Assembly: GCA_964036195.1 (NCBI GenBank)
Contig: OZ038458.1
Span: 21,775,832-21,839,831, forward strand
Direction of reading: 5' to 3'
Source: Sphaerolaimus hirsutus
Taxonomy: Eukaryota; Nematoda; Chromadorea; Monhysterida; Sphaerolaimidae
DNA length: 64,000 nucleotides
A program made the position numbers and the translations under genes. Positions 1-64,000 of this stretch are shown piece after piece; the first letter of the stretch is position 1, and each line of letters opens with the position of its first letter. Below the pieces are notes generated by a model. The model made no database searches and was not told the DNA's origin. It was given only the letters and a program-made list of their open reading frames with translations.

Positions 1-240
1 CACAGCATATTACAACTTTCCACTTTCCATCAATTGAAAAACTAATTCAGTTTGGTTTGATCAATAATTTGATTTTCTGTGCTATTTGAGGAATTTTTTT
101 TGCAAATTTTTAAAAATAGTTGTCGCTTATAAGCTCATTTTTTATCACTTCGATCAATTATCGACCATTTTCCGTGTCACTTCTCCAATTTGGACGTCAT
201 CAGACTATTTTGAACTTTTTAGTTATCACTGGATCACTGA

Positions 241-330
241 TGGAATGGCGCCATGGCGCATGCGCCGATAAACGGCGCCAAAGAACGCCAGCGCCATGTC
301 GCTTAGCGCCATTTTTCCTGGCGCTTTTCT
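241..330. repeat. GGCGCC-rich element fragment
   Basis: GATGGAATGGCGCCATGGCGC ... GCGCTTTTC; same family as 11283-12123. Lies directly before the first semaphorin exon. Confidence 0.6.
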
Positions 331-369
331 ATCTCACAAAGGTCATCCAATCGAACAACAAAAACGCAG

Positions 370-497
370 ATCCCGAGTTCGTGGGTGCGTTCGACATCGG
401 CGAATACGTGTACTTTTTCTTCCGGGAAAATGCGGTCGAATTGACGCAATGCGCCAGCGGACCGGCGGTTTATTCGAGGGTGGCGAGAATATGCAAA
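370..497 (+). CDS. Sema2a: Sema-2a exon (sema domain, EYVYFFFRE)
   Basis: Acceptor AACGCAG before 370; donor GTGAGT at 498. The frame reads [19 protein letters not shown]...[10 protein letters not shown], a highly conserved semaphorin stretch. The exon enters with two bases of a split codon and leaves in phase 0. It sits next to a GGCGCC-rich repeat (241-325). Confidence 0.9.
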
Positions 498-3400
498 GTG
501 AGTTTTTTATTTTAATGACTGTAAACGGAATTTGATGACTTCAATTTGAACCGAGATATCGGACATCCCGATCGATTGTACCGTATATCCTCGAATATGC
601 TTCCCCTGAATAACTCCCCTTGAACAACCGACTCCTCAAAACTTTTGGCAAAAAAATTAACTCCCCTGGGGTCATATTCGAGAATATACAGTATATGCCA
701 TTCTTCGCTGTCGATTCAATGGCACTAGCTGCAAGTAACCAGTAAGAATCACGTTCAATCGACAGCGTTCAATTCCTTAGTTGTCATTTAGAATAATTTC
801 ACATTATGCGGCGTTTACACTGACACGTGTGACGACAAAAACTTTTTGGGCTTTCAACTTTCGTTATGTGACGAAAATTGAGTATTTGTTGTGTCAGATA
901 CCTAGATCTCGATCTCTCTTTCTGCCTAGGACAAACATAAATTTTTATATATGACGTTATCATACACAATACAACAAAACAAAATTTTTGTCGTCACAGG
1001 TTGTCGGTTCGAGTTGTTCCCGGGAGCCTCGTTAACGAGGCTCCCGGGAACAACTCGAACCGACAACTTGTGACGACAAATTTTCTTGTTTGTTTTATTG
1101 TGTATGATCACGTCATATATAAAAATTTATGTTTGTCCTAGGCAAAAAGAGTGATCGAGATCTAGGTATCTGACACAACAAATACTCAATTTTCGTCACA
1201 TAACGAAAGTTGAAAGCCCAAAAAAAATTTGTCGTCACACGTGTCAGTGTAAACGCAGCTTTAATTAAATATCACAATCTGTTTCTTTCAGAACGACGTG
1301 GGCGGCAAGCACGTTCTCAGGCAGAACTGGTCTTCATTCGTGAAGCTCCGTTTGAATTGTTCCCTCCCAGGCACATATCCTTTCTACTTCGATCACATTC
1401 GTGAGTTTATTATTTCAATGTGTTTATTGCTTTCATTGGACAGACAGCGCTATATTTACAATGAATGATACCATATTTTGATGAATAAAGTCACGTGAAA
1501 AAATGCACCAAATTCACCCAAAGTGGAAGCAACCTGACAAATATGATGAGAAATATGTACCGTATTACCTCGAATTAACCCACCCCCTCGAAATACCCCC
1601 CTAAAATTTGGCTGAGGAAATAATAACCCCCCCCTCGAAATACCCCCCCCCCTAGAATTGAATGTAACGAGAATGTACACGACAAATACAACAGTTTGTT
1701 ATCTGTACAATGTAGAACACACGTTAAAACATTTACATCTATGTAATTGTTAGATTTTTATACGTCTGAGTATGGGGAATTTCCAAAAATTTCTGGCTAA
1801 ATAATACACCCCCCTCGAATAAACCCCCCCTCGAATTATCCCCCTCAAATTTTGCTGGCGAAATAATAGACCTCACCTCGAATAACCCCCCCCCCCTCGA
1901 ATTGACCTCCCTCAAATTTTGCTGGCAAAATAATAAACCCCCTGGGGGTATTTCGAGGAAATACGGTAATTTTGTTTTTATTCAAATGGGATATGGTAGA
2001 TTTCATGGTAAAGTGTGCGATCAGTGCCAGTGGTCTATTCTAAAATATTCCAATTCCATTCCACAAATCGCCCAGGATCCGTCTCGCTGATTCGACCCGA
2101 TTCGAAATCCACCTACCCCGACGATTTCACTTTCTACGCTGCATTTTCCACGCCAAAATCCTACGGACAATTTTCCGGCGCTGCCATTTGCAAGTTCGAA
2201 TTGGCCCAGATTGACAGCGTTTTTGACAGGGGCACATTTTTGGAGCAAGTCAGCGCTACTGCTGCATGGCTTCCATTGTCCAATAGTAGGATACCGGAGA
2301 GAAGACCTGGCAAGGTGAGAGGGGTGAAATTGGGGATTGTGTTTTGCTGCGTGTTGGACGTTCATGTGCGATTTTTGAAGGTATTTATACGCGTAAATAT
2401 ACCGTTAATCCTTGAATAAGACCACAGGGAAGTTTTTTTAGTTTTTGAGGGTTGTTCAAGGGAGAGTTATTTTTTCCTCACCGGGCCAGCAGGGGGGGGG
2501 GGTTCAATTATTTAGGAGGGTATTTTTTCCTCACCCGGTCAATAGGTGGGTAGTATTCGAGGATTTAGGGTCTTAACATGTAAAATCTGTAAAATTTGTG
2601 AATTTGTACAAAGAAAATGGCTGTTTCTGTTTTTGCTGATGCGCGGCATCCATAATGACGCCACGAAGAGAAACGCTCCCAAAACTGTTCAGTAAAAAAG
2701 TGCATTTTTCACAATCCATCCAAATCACCCTCGCGAACCCCGAAACCTCTCATCCCCCAGTGCGTGCCCGACTCGTTGTCGCTGTCGGACACGGCGCTGC
2801 ACTTCGCCCGCTCGCACATGTTCATGGAGCAGGCGGTGGCGCCCAAGACGGACAGGCCCATGCAAATCATCCCCAGCGGCGCCGTGCCCAGTTTCGTGGT
2901 CGTCGACAGATTGGACGCACATGATAGACAGTTTGTGATGCTGTTCGTGGCTACTGGTGTGTTTTTAGTGAGATTTGAGTTGTAAAGTGTGTGTGAATGG
3001 GTCCACACACACCAACTGACATGCAAACAAATGTCAACTAAAAAATACAAAAAAGTCGTTTCGAAGCATCACACATAACAGAAAAAATGAAAATTAAGTG
3101 TCACGATATAAAATTAATATAAAATTAACATCACATAGGAAAGGTGAAATCACATAATTGACATAAAATTTAGTTGACATCAATTTTAATTAGGGATGGC
3201 CGGTTTTTTTCAAATTTTTAAAAAACGTCGTTGATTTTTAAAAGCCTTACCATCGAAACCGTTTTTTTTAACTTGGCCAAAAAATCTAAACACTACATAT
3301 TTTGCAATTTTTCGCGCGAAAGCGCGCAATTTCACATGCACATGACTGTCGGTGGTGGTTTTCATTGGTCGTTGAAAAAAACACGTTTTTTCCATCCCTT

Positions 3401-6400
3401 ATTTTAATGTTACTTTATTTCTTTTTCGCAGACAACGGTAGGATTCACAAAATCGCCGAGTGGGTCGGTGACGATGGGCGGCGGACATCTCGACTTGTTG
3501 CCACCTACAAGCTGCCTAATGAGCAGCCGATTTCCGCTCTGCAGATTCTCAAGGTAAATGTAACGTTTACATTAAACAAGTGAGCTTGTAAGAAGAAACT
3601 ATTTAGCTGTCTACACTGTCTAAGCTGTCTAATTTTTTATCTGGGTCGGACGCATTCTGTACCCACAAAAAATTATATAATATTTATTGGCATGGGGCAT
3701 GAGTTTACCGGAATAAGGTTGACGGAGATATAAAATTATCCATTGCGGTCAACTTTAACGTTCAAACCAGATTGAGTATTCAAAATTTCGGTAGAAAATT
3801 AGTGTGTGTGCAACCATATTGTTTTTGCTTATTTGTCGATCCCTGCCACGTAAAGACACACCAAACGAAATTTCACACGTGTATTTCACCCTCCCCCATG
3901 TGCCGCACCCGCGGAAAATGTTATGTTTTGACTAGTTTTTTAGGTATTTTATCATTTCCTTTCGCTAGCTAAATAGCAAACTGCAGTCAGCTCCAAAGCA
4001 GGTGTTTGGGCTGATTAAGTGATCTTTTTGCTGTCTGTTAACCTTTTATGATTGCAGTGGTTCGGTGAGCGGATTTTTATTCCAATTCACTTACGACTTT
4101 GGACGTTGAATAAACATTTTACCTCCTGAGTTGAGATATAGCTATATTCATTTTTTACATTCATACAAATATAAATAACTCGTATACGAACGTCAATATA
4201 AAATCCAAGATTTCATTAGGACAGTAAATTAGTAAATATCTGGGATTTTACACCCCATTCGGTTCAAATATCAATTCACCACAACAACCCCCCCCCCCCA
4301 CCCAGAACGAGTTCCTGTACACTGGCCAAGACGCGGCAGTGTCCCAGCTCAGCGTGCACCAGTGTCATGCGTATCGCTCATGCGCTCAGTGCACGGCCGA
4401 TCCGTACTGCTCGTGGAACTTGCAGCGCGGCACGTGCAGACGGGCCCATCATAGCCATTTGTATACCACTGGGTGGGTTGGGGGTTTGAATCAGAAGGTG
4501 TGCTGGGGTGGTGTATGATTGACGATGGAACTAGAGCTCTTAAAATTACTGAACTTTTTTTAAATATATGTTTATGTAAAATACTTTTTTACTCACCGCT
4601 GAGTACAGAAAACGTAAAATACTTTTTTACCCGTATTTATGAATACAAACGAGAAAAATCATGTAAATGTAAAAGTGAGTACTTTTCCCCTGAAAATGAA
4701 ATGTAAAAGCGAGTACTTTTCTTCATCGAATACGTAAAAGTGGATACTTTTTTCATGGAAAATGTAAATGATCAACACCCCCACCGCACCCCCAGCTGGA
4801 TCCCCTCAGTGGGCTCATCGCCCACGGGCAGCGAGCAGTGCAGCTCCCCCAGCCCCTCGAGCGCGCAGCAGTCGCCCCTGTCGCCGCACGCCGCCGCCGC
4901 GCCCAAGCGCCTGGTGCTGTACCCCGGCGACAGCGCGCACCTGCCGCCCTGCCTCCGCCGCGGCACGAATGAGGGTGGTGCGGCAGGGGGCAGTTGGTTG
5001 AAGGATGGCACCAGTTTGCAGCAGAGTGAGGATGTGCTGTTGACTAGGGATGGAGGGGTGGTCGTGTTGAATGTGGGTTGGCGGGGTTGAATGGGGTGGA
5101 GGGACTAGTTGACAGACTCGAGTTGACTGGAGCTGGAGGTGAACTGAAAAATCTGCATTCAATGCATTTTAATTCATTGGAGCAATTTTTCTCGTCAAGT
5201 AATGGGAAATGATAAGTGAAGTTAGATGTAACTGATCAAAAATTGTGACTAGCGAAGTAACAATTAAATTTGTACGCGACAAGTCAATATTTCCGGATGT
5301 GGTTCAATCAGCTGGGGGCAGTCACACAAACACCGTAAAATGGCAAATGTCATGCAAAGTGGCAAATGTCATGAAAGTCGTGTAAAATGCCCTGTAAAAT
5401 AGCAAACGTTTGCTATCTTACAGGGCATTTTACATGCCTTTTGACACTTTGCATGACATTTAACATTTTACAGGTTCTGAGACTGGCACCTGGACATTTC
5501 ACAAGTCAATACAAACCCAACCCCCAGGCCTCCTCCACGTCCGGGGGCCTGTACGAGTGCGGCCAGTGGTCGTCTAACAGCGCGTCGCGCCAGGCGCTGT
5601 CGGCCACCGAGCTGGTGGTGGACGGGGTCAACTGCCGCAAGCCGCAGTCGGTGGCCGCCTTCGCCGCCGCCTACAAGGAGTGGTGCCGCGAGTTCCAGCT
5701 CTACAAGCACACCATGCAGAAGTGGCACGATTGGTACGAACAGAATGTCAGTGGGGGGTTATTTGTGGTATCTTCGTGTATAGATTGCGGGTTCGGGTAT
5801 TGAGATCGGTATCGGGTTCGTGTAGTACAGTCGTGTTCGGGTATCGGGTTTGGGGTCGACAAAATGTGCGTGTATCGGGTTCGGGCCGGGTCGGTCGGGT
5901 CGGGTAGGGTTCCCAATCCCAGAGGGGGGATTATTTTTCCTCTCAAACAGGGGGAAGTATTCAAGATGGTGGACTATTCGAAGGGGCTTTATTCAAGCAA
6001 ACACGGTGTCTAATTGTGTTATACTCCTAATCAATCCCTACCGTATTTCTCCGTGTATAAGACCCCGGGCACTATACAAATTTTACGGCTTTTTTCGAAA
6101 ACTTTCCAAGTGCTGTGCATAGTGCCCGGGCACTATGCATTTCACTCGATGATGCGTTTATGTACCAGAAAAGCCGCCACCAAGACAAATTGCATGTTGA
6201 AAGTCCCAAACGGAAATACTAGACCAGGCGCGAGCACAGATGCGCGCCGCAGTATTTACATATTTACGCAACAGGCGCCAGCATGTGAAAATTCGGTCCC
6301 TTTGTGGACTAATCCGATTTGAGTGGAAGATATTTTTTCTGCATTGCATAGTGCCCGGGGACTATGCATGGAACTTTTGCAGTGTATAATGCCCCGGGCA

Positions 6401-6611
6401 CTATGATCGGGGGGCCTTATACACGGAGAAATACGGTATTATCACTGTATTTGCTTTCTAATTCCTGAAATATCCTCGTCACTTTCACCCGCAGTCGCAC
6501 TGCGCGAACGCGCCGCACTTCAAGCAGTTGCGCAGCGACTTCGACAAGGCGCAGCACACGGGTATGGACGCTCTCGGCGACCACAACACTAATGCCATTG
6601 TTGGCAGATAG
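370..6611 (+). CDS. Sema2a: Semaphorin-2a-like gene, 3' half (9 exons)
   Basis: Secreted class-2 semaphorin, a repulsive axon-guidance ligand for plexins. Exons 370-497, 1292-1400, 2076-2314, 2761-2956, 3432-3553, 4306-4472, 4796-5072, 5528-5746 and 6495-6611 join in phase to 523 complete codons plus stop. Order of domains: end of the sema beta-propeller ([42 protein letters not shown]), PSI knot ([18 protein letters not shown]), Ig domain (two Cys: LPPC and LYEC, with a core W), then a class-2 tail ([16 protein letters not shown]) without a membrane segment, which fits a secreted protein. The signal peptide and first part of the sema domain lie upstream of the window. All introns are GT-AG. 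A Ser/Pro/Ala-rich insert in exon 7 lies between PSI and Ig and is GC-rich. Family recognised from memory of Drosophila Sema-2a; the assignment to class 2 rests on the C-terminal tail. Confidence 0.9.
579..694. mobile_element. TACCGTATA-ended palindromic element
   Basis: TACCGTATATCCTCGAATAT ... ATATTCGAGAATATACAGTA, with CCCC-rich interior. Confidence 0.6.
809..1258. repeat. 450-bp near-perfect palindrome (semaphorin intron)
   Basis: Arms of about 220 bp from GCGGCGTTTACACTG to CAGTGTAAACGC; centre GTTAAC at 1031-1036. Related ends occur near 23297 and 33815. Confidence 0.85.
1292..1400 (+). CDS. Sema2a: Sema-2a exon (NDVGGK...NCSLPG)
   Basis: Acceptor TTTCTTTCAG, donor GTGAGT at 1401. It encodes [13 protein letters not shown] and [19 protein letters not shown], including an N-glycosylation sequon NCS. 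It leaves in phase 1. Confidence 0.9.
1558..1968. mobile_element. TACCGTATT-ended element, CTCGAA/CCCCCC interior
   Basis: TACCGTATTACCTCGAA ... TTTCGAGGAAATACGGTA; interior repeats of CTCGAATAACCCCCC. Likely TA target. Confidence 0.7.
2076..2314 (+). CDS. Sema2a: Sema-2a exon (sema domain blades)
   Basis: Acceptor CGCCCAG before 2076; donor GTGAGA at 2315. It encodes [33 protein letters not shown] and [18 protein letters not shown], matching the semaphorin segment that ends in the RP-G motif before the conserved Cys. Confidence 0.9.
2761..2956 (+). CDS. Sema2a: Sema-2a exon (CVPDS...VVVDRL)
   Basis: Acceptor ATCCCCCAG before 2761; the donor GTGTGT at 2957 is weak but required by phase. It encodes [19 protein letters not shown] and [22 protein letters not shown], the usual sema segment before the GRIxKI motif. 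Strongly GC-rich compared with the surrounding introns. Confidence 0.88.
3191..3400. mobile_element. TAGGGATGG-ended element in semaphorin intron
   Basis: TAGGGATGGCCGG ... CCATCCCTT with target duplication ATTTTAAT (3183-3190, 3401-3408). Confidence 0.8.
3432..3553 (+). CDS. Sema2a: Sema-2a exon (DNGRIHKI)
   Basis: Acceptor CTTTTTCGCAG, donor GTAAAT at 3554. It encodes [15 protein letters not shown] and [12 protein letters not shown], the last propeller strands. A hAT-like insertion (3191-3400) lies only 31 bp upstream of the exon. Confidence 0.9.
4306..4472 (+). CDS. Sema2a: Sema-2a exon (PSI domain)
   Basis: The acceptor follows a long poly-C run (CCCACCCAG). It encodes [15 protein letters not shown], then the PSI Cys pattern [20 protein letters not shown] and GTC. 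Donor GTGGGT at 4473 in phase 2, which is confirmed by the next exon. Confidence 0.88.
4796..5072 (+). CDS. Sema2a: Sema-2a exon (linker and first half of Ig)
   Basis: Acceptor ACCCCCAG before 4796. A Ser/Pro/Ala-rich linker is followed by [15 protein letters not shown], a core W (GSWLKDGTS) and [12 protein letters not shown]. The donor GTGGGT at 5073 keeps phase 0. The linker is longer than in Drosophila as I remember it. Confidence 0.82.
5312..5493. mobile_element. Family A element in the semaphorin gene
   Basis: CTGG-flanked, GGGCAGTCAC ... GAGACTGGCAC. Lies within intron 7 (donor 5073, acceptor 5527), so it does not itself form the intron. Confidence 0.72.
5528..5746 (+). CDS. Sema2a: Sema-2a exon (end of Ig and class-2 tail)
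   Basis: Acceptor AACCCCCAG before 5528; donor GTCAGT at 5747. It encodes GGLYECGQW (second Ig Cys), a variable loop, then [20 protein letters not shown], the diagnostic class-2 C-terminal motif. A family A element ends 34 bp upstream, inside the intron. Confidence 0.88.
6039..6438. mobile_element. TACCGTATT-ended element, GTATAAGACCCCGGGC interior
   Basis: TACCGTATTTCTCCGTGTAT ... ATACACGGAGAAATACGGTA with repeated GGGCACTATGCAT words. In semaphorin intron 8. Confidence 0.75.
6495..6611 (+). CDS. Sema2a: Sema-2a terminal exon with stop
   Basis: Acceptor TTTCACCCGCAG before 6495. It encodes [20 protein letters not shown]... and stops at TAG 6609-6611. The Cys and spacing match the end of class-2 semaphorins. 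Confidence 0.85.
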   Translation, partial: SHCANAPHFKQLRSDFDKAQHTGMDALGDHNTNAIVGR

Positions 6612-7130
6612 CCAACTCGATCGCGAATGGAACTTTGTACAATCGGATTTGTAAAATTTTATCGAGTTGTGTGTAGATATTCGTCGGCACGTTGGGTGGA
6701 TGCGACAGTTTTCTCGTGTGTTTAGTTGGATCAGTTATTGAAATCTGTCACAATTGTCCAAGACTTTACCAAAGATTTGTGATCACTTTCTGTTAGTCCA
6801 TATTCTGTTTCAAAATACAATATTCGACTTTTTCTTTTCATTCACATTTTAATTACTTTTGAGTTTAGGTTTCTACCATTTTCTACCAAACTGAATAGGA
6901 AAAAGTACCCTACATTGATATCCACACTGTCAATTTTACTTTGCATAAGTACGCGCCATTTTATTATTTCAAGCCACAAGAATTGTCTTCCCATTTAAAT
7001 ACAAAATACATTTGTCACACGCACTTTTTTGAATGCATTCCTTTTATTCTGCGAGCCGTTTGCTCAATTTCTGCTTTCGCGATTTTTTTTGGTAATTTGT
7101 GAATGATAATATTCCAATGTTGCACGAGCG

Positions 7131-7136
7131 AATAAA
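7131..7136 (+). terminator. Poly(A) signal AATAAA of the semaphorin gene
   Basis: Canonical AATAAA about 520 bp after the stop codon, followed by an AT-rich stretch. This gives a 3' UTR of plausible length. It is the best candidate but not proven. Confidence 0.45.
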
Positions 7137-7357
7137 ATATCCGTACTTTTAAGTTTGGAAGTTTGGAGCTTTTTCGAATGAAACAGAAGTAGCATCGAAA
7201 TATAGGTATATTTAGATATATTTTCTCAAAATGCTAATCTCAGAATATTTCTCAAAAAATAATTGAATCTCTCTGAAAAACAAACAACCAAATTTACGTT
7301 CTCTGTTTGTTTTATATAGGTATCATGAGATTTTTGATATTCTCAGATATTTTTGAA

Positions 7358-7603
7358 TACCGTATTTCCTCGAATTGCCCCCCGGGGGTTTATTTTTTCA
7401 GAGTGAAAAGTTTGAGAGAAAAACGTAAAAAATGCAACAATAACCACCATTTATAAGTTTTTGCAGCCTTATATAAGGATGTAGATGGTATAAATGATGT
7501 TCTAACGTAACATAGTAAGTGTTTTGAACGTCTGTTATGCATTTACCGGACCACAAATTCATAGTGCCCATTTTGAGGGGGAGTATTTTGAGGAAATACG
7601 GTA
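7358..7603. mobile_element. TACCGTATT-ended element
   Basis: TACCGTATTTCCTCGAATTG ... TTTTGAGGAAATACGGTA. Confidence 0.7.
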
Positions 7604-7832
7604 TCTGTCAAAAAGAACACGTATAATACTAGTGTTTCTAAAAATATTGGAAAAATATAGGTAGATATATCTTATCTTATGAAATTTTTAAAATACAAAT
7701 CTCCCATGTTTTTCAATGCTAAACGGAAGATCAGTGTCAGCCCTCGCACTAAAATTTAAACGAGTGGACGTGTTCATTTAAAAAATACTTAAAATCAGAA
7801 ATGTTACCAAATCATAGCGCACTACGAATGAG

Positions 7833-8028
7833 CCCACACACTAGTTGGCAGCGCAAATAAATGTCAACTGAATGTCAACTACCTAAATAACAAATTTGTT
7901 TAAACCGTCACACTTAACAAAAACAATGACAATTAAGTGTCACGATATAAAGTTAACTATGCTCTATCGCACCAGAAAGTTGAAATCACGTGACCAAAAA
8001 GTTAGTTCACACAAATTTTGATGTCAAA
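7833..8028. mobile_element. CACACTAGTTG-type element
   Basis: CCCACACACTAGTTGGCAGC, with internal AAATGTCAACTGAATGTC and CACGATATAAAGTTAACTAT shared with copies near 3003, 43086 and 59060. The right end is interrupted by the next element. Confidence 0.55.
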
Positions 8029-8451
8029 TACCGTATTTCTTCTAATAGAACAGCATACCTACAATAGAACGGCACCTCAAATAGAAAGGCTGGTTTTGGC
8101 ACTTTTTTGCGTTCACGAAATCAATAGAACGGCAGCCCAAGGCAGGTAGAAATTACGTTGGAAGAGTGCTAGAACACACAAATGAGTAAAATGGGTGGTG
8201 AGAACATCCAATGTGTTCAGAACTATAATTAAGGGTTATTTTCACATTTGGTTCTGTTTTAATTGATGCTCTGATAGTAAAATATTGTTCATTTTTGATT
8301 AAAAACACTGTTCAATCGAAAAATGTCTGAAAAAATTGGTGAAAAAAATAGAACGGCAGCCTCCAATAGAACGGCACCTCTAATAGAACGGCAGGTAAAA
8401 AAGTTGACAAAAACAATAGAACGGCACTCTTCTATTAGAAGAAATACGGTA
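8029..8451. mobile_element. TACCGTATT-ended element, AATAGAACGGCA interior
   Basis: TACCGTATTTCTTCTAATAG ... CTATTAGAAGAAATACGGTA; interior repeats of AATAGAACGGCA(C/G). Confidence 0.78.
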
Positions 8452-9320
8452 GTGTTTGTCCCCCTTGAATGAACACCCGTCAGGATGAAGAGTAGGCAGA
8501 TTTATCCAATGCCAATGTCGAGTTTTTAGCAAGCATGTTGTATTTACACCATGTCCATGTGCGGCACACAAATGTTTGTATTGATGAAAGCCCTGACAAA
8601 ATAATGCCTCTCTGTTTATCAATCCTATTGTAAGTATGAATATATCGATAATCGATCATATTTCATGGAACACTTTTCAAAATTACTTCATTGAACTTTA
8701 CATCTTTCAAACATTGTCTATAGCAGAATCATGAATTAAACAACAGTGTAAAGTGTTGACCAAGCCCCTCATTAATTTCACAGGCCTATCCTTGGTTCTC
8801 TTGCAAAACATAATCACTAAAATATTCATGTTTATGTATGCACCAAAAATTTATGAAGGACTAATTTACAAAGCTATTTTTGACCAACACTTTTCAACAA
8901 CCAAATTTCCTTCAACAATCAAGCAAATTCAAACGCTTCCAACACGAGGCATAAATCAGTGCGACGGCAGAGTATCATGTACGCCGAGCATACCACATTT
9001 CTGGCACTGAAAAAGCAGCCATACCTTGGTTATTTTTCGACCCTTACATTCCATGGTGACTTTCGTTCCAATTGAAACCTTTTCACCTGTGGGTGAAATT
9101 GTGTTCTGCTGGACAATCACAAAATTGTTTTTGGCAGGTAGGATTTCTGCTGGACAATTGCAAAATTGTTTTTGGTAAAATAGAAAGGATTTCTGCTGCA
9201 AGTTCAAACTAACTAAATTTGTATTTCAGTAACTGATGCATTTTGTATATTTGCACAACCACAATTTATAACATTTTTACACAAAAATGCATTTAAGATT
9301 CCTTATTCTGCTGCATTAAA

Positions 9321-10994
9321 TAAACACCTTCCCGGTCACGTCCGGCAGCCATTTTTTGATTTTATCTCTTATATCCTATCCCCAGTTCTAGGGCGCCCCC
9401 GAGGCTGAAACTTGGGGGAGATATTGGCGCAACCCCCCTCTACTTTGCATGAATTGGGGGGGTCGCGGCGACCCCTAAGTGCAAATTTTTTTGTGGCATT
9501 TTTGGTGTCCCACAGCAGGTCCGGCACCCGCTGATTTCTGAGCTGTGGGAGGGGTATAAATCTAAAACTTTGGGGATGTTTTACCAACACCACTCCCCTA
9601 GTATATACACTATTCAATAATGTGAGATTAACGTGAAAAATTTCTCAAAAATTTGCTTATTCTCTAAAAAAACACCACTCCCGAATAGATGGATGACAAA
9701 AAATTCACTTTTTGGAACTTTTTTATTAGACACTTTAAGAGCTGGTTTACAATACTTTAAAGGTAATGGTTTGGTGTTTAAAGTTATGTAAAGAACCATA
9801 CCTCTAAAATGCCTGCATTGCAAAATTTACTTGGGGATAATTTCAAAGTGTAAATTTTGTAAATTTTTGTTCCTGCGATGATGTCATTATGATGTCATAA
9901 AATTCACCCTAAGTAAAGTTTGCAATGCAATCATTTTAGAGGTATGGTTCTTTACATAACTTTAAACATTAAACCCTTCCCTTTAAAGTATCGTAAACCA
10001 GCTCTTCAAGTGTCTAATAAAAAAGTTCCAAAAAGTGAATTTTTTGTCATACATCTATTGGGGAGTGGTGTTTTTTAGAGAATAAGCGAATTTTTGAGAA
10101 ATTTTTCACATTTATCTCACATTATTGAATAGTGTACAGGGGTGGGCATCTTCAGTTACCGCTGGAAAAACGCGATAGCTTGAGCTACAGTTGAGCTATC
10201 ACAATGAAATTTTAACACAATAGAGTAGACTCCATAGGACACCTATGCTGAAGTTTGCAACCCAAACGGCCACAGTTTGGAGGAGTTGTGGAACACACAG
10301 TTTTTAGTGTAATTTTGTGACTTCACCTCCCTTATCTCGGGACTGGGGGACTATTCGAGTAAAAAAAGAATTTGGTAGTAGGCGCGACCACAACATACTC
10401 AAAGGGCATCAAAATCGGCCGATGTACGACAGAATGGGACGACACCAACGACCGATGACCCCCCCCCCTCAAATGCCACCCTCGATTTATCCTATGGGTG
10501 ACGCCAAGTCACAAAATTACACTAAAAACCGTGTGTTCCACAATTCACCCAAAATGTGGCCGTTTGGGTTGCAAACTTCAGAATAGGTGTCCTATGGAGT
10601 CTACTCCATTGTGTTAAAATTTCATTCCGATAGCTCAACCGTAGCTCAATCTATCGCATTTTCCCAGCGGTAACTGAAGATGCCCACCCCTGTATAGTAG
10701 GGGAGTGGTGTTGGTAACACATCCCCAAAATTTTAGATTTATACCCCTCCCACAGCTCAGAAATCAGCGGGTGCCGGACCTGCTGTTGGACACCAAAAAA
10801 GCCACAAAAAAATTGCGCTTAGAGCGACCCACCCTGAGAGGGGTCGCCGCGACCCCCCCAATTCATGCGAAGTAGAGGGGGGTTGCGCCAATATCTCCCC
10901 CAAGTTTCAGCCTCGGGGGCGCCCTAGAACTGGGGATAGGATATAAGAAGTAAAATCAAAAAATGGCTGCCGGACGTGACCGGGAAGGTGTTTA
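9321..10994. mobile_element. Large foldback element (copy A only)
   Basis: TAAACACCTTCCCGGTCACG ... GTGACCGGGAAGGTGTTTA with nested inverted blocks (GGCGCCC, CTTACTTT, GGACACCTAT). Absent from the duplicate locus at about 17858. A compact 288-bp relative lies at 32180-32467. Confidence 0.75.
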
Positions 10995-11282
10995 GGTGCT
11001 GCATTAAATAAAAGGAAAGACAATGAGGAAATTTTCAAAGGATCTTTTATTTTCATCTTTCAGACAGTGTATGGTAAATTTTAATTCAGTTGGTATACTG
11101 TAATTACCTTTGTGAGTCACTGCTGTGCATTTTTCTATTTTCCACAAATATTTTGGATATTCATTTGCAGCTACATCCACATCACAGGTGTTAGTGGCAG
11201 AGTCTGTGAAACATGGTCACTTTTATGATTTTTGCAAAAATCTTTTGTAGCGATAGATACCTAATTCTGAAAATCTTGGGAG

Positions 11283-12123
11283 TAGTGATGGAATGGCGCC
11301 ATGGCGCTGGCGCCATCTGAGGGCGCCAAAGGGCCCCGCGCCATGGCGCCATTGGCGCTTGGCGCCCTTTTTCTGTGGCGCCCCTGGCGCCTGGCGCCCA
11401 CTTTCTGAAAGGCGCCATGGCGCCCTTGGCGCTTGGCGCCCTTTTTCTGTGGCGCCCTTGGCGCCTGGCGCTCTGCTCTAAAAGGGCACCAAAATGGCTC
11501 CAGCATGGTTTCAAGGTGACCGTCTGTAGATAATCGAACTTCGCCATAAAAATGGATGAAATGGTGCTAATGGATGGAATTTGTTTCGTGCAACGGGTTC
11601 ATCAGATGCGTCTGACCTATCAGAAGCTGATATTGATGAACCGTTGAACTTGCAAACCCATAAAACAATAGATTAAATTGCTGTATTTCTGTTTTTGTGC
11701 ATTTCAAGAAAACATTTGCAAGCAGAAAACGAACAAAATTTGCGCTATATGAAATGAATGAATTTTTTGTTAAATGACAATTTTCATCGTGTTTGAATTC
11801 AATGTCACGTGGGGGTGTGATTTTATGCTTAACTTTTTTGTCTCATTAGTCTTTTTTTGATGATTACATCCTGGAAAAAGTGAAAAAAAGACGTGAATGT
11901 GTGCGTTAGAGGCCTAGAAAAATATTTTAGCACACTCGGGGTACTGTAATTTAGCCTGGCGCCCTTGGCGCCTGGCGCCCTATTTTTCAAATGGCGCCAT
12001 GGCGCCCTTGGCGCTTGGCGCCCTTTTTCTGTGGCGCCCTTGGCGCTTGGCGCCCAGTTTCCGAATGGCGCCATGGCGCCATTGGCGCCTGGCGCCCTTT
12101 TTTCTGGCGCTTTTCCATCACTA
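11283..12123. mobile_element. GGCGCC-rich hAT-like element with empty site
   Basis: TAGTGATGGAATGGCGCC / TTTTCCATCACTA ends, target duplication CTTGGGAG (11275-11282, 12124-12131). The duplicate locus at about 18138-18150 reads through without it. Confidence 0.86.
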
Positions 12124-12618
12124 CTTGGGAGTTATTATTTTTCTGTTTTTGACAATATATTTTGTAAATAATAAAGATTGTTTTGTATTTTCTACAGTCA
12201 TTTTTAGAGATTTACTCTATTCTATTTGAGAATGAAATAAAGATCATCTAGGTAGGTAGTCACATTATTATTTATGCTTTTTCTTCATTTTAAAAGATTC
12301 CTACTGTTAATGATCGAATAGTGCCCTCTAATGGCACCAAAGGGTGCCAGTGCCGTTTTCTCTGGCACCATCTGGTGTTTGGTGTCATCATTTGCGAATG
12401 GCGCCAAGGTGCCATTTTTAGGTTTTGGCAAGAAAAGGAAGATGCAAAAAAACTACCGCATCAGACAACATCAAAAATGCTGAAATTTTCAGAGACCAAA
12501 ATTTGCACAAACCAAATTCTTTATTTTTCCGCCTACAGGACGCGTATACCGAATTTAAAAGTGAGGCAGAAATCAGCACCATTAGACATGTGTGGAGGAT
12601 CTTCATTGACATTTTGCA

Positions 12619-13147
12619 GTGATACCAGATAGAAGCTTTGAACTTGGGAGCCAGTGTTCAGGGGGCAGTCCCAAGTAAAGCCCTGTAAAGAAAATTGTCA
12701 AATGCAAAGTAAACTGTCAAATGCAAAGTAAAGTGTCAAATGTAAAGTCAAGTGTAAAGTAAAGTGTAAAATGTAAAGTAAAGTGTCAACTGTGTATCCA
12801 AATTTTATTTTTGGTATCCAAATCTTATGTTTTTGTATCCAAATCTTATGTCAAACAGTAAGATTTGGATACAAAAACATAATATTTGGATACAAAACAA
12901 CATAAGATTTGGATACACAATTGAAACTTTACTTTACTTTGCATTTGACTTTACATTTGACACTTTACTTTTCACTTTACAGGGCTTGGGATTGCCACCA
13001 GATGGTTTTGCTGTGATGACAAGAAAAAATGTGAAAAGTTGCATATTTGTGAGAAAAAGCAGTGGTGTATCCACACAACCTAGATGTCTGACATGCCAAA
13101 TTTCAGTGGAGAGCATTAGCTCTCGCTGGAGAGTTTTAGACAATTGA
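12619..13147 (+). CDS. Small split reading frame interrupted by a family A element (copy A)
   Basis: Exon 12619-12661 (acceptor GACATTTTGCAG) reads IPDRSFELGSQCS; removal of the element 12662-13001 joins it in phase to 13002-13147, DGFAVMTRKNVKSCIFVRKS ... RCLTCQISVE and RWRVLDN stop. An upstream exon DAYTEFK (12539-12560, donor GTGAGG) would join in phase through a short intron. The Cys pair in PRCLTCQ resembles short zinc-binding segments of transposon proteins, but the family is not recognised. Confidence 0.4.
12662..13001. mobile_element. Family A hairpin element (long form)
   Basis: Starts GGGGCAGTCCC after TCAG and ends GGGATTGCCA followed by CCAG. Inverted arms of GTAAAGTGTCAAATG type with an inner ATCCAAATCTTATG inverted repeat. 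Interrupts a reading frame in + orientation, so the boundary would be GG-AG. Confidence 0.8.
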
Positions 13148-13710
13148 AAAAACATTTCATTGTCATCGTTCTTGACAAAATTTACACCTATGATGAAATT
13201 TTTCTCGAAATGCTTAGAGAGTTACATAAATATGATAGTTCGCATGTTAGTACACACCGCTTTTTCCGGCGAATATGGAAGTGTTCACTTGCCTTTATGG
13301 AACCCTTTCAAATTTTTTCATCTCATCACAAAAATACCGTGAATGTGGCTTGAACCTTTTGTGTTCCTTTTAGTTTGCTTTATAGGTATTTATGTTATGA
13401 AAACATTTATTTAAGCCCATGTTTATGCAAAGTCATGCTAATGTAACTGTTATTTGAAATGAACCATTTCTGTGCAAATCAGCCACAATTTTGCAGGGTA
13501 AAACCATTCTCCCTGAGAAACATAAGGTGTGATCATATTTCTGAGCCCATTATGAATAAACTTAAGTAGATCGGTGTCATTCTCATTTCCACAGCTGAAT
13601 ATGTCATTTTTATGTTATTGGAATGATCTATTTACATGCAAATCAACTGCAGAAAAAGCTTTTTTATTGAAAATCTTAAAACATTGTTTATTCATTCAGG
13701 TAAACGCCGG

Positions 13711-14430
13711 TAAAGCTGAGATTACAGCTCAGCGTGAATAGCATTGAAAAAATCTCTTGAGATTTATATTTAAAAAATCTCAGGAAATCTCAGAAAATAT
13801 AACATTTTTAAATTTTAGGAAATTTTTAAACATATCAGAAAATCTCTGAAATTCTGATATTTTTATTTATTTATATTTTTTCCAGGTTTTTTGAGAGAGA
13901 TTTAATTATATTTTTTTCTTGAGAGATTTTCTGAGATTATTTTTAATTATATTTTCTAAAAATTGATGATTTTTTCAATGCTGAGCGTGAATTTGACGTA
14001 AAATGACAACATACAATTATGTCTCAAATTAATTACATGAGTGTGGATGATGCTACAGGTCTAAAAATTTATGGATAATATATGTATCAATAATTTAATC
14101 GTGTTCAATACTGATCAGCCACAGCGAGAACGAATTGAAAAATTCAATTTTTTTCATTTTATGTCAGGGAACTAATTTTACATTTCATGTCAATGATTGC
14201 ATGCAACCATTGACGTAAAATGTAAAATTAGTTCCCTGATGTAAAATGTAAAATTATGAGGTGAAATGATGACGCAAAATTGAAAAAATTTAATTTTTCA
14301 ATTCGGTTCAAATTTTCAATTCAAAGCTGTGGTTGATAACACTCAGTATCACTCATGTAATTAATTTTACGACGTAATTTTACATCATCATTTTACGTCA
14401 AATTCACGCCGAGCTGTAATCTCGGCTTGG
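13711..14430. mobile_element. AAGCTGAGATTACAGCTC-ended element
   Basis: AAGCTGAGATTACAGCTCAG / GAGCTGTAATCTCGGCTTGG with TGACGTAAAATG inner repeats, carrying a nested ATCTCTTGAGATTT hairpin (13737-13985). Confidence 0.7.
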
Positions 14431-14647
14431 TAATAGGTAACATTTTTTTTATAACTCACCGATTTCACTATCACAGACGGCACCCATGAAACGAAAAAAT
14501 ATAGCTGTACCTGGAGCTTAAATTAGATTTAGACCTTAGAAAATAGAATTTTTTGTGTTGTTTAGTTGACATTTATTTGCGATGTCAACTAGTGTGTGGG
14601 CCCTACGCGACACGTGCCCAAAAGTCTCACATCAAACGAAAACTCAA

Positions 14648-14879
14648 TCACTTCTTAGCCCTTCTCTTCACCAAACCACCAGCTTCGACAGCATCCGCCC
14701 TAGTCGCGGGTTCAGAAAACACTTCATCCAGTGCCGCAGCGGCATGCAGCCCGGACGTGCCGGCGTGCACGATGGGCGGTTCGGGCGTGCCGCTTTTGCT
14801 GCTATTCGCCGCGGAAAGTGCGTTGCTGGTGGATGAGGTGGTTGATGGCGCGGTGAACTTTGCCGCCGATTTGGGCAGC
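14648..14879 (-). CDS. Duplicate of the terminal exon (copy in repeat A)
   Basis: Same length (232 nt), acceptor and stop as 22849-23080; the only coding change I noticed is near TRADAVEAG versus TRAESVEAG. The open frame is kept, so it may serve as an alternative last exon of the same - strand gene, or be a duplicate that is no longer used. Confidence 0.4.
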
Positions 14880-14999
14880 CTTGAGGGTTTTTTGTTTTGG
14901 TTGGAATAAATGTGAGAACAAGTACTAGGTGATGTAAAGCGGCGTGTACAGGGCCACGTGTGCCGACAATTTTTCGGGTTTTCTATTTTCGTTTTGCCA

Positions 15000-16557
15000 T
15001 GAAAATTGAAAACTAGATTTATCGGACAAATGCTTTAATGGCTTTAAATGCGCGCCTGCTATTCCTCCTTTGACAAACTTACCGCATGCAAAGACTCCCT
15101 ATGTTTCTATCAAAACACATTTTTGTCATAAGAATAAGTTTTGCATCTTTTTTTGCCTATTTGTCAAACCGAATATTTGTCATACAGGCAGGCAATTTGC
15201 CAGTTGGTGAGGGCAGTTTATCATAGGATTAAGTTTCAAGTGCAGGCAATTTGTCATACAGACAGAATATTGGAAGGTATGGCGCTATTATCAAAGGAAA
15301 ATAAGTGACAATACCAATATTTCTCACAATGCAAGGTATAAATACAGTGGTTTATTCAAAGGAAGTAGGTGTGCAAGTTAATCCAGGAATGTGCGTGAAC
15401 TGTGTGCATACATAAACCGTAATTATTCAGTTTTGGTAAAAATTGCAGAGGTCTCTATTCACAACTGAAAATTTGATGCCATTTTCAAAATTCCAACCAT
15501 TATTTTCAGTGTGTAAAAACATTTGATGAAGTTTGTTTGTATGAACCAACTTATCTCCATAACTATCTAAATAAAAATCCGAAATTGCATATTGATAGAT
15601 AATGTCTAACAAAGGTTATGAATTTTGAAAAAACAGCCCCAAAAATGGCCGTTTTTGACTTCGATCATTTTTTTAAGTAGGAAGGTGACATTTCTGGATA
15701 CACGTATGGAAGAAAATTTTGAGTTTTTATGTATGTAGTTTCCAAATCCATGATAAAAAACAGAGGTCAGAATTTTGTAGGTACTGAGGTTTGGCTTGGC
15801 CTTACAAAAAGCGAGTAGTAATAATCAATATCAATCTCTGTTATCACGTTATTGTGTGCATGAGCTATGCCCCAAAATATTTGGCTTTTTAATAAGCGTT
15901 TTAAGATTATCCATTTGTGGCATCTTTACGCAGGGAGATCAGGTGTATTGTTCCTGTCATAAAATGCAATATGATAAATCTTAGGTCTGCATTTAACATA
16001 AACAGCTGCCCTATACTTTGTGTTATGACGAATATATACCCCCCTTTATGTTAAATATTCGTTGTGTATGACGAATCTTCCGTCTGACTGGCAAATTAAT
16101 TGGTATGACAAAAGCGCTGTCAAATAGGAAAATTAATTAGCAAAGCAAATGCGCGTTTTAATAAATAGGTATTTGCCCCATGCGAAGATGTGACCAGGAT
16201 TGACGGTGCTCATAAACCATTTTGAAAATTACCGCGCACGTTGAAAATGTGTTTGTGTGTAACCGGCATGCAAACCACGGTAAAGTGCAGTCTTGAGATG
16301 TGTAAAAAATATGTATGAAACAAAAATGAAAAGGAATGTGAAGTATATGATTACATGTAGCATACCAAACATGTAAAAAAATAGGTATGAAACAAAAATA
16401 AATGAGTATTTGATTTATGGCACTATATAGCATTCTAAGTGTGTAAAATGAGCGGTATGATAAAAATTTCATGCTGTCATACTAACCATAGAGCAATAGC
16501 ATCACAACTGTGCAATTACCGCATCATACTAAGTGGTTAGCATCCTAAACGGTGCAC
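15000..16557. other. Spacer between the two duplication copies
   Basis: AT-rich. Contains GCAATTTGTCATAC and ATGTAAAAAATA repeats; no convincing coding exon. Confidence 0.4.
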
Positions 16558-17494
16558 CCTCGTTTTTAGCAAGCATGTTGTATTTACACCATGTCCATGT
16601 GCGGCACACAAACGTTTGTATTGATGAAAGCCCTGACAAAAAAATGCCTCTCTGTTTATCAATCCTATTGTAAGTATGAATATATCGATAATCGATCATA
16701 TTTCATGGAACACTTTTCAAAATTACTTCATTGAACTTTACATCTTTCAAACATTGTTGTTTAATTCATGATTCTGCTATAGACAGTGTAAAGTGTTGAC
16801 CAAGCCCCTCATTAATTTCACAGGCTTATCCTTGGTTCTCTTGCAAAACATGATCACAAAGGCTTATCCTTGGTTCTCTTGCAAAACATAATCACAAAGG
16901 CTTATCCTTGGTTCTCTTGCAAAACATAATCACTAAATTATTTTCATGTTTATGTATGCACCAAAAATTTACGAAGGACTAATTTACAAAGCTATTTTTC
17001 ACCAACACTTTTCAACAACCAAAAAAATTTCCTTCAACAATCAAACAAAATCCCATTAAACATACCATATTTCCTCAAAATACCCCAGGGGGTGTCTATT
17101 TTTCTGCAAACCTGGCAGACGATTATTTTGAGGGGAGGTTTTTCCCAGCTCACAGTCCAGGGGCCAAATTCCACGTGCCCTGACTGATTTATAGGGCAGT
17201 TCGCTATGACTGATAAATTTTCATGCTCTCAGTGTTTTCTGGCTGAACAACGTCTGTTAACCAGCACACAAAAGTAAAAAAACAACTATTTCATGAACAG
17301 CCTGCTCCCAGTGCATGTCATTCTGGCTAAATTATAAAAATTTATGAGGCAAACACACTACAAATCTGTCTGGAATATTGGGTTTGGCTCCTGGGAGAAA
17401 TGTGGACTTGGGGATTAATTCAAGAGAAACATGGTATAGAAAACGAAGTTCTAGATGCATCACACAATGAATTCACTTATCACAGTAACCTTAC

Positions 17495-17633
17495 CCGTAC
17501 AACTGCTCGCTGTACGTATACATAGCACATTTCTTGCACTGAAAAAACAGCCTTGCCTTGGTTACTTTTCGACCCTTCTTATCGAAACCATCACATTCCA
17601 TGGTGACTTTCGTTCCAATTGAAACCTTTTCAC
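17495..17633 (-). CDS. Candidate exon, EKVSIGTKVTMEC...CKKC
   Basis: Acceptor TTTCACCCACAG and donor GTAAGG flank an open segment EKVSIGTKVTMECDGFDKKG then ARLFFQCKKC. The copy in repeat A (8956-9090) has lost part of it (a deletion after MEC and no good donor). Not recognised; it may be a transposon or duplicated host exon. Confidence 0.35.
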
Positions 17634-18186
17634 CTGTGGGTGAAATTGTGTTCTGCTGGACAATCACAAAATTGTTTTTGGCAGGTAGGATTTCTGCTGG
17701 ACAATTGCAAAATTGTTTTTGGTAAAATAGGAAGGATTTCTGCTGCAAGTTCAAACCAACTAAATTTGTATTTCAGTAACTGCTGCATTTTGTATATTTG
17801 CACAACCACAATTTATAACATTTTTACACAAAAATGCATTCAAGATTCCTTATTCTGATAGGTGCTGCATTAAATAAAAGGAAAGACAATGAGGAAATTT
17901 TTCAAAGGATCTTTTATTTTCATCTTTCAGACAGTGTATGGAAAATTTTAATTCAGTTGGTATACTGTAATTACCTTTGTGAGTCACTGCTGTGCATTTT
18001 TCCATCTTCCACAACCATTTTGTATATTCATTTGCAGCTACATCCACATCACAGGTGTTAGTGGCAGAGTCTGTGAAACATGGTCACTTTTATGATTTTT
18101 GCAAAAAATCTTTTGTAGCGATAGATACCTAATTCTGAAAATCATGGAAGTTATTATTTTTCTGTTTTTGACAATATATTTTGTAA

Positions 18187-18787
18187 ATAAAGTCGGCGGA
18201 CATTTCACCCTACAAAATCGGAGAGTTAGAATTCGCTCGCGAATACAGCGAACACAAAACTTGGGTCCCACCCGGACGCTCGGAATTGAAAACTAAAAAG
18301 ATATTTAAAGAGAAATGGACGCTTCGCCGGGTCCGTGCGTGCACGCCGCCCGTTTCAACGTTTCGTTTCAACGTTGTCCGTTGGAAGCGAAAAAATTTAA
18401 CTGTTTAAATGACCCTTTTACCGTTTTTGTTAATTTTTCATTTGTTGGCTCCGTTCCAATGGAAGAGTCCCCATATGAGAACTTGGCAGCCAGCCAAAAT
18501 TGCGAAATCCGCTATAAATGTGAAAAAAGGCCAACACTAACTATATAACCATGTATATAAACAAAAAAAGATATTATAAAGGTGGAAATTGGCAAAGTGG
18601 AGCAACTTTTAACGATTTTTAGCTAACTTTGACTTTTAACTCGCATTTGTATAATACGCAACTGGAAACTGGGATAAGAGCCAAGTCACAAGCGCATTAA
18701 AATATTGCGTCACAATAATGACGACATGCACTCTCCACTGGAGAGACTGACGCAAATGTTTGTAGGGCGATACGTCTGCCGACTTTA
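18187..18787. mobile_element. GTCGGCGGACAT-ended insertion (copy B only)
   Basis: AAAGTCGGCGGACATTTC ... GTCTGCCGACTTTA; absent at the matching place in copy A (about 12165). Confidence 0.65.
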
Positions 18788-18867
18788 CTAAAGATTGTTT
18801 TGTATTTTCTACAGTCATTTTTAGAGATTTACTCAATTCTATTTGAGAATGAAATAAAAATCATTTA

Positions 18868-19460
18868 GGTAAACTTGGCAGACATGAAACGAGTCAGCTT
18901 TCCTTCTTTTATGTACAAGTAAGATATGTCTCAAATTCGAATTCGAACGGACGGATTCCGTTCGATTCACAGTTTATTTAAACCAATTGAACTTTCAAAC
19001 GTGAAAAATCAATGGGTAAAGAACGGATACAAAAATACAGAGTTGGAAAGCTAGATATCTCGCTCAAACAATGCTAAAGAATTCGTAAAAAGGACGAATG
19101 TGATAGATATCCAGTATGTCAACTTGGCACGCGTTGGGTTACGTATTTTATGAATGAGGTGAAAGATGCAGGATTTACATTTGCGTTACTCATTACGTCT
19201 GTGGAACACAATTAAGCGACTTGAAATGATCGCAAATGTGTCAACTAGTGTACTTGTGATCATTTCCGGTCAATTTATTGCATTCCGCAGCGATAATCAG
19301 TGACGCGAACATGAAACCTGCGTTTTTCGCTCTCATTTGTCTGAAACGCAGAGCGACTTGGACGTGGGCCAAATTCACATGTGACCCTATCGTTGGTTTA
19401 TACCGCACTCGTACAAAAATTCCTTAGACCATTGACTTCCATAATGTCCGCCGAGTTTAT
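18868..19460. mobile_element. Second CGGCGGACAT-type insertion (copy B only)
   Basis: TAAACTTGGCAGACATGAAA ... AATGTCCGCCGAGTTTATA; absent in copy A (about 12253). Confidence 0.6.
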
Positions 19461-19836
19461 AATAGTACATTATTATTTATGATTATTCTTCATTTTAAAA
19501 GAGATCCTAATAGACTTCCTACTGTTAATGATCGAATAGTGCCCTCTAATGGCACCAAAGGGTGCCAGTGCCGTTTTCTCTGGCACCATCTGGTGTTTGG
19601 TGTCATCATTTGCGAATGGCGCCAAGGTGCCATTTTTCGGTTTTGGCAAGAAAAGAGAGATGCAAAAAAACTTCCGCATCAGACAACATCAAAAATGCTG
19701 AAATTTTCAGAGTCCAAAATTTGCACAAACCAAAATGCTTATATTTCACTTTACAGGACGCGTATACCGAATTTAAAAGTGAGGCAGAAATCAGCACCAT
19801 TACACATGTGTGGAGGATCCTCATTGACATTTTGCA

Positions 19837-20349
19837 GTGATACCAGATAGAAGCTTTGAACTTGGGAGCCAGTGTTCAGGGGGCAGTCCCAAGTAAAGCC
19901 CTGTAAAGTAAATTGTCAAATGCAAAGTAAACTGTCAAATGCAAAGTGTCAAATGTCAAGTAAAGTGTAAAATGTAAAGTAAAGTGTCAACTGTGTATTC
20001 AAATTTTATTGTTGGTATCCAACTCTTATGTTTTTGTGTCCAAATCTTATGTCAAACAGTTAGATTTGGATACAAAAACATAATATTTGGATACAAAAAA
20101 AACATAAGATTTGGATACACAATTGACACTTTACTTTACTTTGCATTTGACTTTACATTTGACACTTTACTTTTCACTTTACAGGGCTTGGGAATGCCAC
20201 CAGATGGTTTTGCTGTGATGACAAGAAAAAATGTGAAAAGTTGCATATTTGTGAGAAAAAGCAGTGGTGTATCCACACAACCTAGATGTCTGACATGCCA
20301 AATTTCAGTGGAGAGCTATAGCTCTCGCTGGAGAGTTTTAGACAATTGA
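19837..20349 (+). CDS. Second copy of the split reading frame (copy B)
   Basis: Duplicate of 12619-13147 with the element at 19880-20203 in the same site. The frame remains open in both copies, including the join across the element, which suggests constraint or recent duplication. Confidence 0.38.
19880..20203. mobile_element. Family A hairpin element (long form, duplicate)
   Basis: Same insertion as 12662-13001, carried along by the segmental duplication. Confidence 0.8.
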
Positions 20350-21540
20350 AACAACATTTCATTGTCGTCGTTGTTGACAAAACTTACACCTATGATGAAA
20401 TTTTTCTCAAAATGCCTAGAGAGTTACATAAATATGATAGTTCGCATGTTAGTACACACCGCTTTTTCTGGCAAATATGGAAGTGTTCACTTGCCTTTAT
20501 GGAACCCTTTCAAATTTTTTCATCTCATCACAAAAATACCGTGAATGTGGCTTGAACCTTTTGTGTTCCTTTGAGTTTGCTTTATAGGTATTTATGTTAT
20601 GAAAACATTTATTTAAGCCCATGTTTATGCAAAGTCATGCTAATGTAACTGTTATTTGAAATGAACCATTTCTGTGCAAATCAGCCACAATTTTGCAGCG
20701 AAAAACCATTCTTCCTGAGAAACATAAGGTGTGATTATATTTCTGAGCCCATTATGAATAAACTTAAGTAGATCAGTGTCATTCTCATTTCCACAGCTGT
20801 CATTTTTATGTTATTGCAATGATCTATTTACATGCAAATCAACTGCGGAAAACACTTTTTTATCAAAAAAATCTTAAAACATTGTTTATTCATTCAGGTA
20901 AACGCCGGTAAAGCTGAGATTACAGCTCAGCGTGAATTTGATGTAAAATTATGCCATAAAATTAATTACATGAATTATGCCATAAAATTAATTACATGAG
21001 TGTGGATGATGCTACAGGTCTAAAAATTTATGTATGATTAGCATTGAAAAAAACGACCGATTTTGAGAAAATATAATTAAATATAATCTCAGTAAATCTC
21101 TCAAGAAAAAAATATAATTAAATCTCTTGGGTCATTTTCGAAAATATAATTTAATCTCTGAGAAAATCTCTTGCAGTTCAAAAAATCTCATAAAATCTCT
21201 CAACTTTAAGTACCGTATTTGCTTGAATAATCCTACTGTGGGGTTATTATTTCATCAGACTTTTTGAGAGGGGGATTATTCAAGGGGGTGAATTATTCAA
21301 GCAAATGCGGTATGATTCAATCGATATTTCAAGGTGTTTGAACATTTGTGACTAGATATTAAGCACATTATTATGATTTAGGTACATTGTTCCTCATAAT
21401 AGAATACATAACTTTCACGTGTGATAATTCCCACATAATTTATCGAATGTGTTTTTTCACCATACTTTTGTAACTATATTTTCAAAGCATGAAGTCAACT
21501 CTATAGTTGTTAAACCATATTTACGTTTACTCAACAATAC

Positions 21541-21600
21541 ATACACATACATACATACATACAACAATACATACACATACACATACATACAATGTAAATA
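21541..21600. repeat. ATAC microsatellite
   Basis: Runs of CATACATACATA; a (TA)n run follows at 21752-21772. Confidence 0.85.
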
Positions 21601-22336
21601 CATTTAAATTTCTCTGAAAAAAGTACCAGTACTCTCTTTTATATATACTTTTTGAAAGTACTTGAGTACTGAAAATGTATTTCGGATAGACTTTTTGTTG
21701 GCTCTTTCATGCCATAGAACAGAAAAATGGGGGAAAATAGCCAATAATTGGTATATATATATATATATATATAGGCACATATATAAATAGTTTAAATAGA
21801 TGAAAATTGGCAAAAAAACAACAACATATGAACTTGTGAATTTGAAAGTCAAAATAGACAAATATAGAGAGATTTTCTCGAGAGATTTTCTCAATCAGAA
21901 GAAAATATAATTAAATCTCTCTGGAAAATTATGGAAAAAATATAAATCTCAGAAAATCTTATATTTTCTGAGATTTTCGGAGATTTTTTTAATATAAATC
22001 TCCCAGAGATTTTTTCAATGCTAATCGTGTTCAATACTGAGTGTTGTCAGCCACAGCTAGAACACGAATTGAAAAATTCAAAGTTTTCATTTTACATCAG
22101 GGAACTAATTTTACATTTCATGTCAATGATTGCATGCAACCATTGACGTAAAATGTAAAATTAGTTCCCTGATGTAAAATGTTAAATGCTGAGGTAAAAT
22201 GATGACGTAAAATTGAATTTTCAAATTTCAAATTTTCTATTCAAAGCTGTAGCTGATAACACTCAGTATTGAACACGATTAAGGTATTGGTTTTTATATT
22301 ATCTGTAGCAAAAATTTAAAAAAAATTGTAGACCTG

Positions 22337-22531
22337 GGGGCAGTCCCAAGCCCTGTAAAGTGTAAAGTGAAGTGTCAAATGTAAAGTCAAATGCAAAGCC
22401 AAGTGTCAATCAAAACAAAAAAGAAAATATTTTATTACTGAACTTTGCATGACAATTGACACTTTACTTTGCATTTGACTTTACATTTGACACTTTACTT
22501 TACACTTTACAGGGCTTGGGATTGGCACCTG
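22337..22531. mobile_element. Family A element with verified empty site
   Basis: Flanked by CCTG at 22333-22336 and 22528-22531. The uninterrupted target TAGACCTGTAGCATCATCC can be read (reverse strand) at about 14045-14070. This fixes the ends and shows a 4-bp target duplication. Confidence 0.88.
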
Positions 22532-22772
22532 TAGCATCATCCACACTCATGTAATAAATTTTATGACGTAGTTTTACGTCATCATTTTACGTCAAATTCA
22601 CGCCGAGCTGTAATTTCGGCTTGGTAATAGGTAAATTTTTTTGTATAACTCACCGATTTCACTATCACAGACGGTACTCATGAAACGAAAAAAATAAAGC
22701 TGTACTTGGACCTAAAATTAGATTTAGTATTGAGACCTCAGAAAGTGTTGTTTAGTTCACATTCAGTTGACA

Positions 22773-22778
22773 TTTATT
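22773..22778 (-). terminator. Possible poly(A) signal (AATAAA on the - strand)
   Basis: TTTATT on the + strand, about 70 bp beyond the stop of the terminal exon, inside a CACTAGTTGACATC-type transposon end. The same arrangement occurs after the copy at 14.65 kb. Confidence 0.3.
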
Positions 22779-22848
22779 TGCGATGTCAACTAGTGTGTGG
22801 GCCCTTCGCGACACGTGCCCAAAAGTCTCACATCAAACGAAAACTCAA

Positions 22849-23080
22849 TCACTTCTTAGCCCTTCTCTTCACCAAACCACCAGCTTCGACAGACTCCGCC
22901 CTAGTCGCGGGTTCAGAAAACACTTCATCAAGTGCCGCAGCGGCATGCAGCCCGGACGTGCCGGCGTGCACGATGGGCGGTTCGGGCGTGCCGCTTTTGC
23001 TGCTATTCGCCGCGGAAAGTGCGTTGCTGGTGGATGAGGTGGTTGATGGCGCGGTGAACTTTGCCGCCGATTTGGGCAGC
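22849..23080 (-). CDS. Probable NBAS terminal exon (copy in repeat B)
   Basis: A GC-rich island in AT-rich DNA. Acceptor ACCCCCTCAAG, phase fits exon 38. Reads LPKSAAKFTAPSTTSSTSN ... ALDEVFSEPATRAESVEAG then LVKRRAKK and stop TGA 22851-22849. No family domain is recognised, so the link to NBAS rests on strand, phase and the lack of another candidate in between. It could instead be the last exon of an unrelated gene or a captured fragment. An almost identical copy lies at 14648-14879. Confidence 0.45.
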
Positions 23081-26000
23081 CTTGAGGGGGTTTTGTTTTG
23101 GTTGGAATAAATGTGAGAACAAGTACTAGATGATGTAAAGCGGAGTGTACAGGGCCACGTGTGCCGACAATTTTTCGGGTTTTCTACTTTCTTTTTGTCA
23201 TGAAAATTGAACACTAGATTTATCGGACACCTAGATCTCGAGCACCCTGATTATCAGGGTGATCGAGATATAGGTGTCCGGAATCTGAAAAACACTTTAA
23301 GCGGCGTTTACACTGCGAGCTGTGCCAGCAAACTTTTTTCTGTCGGCAATGGACATTTTGTCACGACAACGCACAAATTTTACAGAAATCTAGCCTGTGC
23401 TGACAAAAAAGCCTCGTTCAACAGAAAGCGAACCGACAACAAAAATATGACAAAAAAGCCTCGTTCAACAGAAACCGAACCGACAACGAACATTTGGACG
23501 GAGTGGCAAGTGAAACATTTTTGGAATGAGGTATGAATTGCGCCATTTTGAGCAAATACAGGGCAGCCTCCCGTAAGACACAACCGCCTCGAATTCCCCC
23601 GTGTGAATTACCTACCACCTCGAATTATCCCCCCCACGTGAATCAAGTACAACCTCGAATTATCCCCCCGCGTGAATTACCTACCGCCTTGAATTCCCCC
23701 CCCCATGTGAATCACCTGCCACCTAGAATTATCCCCCCACGTCCATTACCTATATTCCCTCGAATTATCCCCCATCCCGCGTGAAGTACCTACCGCCTTG
23801 AATTTCCCCCCCCATGGGTGAATTACCTATATTCCCTTGATTACCCCCCCCCCCCGCGTGAAGTACCTACTGCCTCGAATTATCCCCCCGCGTGAATTAC
23901 CTGCCACCTCGAATTATCCCCCCCCCACGTGAATTACCTACAACCTCGAAAAATTCCCCCCCCCCGCGTGAAGTACCTACCACCTCGAATTCCCCCCCCC
24001 CATGGGTGAATTACCTATATTCCCTCGAATTACCCCCCCCCCCCGCGTGAAATAACTACTGCCTTGAATTATCCCTCCCCCCGCGTGAATTACCTATCAC
24101 CTCGAATTATCCCCCCCACATGAATTACCTACAACCTTGAATTATCCCCCCCGCGTGAAGTACCTATCGCCTCAAATTTACCCCCCCCCACGGGTGAATT
24201 ACCTATATTCCCTCGAAGTACCCCCCCGCGTGAATTACTTACTGCCTCGAATTATCCCCCCGCGTGAATTACCTACCGCCTTGAATTATCCCCCGCATGA
24301 ATTACCTACCGCCTCGAATCCCCCCCCACGGGTGAATGACCTATATTCCCTCGAATTACCCCCCCCCCCCCCTGTGTGAATTACCTACCACCTCGAATTA
24401 TCCCCCCGCGTGAATTACCTATTGCTGCATGAATGAATTATCTACCTCCTCATAGTAAACCCCCGAGGTGGGTGAATTACCTACCCCCTCAAATTACCCC
24501 CCCCCAAGTGAATGAGTTATACTTGGCAAACATCACACTTTGTATTAAAACCTACCATAACACATCTGAGTAATGAACCAAAAATTATACAGTTTTTCAT
24601 CATAATATTTAGTTTTTACTATGGAATAATTAATTATGAATAATTACAAAATTTATCACAATATTATATTCATTTAATTATGTTAGGCTTCCATACTAAG
24701 TGTGCTGTGGGCTGGGTGTGTTAAAAATGAAATATGATGATGAAAAACTGTATAATTATTTATTCATTTTTCAGATGGGTTATGGTAGGTCTCCATACTA
24801 GGTTTATGTCCGCCGTGTATGCCTACCTCCTCGAATTACCCCCCCATGTGGGTGATTACCTACCTACTGGAACTATCCCCCCACATGTAGGGTTCGAATG
24901 ATATGACTTTTCGATATCAATATTCAATATTTGATATTTTTTCAATATTTGATATTTTTTCTGAAACTTGATATACAATTTCAATACTATATGGAACCTT
25001 GATGTCGATATTTGATATAAAAAATGGTCTATATAAAATCAAAATTTCTCTTGGTATAGCAAGGCATTTTTAAAGGGGCATATTGTATTTTCATGTGGTT
25101 TATTTTCACGTGGTAATTAATTTATGGACACATTACAGGTTTGAAATATCAAAAAAATGGTCAATATTCAATATTGATATTTGATATTTTTCAAAATTTT
25201 TGATATCGATATTTGATATTCAATATTTTTTCAAAATTTTTATATAGATATTTGATTTGAAAAAATGGTCAATATCCGATATTTGATACAATATATCATT
25301 TGTACCCTACCCACATGAATGAATTGCCTACCTCCTCAAGTTATACCCCCTGTTTGAATGTTTACTTACCTCCTCAAATTATAACCCCCTCCCATCGATG
25401 AATTACTCACCTCCTCGAATTATCCCTCCCTCGTGAATTACCTACCCACTCAAATTATCCCCTCATGTCAATGAATTACGGACCCCCTCAAAGTATCCCT
25501 CTGCATGAATTAATTACCTACCCACTTGAACTATCCCCCCACATGAGTTAACCACCCCCTTGAATTATCCCCCACATCAATGAATTACCTACCTCCTCAA
25601 ATTATACCCCACATGGATGATTACCTACCTCCTCAAATCTTTGTGTTCCATTTGAGTTTGTTTGTAATCCCTATTACTAAAATCATTTTCAGTGTTTTCA
25701 ATTGAACAGGATTTTTATAATAGCTCTGTATACTCAGCAGGCATCACACTTTGTATGGAAACCTACCATAACCATCTGAATAATGAACCAAAAATTATAC
25801 TGTTTTTATTATACTATTTTATTTCTACTATAAAATCATTCATTACAAAATTTTATTCACTTAACTATGGTGGGATTCTGCGCATACTTTGTGGTTCACC
25901 AACAGAGCTGTTAAAAGTAATTTTTACAAAAACTTTTTTAAAGTGTATGTAATCATTAACTTCTTTTTTTTACTCATCCCCAAGTACAGAAAACAAAGGA

Positions 26001-29000
26001 ATTTTTTTTTACTTTCACTCACAAGTAAATGTGAGTATAATACTTTTCCCCAGAAAATGTAAAAGTGAGTATTTTTGAAAAACATTTGCCCCAATTTTCA
26101 CTGAAAATCACTACTTTCCATATGTTTTACCCATTTTTACCTTCAAATTGACTTATTTTCAGCTTTTTGGCTATATATGATCTTATAAACCTTTTTGGCT
26201 ATTTTTCTATATTTTTTTGCATTTTGTTGCTTGTTTTTCCCTTCACTGCTTTGAATAAACCTGACAGAAATATGTTTTCTGTGCTCGAGTACTTTCAAAA
26301 AGTATATGTCAAAGTGAGTAATTTTGAATAGCAATAAAAAATTTGTAAACAGAGAAAAAGAACCACCAGTCAGATGTGAGGAATTTTTGTTGTTGATTTT
26401 TCTACTTTTACCATATTTCCTTAAAATACCTGTGGGTTTATTTTTTTAGATTGAGAATTTTGAGGGGGGTAATTCGAGGGGGGTATTATTTCACCAGAAA
26501 TTTTTTTTAAACCCAGGACTTCTTTGTTGTTTGTAATGTACGCAGACATAGAAAAATGCAACAAAAACCATCATATATAAGAGTCTACAGACTTTAACAA
26601 GTATTTCAATGGTATAAACAATGTTATAATGTAACACAGTCATTGTTTTTCACGTGTGTTATGCATTTCCAGTTGACAAAACACCTTTTGTCATGTATGT
26701 TCTATTTACACTCAATTTGGGGGGGGGGATATTTTGAGGGGTGTTTATCAATTCCTCAGCCAAATTTTTTGTGGGAGGTATTTTGAGGGGGGGTTAATTC
26801 AAGGGGGTTAATTCAAGGTAATATATGGTAGGCTCAAAATAGGTATATTAATAACTGTGTAAACTGGTGGAAAATATAAATGAGAAAATAACTTATCTGT
26901 AATTTAAAAATCCCACATGCAAGATGTTAGGCTTTAATCTTGTGTGAGGGTGCCCCCAAGTATTTACTATATTTATATACCCTAGGGGGCACCTCCCTCA
27001 GGCCACCCTTGGTGCGGAAAAAATTATTTTTTTCACATTTTTTTCTGGAAAATATAAATGAGAATTCCATACAAATTTTTGTTCCCAATGACATTCAAAA
27101 TTTTTTATAAATTTTTTCTGGACATTTGAGACCAAAAAGTATTTTTAACATTGGTAGATTCAAAGTTTGTACCAGAGTTGTGAAAGTGTATTTACACTTA
27201 CCCAAAATACCTGGGTAAATGGGTATTTATATTTACACTTACACTTACACTTTCCAAAAATACCAGTTTTTTAACAACTCTGGTTTGTACAACTTTTCTA
27301 CCCCCTCAGAACCCCCAGAATCCCCACACAAATTTTTTTGAGAAAAACATAGGTTTTAGAAAGTGGACAATCCACTATCCCAAGCTATTCATGGACAACA
27401 TAAGAGCCAGAATTGGCTTGTTCGGTGTCAGGGGCAACATATGGCTGCTCCTGTGCCCCGTTTTTGCTCTCAAGTATTTTTTATAGCAAATGATAAAAAT
27501 AGCCCTGTGTAAAGAGGGCACTTGCGTGACAGCGTGTAAAATAAACGTGCCCATTCAATGTGGGCACTAATTATCTGTTTAAAAAATCTATAGGGGCCAA
27601 TGGGCAAGGTGCCATGTATCTATTTTGAATGGGCCAGACAAAAAACTAGGTCATGTCCAGAAAGTTGAAAACCATGGTTTTTCAATTACAATCACAATAC
27701 ATACTACCCTAATTTTCACAATTTCATTTTTTCAATTTCATTTTCACAATTTCATGTTAAGTAGAGGGGGGTTGCACCAATACCTCCCCAAAGTTTCAGC
27801 TTCCTAGGCGCGCCCTAGAACTAGAGATAGGGTGTCACAAGTAAGATCAAAAATAGGGTGCCGGACGTGACTGGGAAGGTGTTTATAAGGTTATAACAGT
27901 TTTTCTCACCTGAAACAAAATAAATTTTCAACCATTTCAATAGGTATACTCGGCGGACATCACACTTAGTATGGAAACCTACATAACCCATCTGAATAAT
28001 GAACCAAAAATTATTTTTTTTCATAATAATATTTTGTTTTTCTATGGGATGGTTACCTTATTACAAAATTTATCACAAGATTTTATTCATTGAATTATGG
28101 TAGACTGCTGTGCATACTGCGGTCCGCTGAGTATAGCATATTTCTTCTAATAGTTGGGCACTCTCCTATTTTTTCATCAAACTTTGTACCTGCCCTTCTA
28201 TAAGAAGAATATGGTGATTGAATTTTGATACAAGCAAACTCCAAGTATTCAAAAATATCTCCAAAGAATATAGAATTCAAAGTATTCTCGTAGTATTCCA
28301 AGCAAAAGAACTTGCAATGTTGGCAAAAACGGTAGACACACTTAGGGTTAGAAAAAAAAACGTTTTTTTTAACTCGATGTTTTTTTTAAATAAAAAACGT
28401 TTTTTTTAAAAAGCTCCCAGATATGACCTTGTGTCAACATAAATATATAGGTATATCAGACAGTGGCAATACTCTGTGATGTTATATATGACCATATAAT
28501 GGCTTTAGAGCCATGGGATAGCATTATAAGTGGTGATTTGTGTCAAAAATATCCGTTTTTCGTCGACATGTTCGTATATCGCCTTATAGTCAAATGTTTG
28601 TGACTTCAGGTGAAGTTTGGCATAGTGGAATAGTGATCAAACAAGGTTATAAAAGGAGGTTGTTAGTTTGGGAGTGAAGTTACACACTGTGGAGGTACAT
28701 GGAAGTGCATTACCTCCAGGGACGTATCCAGGATTTTTGAGCGGGGGGGGGGCTGCTTGTTTACGGAGGCCGGCGAGGGGGGGGGGGCTCAGCCCCCCCC
28801 CTAAAATTTTAGCTACATAGTGGTGGAATGGCGCTATGGCACTGGCGCCATTAGTAGGCGCCACGCCATGGCGCCATTGGCGTTGGCGCCAGCGCCATGA
28901 AACGCTGTATATGTATGTAAATATACATACAAAACAGCAAAAAGGACAACATTGAGTGTAATTATTACGATTTGCTGCCACATGGAGCAAATCTGATGAT

Positions 29001-32000
29001 AATACTATATGTCTGGTTAAGAATGCGCGCTTGCGCGCAAAAATTTTTACGCTGACGTTGAAAAAGTCGCATTTTCCTGTCACTTTCTGGTCTCACCCCG
29101 GCAAGGGGGGGGGCTGCAGCCCCCCCCGCCCCCCCCCCTGGATACGGCCCTGATTACCTCAATATTATATACTACAGCAACATATGACGGCTTATAAACC
29201 CATGGTAGAACATAGAAATGGATTCTTTGATACTAAAAATGCCACAAAACCAATGAAAACAACCACCATAAAAATGCCACAAAACCAATGAAAACAACCA
29301 CCAATGGCAATTTATGTCTGAAATTGCGTGCTTGCGCGCAAAAATTTTGCAAAATACCTAGTGCTTAGTACTAAAAATTTCGGCCGGTTTTTTTACATTT
29401 CGGACGTCATGTTTTTAAAAAAAACAACGTTTTTTTAATAAAAAACGTTTAAAAAAACATCGGCCAACCCTAGACACACTTAATCCTATAAAAATCCTAT
29501 TATTCTGAAGATAAGGTATTCACTTGAAAATGTATGAAAATGAACTCTCATCGCAGCATGTTGGCGCCATCCAAAACAATGGCGCCGGTCGCCAAATTGG
29601 TGCCAGCAAAAATGGCGCCAAGCGCCAAGGGCGCCATGGCACCATTTGGAATAATTGTGCCAGGCGCCAGAGAAAAAAGCGCCAGGCGCCAGAGAAAAGG
29701 GCGCCAGGCGCCAGAGAAAAGGGCGCCAGGCGCCAATGGGTCCATTAAAGGGCGCCAGCACCACGGCGCCATTCCATCACTAATCGTGAACCGAATGGAA
29801 TCTGTTCATTCAAGTTCAAATTACAAAAAAATATACATCATTGGTAAAGAAGGGCAGAATCACTTATTCGTTTCATGTCCGCCTAGTTTAGATGGCATAA
29901 ACACTGTTCTAACGAAACAATTCTCAAGACGGGGAGGGGGGGGGGGTATTTTGAGGAAATACGGTGTATAAATACACACCAGGGTAAAAACTGTTTTTTT
30001 CTACTTTATTGGGTCCATTTTTGCCATTTTTTATTTTTGTCGGTTTGGGTCTCGTTAACGAGACCCGAACCGACAAATCGAGCAAAAACAAGGACAGACG
30101 CGTGTGTCTTGTGTCATTTTGTTGGCACATTGCCGTCACAAGCTGTGAACGTGTTTTTTAGTTTTTTTTTGTGCCAACATTTATTGGCTCTTGGCCATAA
30201 AGTAAGCCCGGCCGTAAAGTAAACCGGCTGTAATGTTTTGTACTAAACACGTATACTTGAGTGCTGCGTAAATACCGTTTATGTTTCCTCCCGAAAAAAT
30301 ACCGGTACTCAGTTACTCGCGTACTTTCAAAAAGTACGCGAGTACAGAAAACATTATTGAGAAAATTTTTTGAGTGCATAAAAAGCAAAAAATCACTCAC
30401 ACGAATATAAAGGGCTAAAAAACTAGCGTAAAATAACAGCAGAAATTATAGAATTCGCGATGGGTAGGGATAGCGATGACTCTCGCTTTCACCTATTTAT
30501 ACTCATTTCTACGTTTTCCTAGATACAAAATTGATAAAGTTTCTTACTTTCACGCTTTCCCTGAGTATTTACAGATATTTACATTTACTCACCTTTTACA
30601 CAGGGTAAAAGTAGAAAAATTTTACTTTACATTTTTTGTACTCAGGTGTGACTAAAAATAAAATACTTTACGTTTACGTTTACTTTGAAACAAGTTCAGT
30701 ACTTTTAACAACTCTGCCGTAATGATGCCCGGCCGAAAGTAGCACCTCTACTTTACGGCCGCGTTTACTTTACGGCTGGACCATCCCCCATTTATCATTC
30801 CAATGGAATGGCAGGTTTTGCACATTTTTGCACTCATGAAAGCAATAGAACAGTAGGTATTGTATATATTATTAGGGTGTAAACTAAGTTATTTTCATCT
30901 CATGCAAATACACATTCCTGCGTTCCATTCTGTTGTACATTTACCGGTTTTGATGCCCTTCGAGTATGTTTGAGTTTGGGGTCTGGGCTTTGACTAAAAA
31001 TTTTTGTTACCTCAAATAATCTCCCAGTCCTGAGATAAGGGGGGTATATAAAAACATGGTCATTTTGCATGGCCGATCTGGCCGATCAACTTCAGAGCTT
31101 AATAACCTGTCCATTTCTAGGCCGATTCAGACCGTTCAACATTTAAAGTGATCGGCACAACCTGTAGAGTTCATTTTTGAGGTCGGCTTAGTGATGTCAA
31201 CCTCCCTTATGCCAATTTGACCCAGTTTTTCAACGCAAAATTTTTTTTCTGAACATGCTATCACATAGTTTAGACGACGAGAATTCATATACCAGGGAAA
31301 AGTATTTCAGTATCTCTTTCCAATAAAACGTTATAACACTTCAAACTTCCGCCTGCCATCCACATAGAAAGCCGCATCATAAACTTCATGTGACTACAAA
31401 ACTCCATATCTTGACCATTTCTCAGCCATATTCTGATCATTTGAAGTGTTCATTGGTTAAAATCGGCTGAGAAATGGTTGAGTTTTGAATTTGCACACCA
31501 AGTTCTTCATGTGGTTTTTTATGTGGATGGGAGGCGGAAGTTTGAAGTGCTGTAACTTTTTATTGGAAATTGATATTAAAATAATTATCTTGGTATTTGA
31601 ATGCTCATTGTCTAAACTTTTTAATAGCATGATCAGAAAATTTATTTTTTGCATTAAAAAACTGGGTCAAATCAGCATAAGAACTTCAAACATCACTAAT
31701 CCGACCTCAAAAATGGCATCTACAGGTCGTCCCGATCATTCTAAGTGTTGAACAGTCAACATCAGCTCAGAAATGGCCAAGTTATTAGCCTTCAAATTAG
31801 ATCGACCAGATTGGCCATGTAAACTGACTATCCTTTATTAGACCCCTTTTATCTCAGGACTGGGGGATTATTTGAGGAAACGAAAATTTTTTGACATAGC
31901 CCAGACCCCAAACCCCAACATACTCAAAGGGCATCAAACATACTCAAAGGGCATCAAAATTGGACAATGTACAACAGAATGGGAATGTTCATTTCTATGA

Positions 32001-35000
32001 GATTGCACAACATATAAGAAACATAGTTTACACCCTAATACATTGGAAGAGTGACAAAAAACTAAAATATAAAAAATGAATGGTGAGAATTTTCAAATAG
32101 AAATTTAATTCCAGCATTCAAACAGAGATTTATTGTTGACAATGAAAAATGTTGACAAAAAAATAGAATAGCACTCTTCTAAACACCTTCGTCAAGCAGC
32201 CATTTTTTGATTTTACTTATTTTATCCTATCCCCAGTTCTAGGGCGCCCCCAAGGCTGAAACTTGGGGGAGATATTGGTGCAACTACCCTCTACTTCGCA
32301 TGAAATGGGGGGGGGGTCGCCGCGACCCCCCCAATTCATGCGAAGTAGAGGTGGGTTGCGCCAATATCTCCCCCAAGTTTCAGCATAATGGGCGCCGTAG
32401 AACTGGGGATAGAATATAAGAAGTAAAATAAAAAAATGGCTGCCGGACGTGACTGGCAAGGTGTTTATTAGAAGAAATACAGAAACCAAAAAAGTGATTT
32501 AGCATCACAAAGAAATTGTTGAGTCTGATTGCTTTGATAAAGCACTGTATTTCCTCAAATTACCCTGCAAGGTGTTCCTTTTTTAAGAGTGGAAATTTGA
32601 GGGGGGATGGTTTAAACCAGTGGCGTAGCCAGGATTTTTGAGCGGGGGGGGGGCGGATTGTTTACGGAGCCCCGCGAACGGGGGGGGCGGCGCCCCCCCC
32701 CCCTAAAATTTGACCTATGTAGTAGGGTAATGGCGCCATGGCGCTGGCGCCATTCGTAGGCGCCGCGCCATGGCGCCATTGGCGTTGGCATAGGCGCCAC
32801 AGACCGCTGTATATGTATGTATTTTACATATGTATACAGCGAAAATGAACATTTGAGTGCATTTTCAACGAGCTTGAGGCCGTTTCGACCTGCAAAGGGA
32901 AAATGCCTTTGGTGTTACGCTTTATTGCGCGCCTGCGCGCAAAATTTTTGAAAAATGGCCTCAAAATCGTTGCACCAGAACACATTTCACGACATTTCTC
33001 ACGTCTCACCCGGGAAGGGGGGGGGCGGCCGCCCCCCCCGCCCCCCCCCTGGCTACGCCACTGGTTTAAACGAGGGGCTATTTTGAGGGGGGGTCATTAT
33101 TTTGACAGAAATTTCTTGAACTCCCTGTACTAATCTGTTGTTTTTAATCAACTCAGACATACAAAAATGCACAAAAGTGTTATGTAAAAGACCCTATAGA
33201 CTTATATAAGTATGTAGCTAGTATAAACCCTGACATTTTACATGGTCTTTTGCATGACACATGACATTTTACACTTTACAGGGTCTTTTAGATGGTCTTG
33301 AACTGCCCACGGGGGTATTTCGAGGAGGATAAATTCAAGGGGGGGATAATTTGAGGTAATACAGCATATGCATTCCCCCTATCACTCACTATATAAATAC
33401 TACTTGCTCACACACGTTTAGAAACAACTGTGGTAAACTTCAGCACCTGTTGTAAAATTTACTCATTGTCGTCACTTAAAATGAAAAAAAACACATTCGC
33501 AGCTCGTGGCGACAATCGACAACAAAAATCAGGCTCCCATGACAACACTTTTTTTCTTGTGACGACAAGCGCTCATCGCCGCATTGTCGCCAATCAAAAG
33601 CTTGTGCCGACAACAACATTTTTTCGCTCAAAAAAAGCGAACCGACAACGTCAAATTTTTTAAATGCTTATAACTCTGAAACAAAAAGGCCGATTTATCT
33701 GAAATTTGGCATGTGAGTGGACCTAACTAGTGAGTATACTTAACTGTTTTTTCTTGCAGATGTGGAACTTTATTCTGGATTTATGGAACTTTATCACTTT
33801 TTGATTTGTCGGCACATTTTGCAGTGTAAACGCCGCTTAATCAGTGTACGGCCGCTGTATCGGTAACAGTTATCGCTGTTGCCGCCGAAAGTTGAGCCGC
33901 TGAATGTCCCGCGGATGCCCACCGATCCCGAATGCATCCAGAAGCGACCACAATTCAACAGCGCACCAACCTATGGCCGTGCTGCTTCGCATACGCACTC
34001 ACAGCCGCCTTGAAGTCGCTCACGGCAGCGGTGTCGTGGGTGCGCTGCTTGACCACCCTGAGCGTCTTGGCCACGAGCGTCATGAAATGCTTGTCGTCCA
34101 GCCGGTCGGCGACTGGGGCGCAGCAGCGCTTCCATGCCGTGGCTGGTGGACAGGATGTCTGTGATGGGCAACGTTGCAATATTCACATCTTGTTGAAGTA
34201 AAAAAACGATGGAAAAAAGAATGGAAATAACTTTTTTATTCAACCTGGGTTTTTTCAAAAGCTCCCAGATATGGTTACGAGTCAACATATACAGGTAAAT
34301 AAGACAGGTGACAGTACTTTGTGAGGTTATATATAGCCACGGAATGGCTGTGGAGCCATGGGATAGTCAGCCTTCTCCAGTTTCTAGTGCAATTCTAGAT
34401 AGGCCGATGTGAAGTTGGGCACGGATGCCACCCATCGATGCCTTTTAAAAAACACTAAAAAAACTCCAACCCAGTTCAGACAGGGCGAGAACTCAGCCGT
34501 AAAGTAAACCCGGCCGTAAAGTAAATCCGGCCGTAAGGCGTAGTTGTACAAACGTATTTACGTTTACTCGATAAATACGTATACTCGAGTGCTGCGTAAA
34601 TACGTTTACGTTTCCTCCCGAAAAAATACCGGTACTCAGTTACTCGCGTACTTTTTGAAAGTACGCGAGTACAGAAAACGAGTATTTACAGATATTTACG
34701 TTTACTCACCTTTTAACAGCGTAAAAGTAGAAAATTTTTACTTTACGTTTTCTGTATTCAGGTGTGACTAAAAATAAAATACTTTACGTTTACGTTTACT
34801 TTGAAAAAAGTTCAGTACTTTAAACAACTCTGCCGTAATGATGCCCGGCTGAAAGTAGCACCCTCTACTTTACGGCCGGGTTTATTTTACGGCCGGACCA
34901 TCCCCTTCAGACAGCACTCAACAGAGTAAAACAGACCGATGCCAATGCGGAATCGAACTGCCCAAAGGCGTAGATCGCATAGACCAGCTCGATGGAAACC

Positions 35001-38000
35001 TGCGACCAACCAAGCGACGGGTGATGATCACCCGTCGAGACGCATAGAATGACAGTGAAATGACAGGGTGAATTCCGCATAGTATATTATTTGGCTTGAA
35101 CACAGCCGACAATGTGGTAAGAGTTTGCAGGTGACAGTGATCAAGGTTCAAAAATAATGCATTTGTCTATTGTAAATATTGATTTGAATTGTCCCAGGGC
35201 CTAAAATTCACAATTAAGCGAAATTTTAGACTAGCTCTGGTTTCGGGTCTGCCAGCCAAAAAGAATTCACAGCCCACAAGAATGCGAACAACCAGCCCTG
35301 CAATAACAGACAAACCTGCAACGCTGGCACAACGCCAAGTGCGTCGGCAGCTGGCTGCAGATTACTCGAGTTCAAATGCGGCGCTATTACTGGCCAAACA
35401 TCTTGGCCCGACGACAAATTGCGTAACAGTGCCAAATAATCGAGAGCTGAAAGCGTGAACAAGTGGATTTTGATGAAAAGTAGAATTTCCACTCACAAAA
35501 AATACTAAAAAAGGACGCAGAAACACATATTCTTGTCGAAGCACACACAACATATTATCACATAACAAACTGGAAGCAATCGATAATCACGAAATTATCA
35601 CCACAAGCAAAAATGCAGGCAGACGGAATATCAACTTCAACAAGCCACAAATCTTGTAAACACCAAATGCGCTAACACATAAAAACGCACCGGGACAAAT
35701 CTTGTGCAGCTGCTTGAGAGCCTCCCTGTGCGCATTGGCCGCGGCCTTCTCCCTTTCATCGGGCTGCAGCCTCGCCAAAACCTGGGGGCAGTCCCAGTCA
35801 CTGTAAAATGTCCTGTGCAAAGTACGTTTGCCATTTTACATGACTGTTGACACTTTGTATGACATTTGACATTTTACAGAGCATTTTACAGGGTCTGGGA
35901 CTGGCACCTGGTAGTAAAGCGCCACAAGCGCGTGGTCACTGCCGTCCAGCAAGGGGTACACTGATTCGCGGAGTTCCTTGACGGCGTCGAGCTGTCGCGA
36001 CGACATTTCGTCGAGCAGTCGGTGCCGCCGCACGCAGTTTTGTATCGCAGACGGCGGCAGACTGAAAAAAGTTGACAATGCTGACCAAAAAGTTGACAAT
36101 GCTGGCCGGCACACTAGTTAACACATGTGTGTCAACTGGTCTGTGTCAACTAAAATCTCGGCTTCACGTGTCTCAGAGCGATCTCCATATTATGCACATC
36201 TGGCAATATGTTGAAAAATAAATATTATGGCAAGTGCATTGGAAGCACATGATACTCTGCCCTCGCACTTATTTATGTCTCACGTTAGAAGCGTGCCAAT
36301 GGTGATAAAGCACGCGATTTTTGCATAAAAGATGAAAAAATCATTGTTGTGAATAAGCCAACGTATAGCGTTATAACGGAGATGGCTTTTATCACCTTTG
36401 TATGAAATTCGCATGCGTAAAAGAATTGTTGGCACGTTTCCAGCGGGAACCACGCGTGCAGGGTGTAAAGTGACTGGAGTATAATGAGTATTTACTTTTA
36501 CTCAAAAAGTACGCATGCTCGAGTACCGAGTAAATACGCATACGCATACTTTGAAAAAGTATCTGTACTCGCCTGTACGCTTACTTTTTGAGAGTACTCA
36601 AGTACAGTAGAGTAATTTTGCGAGTACAGAAAGAGTATTTTTTATATTCGAAGCCACTGCTTTTCATAGAATAAGAATACTTATTAATAAAGAAATAAAC
36701 TTTTTGTTGTCTAGCGTAAAGATTTAAAAGGCGCCCTTCTACTTTTTCCAGAAAGAAAAGGTAATTTTACTCGCTTTTTCCTGAGAGAGAAAATACTCGA
36801 ATTAACGCTTTCGAAATAAATATTTTACTCATATTTACTCGCAAAAGTAAAAATTTCTACTTTACGCTTTCTGTACTCGATGGGTGAGTAAAAACAAAAT
36901 ACTTTACGCATACTTTGAAAAAAGTTTGGTACTTTTAACAACTCTGATTGGGAGATAAGATTGCTCTGCGAAACCTAAAGCTGAAATCCGAGTTGACACT
37001 AACCAGTTGAACCCCCTTGCGTCAACTTGTCTGTGGATCGTTCATTTCAGCGTAGAAAACAAAGTCGCGGGTGTACCGCTCGAACGTACCCGGAATCGGT
37101 CATCAAGTAGGTCAGGTTCGTGCTGGCCATGGTCCACGCGTCCATGTCGTTCGCGTCGGCCAGCCGCTTCGCCGCCAGCCACGCCTCCGTGTCGCTCGTC
37201 CTGCACAAATGCGAGGACCGGATGCAGCCAGATTCATGCAGGGGGTGTTAGGGGGTGAAGGGGTCACCCCCTACAAATGCTCCAGTTATTTATCTATCTA
37301 GTTATCAATCTATTTCGCGGTTTCTCCCTTTTCTTCCTTGTGCACCTCAAAAAAGCCTACCGTATATAAATACTCGAATAATACCCCACCTTCAATAATA
37401 CACCACCTTGAATAATACCTCCCTCTTAGACGAGTGCGGAAAAAATAATCCCCCCTCGAATATTCCCCCCTTTAGGCATATGATAAAGGTTTTGCATCCA
37501 ATTTGAACAAAAATTGCACGTTATTTAATAAATAAAGCACATTTCATGAAATCAGTTTATAGAAACATGCTTAAATTTTTTGACGAAATAATAACCCCCC
37601 CCCTTGAATAATTCCCCCCTCGAATAGTCCCCTCAAAAAAAGCCTGACGAAAAATAATTTCCTGGGTGGGATTATTCGAGTATATACGGTACATAAATGG
37701 ATATGAACACCCAGAGAAGCTTCAGGCTATCTATCCGCCGAAGGGGCAATTTATTATTTATCTAAATGAACCCTCGCAGGGGTCCACATTTACAAGACTC
37801 TTGTCACGCAGAATGATTCACATGGGACGCACATGGCCAATCCTACGATGGTGTCGTTCCTGTACGACTCGTCCGTCGCATACCGCTGGGCATCAACATC
37901 TGCGAAATTGTAAAGTGTGAAAATTTGAATGGTGAAATTAGGCGCCAGTCCCAGACCTTGTAAAATGTAAGACCTTGTCAAATAAGTTTCAGATCTTATT

Positions 38001-41000
38001 CTAAAGGTACCCAAATCTTATGTAAACGTAAGATTTGGATACAAGACATAAGATTTACATACAAAAGAAAAAGATTTTGTTACTTTACAGGGTTTGTCTT
38101 TTACATGACAAATGATATTTTACAGGATCTTGTAAAATTCAACGATCCTGTAAAATGTCATCACACATGACATTTTACACGGTCTGGGACTGGCACCAGC
38201 ACTTGGTTATCACCGGCAAAAGTATCGGCTATCAATTTGTGCTGCCAGTCGCCGAGCGCCCGCTGCAACGTATTTACAGCAGCCTGTGCCCAATCGTTCG
38301 CATCGCTGGAATTGATAGCGGTGGAAACTGCGCTGCGAATCACGTCCAATGGGGGCGCAGAGAGAATTGCCGCGCAGCTAAATAGGGGATGGTGGAATTT
38401 ATCAAGTGCACAATAGACGGTGAAAGTCAGGTGCCACTAGGGTTGGCCGATGTTGATGTTTTTAAAAGTTTTTTTTAAACATCACGTCCGAAATGTGGGT
38501 TTTTTATAAAATCATCGGCCGGAATTTTTAGCACTAAGCACTAGGTATTTTGCAAAATTTTTGCGCGCAAGCGCGCAATTTCACACACAAATTGACATTG
38601 GTGGTTGTTTACATTGGTTTTGTGGCATTTTTAGTATCAAAGCATCCATTTCTATGTGCTACCATGGGTTTATAAGCCGTGGGTAATAAGCCATGTTGCT
38701 GTAGTATATAATGTTGAGGTTATGTGCTTCCATGTACATCCACAGTGTGAAACTTCACTCCCAAAGTAACAAGTTCCTTTTATAACCTTGTTTGATCACT
38801 ATTCCACTATGCCAAACTTCACCTGAAGTCACGAACATTCGACTATAAGGCGATATATGAACATGTCGATGAAAAATGGATATTTTTGACACAAATCACC
38901 ACTTATAATGCTATCCCATGGCTCCACAGCCATTATATGGTCATATATAACATCACAGAGTATTGCCGTTGTCTCATATACCTATGTATGTTGACACAAG
39001 GTCATATCTCGGAGCTTTTAAAAAAAACGTTTTTTATATAAAAAAGTTGTTTTTTTAAAAACATCGAGTTAAAAAAACGTTTTTTTTCCAACCCTAGGTG
39101 CCACTCTCATACCGTGTTAAATGTAATGTAAAATGTCATGCAGTGTCAAACGCCATGAAAGATGGCACATTGACACTTTGCATGACTTTTTAACGTGATA
39201 TTAGAGGGCATTTTACACAGTCTAGAAGTGGCCCTCGCTTATGCACTGACCGCTCATTTCTCATTTCGAGCGCCCAGCGCAGAGCGCAGACGTAAGCCAG
39301 CATCGGCATATCATCTGCACCTGGGTTGTGGGGAAAATACACCTATGGAATACCGTACAATGTCCATTGAAATATAATATAAAATGTGACTGGGCATATC
39401 ATATTTAACATTGTGTATACTCGGCTGACCGTATGCTATGCATTTTTCTGGAAGAAACACTCCATCATGACGTCAGCATTAATAAAATTAAAATAATTCC
39501 AGCAAAAAAAGAAAAACAGGACGGGAGAAAAACGTTCCTTGTTTCCACGTGACTCCGCCTTTTTCTTTTTCAAAATAATTTTCTTTTCGTGAACGTGCTA
39601 CATAAGTATTCAGTTCGCGCGTTATCGACCAAGACATAAATAATTTTGGGCGCATACTTTGCGGTCCGCCGAGTATACCATTTTAGATTTTACACGGTGC
39701 GGACCGGCAGGTGAACGGCATCAAATATTCATCCTTCACCAACCACAGATTTCCTTCAGCGTTTCAAAGCAACTCTCCACATCTGGAGAAGTCAAAGCGA
39801 TCAGCAAAGCAACGGTCATCAAAATTTCGGTGCTTCTTTTCCGCCCGTATGTGCGCGCCCACAGCGACAAAACTTGGCGCGATTCCAATTCAGACTGAAA
39901 TTGTTTGCTGGTGAAACAAATGGGAGAAGTGAAGATGCAAATAAATGTACCGTATAACCTCGAGTAAGTCCCTCCAATCCCCCCTCCCATGTTAGCTGAC
40001 TGGGAAAAAATAACTCCCCCTCTTTGATGGGTGGCAATGACGCCCGTGTATAAAAAAAAGTTTTAAGTAAGTTTTCTCTAAAATCATGTACTTTTTGCAG
40101 TTGATGTTAATTAACATTCATTTCATTGCATGAATTTCTATTCTGACTTGCATGTTTATGGAAAGATTTAATTGAACCCCACTCATACAATATATTGAAC
40201 ATGGATTTTACTTATATTCTGACACAGAAATAACTTCTCCCTTCGAATAACTCCCACCTCGAATAAGTCCCCCAGTCAAAAATAAACACAGAAAAACCAC
40301 AACAATAAAACTCCTGACCACTTATTCGAGGATATAAATACGGTAAACACGGAATGGCCCTACACACTACTTTTCACCGACCGATGTGAAAACTGAAATG
40401 GCGACATGGCGACACTCAGCCTACTCTTGCTGTATGCTATGTGTTTTAGTTTAAATTATTAAATTTAAACTTTCATTAATTTAAATTCTAATTTAAATAA
40501 AATAAAATCATTCAACCGCGTTTTTTAATTGCATTTGAAAAAATTTCAGTTTTCACACATGTCACGGTGAAAACTAGTGTGTGTAGGCACTATAGAACAC
40601 AGAACAATAACCAACGGATAACACGCGGCTGCTCAGACAAACCAATCGATACAGGTTGCTCACTTCAGCTACCAAGGGCTCAGCGGAATTTCGATCCGCA
40701 AACGCGTCACTGAAATGATGTCGCTTTGAAATTATTCCTAGAAAATTGGGCGCTTCTGATCGCGCACCTGTCATCAGAACAAGTTGGCACTTCACAAAAG
40801 AAAATGTCGGAAATAGGATCTGGCATTTGATCATCTTTCGCCAGCGCCTTCGTCAAACGCTCAATCACGCTGGCAGTCCGGAGTTTTCCCTTGTCAAAAT
40901 CCAATTCTCGCAATGTAGATTTAATGGCATTCGCCTTGACACAGCTGCAAAATCATTTTGTTATCTACAACCTGTGCCGGTACTCATCTAAACCAGGTGC

Positions 41001-44000
41001 TCATCTGGCCTCGGTGCTCATATAGGTGCTTATGTATACCCGGTGCTCATCGTGCGCGATGTGCATTGCGCAACAGGGACATAGCCAGGATTCACCCACT
41101 GCTCATCTACGCCCCCCCCCATTTGGCGGGGAGTAGATGAGCACTGGGCAGACATGAGCACTGGGCAGACATGAGCACCGAGTAGCACTAGATGACCGCC
41201 GGGGCTAGATGAGCACCGGGTCTAGATGAGCAGGGAACTTAGTTGTTAATTTCTTAAACACTGGAAATGTTATAGCTATGTTGAGAATAGCCCAATTAAT
41301 AAAAAGCTGACCGAAACTCGTCGGCAATGTCGAGCAATCTTTCGGGGTCGCATGCGCGCAGCACGAAATACCACAGCGCGAACAGGTCGTCCTCCTGTGG
41401 TGCGTGATGAGAAAAATCAAATGGAAAGCATAAGATACCGACGCCATACCATTTAGGGCCCACACACAGTTACAGTAGTTGACATCAAAATTCGTGTCAA
41501 CTAAATTCAACTAAATTTTGGTAAATTATGTGATTTCAACTTCCTATTTGAAAGTTCATACTTTTCATTGTTTCTGTTAGGTGTGATGCTTTTAAAACTT
41601 TGGTCTTATTCAGTTGACATTCACTTGACGCGAATTTGCGATGTCAACTAGCGTGTGGGGGGACAAACTCGACAAGCACAAAGCGTCAAAACTAGTAAAC
41701 AACCAACATTCTTAGCCATCCCATCCACCAGCAAATCGTGGCACAGTGACCAGGCGGGTGCAAAATTCAGATGTGCCAACTGCAACGCAAAGTCAACTGC
41801 ACAGGGACCGTCTTTCTGAACGTGAGCATCTGTGCCGCATTCAAACAATACTCGCTGCCGCCTGCCCAATTCTTCAATGTGCAGCAGAGCGGCGAGTTCG
41901 AGCAGCTTTTTCGGATGTCGATAATTTCGCTTTGATTTGACTGTCAGTGCACGCTGAGTGGTATTGAATATAAATCTGTGTATACTTCCTCGAAATACCC
42001 CTAGGCGGTTTTTTCAGTTACTTGCTAGTTGTTAGGGCAGGGGTCTCCAAGATTTTGGCCTTCGCGGGGGCTGGATAGATAGAAAATCGCTCCTCCCGAG
42101 GGATAGATAGCTGAAAAAATTTTCTGGGGGGGGGGCTCGCCGGGGCAAAATATATAGGCTTTTTCAGTGCATAGAAGGCCGAAAGGGGAAAAAATCGCTA
42201 GCAATTGGTTAAAAGTGGCTAAAGTAGGTTTCAAATGGCTAAAAACAGGCATATAACCATGCATATAGCTGGAGAGCACGATTTTGAAGGTGAAAAACTG
42301 TAAAAAGGTGCGAAAATTAACGATTTTGAGCGAAAGTTGGGGCAAAATTTCTTAAAAACCACTCCAGATAGATAGATAGTTGAGCGATTTGGGGGGGGGG
42401 TCTTTGGGGGTAGTAGTCAAAAATTTTGCCTCAGGATAGATAGATGGCTGAGCGGTTCAAGATAGATAGCTGGCGGATTGGGGGGGGCAGCCCCCCCCCC
42501 CTAGGAGACCCCTGTGTTAGGGGGTAATCGAGGGAGGGGGTATTTCGAGGGTTATTTATTATTTCACCAGAATGTTTTCAGTTTTGAACGCGATTGAGTT
42601 TTCTAAAATGGAGTGCCGTAAGCAACAGTTGACAAAGATTAGAAATGACTCATTCTAGAAAAACTAATTATTTCAAAATTGATTTATTAGTTGTCGAATT
42701 TTTTTGTTGAAACTATATGATGACACACGAGACAAGGACAGACCTTGACAATATCGAACTTGTCATCGATCAGGCGAAGCTTCAGCGGCAGCTCGTCGAT
42801 GCCCAGCTCAGCGAGCAGCGGCAGCGCCGTCAGCATGTCCAGCTCCCGCTGCAGTTCCAACGGTAGAGGCTCCGATATCACCTGTCCGATAAGGGGATAT
42901 TTTCTATTTAGAAACAGGCGCTAACAGGTGTCGTGAACCATGAAAACAGGAGTGTTTTTTCGAAACAAGTTTAATAATCATTCGCAGATGTGATTTTTGC
43001 CCTTGATCATTTCACTCTCCTGGCTACCCACGGGAGCTCTGCAATACACCTCCATGAGAGTAATGAGGCATCGATGGACCCAAACGCACTGGTTGATATC
43101 GCAAATTCGTGTCCACTGAATGTCAACTTAAATACACAAAAAAATTTTAATCACACTTGACAAAAACATTTAAATTTAGTGTCACGATGTAAAATTAACT
43201 ATACACCATCACATAGGAAAGTTGAAATAACAAATTTAATCAGAATTTAGTTTAGTTCAATTGACACGAATTTCGTCAACTAGCGTGTGAACCCACTCAC
43301 ACAACTTCAATTCACACTAACTTTGACATTTTCTTTAAAAAGTCAACAATGCAGCGCGAAAAAACCCGTCCACCAACACGGACGCATCTGCGGGCCAGCT
43401 GAACATTGGGATCGGCGTGGGTGGCGGCCGCGTCCGCATATTCCCTGGCTGCGCGCAGCACCAACTCCACCGATTTCTCGTACCACAATTTATTACCGGT
43501 CTGTGGGTGAAAAATGTTATTAAATTGAAGAAAAAAATTGTAGACTGTGGTTGGAGCCGAAAACGGTAACGTGAATTAGTTGCTGAGATTTAAAAAAAAT
43601 TCGGATTGAAAAATCGTATGCCAAGCCGATTACTTTTTCGACAGCAGGGTTGGCAAAATCTCAGAAAGAATAAAAATAAATAAATAAAATAAAAATAAAA
43701 AGATAGAATTAAAGAATAAAATATAACAAGATTGAAAATTCATAAAATTTTAATTTGACTAACATTCGAATTTTTGTAAAAATTTTTAAAATTGTACAAA
43801 AATTAAAATTTTTGTACAATTTGAGTAAAAGTATACAAAAATTCGAGTGTATTTAAAATTATATAAAAAGTTTTCTATCCTGTTGCTTAAGTTTCTAGCT
43901 GCCATTTTGCCAATCACTAGGTAATTGGTGTGATTTTTTCCCATTATTTCATTACATTCCCTAAAAAACAATATATTGATCTCCCGCAGCCCGCACGCCC

Positions 44001-47000
44001 CCCCCCCAAATAACAATTTTTGCGACCTCTTTCCATCCATAAGAGCGATGCATCTATGCTTCTAGCATGCACATAGTTTTGTGGTATTGCATGCAAGATT
44101 CCGATTTTTTTGTCAAATTTTTGTAAAATAGTTTCATTTCATTTTATTAATGACATTTCAGAATAAAATAAAATAAGATAAAACATGAATAAAATTAAAA
44201 TAAAATACAATTTTAATGTGGGTGTACACACTAGTTTACCAACGCGGCACGTCGATCAAAAATGTAAACTGAAACGCGACGCGTCGCGCGTCGGTTTACA
44301 TTTTTGATCGACATGTGTACTTTAGTTTACTGTGGTGTTTCACTTTCTGGGGTTAGTGGTTTCGGCAAGTCACAGAAATGCGACGCGTCGCCAGATTATT
44401 TTTTATGTGAAACGTAATGGGCAAACTGAATGCAATTTTCAGCGACGCGTCGCTAGCGACGCGTGCGACGCAGAAAGTGTTGCACATAAGATGTAAATTA
44501 CTGTTTTATGAATTTCATCTGAATCATGTAATTTGTGCTTGTTATAGCATGTATGTCTTATTTTGATGCTTATAATGATTGTTAATTATCATTCTGCTCA
44601 TAAAGTTGTTACTTTTTGCACTTTAACAGTATGATAGTCGCATGAAACGCACCGGCAAACTGAACGACTTTTGCGACGCTTGCGACGCTACCATAACCCT
44701 GCTCAATTAAAAAAAGGCGACGCGTCGCCAGTTTACTTTTACTGTTTAACTCTAAATTAAACTGTCGTAAATCGTCGCGAGAGTCGCCAAAAACGTCGCA
44801 AAATCGTCGCTTTTTCTTGAGTTTGACCGCGACCCCCACCGATTTCAAAGTAACTTCATTTGTCACTCGTAGGTCGGATTTGAGCCATTTTTTAACTGAC
44901 ATGTGCAGAAAAAAATCGCGGTTTTAATGGTGTTTTTTACAAGTCCTAACTCTTTTCCAAAAAAATTTTATGAATTTTTTAATATTTTGCCATAAATTGT
45001 GGCGACGCAGAAAAATGTATAAATTCAAACATATAGTGAACTAAAAAAGGGAATACATGTAAAAGTTCATACATATAGTAAACTTTAAAAAGGAATACAT
45101 ATAAGATGTTTGTAACCAACAGCTAATAATGTGAGAAATTAAATAAAAGAATATCAGGCATAGTAGAACAATTTACTAGTGCTACAAGCAGTATTTTTGT
45201 TTATATCTGCATCTTCTGACTCAAATTGACTCAGCCTGATGTTGTCCCTCCAGTGTAAATACAAATGTACATTGAAAAGAGAGAAGCCAGATAACATGGA
45301 TCCAATCCCGAATGTGCCAATCCGACGGGACGTTGACGAAAGAGAAGCGCGCCCCTCAGGGATGCAATCAAGCAGTGGATGATGACGCCCGCCGGTCGTG
45401 TTGCGTGGGTGAATCCCGCTGACTGCTGAATTTACAACTATGTTGAATATAAAAATCAAACTGAATAATTTCCGTTGCAGTGGCAGTTAGCATTAAAGTG
45501 GCACTGGAATGGTAAACTGATGTAACAAATACAAAAAATTCATTTTCATGCTATCTGCTACAGCTACACTACATTTTTCGCTTGCAACCGGTCATGATGG
45601 TCGTTCTGTAGTACACTGTCGTTGAATGGACAATTTTCATTCACTATTCGATTTTTGGCTGATCAATTCTTTTTTAATTGTGATTAAATCATAATTCGCC
45701 AAGTCTTTCGTTTCACGCCGCGAAAAATTGTGTGATGTGTGCATCTCATGTTCCTCTTTCATGTGTGATTTTTTTTTTCGCATTCGGGCTTTCCGTTCAC
45801 ATGCTAGTGATTTATTTGCGTTTAATTGAAATAAAATCATAAAAAATTGAAAGTTTATATTTCATGTCCGCTGTGTACACCAATCGATAGCGCAATGAAA
45901 ACTGATAATTTAGAACATTTCAATAAACAAAAAAACGTAACAGGTGATTTTATAAAAATTTATATACACAAAAAACTGGTAAATTCAATAAAAAATCCAA
46001 TGTTGCACTTAAAAATATTTTAAAAATTTTGACAACATCTACACAACGTACTGTACACGATGACGCAAAAAAATTGCATGAGCAATGCTCCGTTCTTCCA
46101 CAATTAAAGAAATTAGAAATTAATGTTTACAGCGTAAATTCACATCACAGGCAAACTTGAAAAAAATAAAGATGGCGGCCTAAACTCCGCCCACTTTTAC
46201 TATGCGTGAATTTAGCCGGTAAACTAAAAAATTGAGTTTACCACCAGTAAACTGAAAACGCCAGTAAACTAGTGTGCGTGGGGCCAATAAAAACAAAATA
46301 CAATTTTAGTAAAAAGAATTTTACTGAAACCAACCCTGGTCGACAGACAACTGGTAAAGTTTAGGCGGCGGCGACGCATTAAACGCCGTGGCGGTACAGT
46401 AAAAATCCCTCCAACTCAGGGGTTCAGTTTGCGACGCTGGAGAGATAAAGCATTTGGCAACACACACGCTGAATTCGTGTCAACCATATTTTAATTAATT
46501 ATGTGATTTCAACTTTCCGCGTCAACTAGCGCGTGTTTACTCTCTATCAAAGTCGAATTTGCGATGTCAACTACCGTGTGTTTATTCTCTATCAAAATCG
46601 CTAATTTTCATACGCTTTTATAGTTTTTCATCTTCGAAATCAGTATCGTTTTTTTTCAGACTTCAAAATTGTTGTGGCTCATTATGATCATTGCCTATTT
46701 TCAAATATGTTTTGCTATATACGTGCTTGGATTTTGTTCTCCTTTTTACCTTCTACTCCTTGAAAAAGCCTCATGATGGACCCCAGCGAACACCCCCCCC
46801 CCAGAAAAATATTTTTCAGCTATTTCTGAGGAGCAGTGATTTACAAACTATGTATACGAACCCCCGAAGGGGTCCAAATTCACCACCCCCCCAAGCCCAA
46901 CATCTCTCAAACCCACCTCAATCACGCAGTCATCCCTGGTGTGCATGAACTCGAGCGCGTACTGCAGCGAACTCGTGTCGCCGGCGGCCAATAGCGCCGC

Positions 47001-50000
47001 GACCAGGGGGCAGTCCCAGACCTTGTAAAATGTCCTGTAAAATGTCAAATGTCATGCAAAGTGTCAAAAGTCACGTGAAATGCCCTGCAAAATGGCATTC
47101 TACGTGACTTTTGACACTTTGCATGACATTTGAAATTTTACAGGGCATTTCACAGGCTCTGGGATTGGCACCAGGGCGCTGGTGCACCAGTCGGCCGACA
47201 GAGATGACGAAAAGAGACCGGTGCGAAGGGACTCGCCAGATGAGAGCAGTCTGTTGGGAAGTTTGTAGGTGGCGTTGAAAGTGATTTGGGGCAATGATAT
47301 TAAGGTGGCACTTTTCCAACAGTAGGATGTAGTGACGGAAAAGCGCCATGGCGCTTTTGGCGCTACTTTGTTGCGGCGCCATTGGCGCTTGGCGCTAACG
47401 CCAAATATATTTATTTCTGGCGTTTGGCACTATTTTTCTCCGGCGTCATCTTTTCCCTAATGGCGCTTTTACCATCACTATTTGGTAGGCACGTAAGGAG
47501 TGCGCTTGATTTTTTAACTGTTTTAATCCGATTTTTTAGCCAAAATTTTGGTAACAATTCACTGAGTATTCATTTTTTTGCGGGCAGGTGTCCATTTTCA
47601 CTCACAAATTAAAAATGTATCGCTAAACCTAGGGTTGGAAAAAAACGTTTTTTTAACTCGATGTTTTTTAAAAAAAAACAACGTTTTTTTAATATAAAAA
47701 AACGTTTTTTTTAATAAAAAACGTTTTTTTTAAAGCTCCCAGATATGACCTTGTGTCAACATATATAGGTATATCAGACAGTGGCAATACTCTGTGATGT
47801 TATATATGACCATATAATGTCTGTGGAGCCATGGGATAGCATCATAAATGGTGATTTGTGTCAAAAATATCCATTTTTCGTCGACATATCGTTCGTATAT
47901 CGCCTTATAGTCGAATGTTCGTGACTTCAGGTAAAGTTTGGCACGGAATAGTGATCAAACAAGGTTATAAAACGAGGTTGTTACTTTGGGAGTGAAGTTA
48001 CACACTGTGGAGGTACATGGAAGCACATTACCTCAATATTATATACTACAGCAACATATGACGGCTTATTAACCCATGGTAGCACATAGAAATGGATACT
48101 TTGATACTAAAAATGCCACAAAACCAATAAAAAAAACCACCAATGTCAATTTGTGTGTGAAATTGCGCGCTTGCGCGCAAAAAATTGGCAAAATACCTAG
48201 TGTTTAGTACTAAAAATTTCGGTGGATGTTTTTTAAAAAAAACAAACATTTCGGACGTCATGTTTTTTTTTAATAAAAAAAAGGTTTTTTTTAATAAAAA
48301 ACGTTTTAAAAAAAACATCGGCCAACCCTAGCTAAACCCAAGCCCCACGCCCACCTCCAACAACCAACAACACCCCAAACCAAAACCCACCCCTTCCAAT
48401 CAGCCAGCGTCCACACATCGGGCTTGGCCTTCCTAATCAATCTAGTGAGTAAGGTGCCGGCCCGGTGCCTGTCGCCGACGCACTCGCACAGCTCCGACAC
48501 GGTGCACTTGATGTCGTAGTAGTCCAATGTGGACAGGGCCTCCAGGATGCTGTCCAGCTGGGCGTCGGGCGTGATGGACCCGTCTGCGCAGATCGGTGAC
48601 AGTGCCTGCGCGATAGAGGGAGCAGTCCGCTACCCTGTAAAAGACCATGTAAAATGTCATGTATCATGTAAAAGACCCTGTGAAATGTCAGTAAAAGAAA
48701 TGTAAAACGTCGTGTGTCATGTCTCATGTAAAAGAACCTGTAAAATATCATGTGTCACGTAAAACACCCTACAAATTATACAAATATTATTTTTAGTCTC
48801 CAAATCTTTATTTTTCCTTTGTATTCAAATCTTATGTAACGTAACATTTGGATACAAAACAATTCGGATACTAAATATAAAATACGATTTGGATACTTTA
48901 CAGGGTCTTTTGCATGAAATATGGCATGTTACAGGGTCTTTTACATGACACTGACATTTTACAGGGTCTTTTACATTACAGGGCCTTTCTAAGAGTCTGG
49001 GACTGACACCAGTTCAGAGTACACTGCGATGAAGTTTGAAAACTCATAAATCAGCTTTGAACGCATTGAATTGACCGGAATGAGGTGTCCGTCAAGTACA
49101 GTTGACGTAGATTAAAAATTCAAATGCATTGGCTCAAAATTAACCAAACCACATTCAAAATAATATCTACACCAATCTACCTTGGCGGCGGCGACGGCGG
49201 CCTGGTCGCCGGTCAGCGAACATTCCCTTACGCAAGCAGACGCGACCGAATACAGCTCCTCCAAGCTGAAGACCAACAAATCCGCGCCGTTGGATTTCCC
49301 TCGCCGCTGAAATGAGTTACCTTTTGCAAGCTATTTACAACGGGGATGGTCCGGCCGTAAAGTAAACCCGGCCGTAAAGTAGAGGGTGCTACTTTTTAAG
49401 CCGGGAATCATTACGGCAGAGTTGTTCAAAGTACTGAACTTTTTTCAAAGTAAACGTAAACGTAAAGTATTTTATTTTTAGTCACACCTAAGTGCAGAAA
49501 ACGTAAAGTAAAATTTTTCTACTTTTACGCTGTGTAAAACATGAGAAACGTAAATATCTGTAGATACTCAGGGAAAGCGTAAAAGTAAGAAATTTTCCGA
49601 TTTTGTACCTAGCAAAACGTAAAAATGAGTATAGGTGAAAGCAGGGACGTATCCAGGATTTTTAAGCGGGGGGCTGCTTGTTTACGGAGCCCGGCGAGGG
49701 GGGGGGGGCTCAGCCTACCCCCTAAAATTTTAGCTACATAGTGGCGGAATGGCGCCATGGCGCTGGCGCCATTAGTAGGCGCCACGCCATGGCGCCATTG
49801 GCGTTGGCGTCAGCGCCATGGAACGCTGTATATATATATGTAAATATACATACAAAACAGCAAAAAGCACAACATTTTTAATGATTTGCGGCCACATGGA
49901 GCAAATCTGATGATAATACCTTGTATCTGTTGAAGAATGCGCGCTTGCGCGCAAAATTTTTTACGCTGACGTTGAAAAAGTCGCATTTTCTGGTCACTTT

Positions 50001-53000
50001 CTGGTCTCGCCCCGGGAGGGGGGGGGCTGCAGCCCCCCCGCCCCCCCCCTGGATACGGCCCTGGGTGAAAGCGAGAGTCGTCGCTATCCATACCCATCGC
50101 GAATTCTATAATTTCCGCTGTTATTTTACGCTATTTTTTCAGACGTTTATATTCGTGTGAGTGATTTTTTGCTGTTTATGCACTCAGAAAATGTTCTCAA
50201 TCACGTTTTCTGTACTCGCGTACTTTCAAAAAGTACGCGAGTAAGTGAGTACCGGTATTTTTTCGGGAGGAAACGTAAACGTATTTATGCAGCACTCGAG
50301 TATACGTATTTATCGAGTACCGTATTTCTCCGATCAAAGCACCCCCCCGTTCAAAGCTCCCGGGGTGCTATGCTGGGTATTATGTTCCTTATAAAGCACC
50401 CGGGTGCTTTACATTTCACAAAAAAAATTTGGTGATCATCTGTTGCCTCACCTAAATGATATTGCAGAGAGGAAAGTTCTGTTGCATCTGTTCTGTTCTG
50501 AGGAAGACCATCTGTTGCATAAGAGTTTTTTGCGTGGTGCGCGGCGTTCTCGGTGCACACCTATGCCTATTTAATTGCATTGCGTGGCGTGCGGCGTTCT
50601 TTTGTCTGCTGCAGCGAAATCAAACAGTTGAAGTGGTGCTTGAGTTCAAAGATTTGTGGGTCGTGGGATTGTTGCAAAAGCATTGCAACCTTACTAATCA
50701 CAGATTTGCAACACATAGTTAGGTAGATACAACTTTAAAAAGGACAATAGAGAGTCATGGTGAAGGCAAATGATCACACTTACCTAAGTAAATATTTATC
50801 GGTGTCAAACAAAACATAGTATAGCACCCTGTGATTTGCATTGCACCAGGGTGCTATACATGGCACTTCAAAAGTAGTTTGAAAATAGCTCCAATTTTGT
50901 AAAGCACCAGGGGTGCTTTGATCGGAGAAATACGGTAAACGTAAATACGTTTGTACAACTATGCCTTACGGCCGGATTTACTTTACGGCCGGGTTTACTT
51001 AACGGCCGAGTTCTCGCCATTTACAACCGTTTCAATTGATTAAGTTACTCAGATTGTGTGAAATTATGCTAGCGATTTTCAATGCGGCAAATTCAATTTT
51101 TGTCGGGGATGGTCCCATTTTTGTCATTTGTATACATCCACTTTTACTTACAGAGAAAACTCAACTCTATCGACATCAAATATTGAGGATAACAAAGCAA
51201 AGCTAACCTTCATCAAAAGCGGCACCATCTCAGTGATAAGATTCAAATTCTGCCTCGATCGAGACACCAGAAACTCGCGTAGAACAAGCCGCGCGTCGCA
51301 GCGACGCAGATCGTGAAGGTCGCTGAGCAGCGGCGCCACCCGTTGAACCACGGCGGTGGCCAGCCCGGACGGCCGAACCTGGGTGTTACATTCAAGTGTG
51401 TATTTACGTCACTGATTGATAGGGTTGGGAATTTCAATATTTTCGGGTTCGGGTATCGGGTATGGGTTCCAAAAAAGTTTGGGTCAGGTCTCGGTACTGG
51501 TTCAAAAAATTTTGCGTGTATCGGGTTCGGGTATTGAGGTAGGATATACGTTCGGATAGTGGAGTTGGGTTCAGGTATCGGGTTTCGGTTCCAAAAATGT
51601 GCGGATATCGGGTTCGGGTCGGGTTCGGGTCGGGTTCGGGTCGGTTTCGGGTCGGTTTCGGGTCGGGTCGGGTTCCCAAACCCCACTGAAGGACATCAAA
51701 ATTTGAATAGCCCCACATCTCTCAGTAGCGCGTCGATCAACGCAAGCGGGTCGGATTCGCGCCACATTGCCATCGTACGCGGAGCGGCATCGCCGCACTG
51801 CAGCACGAAACGTTCGTACGCCAGCGCCTCGGTAAGGCAACCGTCCAGTTCCTGAACATCAGAAAATATCGCATTATTCAACCATCTGATAAAAAAGGCA
51901 AAATTTGTGGATGTGAAATGTCACCTGAAAGCCCAGGGACTCGACAGCGTGTTTATACCAGGCGACCACGAGATGGGGCAGCCCCGTGCGATCGTCAATT
52001 AAGCCGGCGCGCCATTTTAACCATTCGGAAATCGTTTCCACGTCCGGATTCACGCCTCTGAAAGGTGATATGATCTGATGACTGATGATGAGTTATGGTT
52101 CCAAAAATCTCGATAGATTTCTTTTGATAAATATATTGATAAGAAAATATTAAAAAACTGTTTTTCAGTTATTTTTCTCATGGTTTTCCGGAGGGATTTA
52201 ATTATGTTTGTTATGAGAAAATACTAAAATATATATTTATTCATATTTTTCCCTGCGTTTTAAGAGAAGTTTGATTTAATTTAATTTTTGAGAAATTTTC
52301 TGAGACTATATTTAATTAAATTTTCTGAATATCAACTATTTTTGGAACCCTAAACCCTTGGATCTGGATTTGGATCCAAACTACCAAATTTATTCGAAAC
52401 CCGGTTTATTCAACATTCTCGAACCTGAAACGTTGCAGTTCCGGCTGTTGGTCATACAGCACGGTGGCGTTTCTTGGCGGCGCGCCAATCAGGTTCATCA
52501 GTGCCTCGCACTGGATCAAATCGCTGCTCATGTACTCGCTTTCTATTGTCGCATCCTTTTGTGCACTGCCGAAAGATACACCGCTATTCCTGAAAGTGGT
52601 GGAGAAAATATACTCCCATGGCACACCCGACAACGGTACCAAATTCCCGGCGTATTTGGAACGTGACACGATTTTCAAACGGAATTCTAACACAGGCCAC
52701 ACGAATAACCCCGAACGCTCAAAATGCCACGTAAAGTGTAAAATGTCATAAAATGTCGAATTTGTCCGATATTTATTTTACAGGGCGCTGGTTTGTCCAC
52801 CCACTAGGGTTGGGAATATCAAAATTTTTGGGTTCGAGTATCCGGTTCCCAACCGGGTTCCAAAAGGTGAGCGGGTATCGGGTTCCAACCCCAGCACCCA
52901 CTTACTTCATCCGCGGCATCAAGTGCCCATAGTCGGCGGGCGGCGTCACCTCGGGCAAGCACGCCAGCACGGGCAGCCAGTGCTCCAGCAGCACGCTGCC

Positions 53001-56000
53001 GTGCCGCGCGCACAGCGTCTCCAGGTGGGCGCAGTGGCCGCGCCGCGCCGTATTGACGGTCAGGTCGGCGAGCGACAAGTCCCGCGACGCAGAGTAGACG
53101 CACATGTCCAAGGGGCACTGCGATTGAAATGAGTGATAGGTTCGCGAGAGAAATTACCGTATTTCCTCGAAATAACCCCCCCCCCCAACCATCGTTTAAC
53201 CCCTCTCAATATTCTCACACTGAAACATTTACCCCCAACAAGGGGTATTTCGAGGAAATACGGTAGATGAATTGTGGAAAATGAGTGTAGGAACAAGAAA
53301 AATTAAGTGCCCAAAATAGGAATTATAAATTAGAAAAAGGCGAACCTCCTCTGTGATGAGACTTCGCAAAATCAGCCGGTAATTTATGAGTCGGAAATGA
53401 ACACCGCAGTCGCGTAGATCGTCAGCACTCGGACTACAAAAATAGAAATAATTGCGCTGTCATTGAACGCGTATACTGTAGGAATGCAACGATATAACTT
53501 TTTGTTTCTAACGAGATTAAATTAATATGTAATATATATTCGATATTTATCATTGCAACTTTTTTACCGGTGTTTTTTCCAAAGGATTTTTTATATTTAA
53601 CCGGGTCGTTGAAAAAACGTTTTTCCATCCCTACTTGCAATTCTACCGATTCGTTTCAAACAACTTACTCTGCGTCCTCATTGCAAGCGCACACGGCTCT
53701 GGCAACTGCTTCTCGAGTGAGAAACAAGCCCAGCTCAAGCAGAGCCAAGCAGGCCTCTTCCGTGCCAGCAATGCGTCTTTGGCACTCTGCCAGCACCCAG
53801 GGCGCGTCTGAAATAAGTGCCTGCGAAAAATGATCGTTGAATACATTTGTTTTATCGATAGATTATCAATGTAAGATAAGATTACCAGATTCTCCTGCAC
53901 ACAATCGAAGCTGATTTCGGAATGCAGCCAGCGGTATTTGTAAACAACGTCCTTGTTCAAATCGAATTTCGACGCCAGAGCCAGTGCCGATGAATAGTCA
54001 CCAGTTTCGATCTGAAAAATTGCCAAAACATTGACAGTACTTTGAGATTGGACCCACAAGTGAAGTTCAGCATGGAATAGTGCTTAAATAACGTTGTAAG
54101 AAGACGCTCATACATTGACAGTAATGTTATACACTGTAGAAGTATATGGGAGCACCTTGGCTGGATATTATATACTACACTGCATATCACGGCTTTTTAT
54201 TACACGGTAGCATGAATAAATGCAATCTTTTACACTAAAAATGACCCAAAACCCATGAAAACACCACCAATGGTACCTAATGTGTATTGGAAAATTAAAT
54301 TAAAATCAGTTTCCACCCTGTGATTTTTTTATTTAAAAAAGATCAGTTTAAAAAATTCAAGTGCCAACCCTACCATGGTCCGATACATTTCCTGCGGCGT
54401 GGTCTGTCGGATTTCGTGCAGCGCGAACTTGACGCGCCGCACGGCCGCCTGCTCCGGATTGGGCATGTCGACTTCCTCGGCGCTGCGGCCGACCGCCGCG
54501 CCAATAGCCAACTTGATCCAGCCGTAGGCGATCAGTGCGGTCATCTTGCCCACCAGGGGGCAGTCCCGGACCCTGTAAAATGCGCTGTAAAATGTCAAAT
54601 GTCATGCAAAGTGTTTAAAGTCGTGTGAAATGCCCTGCAAAATGGCAACCGCGTTGCCATTTTGCAGGGCATTTTACATGACTTGAGACACTTTGCATGA
54701 CATTTGACAATTTGCAGCGCATTTTACAAGGTCTGGGGCTAGAACCAGCGCCAACTTGCCGCCTGATTGTGTTGTTGCTTCGTCCTTCCCACTTGTGCCG
54801 TCGAGTTCGATCGTCTGCATTGACATCGAATACAAAATTACGCTAAAGTGACAAATTATGAAGTGAATAGGTAGTGTCAAATTTTTGTCAACTGAGACAT
54901 CGATTGCGTCAACTAAACACTAGTTGACGCTGAATTGACACTAATTTCGATGTCAACCAGCGTGTCTGGCGTCATTGTGGAGAAAGTACCAACAGCTGAG
55001 AAACCGCGCTGTCTTAAAAAAAGCCCTTTATCATGAGCCCCCCCCCAAAAAAAAAACACACACACACACACCGCCAACACCAAAAAAAACCGACCTCCAG
55101 CACGTGACACAATCCGACGGCGCGCGGCCGGCCGCTGTGCAGCAGCGAGGCGCCCGGCGAGAACTGGCGCACGATCGAGTCGGCCGCCGGCACGCGGGAA
55201 AGGAACAAGTCGGGGTCGTTTACGGGCGTGATGCAAAAGCCGCCGTCGGCGCGCATCACGGCGAGTTCCTGCGGCGGCATAACCAATTTGAGTGTGACAC
55301 GCTATTTGGGATAGAAAAAAAACACTTTTTCAACGACCTGGTTTAAAAAACGTTGTTTTTTCGCCAAAAAAGCGTTTAAAAACGAGTTTTTTTGAAAACC
55401 CGGCCATCCCTTGACACTATTGGATTATTTTAGCTTACACAAGCAAAACTCTCAGTCGATCACATGACTTCTTGAAAAAAAAGTTGATCACATGAGTACA
55501 TAACTTCTTGAATGAAAAAGTGTTCAGCGCGTACATTTCAAGCCGCCATAAGTTTCCTTAAAAATTGCGACATTGGCACACAGGGCTCAAGAATCCCAGC
55601 CAATAAAGGCCAATGCAAAGTAATGAACCTCAAACCCAACTTTCAACCCAATAAGCGAACCGAGTCCGACCACCAGTGCGCCGCGACGGGCAAAGCGCTC
55701 GGGCTGCACACGAACGAAGGCACGGCGGCGGCGCGACGCAGCGACGGCAGCTGCAGCACCAACACGTCGCCCAAACTGGTCAGCGCCGCCGCCAACGACT
55801 CGCTGTCATTGGTGCACAGCGACACGACTGCGGCCTGTGGACCAAGGTTGTTAAAAGTACTGAAAATTAACTTTTTTTTAATTAAACGTAAACGTAAAGT
55901 AATTTTTTACTCACCCCTGAGTACAAGAAAACGTAAATAATGTTTTTATACTTTTACACTGCGCAAAACGTGAGTAAAATACACTTTTCCAGAAAAAATG

Positions 56001-59000
56001 TAAAAACGAGATCTTTCTGGAGAAAACGTAAAAACGGGCGTATTTTCAAGGCGTATACATCAAGGATGTGTTTTTCTCTCCTGATACGTATTTCTTAGGA
56101 GAATTTCTTATGTTTGTCACTTTCTGTTCGGCAAAATGACACTTTCTGTTCCTTAAAATACATTTTCAAAAAGAAAGCGAGTAAGTCAGTACCGGTATTT
56201 TTTGCAAGGAAACGTAAACGTATTTACGCAGTACTGGAGTATACGAATTTATGGAGTAAACGTAAATACGTTTTAACAACTATGCTGAGCACGGCGTGAG
56301 ATTTAGCGGGGGAATAGTGGAATAAATCGGGTTTGGGCTTGTCTAGTAAACACACCTGCGTAGACGCGAAGCAGGGCATCCAATCGACCCAGCCGTCCGG
56401 CTTGTTCAACTGCGAGAGAATACAAGATCGGTTGACTGAAATAATAAACCTAGGTTGGGGCGTAAAATTTCTATATTACATATCGTTTTCCAAAGGCATA
56501 ATTTTTCTGTTTCTGATTTCCCGCCGCTAATTTTTTCCGTTTCTGTAGCCATTTTTCCGGCTTATTTTCCATTTTCAGGTAATTTTCCATTTTCCAGCTT
56601 AACTTTCTGTTTTCTGTTTCGGCCAAACTGGCAAGTTGCATGCATCAGCAAGTTTTCAGCAAAATTTATGTGACTTTTTGGAGCAATTTTTATATATGAC
56701 AAAAGTGAAAGCAATTTTTTCTATTTCCAGTAAAAATTGCAATTTTTTGTTCAAATTTTGCTTTCTATTTCCTGCAGTTTACTTTCGCAAAATTTTTTTT
56801 TGACACCCTACTCAGGGCTCTAAATCTCAAAAAAAAACGCGACAACCCGCTCACCATAGTAAGCGCGGGCACCGCAGCAGCAGTAGCCAAAGCGTGCGGC
56901 TTCTCATCCACCAGTCGATACAACATCACGCCGCACTCTCCAGCACCAGGGCGTTCAGCATCAAATTCGCGCCGGTCGTCGGCGCCGTACTCGGCCGCGA
57001 ACACGACCAGGGGGCAGTCCCAGACCCTGTAAAATGTCAAATGTCACGCAAAGTGTCAAAAGTCATAAAAAATGCCCGGTAAAATGGCTAACGTACGTTT
57101 GCCATTTTAGAAGACTTTGGCAATTCGCGTGACATTTGACATTTGACAGGACATTTTACAGGGTCTGGGACTGGCACCAGGCCGCGCTGGGCGCACACGG
57201 CGGCAGCGGAAATGCAGTCGGCGCGCAGCAACTCCGCGCACAGGTCCACCGCGTAGAGGGGGTGGTAGCCGGACAGGCGGCTGCGTCGTGTAGCTATCAT
57301 AATGGCATGGATAACAACGGGGGAGAGCCCAACGTCAAGTTTTAACTCCAGTTCAAAGTTCGCAAATTGTATTTCTACCTTTGATGAACATGCAAGGTAG
57401 AAATACAATGGAAACACGCGTTGGCCACTGTTTGTGCACTAGAATCAATGTTTGTGAGATTGGGCCCACACATACTAGTAGGGTTCAAACGGGACCGCGG
57501 TCCCGGTACATGGTTCGGCAAAAAGTCGGGACTGGGGCGGTCCCGGTCCCGGTCCCGACACCCCAGTCCCGGTCCCGGTCCCGACAATTCAAAAAAGCCA
57601 GTCCCGGTCCCGGTTAGGGTTGGGACGATATATCGTATCGAATATCGAATATCGGATATCGACTATTTTTTCATATCGAATATCGAATATCGATATCGAA
57701 AATTTTGAAAAAATATCGAATATCGACCATTTTTTCGATATTTTCGATATTCTATACTCCCTGGACCTGACTTCAAATAAGCCAGGAATGGCACTATTAG
57801 AAGGCGATTTCATAAGCAATTTTAACAAATTTTGCGCGCAAGCGCGCACTTTGTTCTCACATGACAGGTATTTTTGTTTCAGCACTTGCGGCAGCATCAA
57901 ATCTTGTGCAAATGCTCTCTCAGATGTTCACATAAGAGTATATGTATGTTTAATAGCTACTTACACCATGGAAACATCAATGGCACCATGACATGGCACC
58001 TATAAATGGAGCTGGCACCTTTTCCTTACCACATCTGTCACACTTTAAAATCATTTTGTCATTTTGATCATTGTGTGCCATTTAAATTTGTATCATCTAC
58101 TTTTCAGTAGAGATGATCAGTTGGGTTTGTGATCAAATGGAAAGGCAATATGCCAAATGAGATATGCCTGCTATACCAAAAGCAAAATATCGAAATATCG
58201 AAAATATCGAAATATTGATATCGAATATTGAGCATTTTTTAATATCGAATATCGAATATCGAATATCGATATCGAGGGTCCATATCGTATCGATATCGAA
58301 TATCAAGTTTCAGAAAAAAATATCGAATATCGAATATCGATATCGAAAAGTCATATCGTCCCAACCCTAGTCCCGGTCCCGGTCCGGACCATCCAGTCCC
58401 GGTACCGGTCCCGGAATTTTATAGTGATCCCGACAAGGGATGAAGAAAAACGTATTTTTAATGACCTTTTCAAAAAATTTGCCAGAAATGCCACTTTTCT
58501 AAAGATTACCTATGTAGGCACATCTAAAAAAATTTTTGTGCGAGCGAGCAAATACCCACCCAATGATTACATGTATTTTTCTGTAATATAACAGTGTTAG
58601 AAAGGTTCCCAACATGATTCTAGTACGAAATATTTGTAGGTATATAAAGATACCTAGATAGTAGACAAGACTGCCATGGCATTGGCGCCTACAAATGGCT
58701 CTATTTCTTAACTATAGGGTCAAAATTTAGGGGGCATTACTTGAATAATGTTATAAGAAAAGGCTAATACATTGAGCGTGGTCCTTCACACAGTGGAGGT
58801 GTGTGGAACATTGGCTGGATATTACGTAAATACCAACAAGGTTCAAACAAGACCGCGGTGCTGGTACATGGTTCGGCAAATCCTAGTCCCGGTCCCGACC
58901 CCTCAGTCCCGGTCCCGGTCCCGACAATTGAAAAAAGCCAGTCCCGGTCCCGGATCCGGTCCCGACCCACCAGTCCCGGTCCCGGTCCCGACATTAGAAA

Positions 59001-61712
59001 ATTTCTGGTCCCGGTCCCGGTCCGAAAAACTGGTCCCGTTTGAACCCTACATACTAGTTGACATCGCAAATTAGTCACTAGTTGACATCGCAAATTGGTG
59101 TCATCGCAAATTGGCGTCAATTCAACTAAGTTTTTACGCATTACACTTAACAGAAACAATGAAAATTGATTTTATTTATCAACAATAATTTAGTTGACAC
59201 AAATTTCGATGTCAACTAGCGTGTGTAAGGCCACTGGAACAAAACCCTCGGAAATATTGACACGTCCCGCCAAAATCGCCACTCACCCGCAATAAAACGC
59301 CCGGAGCACGCCAGAATACTGCACCGTAAACAACCGATCGCACCACCTAGCCTCGCCCACCATGGGCGCCGTCCTGACATGGCACAGTGCCAAGTTAGGT
59401 CTGAACCGCGTGTCGACGCTGCCCTCCAGGGGAATGCTGTAGCAGTAGCTGCCGGTGGAGTCCATCACGTCGAGCACAGGCGCCGACCGCGACACGATCA
59501 GGAGACTGCCGCTGGCCGACCAGTGGGCGCCCGCCCAGTCCGCGTGCGCGTCCGGCGGCACTGAGACGTGGGGCAATGGTTATTTTGAGCACTGGGCGAG
59601 CGACAGGCACAGATAGAGGCCATCAACGAAAAATCAAGGGAATAAAAATACCTTATTCGCTCGTATTTCCCCTGGGGAGTTTTTTTGCATCACTTTATTG
59701 AGGGAGGAACTATTCGAGGGAGGAACTAATCGAGGGGGGGGTTTCAATGGGGGGGCTATTCAAGACAGAGACGGAATTATTCAAGCAATTACGGTAGTTT
59801 GATACAGAAATCAAAAGTAAAGGCATATTTACACACTTGTAAAAGATTGTTTTTGTATAAATTATTTATGTAAGCCCCGGCGGGGCTACAACGTTAGATT
59901 AAAATGAACGCGCAAAATCCTTCCACTCCGCTGTGGCTACAATATGAACACAAAAATGGCTCACACAAAAATCATGGCTATTATATGAACACAAAAATGG
60001 CTAATACAAAAATCATCAAAGCCTATGTACCTCTGGTTTGAGCAACAACTGTCGTTGAGTCATGCGCCGTCCAAATATCCAACTCCCCATTTTGCTTGAT
60101 CAAGGAAACGAGGTTGTTCACTCTGAAATTGACATATAAATATGGAAAATTGGCGTGCAGAATTGGAAAACCAAAATGGCTAATACATCACCGGTCCATA
60201 AATACAACTTCGGCTACTCCCACCACCTACCCAAATTCTACTGATATCTGCCACATCCCATTTTTTCCCATATCACATTACGTCTAGTTCGCTTTTGGTT
60301 CATTTTGGTTCAATGAAACCAAATGTCAACTGGTTGCAATCATGTCGCAAATGAACCCGTAGTGTTGGAAATCCGCGCATGAAGCACACGTATACAATCA
60401 CGCGCAGTGTCACCTACCAATTTTTAATTGGTATCGGAATCAGTTGACATTAAACGCCGTCAACTACAGTGCGCGCAGATATTTTGCTTTGCATGCGGCG
60501 GTCGGCGCAAGCTCCGCCCACTTTCGTGTTAATGCCCACTACAGTGTGCGCAGAAATTTCTGTTTTTTATTTTTTTTTCGGCCGTCTAAACAACCAGACG
60601 AAGAGACCCCGTACGGGAACTCGGCAGCCAGCCAAAAACAGCTGACCGAAACTTGTTTCGAAATCGATTAAATAAAATAGACTAAAAATAGGTATATAAC
60701 CATCTATATAGACGAAAATAGCGAAAATACCTCTCTGCACCTCAAAATATATGCATTACCTGCGAAATGTAAGATATATAGCAATTTAACTTCATTGTTG
60801 AGCCACACACAAAAGTGACATGCCTGACCGAAAATGCGTGCTTAGCGCTCGCGGGCATTCACACCAAAGTGGGCGGAGCTTATGCGGACCGGTGCATGCA
60901 AAGCAAAATATCTGCGCGCACTGTAGCGCTAACCCCCAAAATCACGAACGTTCTGTCAGGCTCGCTTTTTTTGTGTGTGAGCTCAATAACGACACTTAAA
61001 TTTCTACGATTTCTTACATTTGACAGAGAACGCAGATAATTTTAGCCCCCTGTGCCTACGCTCGACCCACAATTCCCATTTTTAAGCGCGTGATGGGCCT
61101 CGAAAGGTTCGTAAAAATCACAAGTTTGTATACGGAAAACGACACGCCCGGCCGAGCAAAATTCACGTGCAGTTTTAAGATGAAGGCTGGCGCGAGTGCG
61201 CGGAGTAATAGTGGCACATGGCTCACTGCCAATAGGCACAGGAATTTCTGCGCGCACTGTAGTTGCACAAACCACCGGCCCAACCCAGCATCACAACCAA
61301 AAACCCCACTCACGCAGACACCGCAAAGCGGTACAGCGGCTGCCGTTCCCTGAACCCCTTCACAGGCGCCCCCGGCCCCACTGCAGCGGCGCCTACATGC
61401 CGCAGAGGGTTGGGCGCGACCACTTCGCAATCAGCCAGGGGGCAGTCCCAGACCCCGTAAAATGTCATGCAAAGTGTCAAATGACATGCAGTGTCAAAAG
61501 TCATGTAAATTGTTCTGCAAAATGGCAAACGTGTTTTACATGACCTTTGACACTTTGCATTACACTCGACATTTTACACAGCATTCCACAGGGTCTGGGA
61601 TTGGTACCAGCTCGCACAGCGCCGCGTGTTTGTGCAGCAGGTCGGCCGGCGACGCGCCGCCGCAGCTCAAACTGCCCGTTGAGGATGATGTCGATGAACG
61701 CGGTCGATTCAT
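22849..61712 (-). CDS. NBAS: NBAS homologue (39-exon model)
   Basis: Homologue of NBAS, the large subunit of the NRZ (NBAS-RINT1-ZW10) tethering complex that acts with syntaxin-18 in Golgi-to-ER transport; NBAS also has reported roles in nonsense-mediated decay. The - strand exons listed separately join in phase to 5421 nt (1806 aa plus stop). Anchors to human NBAS (from memory, 2371 aa): propeller segments (HWWSDS against NWWSDS), TPQEMYRTM against TPEELYQRK, DYSSALALASKFDL against EYEEALSLAHTYGL, QQPELQRFR against AQPELLRFR, YEKSVELVLRAAREY against YEKSIDLVLAASREY, DVDAQRYATDESYR against GVDVQRFTADDQYK, and LMTDSG against LFTDSG. The C-terminal few hundred residues of the human protein are not found; a short KRRAKK tail replaces them. 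Five exons are split by family A hairpin elements, whose removal restores the frame. The start is taken at ATG 61712 (context CACCATGA) and is not certain. Confidence 0.88.
23575..25640. repeat. Minisatellite of CTCGAATTATCCCCCCGCGTG units
   Basis: Tandem units of roughly 33 bp (CCGCCTCGAATTATCCCCCC + GCGTGAATTACCTA). Interrupted by a CGGCGGACAT-type insert (about 24525-24810) and the element 24888-25309. The unit resembles the interior of TACCGTATT elements. Confidence 0.85.
24888..25309. mobile_element. TAGGGTT-ended element with ATTTGATAT interior
   Basis: TAGGGTTCGAATGATATG ... CATTTGTACCCTA, target duplication CCCACATG on both sides. Interior is an array of TTGATATTCAATATT-type words. 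Inserted in the minisatellite. Confidence 0.84.
25640..27170. other. AT-rich transposon debris
   Basis: Holds a CAGCAGGCATCACACTTTG-type fragment, ACTTTTACTCACC-type fragments and a degraded TACCGTATT element (26410-26830). No coding exon seen. Confidence 0.45.
27173..27290. mobile_element. Short CAGAGTTGT-ended hairpin
   Basis: CAGAGTTGTGAAAGTG ... TTTTTTAACAACTCTG; same family as 36470-36950 and 55849-56285. Confidence 0.6.
27945..28137. mobile_element. CTCGGCGGACATCACAC element
   Basis: TATACTCGGCGGACATCAC ... GCGGTCCGCTGAGTATA; about 190 bp, complete. Confidence 0.65.
28343..29472. mobile_element. TAGGGTT-ended element with AAAAAACGTTTTTT ends
   Basis: Target duplication GACACACT (28335-28342, 29473-29480), right end CATCGGCCAACCCTA. 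Hosts the nested element 28717-29152. Confidence 0.84.
28717..29152. mobile_element. hAT-like element, same family, nested
   Basis: CAGGGACGTATCCAGG / CCTGGATACGGCCCTG, target duplication ATTACCTC on both sides. Nested in the TAGGGTT element 28343-29472. Confidence 0.87.
29560..29786. repeat. GGCGCC-rich element, one clear end
   Basis: Arrays of GCGCCAGGCGCCAGAGAAAA ending GGCGCCATTCCATCACTA. Confidence 0.65.
30191..30787. mobile_element. CCGGCCGTAAAGTA element (copy 1)
   Basis: GTAAGCCCGGCCGTAAAGTA ... TTTACGGCTGGACCATCCCC, carrying a nested AGTACTTTTAACAACTCTG element. Confidence 0.65.
30900..31990. mobile_element. Large foldback
   Basis: Arms: GGGGTCTGGGCTTTGACTAA / CCCAGACCCCAAACC and CTCCCAGTCCTGAGATAAGG / ATCTCAGGACTGGGGGATT. 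Related blocks are inside 9321-10994. Confidence 0.65.
32180..32467. mobile_element. Compact foldback
   Basis: TAAACACCTTCGTCAAGCAG ... GACTGGCAAGGTGTTTA; a minimal version of 9321-10994. Confidence 0.65.
32618..33063. mobile_element. hAT-like non-autonomous element, CAGTGGCGTAGCCAGG ends
   Basis: Termini CAGTGGCGTAGCCAGG / CCTGGCTACGCCACTG and an exact 8-bp target duplication GTTTAAAC (32610-32617, 33064-33071). Contains a GGCGCC cassette and poly-G/poly-C tracts; no transposase. Confidence 0.88.
33971..34112 (-). CDS. NBAS: NBAS exon 38
   Basis: Acceptor CTGCGCCCCAG. Reads ADRLDDKHFMTLVAKTLRVV then AVSDFKAAVSAYAKQHGHR, comparable to human KEMTRKAIKTVKHFIE and YADTLNHLEKSLAHLETL. Donor GTTGGT in phase 2; GTGCGC eight bases later is an alternative. 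Confidence 0.75.
34495..34907. mobile_element. CCGGCCGTAAAGTA element (copy 2) in NBAS intron 37
   Basis: CAGCCGTAAAGTAAACCCGG ... TTACGGCCGGACCATCCCC; begins 11 bp from the exon 37 donor. Confidence 0.7.
34918..34999 (-). CDS. NBAS: NBAS exon 37
   Basis: Acceptor TTGGTCGCAG. Reads VSIELVYAIYAFGQFDSALA and SVCFTLL. The donor GTGCTG at 34917 is chosen by phase; GTCTGT at 34936 is a stronger site but breaks phase with exon 38. Confidence 0.68.
35316..35446 (-). CDS. NBAS: NBAS exon 36
   Basis: Acceptor ACGCTTTCAG, donor GTTTGT. Reads ALDYLALLRNLSSGQDVWPV and ADALGVVPALQ, against human PLEALEPVLSSQNILSISKL. Confidence 0.86.
35691..35781 (-). CDS. NBAS: NBAS exon 35
   Basis: Starts after the family A element with a canonical acceptor (GCCCCCAG|GTTTTG). 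Reads VLARLQPDEREKAAANAHRE then ALKQLHKICP. YYQ-VLARLQPD aligns without a gap to human YYFTLLENC. Donor GTGCGT. Confidence 0.87.
35782..35907. mobile_element. Family A element as NBAS intron 34 (canonical GT-AG)
   Basis: CCTG on the + strand on both sides (35781-35784, 35907-35910), CAGG in the coding direction. 126 bp. Because of the A in the target copy, the intron becomes CAG|GTGCCA...CCCCCAG|GTT. Confidence 0.86.
35908..36061 (-). CDS. NBAS: NBAS exon 34
   Basis: Acceptor CTTTTTTCAG. Reads SSRQLDAVKELRESVYPLL, DGSDHALVALYYQ, against human MVKYIYPTIGGFDHERLQYY. Ends CAG|GTGCCA at a family A element. Confidence 0.9.
36470..36950. mobile_element. Element ending TACTTTTAACAACTCTG
   Basis: Built of AAGTACGCATGCTCGAGTAC and TTTACTCGCAAAAGTAAA words; in NBAS intron 33. 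Confidence 0.5.
37090..37200 (-). CDS. NBAS: NBAS exon 33
   Basis: Acceptor ATTTGTGCAG, donor GTACGT. Reads EAWLAAKRLADANDMDAW and TNLTYLMTDSG, against human ESVYSIAISLAQRYSVSRW and LEFLFTDSG. Confidence 0.9.
37358..37691. mobile_element. TACCGTATA-ended element in NBAS intron 32
   Basis: TACCGTATATAAATACTCGA ... TATTCGAGTATATACGGTA. Confidence 0.72.
37833..37899 (-). CDS. NBAS: NBAS exon 32
   Basis: Acceptor AATTTCGCAG, donor GTGCGT. Reads VDAQRYATDESYRNDTIVGL, against human VDVQRFTADDQYKRETILGL. Diagnostic match. Confidence 0.9.
37941..38195. mobile_element. Family A element (long form) in NBAS intron 31
   Basis: Ends GGCGCCAGTCCCAGACC and GGTCTGGGACTGGCA; inner CCAAATCTTATG inverted repeat as in the copy at 12.7 kb. 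Its terminus is coding in exon 31 and supplies the donor. Confidence 0.78.
38181..38377 (-). CDS. NBAS: NBAS exon 31 (ends inside a transposon terminus)
   Basis: Acceptor CCCCTATTTAG. Reads APPLDVIRSAVSTAINSSDA to GDNQVL, then VPVPD encoded by a family A terminus. The donor GTGTAA lies inside the element; this is the only arrangement found that keeps phase into exon 32. NQVLVPVPDHVDAQR aligns gapless with human AQILQGLRKGVDVQR. Confidence 0.74.
38438..39096. mobile_element. TAGGGTTGG-ended element in NBAS intron 30
   Basis: TAGGGTTGGCCGATG ... CCAACCCTA, target duplication GGTGCCAC on both sides; same family as 28343-29472 and 47630-48330. Confidence 0.86.
39097..39236. mobile_element. Degraded family A element in NBAS intron 30
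   Basis: GGTGCCACTCTCATACC ... AGTCTAGAAGTGGC with TGTCATGCAGTGTC / GACACTTTGCATGA arms. A later element (38438-39096) inserted at its end and duplicated GGTGCCAC. Confidence 0.65.
39251..39314 (-). CDS. NBAS: NBAS exon 30
   Basis: A 64-nt exon, acceptor CCAGGTGCAG, donor GTCAGT. Reads DDMPMLAYVCALRWALEMRN, in the place of human LSLQLAAYYYSLQIYARL. A degraded family A element lies 15 bp into the following intron. Confidence 0.76.
39744..39907 (-). CDS. NBAS: NBAS exon 29
   Basis: Acceptor TTTCACCAG, donor GTTGGT. Reads FQSELESRQVLSLWARTYGR and LMTVALLIALTSPDVESCFE, against human DMTLALAYLLALPQVLDANRCFE. Confidence 0.85.
39948..40345. mobile_element. TACCGTATA-ended element in NBAS intron 28
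   Basis: TACCGTATAACCTCGAGTAA ... CTTATTCGAGGATATAAATA then CGGTA. Confidence 0.7.
40360..40590. mobile_element. TACACACTACTTTTCACCG element
   Basis: Inverted ends TACACACTACTTTTCACCG / CGGTGAAAACTAGTGTGTG. Confidence 0.65.
40768..40944 (-). CDS. NBAS: NBAS exon 28
   Basis: Acceptor GATTTTGCAG, donor GTGCGC; both phases fit the neighbours. Reads NAIKSTLRELDFDKGKLRTA and MPDPISDIFFCEVPTC, a divergent linker in the family. Confidence 0.76.
40975..41235. repeat. Foldback of GTGCTCATCT / AGATGAGCAC words
   Basis: Left half repeats GTGCTCATC, right half the complement AGATGAGCACCGGG. In NBAS intron 27. Confidence 0.7.
41312..41394 (-). CDS. NBAS: NBAS exon 27
   Basis: Acceptor GCACCACAG, donor GTCAGC. 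Reads EDDLFALWYFVLRACDPERL then LDIADEF, against human RQELMAFALTHCPPSSIELLL. Confidence 0.82.
41461..41661. mobile_element. CACACACAGTTGAC / TCAACTAGCGTGTG element
   Basis: About 200 bp, internal TTCATTGTTTCTGTTAGGTG. Same family as 43086-43293, 7833-8028 and the ends at 59060-59232. Confidence 0.65.
41708..41929 (-). CDS. NBAS: NBAS exon 26
   Basis: Reads NYRHPKKLLELAALLHIEEL, then QKDGPCAVDFALQLAHLNF and CHDLLVDGMAKN, against human CYKQSTKLLGLAELLRVAG and ALRFHDYKAASMHCQELM. The 5' border (acceptor AATCAAAG) is chosen by phase and is uncertain by a few codons. Donor GTTGGT. Confidence 0.78.
42038..42514. mobile_element. hAT-like element, CAGGGGTCTCC ends
   Basis: Termini CAGGGGTCTCC / GGAGACCCCTG with 8-bp target duplication TGTTAGGG (42030-42037, 42515-42522). 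GATAGATAG-rich interior. Confidence 0.84.
42744..42881 (-). CDS. NBAS: NBAS exon 25
   Basis: Acceptor TATCGGACAG, donor GTCTGT (a later GTGTGT donor would add six residues). Reads LELQRELDMLTALPLLAELG and LPLKLRLIDDKFDIVK, against human IQEELDLIQAVGCLEEFGVK. Confidence 0.88.
43086..43293. mobile_element. CACTGGTTGATATC / CAACTAGCGTGTG element
   Basis: Just 3' of NBAS exon 24 on the - strand; ATCACATAGGAAAGTTGAAA internal word shared with 41461-41661. Confidence 0.6.
43384..43500 (-). CDS. NBAS: NBAS exon 24
   Basis: Acceptor TTTCACCCACAG, donor GTCCGT. Reads LWYEKSVELVLRAAREYADA and NVQLARRC, against human VSYEKSIDLVLAASREYFNS and MDLARCC. Very strong match. Confidence 0.92.
44222..46283. 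mobile_element. 2-kb element with GTACACACTAGTTTACC ends
   Basis: Ends GTACACACTAGTTTACC / CAGTAAACTAGTGTGCG; flanks share ACAATTTTA. Interior has many GCGACGCGTCGC words and AT-rich DNA. A 97-codon - strand frame (44609-44902) is open but unlike any protein I know. Confidence 0.6.
46284..46916. other. NBAS intron 23, remaining part
   Basis: Partial CACTAGTTGACATC-type ends (about 46440-46600) and a poly-C tract; no exon seen. Confidence 0.4.
46917..47003 (-). CDS. NBAS: NBAS exon 23
   Basis: Starts directly after the family A element (CCCCCTG|GTCGCG). Reads VAALLAAGDTSSLQYALEF. DWCTSAL-VAALLAAG aligns without a gap to human DACYEIFTESLLCSS up to the shared MH. Donor GTGGGT. Confidence 0.84.
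47004..47171. mobile_element. Family A element as NBAS intron 22
   Basis: CCAG on both sides (47003-47006, 47171-47174). 168 bp palindrome. GT...TG in the coding direction. Confidence 0.85.
47172..47310 (-). CDS. NBAS: NBAS exon 22
   Basis: The acceptor TGGAAAAG is poor but gives the required phase 2. It lies beside a GGCGCC element that may have changed the site. Reads GATLISLPQITFNATYKLPN to SADWCTSAL, ending at a family A element (CTG|GTGCCA). Confidence 0.72.
47330..47480. mobile_element. Short GGCGCC-type element
   Basis: TAGTGACGGAAAAGCGCC ... GGCGCTTTTACCATCACTA; 151 bp, adjacent to NBAS exon 22. Confidence 0.7.
47630..48330. mobile_element. TAGGGTTGG-ended element in NBAS intron 21
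   Basis: Target duplication GCTAAACC (47622-47629, 48331-48338); right end CATCGGCCAACCCTA. Confidence 0.86.
48391..48605 (-). CDS. NBAS: NBAS exon 21
   Basis: Acceptor ATCGCGCAG, just downstream of a degraded family A terminus. Reads DAQLDSILEALSTLDYYDI, SELCECVGDRHRAGTLLTRL, against human MVDQLEQILSVSELLEKHGL and ARKLMVRLTRH. Donor GTGGGT, phase 2. Confidence 0.85.
48609..49013. mobile_element. Family A element (long, diverged) in NBAS intron 20
   Basis: GAGGGAGCAGTCC ... GTCTGGGACTGACACCAG with CCAAATCTTATG core. Exon 21 uses a separate AG 3' to it, so this older copy sits in an ordinary intron. Confidence 0.68.
49181..49306 (-). CDS. NBAS: NBAS exon 20
   Basis: Acceptor TCATTTCAG, donor GTAGAT. 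Reads RRGKSNGADLLVFSLEELYS and SVASACVRECSLTGDQAAV, in the position of human QLMAIALECIYTCERNDQL. Confidence 0.8.
49642..50063. mobile_element. hAT-like element, same family
   Basis: CAGGGACGTATCCAGG / GGATACGGCCCTG, target duplication GGTGAAAG on both sides. Nested in the CCGGCCGTAAAGTA element. Confidence 0.87.
50318..50936. mobile_element. TACCGTATT-ended element, ATCAAAGCACCC interior
   Basis: TACCGTATTTCTCCGATCAA ... TTGATCGGAGAAATACGGTA, with GGGTGCTTTA words. Confidence 0.78.
51208..51378 (-). CDS. NBAS: NBAS exon 19
   Basis: Acceptor AACACCCAG, donor GTTAGC. Reads VVQRVAPLLSDL, RLVLREFLVSRSRQNLNLI and MVPLLMK, against human AYQWMVPFLHRCE and LLKEYLVTLAKGDLKFPLKI. Confidence 0.85.
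51420..51684. mobile_element. TAGGGTTGGGAA-ended element with GGGTTCGGGT arrays
   Basis: TAGGGTTGGGAATTTC ... GGTTCCCAAACCCCA; flanks CTGATTGA / CTGAAGGA are 6 of 8 identical. In NBAS intron 18. Confidence 0.7.
51717..51851 (-). CDS. NBAS: NBAS exon 18
   Basis: Acceptor GATGTTCAG, donor GTGGGG. Reads ELDGCLTEALAYERFVLQ and DPLALIDALLRD, against human NLVTLETLVYEARCDVTLTL and EKLRLLM. Confidence 0.86.
51925..52057 (-). CDS. NBAS: NBAS exon 17
   Basis: Acceptor ACCTTTCAG, donor GTGACA. Reads GVNPDVETISEWLKWRAG and HLVVAWYKHAVESLGFQ, colinear with human LTVEKVMDWYQTRAEEIEHY. Confidence 0.88.
52425..52589 (-). CDS. NBAS: NBAS exon 16
   Basis: Acceptor CCACTTTCAG, donor GTTCGA. Reads SEYMSSDLIQCEALMNLI and VLYDQQPELQRFR, against human FLYAAQPELLRFR. 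Confidence 0.88.
52805..52893. mobile_element. Short TAGGGTTGGGAA-ended element
   Basis: TAGGGTTGGGAATATC ... GGTTCCAACCCCA, flanks CCACCCAC / GCACCCAC. In NBAS intron 15, ending 12 bp from the donor. Confidence 0.7.
52906..53117 (-). CDS. NBAS: NBAS exon 15
   Basis: Acceptor TTTCAATCGCAG, donor GTAAGT. Reads ASRDLSLADLTVNTARRG, CARHGSVLLEHWLPVLACLP, against human ESNVQALEILFTYHGSDLLPH. GC-rich. Confidence 0.87.
53155..53264. mobile_element. Minimal TACCGTATT-ended element in NBAS intron 14
   Basis: TACCGTATTTCCTCGAAATA ... TATTTCGAGGAAATACGGTA; 110 bp, clean inverted repeat. Confidence 0.8.
53346..53433 (-). CDS. NBAS: NBAS exon 14
   Basis: Acceptor ATTTTTGTAG; donor GTTCGC is weak but phase-required. 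Reads DPSADDLRDCGVHFRLIN and ILRSLITEE, in the position of human CRRKLLTYLDRLATYEEIL. Confidence 0.78.
53669..53820 (-). CDS. NBAS: NBAS exon 13
   Basis: Acceptor TTTTTCGCAG, donor GTAAGT. Reads ALISDAPWVLAECQRRI and LALLELGLFLTREAVARA, against human KKRSWVLHECLERVP and KELLQYGLKGTD. Confidence 0.88.
53886..54011 (-). CDS. NBAS: NBAS exon 12
   Basis: Acceptor GCAATTTTTCAG, donor GTAATC. Reads IETGDYSSALALASKFDL and DVVYKYRWLHSEIS, nearly colinear with human EYEEALSLAHTYGLDTDLVY. One of the strongest family matches. Confidence 0.9.
54061..54372. repeat. Fragment of the CATCGGCCAACCCTA-type family (NBAS intron 11)
   Basis: Contains the family's internal words (ATACACTGTAGAAGTA, ATATTATATACTAC) and ends GTGCCAACCCTA exactly at the exon 11 donor. 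Confidence 0.65.
54374..54553 (-). CDS. NBAS: NBAS exon 11 (start of Sec39 region)
   Basis: Begins after the family A element (CCCCCTG|GTGGGC). Reads VGKMTALIAYGWIKLAIG and ends FALHEIRQTTPQEMYRTM, against human LVSLRSTTPEELYQRK. The donor GTAGGG coincides with the TAGGGTTGG terminus of another transposon. Confidence 0.85.
54554..54745. mobile_element. Family A element as NBAS intron 10
   Basis: CCAG on both sides (54553-54556, 54745-54748). 192 bp; centre AACCGCGTT, with long arms of high identity. GT...TG in the coding direction. Confidence 0.84.
54746..54814 (-). CDS. NBAS: NBAS exon 10
   Basis: Acceptor GTCAATGCAG. Reads TIELDGTSGKDEATTQSG ending GKLAL at a family A element (CTG|GTTCTA). 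This is the low-complexity linker between propeller and Sec39 region. Confidence 0.72.
55095..55268 (-). CDS. NBAS: NBAS exon 9 (propeller)
   Basis: Acceptor GCCGCCGCAG, donor GTCGGT followed by a T run. Reads ELAVMRADGGFCITPVND, continuing WWSDS as the next propeller strand (human AVTLARCSGALTV), then SRVPAADSIVRQFSPGAS. Confidence 0.84.
55661..55834 (-). CDS. NBAS: NBAS exon 8 (propeller)
   Basis: Acceptor TGGTCCACAG. Reads AAVVSLCTNDSESLAAAL, VLVLQLPSLRR and HWWSDS, matching human FKMSLSPDGMLLAA, WAIPSLKQQ and NWWSDS. The donor GTTCGC is weak but gives a gapless match into exon 9. Confidence 0.82.
55849..56285. mobile_element. GTTGTTAAAAGTACTG-ended element in NBAS intron 7
   Basis: GTTGTTAAAAGTACTGAAAA ... 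TACGTTTTAACAACTATGC; AAACGTAAACGTA interior. Confidence 0.6.
56356..56409 (-). CDS. NBAS: NBAS exon 7
   Basis: A 54-nt exon with acceptor CTCTCGCAG and donor GTGTGT, phase 0 on both sides. Reads LNKPDGWVDWMPCFASTQ. Similarity to the family is weak; support comes from splice sites, phase and GC content. Confidence 0.62.
56855..57007 (-). CDS. NBAS: NBAS exon 6
   Basis: Starts directly after the family A element (CCCCCTG|GTCGTG). Reads VVFAAEYGADDRREFDAE and GVMLYRLVDEKPHAL. Joined to exon 5 it gives AVCAQRGL-VVFAAEYG, gapless against human AIYHPGHRLLLVGGCE. Donor GTGAGC. Confidence 0.8.
57008..57177. mobile_element. Family A element as NBAS intron 5
   Basis: CCAG on both sides (57007-57010, 57177-57180). 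170 bp imperfect palindrome. GT...TG in the coding direction. Confidence 0.85.
57178..57280 (-). CDS. NBAS: NBAS exon 5
   Basis: The acceptor CGACGCAG is chosen because it gives the phase required by exon 4. Reads RLSGYHPLYAVDLCAELLRA ending AVCAQRGL, directly at a family A element (CTG|GTGCCA). Confidence 0.76.
57366..57410. repeat. Short hairpin ATTGTATTTCTACCTT
   Basis: ATTGTATTTCTACCTT followed after 13 bp by AAGGTAGAAATACAAT; upstream of exon 5 in the - strand intron. Confidence 0.8.
57479..59049. mobile_element. TAGGGTT-ended element with GGTCCC arrays
   Basis: TAGGGTTCAAACGGGACC ... GGTCCCGTTTGAACCCTA, target duplication CATACTAG on both sides. Interior arrays of CCCGGT. Carries the nested element 57615-58369 and is inserted in a CACTAGTTGACATC-type element. 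Confidence 0.86.
57615..58369. mobile_element. TAGGGTTGGGACG-ended element with ATATCG arrays
   Basis: TAGGGTTGGGACGATAT ... ATATCGTCCCAACCCTA, target duplication GTCCCGGT on both sides. Interior arrays of AATATCGATATCG. Confidence 0.87.
59287..59560 (-). CDS. NBAS: NBAS exon 4 (propeller)
   Basis: Acceptor CACGTCTCAG, donor GTGAGT. Reads DWAGAHWSASGSLLIVS, VLDVMDSTGSYCYSIP and LFTVQYSGVLRAF, aligning with human QWRRVAWSYDCTLLAYA and ELLVINYRGELRSY. Strongly GC-rich. Confidence 0.87.
60031..60122 (-). CDS. NBAS: NBAS exon 3
   Basis: Acceptor AATTTCAG, donor GTACAT. Reads VNNLVSLIKQNGELDIWTAH, comparable to the first propeller strand of human NBAS (VNKQINWHLVLASNGKL). Confidence 0.82.
60467..61268. 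mobile_element. Foldback with CAACTACAGTGCGCGCAG ends
   Basis: CAACTACAGTGCGCGCAG ... CTGCGCGCACTGTAGTTG; contains CGGCAGCCAGCCAAAA, also seen near 18486. In NBAS intron 2. Confidence 0.65.
61314..61435 (-). CDS. NBAS: NBAS exon 2
   Basis: Begins exactly after a family A element (CCCCCTG|GCTGAT) and reads ADCEVVAPNPLRHV...RERQPLYRFAVS. Canonical donor GTGAGT at 61313. Phase 2 at its end fits exon 3. Confidence 0.72.
61436..61607. mobile_element. Family A element as NBAS intron 1
   Basis: CCAG on both sides (61435-61438, 61607-61610). 172 bp, arms TGTCATGCAAAGTGTC / GACACTTTGCATTACA. As an intron on the - strand it is GT...TG. Confidence 0.82.
61608..61712 (-). CDS. NBAS: NBAS exon 1 (putative start)
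   Basis: ATG at 61712-61710 in good context (CACCATGA); reads MNRPRSSTSSSTGSLS...LLHKHAALCEL. An in-frame open stretch continues upstream to an acceptor-like CTCTCCAG, so an earlier coding exon is possible. It ends at a family A element with CTG|GTACCA. Confidence 0.6.
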
Positions 61713-61799
61713 GGTGAGCAGTTGGGTCTGGAGAGCGAGGGATGGTTGTTTTGGAGGGGAGTTTGGAGCGGACACGTCGGTGAAATATTTGGCAACCCG

Positions 61800-62825
61800 C
61801 CAAATTGTTTCTCATTTTTGAATTGGCGTAGACAGTCGTACCATTTTGAAAAGAATGGTCGATCGAAAGACAAACGACAAAACAACGTGTAGCAAAAACG
61901 GCGCCATCCGGCCCCGAACCACGAACTCCAAAAGCACCGCAGCGCTGTAACTACTCTACATTTTCAGAGCATGTGCACAGAAAATGTAGGTATTTATATT
62001 TAAATTTTCCAAAAATACCGGCATCTCATCTAGCCAAGCGAACTACGTCCGACAAAAAACTTCACGCATGTCACAGATTTGGAGACATTGAAAACATTTG
62101 AAAAACAAGCAGATTAAAAACCGTTTCTAGGCCTAGGGTTTCAAAACAACGTTGGCCAAATCACGAACGTCATATCACGAAACACGAATGATATACAGAC
62201 AAAATTCGACATGAAAGATACGAAAAAAATTAAAGGCACGATGTCACTGCTTATTTAGTTATTACATAACTCCACGAATACAATAAATAGTGCCTAGGAA
62301 CGGCTAGGGATCACCGGCATTTTTCAATGGCTAATATTTTTTTAAACGTAAGCATCGAAAACCGTACCCCCGTTTAATTTATTTTAAATAAAACGGCGTC
62401 TTGCACTTGCACTTTTCGGTTGTTCACGCTCCAGTTTCTCTAAAAAACGATGCCACACGTCGAATAACAAATTGGATAAAACAATAAAAATGAATTAAAC
62501 CAGGGACTTTAGGATTTACTTGGATAAAACAATAAAAATGAATTAAACCAGGGACTTTAGGATTTACTTAAGGTACAAGGGTAAATTTCCAGTGAAAATT
62601 GGTCGCTTTCACACATTGTGTTATGAGATACAACATAAACAAACCGCGATAACAAAAAACACATCAAACTAAATTTCCAACAAATGTGCTGTACTTCCTC
62701 GAACTAAACCCTCACGAAATACGAAATTTTTACGTGTTTTCTGAATAACAATGAGCGAGCAGATTTTAGGCCAGGCATAAACGGATTTTTCTGCGTCCGA
62801 GTAGGGAGGAAATATTGTATTTGAA
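61800..62825. other. Region upstream of the NBAS start
   Basis: AT-rich, no clear exon. A 49-bp direct repeat (TTGGATAAAACAATAAAAAT...) lies at 62471-62568. Promoter elements cannot be assigned with confidence. Confidence 0.4.
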
Positions 62826-62828
62826 ATT

Positions 62829-62916
62829 GCCGTATTTTATCGAAATACCCCCCCCCCCCCCCTCAAAAATGTCACTGTGAAAAAAACCTTCTGGGGGTAT
62901 TTCGAGGAAATACGGC
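62829..62916. mobile_element. Minimal TATTTCGAGG palindrome
   Basis: GCCGTATTTTATCGAAATAC ... GTATTTCGAGGAAATACGGC. Confidence 0.65.
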
Positions 62917-63226
62917 GGTATATATCGTCCGAGTAAAATTTTGAGGTAAAATTAAATGAAAATCGAAAGTGACAATCCCTATTGACCTTAATAGAAAACT
63001 ATTGTACATTTTGCATGAAAAAGCGTCAACAAAAACCACCAACACTAGGGATGTTTTCTCCATTTCAATTCGTAGGGTTCGAACAACGTGAACACCTTAC
63101 ATTAGTTATATTCTGGAAAACATCAACAAAAAAGTGGTCAACGCTCGGCAGCAAATACATCGTCCAAACACCACAACACACATCATCCCGAAAATCACTG
63201 ACCAAACCTTGGCTCGTTGCCAACAG

Positions 63227-63347
63227 TCTGGCCACACTGCCACACAAAGCTGCAGATAACCACACCAGCCACAGCACCAAGACATGGCGCCGCAGCAAGG
63301 ATCTCACCCGCGAGCTGCGAGCGGATTACCTATTATTCGACGAAAGA
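63227..63347 (+). CDS. Weak candidate exon near the right edge
   Basis: Open between an acceptor-like GCCAACAG and donor GTAAGA; reads TWRRSKDLTRELRADYLLF then DER. On the - strand the same place holds a second possibility, 63302-63349, between TTTTTAG and GTGAGA. Neither is recognised. It could be a first exon of NBAS or of a divergent neighbour. Confidence 0.2.
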
Positions 63348-63479
63348 GTAAGACCTAAAAATTTTGTACATTTCAAGAATGGAGGAAAAAAATTGACTAT
63401 ACTCCAGTTACTTTACACCCTGCATGCGTAGTTCCTGCTGGAAGCGTGCCAACAATTGTTTTACACATGCAATTTTCAC

Positions 63480-63812
63480 GAAATGTTGAAAAAGTAACCG
63501 TTGTTATGTTATGATTGCATTATGATTGCAAGCAACAGTCTGACGTGAAATGTCAAGTTGTTCCCTGTTGTTCCCTGACACTGTGACGTGAAATGATGAT
63601 GACGTGAAATGATAAAAATTGAATTTTTCAATTCGCTCTAGTTGTGGCTGATAACACTCAGTATTGGACACGATTAAGGTATTGATTCATATATTATCCT
63701 TAGAAAAGTGTAGACCCGTAGCATGATCCACACTCGTGTAATTAATTTCACGACGTCATTTCACGTCATCATTTCACGTCGAATCGACGCTGAGCTCTAA
63801 TTCCCGCTTTAG
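63480..63812. mobile_element. Third TGACGTGAAATG / GAGCTCTAATTCCCGC element
   Basis: Related to 13711-14430 (GTTCCCTGA, ACACTCAGTATTG, GTAGCATGATCCACACT) but with T-to-C changes such as GACGTGAAATG. A direct repeat CTTTAGGATCAACGGTATCC follows it. Confidence 0.55.
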
Positions 63813-64000
63813 GATCAACGGTATCCGCCCGCTTTAGGATCAACGGTATCCGCCCAAGATAACCTGCTGCACCAACTGCGGACAGCGAAAAAAACCACGT
63901 ATACTCGGCAGACTTAATACCTCGCGCTAGCACATATTTATGTCTCATGTTGGAAGCGTGCCAATAATAATTAAAGCATGCGATTTTTGTTGCAAATGAT

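Follow-up and report, generated by a model that had tools for sequence, protein, structure and literature searches.

Few rules of splicing are as strict as the AG at the 3' end of an intron. Among introners that stem from DNA transposons, families are described that carry a 5' splice site, take the 3' site from the target duplication and leave the length of the mRNA mostly unchanged; the survey in question (Gozashti et al. 2022, PMC9860276) reports introners from no more than two groups of animals and notes GC and GA donors as rare. In the green alga Micromonas, the introners IE-B and IE-D, with 25 and 6 members of very variable length, have GT-TG ends (PMC3879977). The introner elements of Amoebophrya contain inverted repeats and a possible hairpin joining the exon ends, with short direct repeats at the boundary and non-canonical, widely varying dinucleotides (PMC7789003). 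The NuwaI transposons of the PHIS superfamily, which live in animal hosts, are characterized by a CWG target duplication and by terminal inverted repeats (TIRs) usually starting with GGG (PMC4482050). Fritillaria has large numbers of non-GT-AG introns, most often with AG/AC or AG/AT ends, and its canonical introns make up 5% (PMC13326754). Human TG acceptors belong to U2-type introns; Szafranski et al. (2007, PMC2374985) conclude that they are purely alternative sites beside AG and need an AG no more than 28 nt away.

The family of elements described here, from the nematode Sphaerolaimus hirsutus, combines known introner, hairpin and NuwaI features in an animal and mixes GT-AG and GT-TG introns; the genes encountered, among them NBAS, a FAT4-like cadherin, KCC and OSCP1, likewise point to an animal host. 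Like the introners of PMC9860276, it consists of many near-identical introns with TIRs and a target duplication; unlike them, about half of its acceptors are TG, a type that the consulted passages of that survey do not mention. It shares GT-TG ends with IE-B and IE-D of Micromonas, but the host here is an animal, the element is a short hairpin, and GT-AG and GT-TG introns arise from one element according to its target. Inverted repeats and 3-5 nt direct repeats at the boundary are found both here and in Amoebophrya, as far as the latter is described in PMC7789003; there the terminal dinucleotides vary at both ends, whereas the copies studied here start with GT, a start partly built in by their selection, and end in AG or TG. 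The likeness to NuwaI, as outlined in PMC4482050, lies in the CWG duplication and the animal host; of the two ends, one starts with GGG (GGGGCAG) and the other with GTGC (GTGCCAG). The comparison with the Fritillaria introns of PMC13326754 is loose, as AG/AC or AG/AT ends with YAY triplets are absent here, the introns start with GT and end in CWG, and 31 ordinary introns of the gene discussed below could all be modelled as GT-AG. With the human TG acceptors, as summarized in PMC2374985, the elements have in common an AG within 28 nt, but here TG would be the acceptor by which the protein stays intact. The entries listed by a literature search outside which most subscription papers lie included no GT-TG introners from an animal; those of Micromonas were the only published ones among them.

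The window, a 64-kb stretch of DNA, contains on its minus strand a gene (34937..61712) that is NBAS-like, as judged from its predicted product. The model runs from the ATG at 61712 to exon E33, with the C-terminal part further left, and its frame is open over 1,700 codons once the element copies are removed exactly. The product matches the Pfam families Nbas_N (28.5 bits, cut-off 27) and Sec39 (25.5 bits, cut-off 22), the former over residues 78-271; no NBAS homologue was found in the protein collection or the PDB. The 31 other introns of the model are all GT-AG, their boundaries having been picked by eye to fit GT-AG and the frame. In the NBAS stretch beyond the modelled part, a one-base frame problem was seen by eye at about 34100-34200; no splice choice seen by eye mends it, and it may reflect an assembly error, an unrecognised intron or a mutation.

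The original prediction placed five elements within coding exons of this gene, each flanked by a 4-bp target copy and removable together with one such copy. All five are present, on the minus strand, and their removal keeps the frame open in every case. With boundaries marked by a caret, element intron 1 (61436..61607, 172 nt) reads CTG^GTACCA...CCCCCTG^G and lies in exon E1; element intron 2 (57008..57177, 170 nt) reads CTG^GTGCCA...CCCCCTG^G and lies in exon E4, within the Nbas_N match, which runs across its junction; element intron 3 (54554..54745, 192 nt) reads CTG^GTTCTA...CCCCCTG^G and lies in exon E8; and element intron 4 (47004..47171, 168 nt) reads CTG^GTGCCA...CCCCCTG^G and lies in exon E19. 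These four have the predicted CTG boundaries and correspond to GT-TG, while element intron 5 (35782..35907, 126 nt, exon E31) has a CAG target (CAG^GTGCCA...CCCCCAG^G) and corresponds to an ordinary GT-AG intron. The description of the elements as being without normal splice sites was overstated, in that the donor is GT and about half of the copies end in AG. Use of the nearest AG, placed at 19 nt, had been expected to break the frame; this is the case at 57008 and 54554 but not at 47004, where the internal AG lies 18 nt before the junction and adds six extra codons in frame. At 61436, the distance to the last internal AG is 79 nt. Each of the four GT-TG sites has GT-AG alternatives that stay in frame but gain or lose codons. 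For NBAS alone, a GT-TG reading is therefore likely but not forced, since GT-AG splicing with small indels would also keep the frame.

Two older related elements on the minus strand of the same gene are ambiguous. Exact removal keeps the frame at 48616..49009 (394 nt, in or next to exon E18), but so does a canonical reading from the donor of E17 to the acceptor GGGTAG^CGG; the same applies to 37940..38196 (257 nt, after exon E28), where a canonical GT-AG intron from GCCG^GTGATA to CGCAG^ATG is available, both canonical readings having been identified by eye. These two elements were therefore rejected as evidence for exact removal.

Fifteen occurrences of the end motif with at most two mismatches lie in the window, against 0.5 expected, and the family extends throughout the genome. 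A search for element ends and boundary dinucleotides, which had been proposed as a check, returned 1,981 exact copies (989 + 992) of one 17-nt end in the 348-Mb genome (762 contigs), and none of the reversed control. CTG and CAG targets are both common: exact 19-mers, counted over the whole genome and not confined to exons, carry CTG 722 times and CAG 850 times before the 5' end, and CTG 732 times and CAG 989 times after the 3' end. The motif was not found in viral contigs, a collection from which records near the window's own genome may be excluded. The same genome contains at least 163 matches to the DDE_Tnp_4 transposase family, on many contigs; no autonomous partner, which for NuwaI would have a DDE transposase and a Myb/SANT protein, was linked to the ends of the hairpin elements. 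Many of these matches have near-identical scores and contain four TGA, as though the transposase genes were of recent origin and had an intron at that point.

For closer analysis, 80 loci (L001-L080) of the 100 listed places, all on contig 1, were taken together with the window. A copy was accepted if it had both ends, the 3' end with no more than two mismatches and the 5' end with no more than five to GTGCCAGTCCCAGACC and closer to GTGC than to GGGG, and if its target copies differed at no more than one base. Removal of copies with identical flanks left 81 oriented copies, among which some double counting persists: L043/L047 and L037/L038 represent gene duplicates, and L013 is counted with two 3' ends. 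All but one (80 of 81) start with GT, partly because the selection was made on likeness to the GTGCCAG end. The target pairs (5' copy/3' copy) are CTG/CTG in 29 copies, CAG/CAG in 27, CTG/CAG in 8, CAG/CTG in 1 and other combinations in 16; identical CWG copies are thus present in 56 of the 81, and identical CAT in 2 more. The duplication is a 3-bp CWG in a CCWGG-like setting, usually followed by G. The predicted 4-bp duplication was rejected, the fourth base being a preferred neighbour that is often unlike between the two copies. A 189-nt consensus derived from 44 copies folds as a near-perfect hairpin of -164.6 kcal/mol, in which only four bases at each end (GTGC and CCCC) and a five-base loop are unpaired. 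An internal AG lies 19 nt upstream of the 3' end in 48 of 58 copies.

Coding context was called by a codon-usage score trained on the NBAS model and applied to the joined flanks with a threshold of 15, a rough measure that rests on our own gene model and an arbitrary threshold. By this score, 45 of the 81 copies lie in sense-coding flanks and 6 in antisense (sign test, p = 2e-8), with 30 in neither; part of the antisense six may in fact be sense-coding. The threshold is reached on either strand by 16% of 2,000 random positions in L001-L060, and by 106 of 390 CCWGG sites (loci of at least 2 kb, element flanks left in) as compared with 51 of 81 elements. The 45 sense-coding copies end in CAG (24), CTG (20) or CCG (1), and the coding copies have diverged by about 6-7% (median) from the consensus.

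The exactness of the joins was assessed against homologues. Twenty of 46 listed joined open reading frames, chosen by eye, were compared with Pfam; 11 gave a match above the cut-off and 9 did not. The junction is spanned in 7 of the 11 matches (OSCP1 twice, AA_permease, Aa_trans, AMP-binding, STAG and Srx) and lies outside the match in the other 4 (two cadherins, LRR and sterol-sensing). The insertions in cadherin (FAT4-like) genes were accordingly rejected as evidence on the join, as the Pfam matches stop before or start after the junction. At the OSCP1 site with a CTG target, which would be GT-TG, 42 residues fall on 42 profile positions (63 bits), and at the OSCP1 site with a CAG target 50 residues fall on 50 positions. 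AA_permease is equally exact, with 54 residues on 54 positions, while Aa_trans (PAT1) places 140 residues on 139 positions with one net gap, Srx 106 on 104 and STAG 44 on 46; AMP-binding, with 95 residues on 114 positions, says little on the join.

Joins were also compared with solved structures, BCKDHA and Na,K-ATPase having been chosen because they were recognised. BCKDHA, at a GT-TG site, aligns over 55 residues without a gap through the junction, and KCC, cohesin SA and Na,K-ATPase, all now CTG/CAG, are likewise gapless. The PDB match of PAT1 (GT-TG) is gapless around the junction, with only about eight aligned residues before it, and NHL repeats at a GT-TG site give weaker evidence, as a two-residue gap lies at or near the junction. 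An empty site is provided by a KCC paralogue with an uninterrupted exon, which matches the joined exon over 102 nt with 86% identity and crosses the junction without gaining or losing a base; in place of CTG it has CTA as its own target. Four more KCC places match only from the junction onward, and in the three of them that were inspected (L082, L083 and L084) decayed element ends with CAG as the 3' copy were recognised by eye at the junction. The KCC-type transporter paralogues (L026, L081-L084), one without the element and at least four with it at the same point, some decayed, constitute a good series to date the insertion.

The two target copies differ in an asymmetric manner. Among sense-coding copies with CTG as the 5' copy (n = 26), the 3' copy is CTG in 19, CAG in 6 and CCG in 1, whereas all 16 with CAG as the 5' copy retain CAG at the 3' end. 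The 3' copy has thus changed in 7 of 26 against 0 of 16 (Fisher test, p = 0.03), a count that treats the 5' copy as the original target and includes only pairs with at most one mismatch. Six of the seven changes are to CAG, for which p is 1e-5 if all nine single changes are equally likely and 0.007 if this is assumed for just the three changes at one site. Three further sense-coding pairs have another 5' copy (AAG/CAG, CCG/CAG and GTG/CTG). Over all 81 copies, the discordant pairs CTG/CAG and CAG/CTG stand at 8 to 1 (p = 0.04). Exact ends paired by coordinates on contig 1 to about 32 Mb, which are partly the same copies, give CTG/CTG 15, CTG/CAG 3, CAG/CAG 21 and CAG/CTG 0. Across the whole genome the 3' end has CAG more often than the 5' end does, but the difference is marginal (p = 0.054) and adds little.

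Many similar copies at new positions in coding exons, TIRs with a target duplication and an uninterrupted KCC paralogue identify the elements, with near certainty, as an introner family. There is strong support, now from the whole genome, for the predicted family of transposon-derived introns that are excised exactly from coding exons, removal being inferred from sequence. What the data back directly is the family with its ends, the CWG duplication, the exonic bias to the sense strand and the exactness of the joins against homologues. These features probably reflect non-autonomous MITEs, NuwaI-like in the PIF/Harbinger-related PHIS superfamily, that become introns in coding exons and are removed by the spliceosome, GT-TG copies included. 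The element, starting with GTGCCAGTCCCAGACC, would bring its own 5' splice site GT, and the duplicated target would supply the last dinucleotide of the intron, so that CAG on the sense strand gives GT-AG and CTG gives GT-TG. Removal would happen in RNA, with a U2-type spliceosome acting at TG as well as at AG, and the near-perfect hairpin may help by bringing the two weak splice sites together. As published human TG acceptors work only near an AG within 28 nt, the AG 19 nt upstream may help the first step, with TG serving the second. GT-TG copies would then have been gradually improved to GT-AG.

Of the candidate mechanisms originally put forward, non-canonical spliceosomal introns fit best, with GT contributed by the element. 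The spliceosome is favoured over orientation-blind hairpin excision or DNA elimination because sense insertions outnumber antisense ones by 45 to 6 and six of the seven changed 3' copies of the CTG class are now CAG; neither SOS splicing nor DNA elimination predicts the bias or the change. Several findings count against the spliceosome. None of the 31 canonical donors in the NBAS model scores as low as the consensus donor CTGGTGCCA, the fold leaves little unpaired sequence for a branch point, and six coding-scored insertions are antisense. In addition, human TG acceptors, in the account of PMC2374985, are only alternative sites, while TG here would be the main site, although the AG at 19 nt fits their 28-nt limit. 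A bolder proposal, which we regard as less likely than not, is that hundreds of GT-TG introns are spliced out constitutively by an animal spliceosome because the hairpin, rather than AG recognition, presents the 3' end. Such a structure-guided choice of the 3' splice site would allow any CWG target to serve as acceptor, with refinement to AG at a later stage.

SOS splicing needs inverted repeats able to form an RNA hairpin, and the inverted repeats of the elements form a predicted one. It is expected to operate without orientation dependence, but the coding insertions, despite a nearly symmetrical hairpin, are strongly biased to the sense strand. An excision of this kind from the mRNA, independent of the spliceosome, would proceed by base pairing of the repeats, endonuclease cleavage at the foot of the hairpin and ligation of the exons, the sequence of the ends being irrelevant. 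The strength of the 189-nt hairpin, the weak donor and an exact removal independent of AG would all agree with it, and a review portrays SOS splicing as the excision of transposable elements from animal mRNA with ligation by RTCB (PMC13247085). The changes of the 3' copy to CAG in the CTG class and the lack of a difference in hairpin strength between TG and AG coding copies (p = 0.42) also speak against SOS-like excision, which we consider improbable.

Still less probable is ordinary GT-AG splicing everywhere, in which the CTG copies would use a nearby or internal AG and gain or lose a few codons. Retention of the element leads to a stop in all 20 TG coding copies, and in 15 of the 20 splicing at the last internal AG throws the message out of frame and in each case runs into a stop. 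Within 45 nt, 16 of the 20, including all four in NBAS, do have a GT-AG alternative that is in frame and free of stops, always with codons changed, gained or lost. The remaining four, namely L011 (OSCP1), L013, L063 (BCKDHA) and L065, have none, and the exact join in OSCP1 and BCKDHA reproduces conserved residues gaplessly. For PAT1, using the nearest alternative would insert six residues where the alignment has no gap.

Programmed DNA elimination, by which the elements would be present in the sequenced (germline) DNA and lost from somatic cells, would also remove the element and one target copy exactly if the excision were precise; since it would ignore gene orientation and gives no reason for a one-sided change of CTG to CAG, it appears very unlikely. 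That the interrupted genes are disabled alleles or pseudogenes, as the frame problem near 34.1 kb in NBAS might suggest, is hardly credible given a modelled frame otherwise open over 1,700 codons, the 45 of 81 copies in sense-coding flanks of many genes and the divergence that the coding copies have already accumulated.

If the spliceosome removes the elements, one transposon family has set much the same intron before CAG and CTG hundreds of times, which amounts to a natural paired experiment on the needs of the acceptor and makes the rules of intron recognition directly testable. The family points to introns gained by transposition in an animal, a kind of host from which few introners are reported, and suggests how a poor but tolerated intron may turn into a standard one. 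Gene prediction restricted to GT-AG would misread many genes of Sphaerolaimus hirsutus.

Outside the NBAS-like gene, a copy of the same family with a CAG target lies on the minus strand at 5312..5492, with flanks not scored as coding in this orientation. It is found just upstream of a GC-rich open frame at 5500-5800 on the plus strand, to which it is antisense and which resembles an exon of a different gene. Scans of the window against Rfam (gathering thresholds) and for tRNAs gave nothing. Large, near-identical direct repeats (95-99%), spaced about 7-8.5 kb apart, occupy 8522-23061 and include duplicated hairpin elements of a sister subfamily at 12662 and 19880. A minisatellite of degenerate units of about 35 nt, rich in CCCCC and GTGAATTACCTA, lies at 23596-25588.
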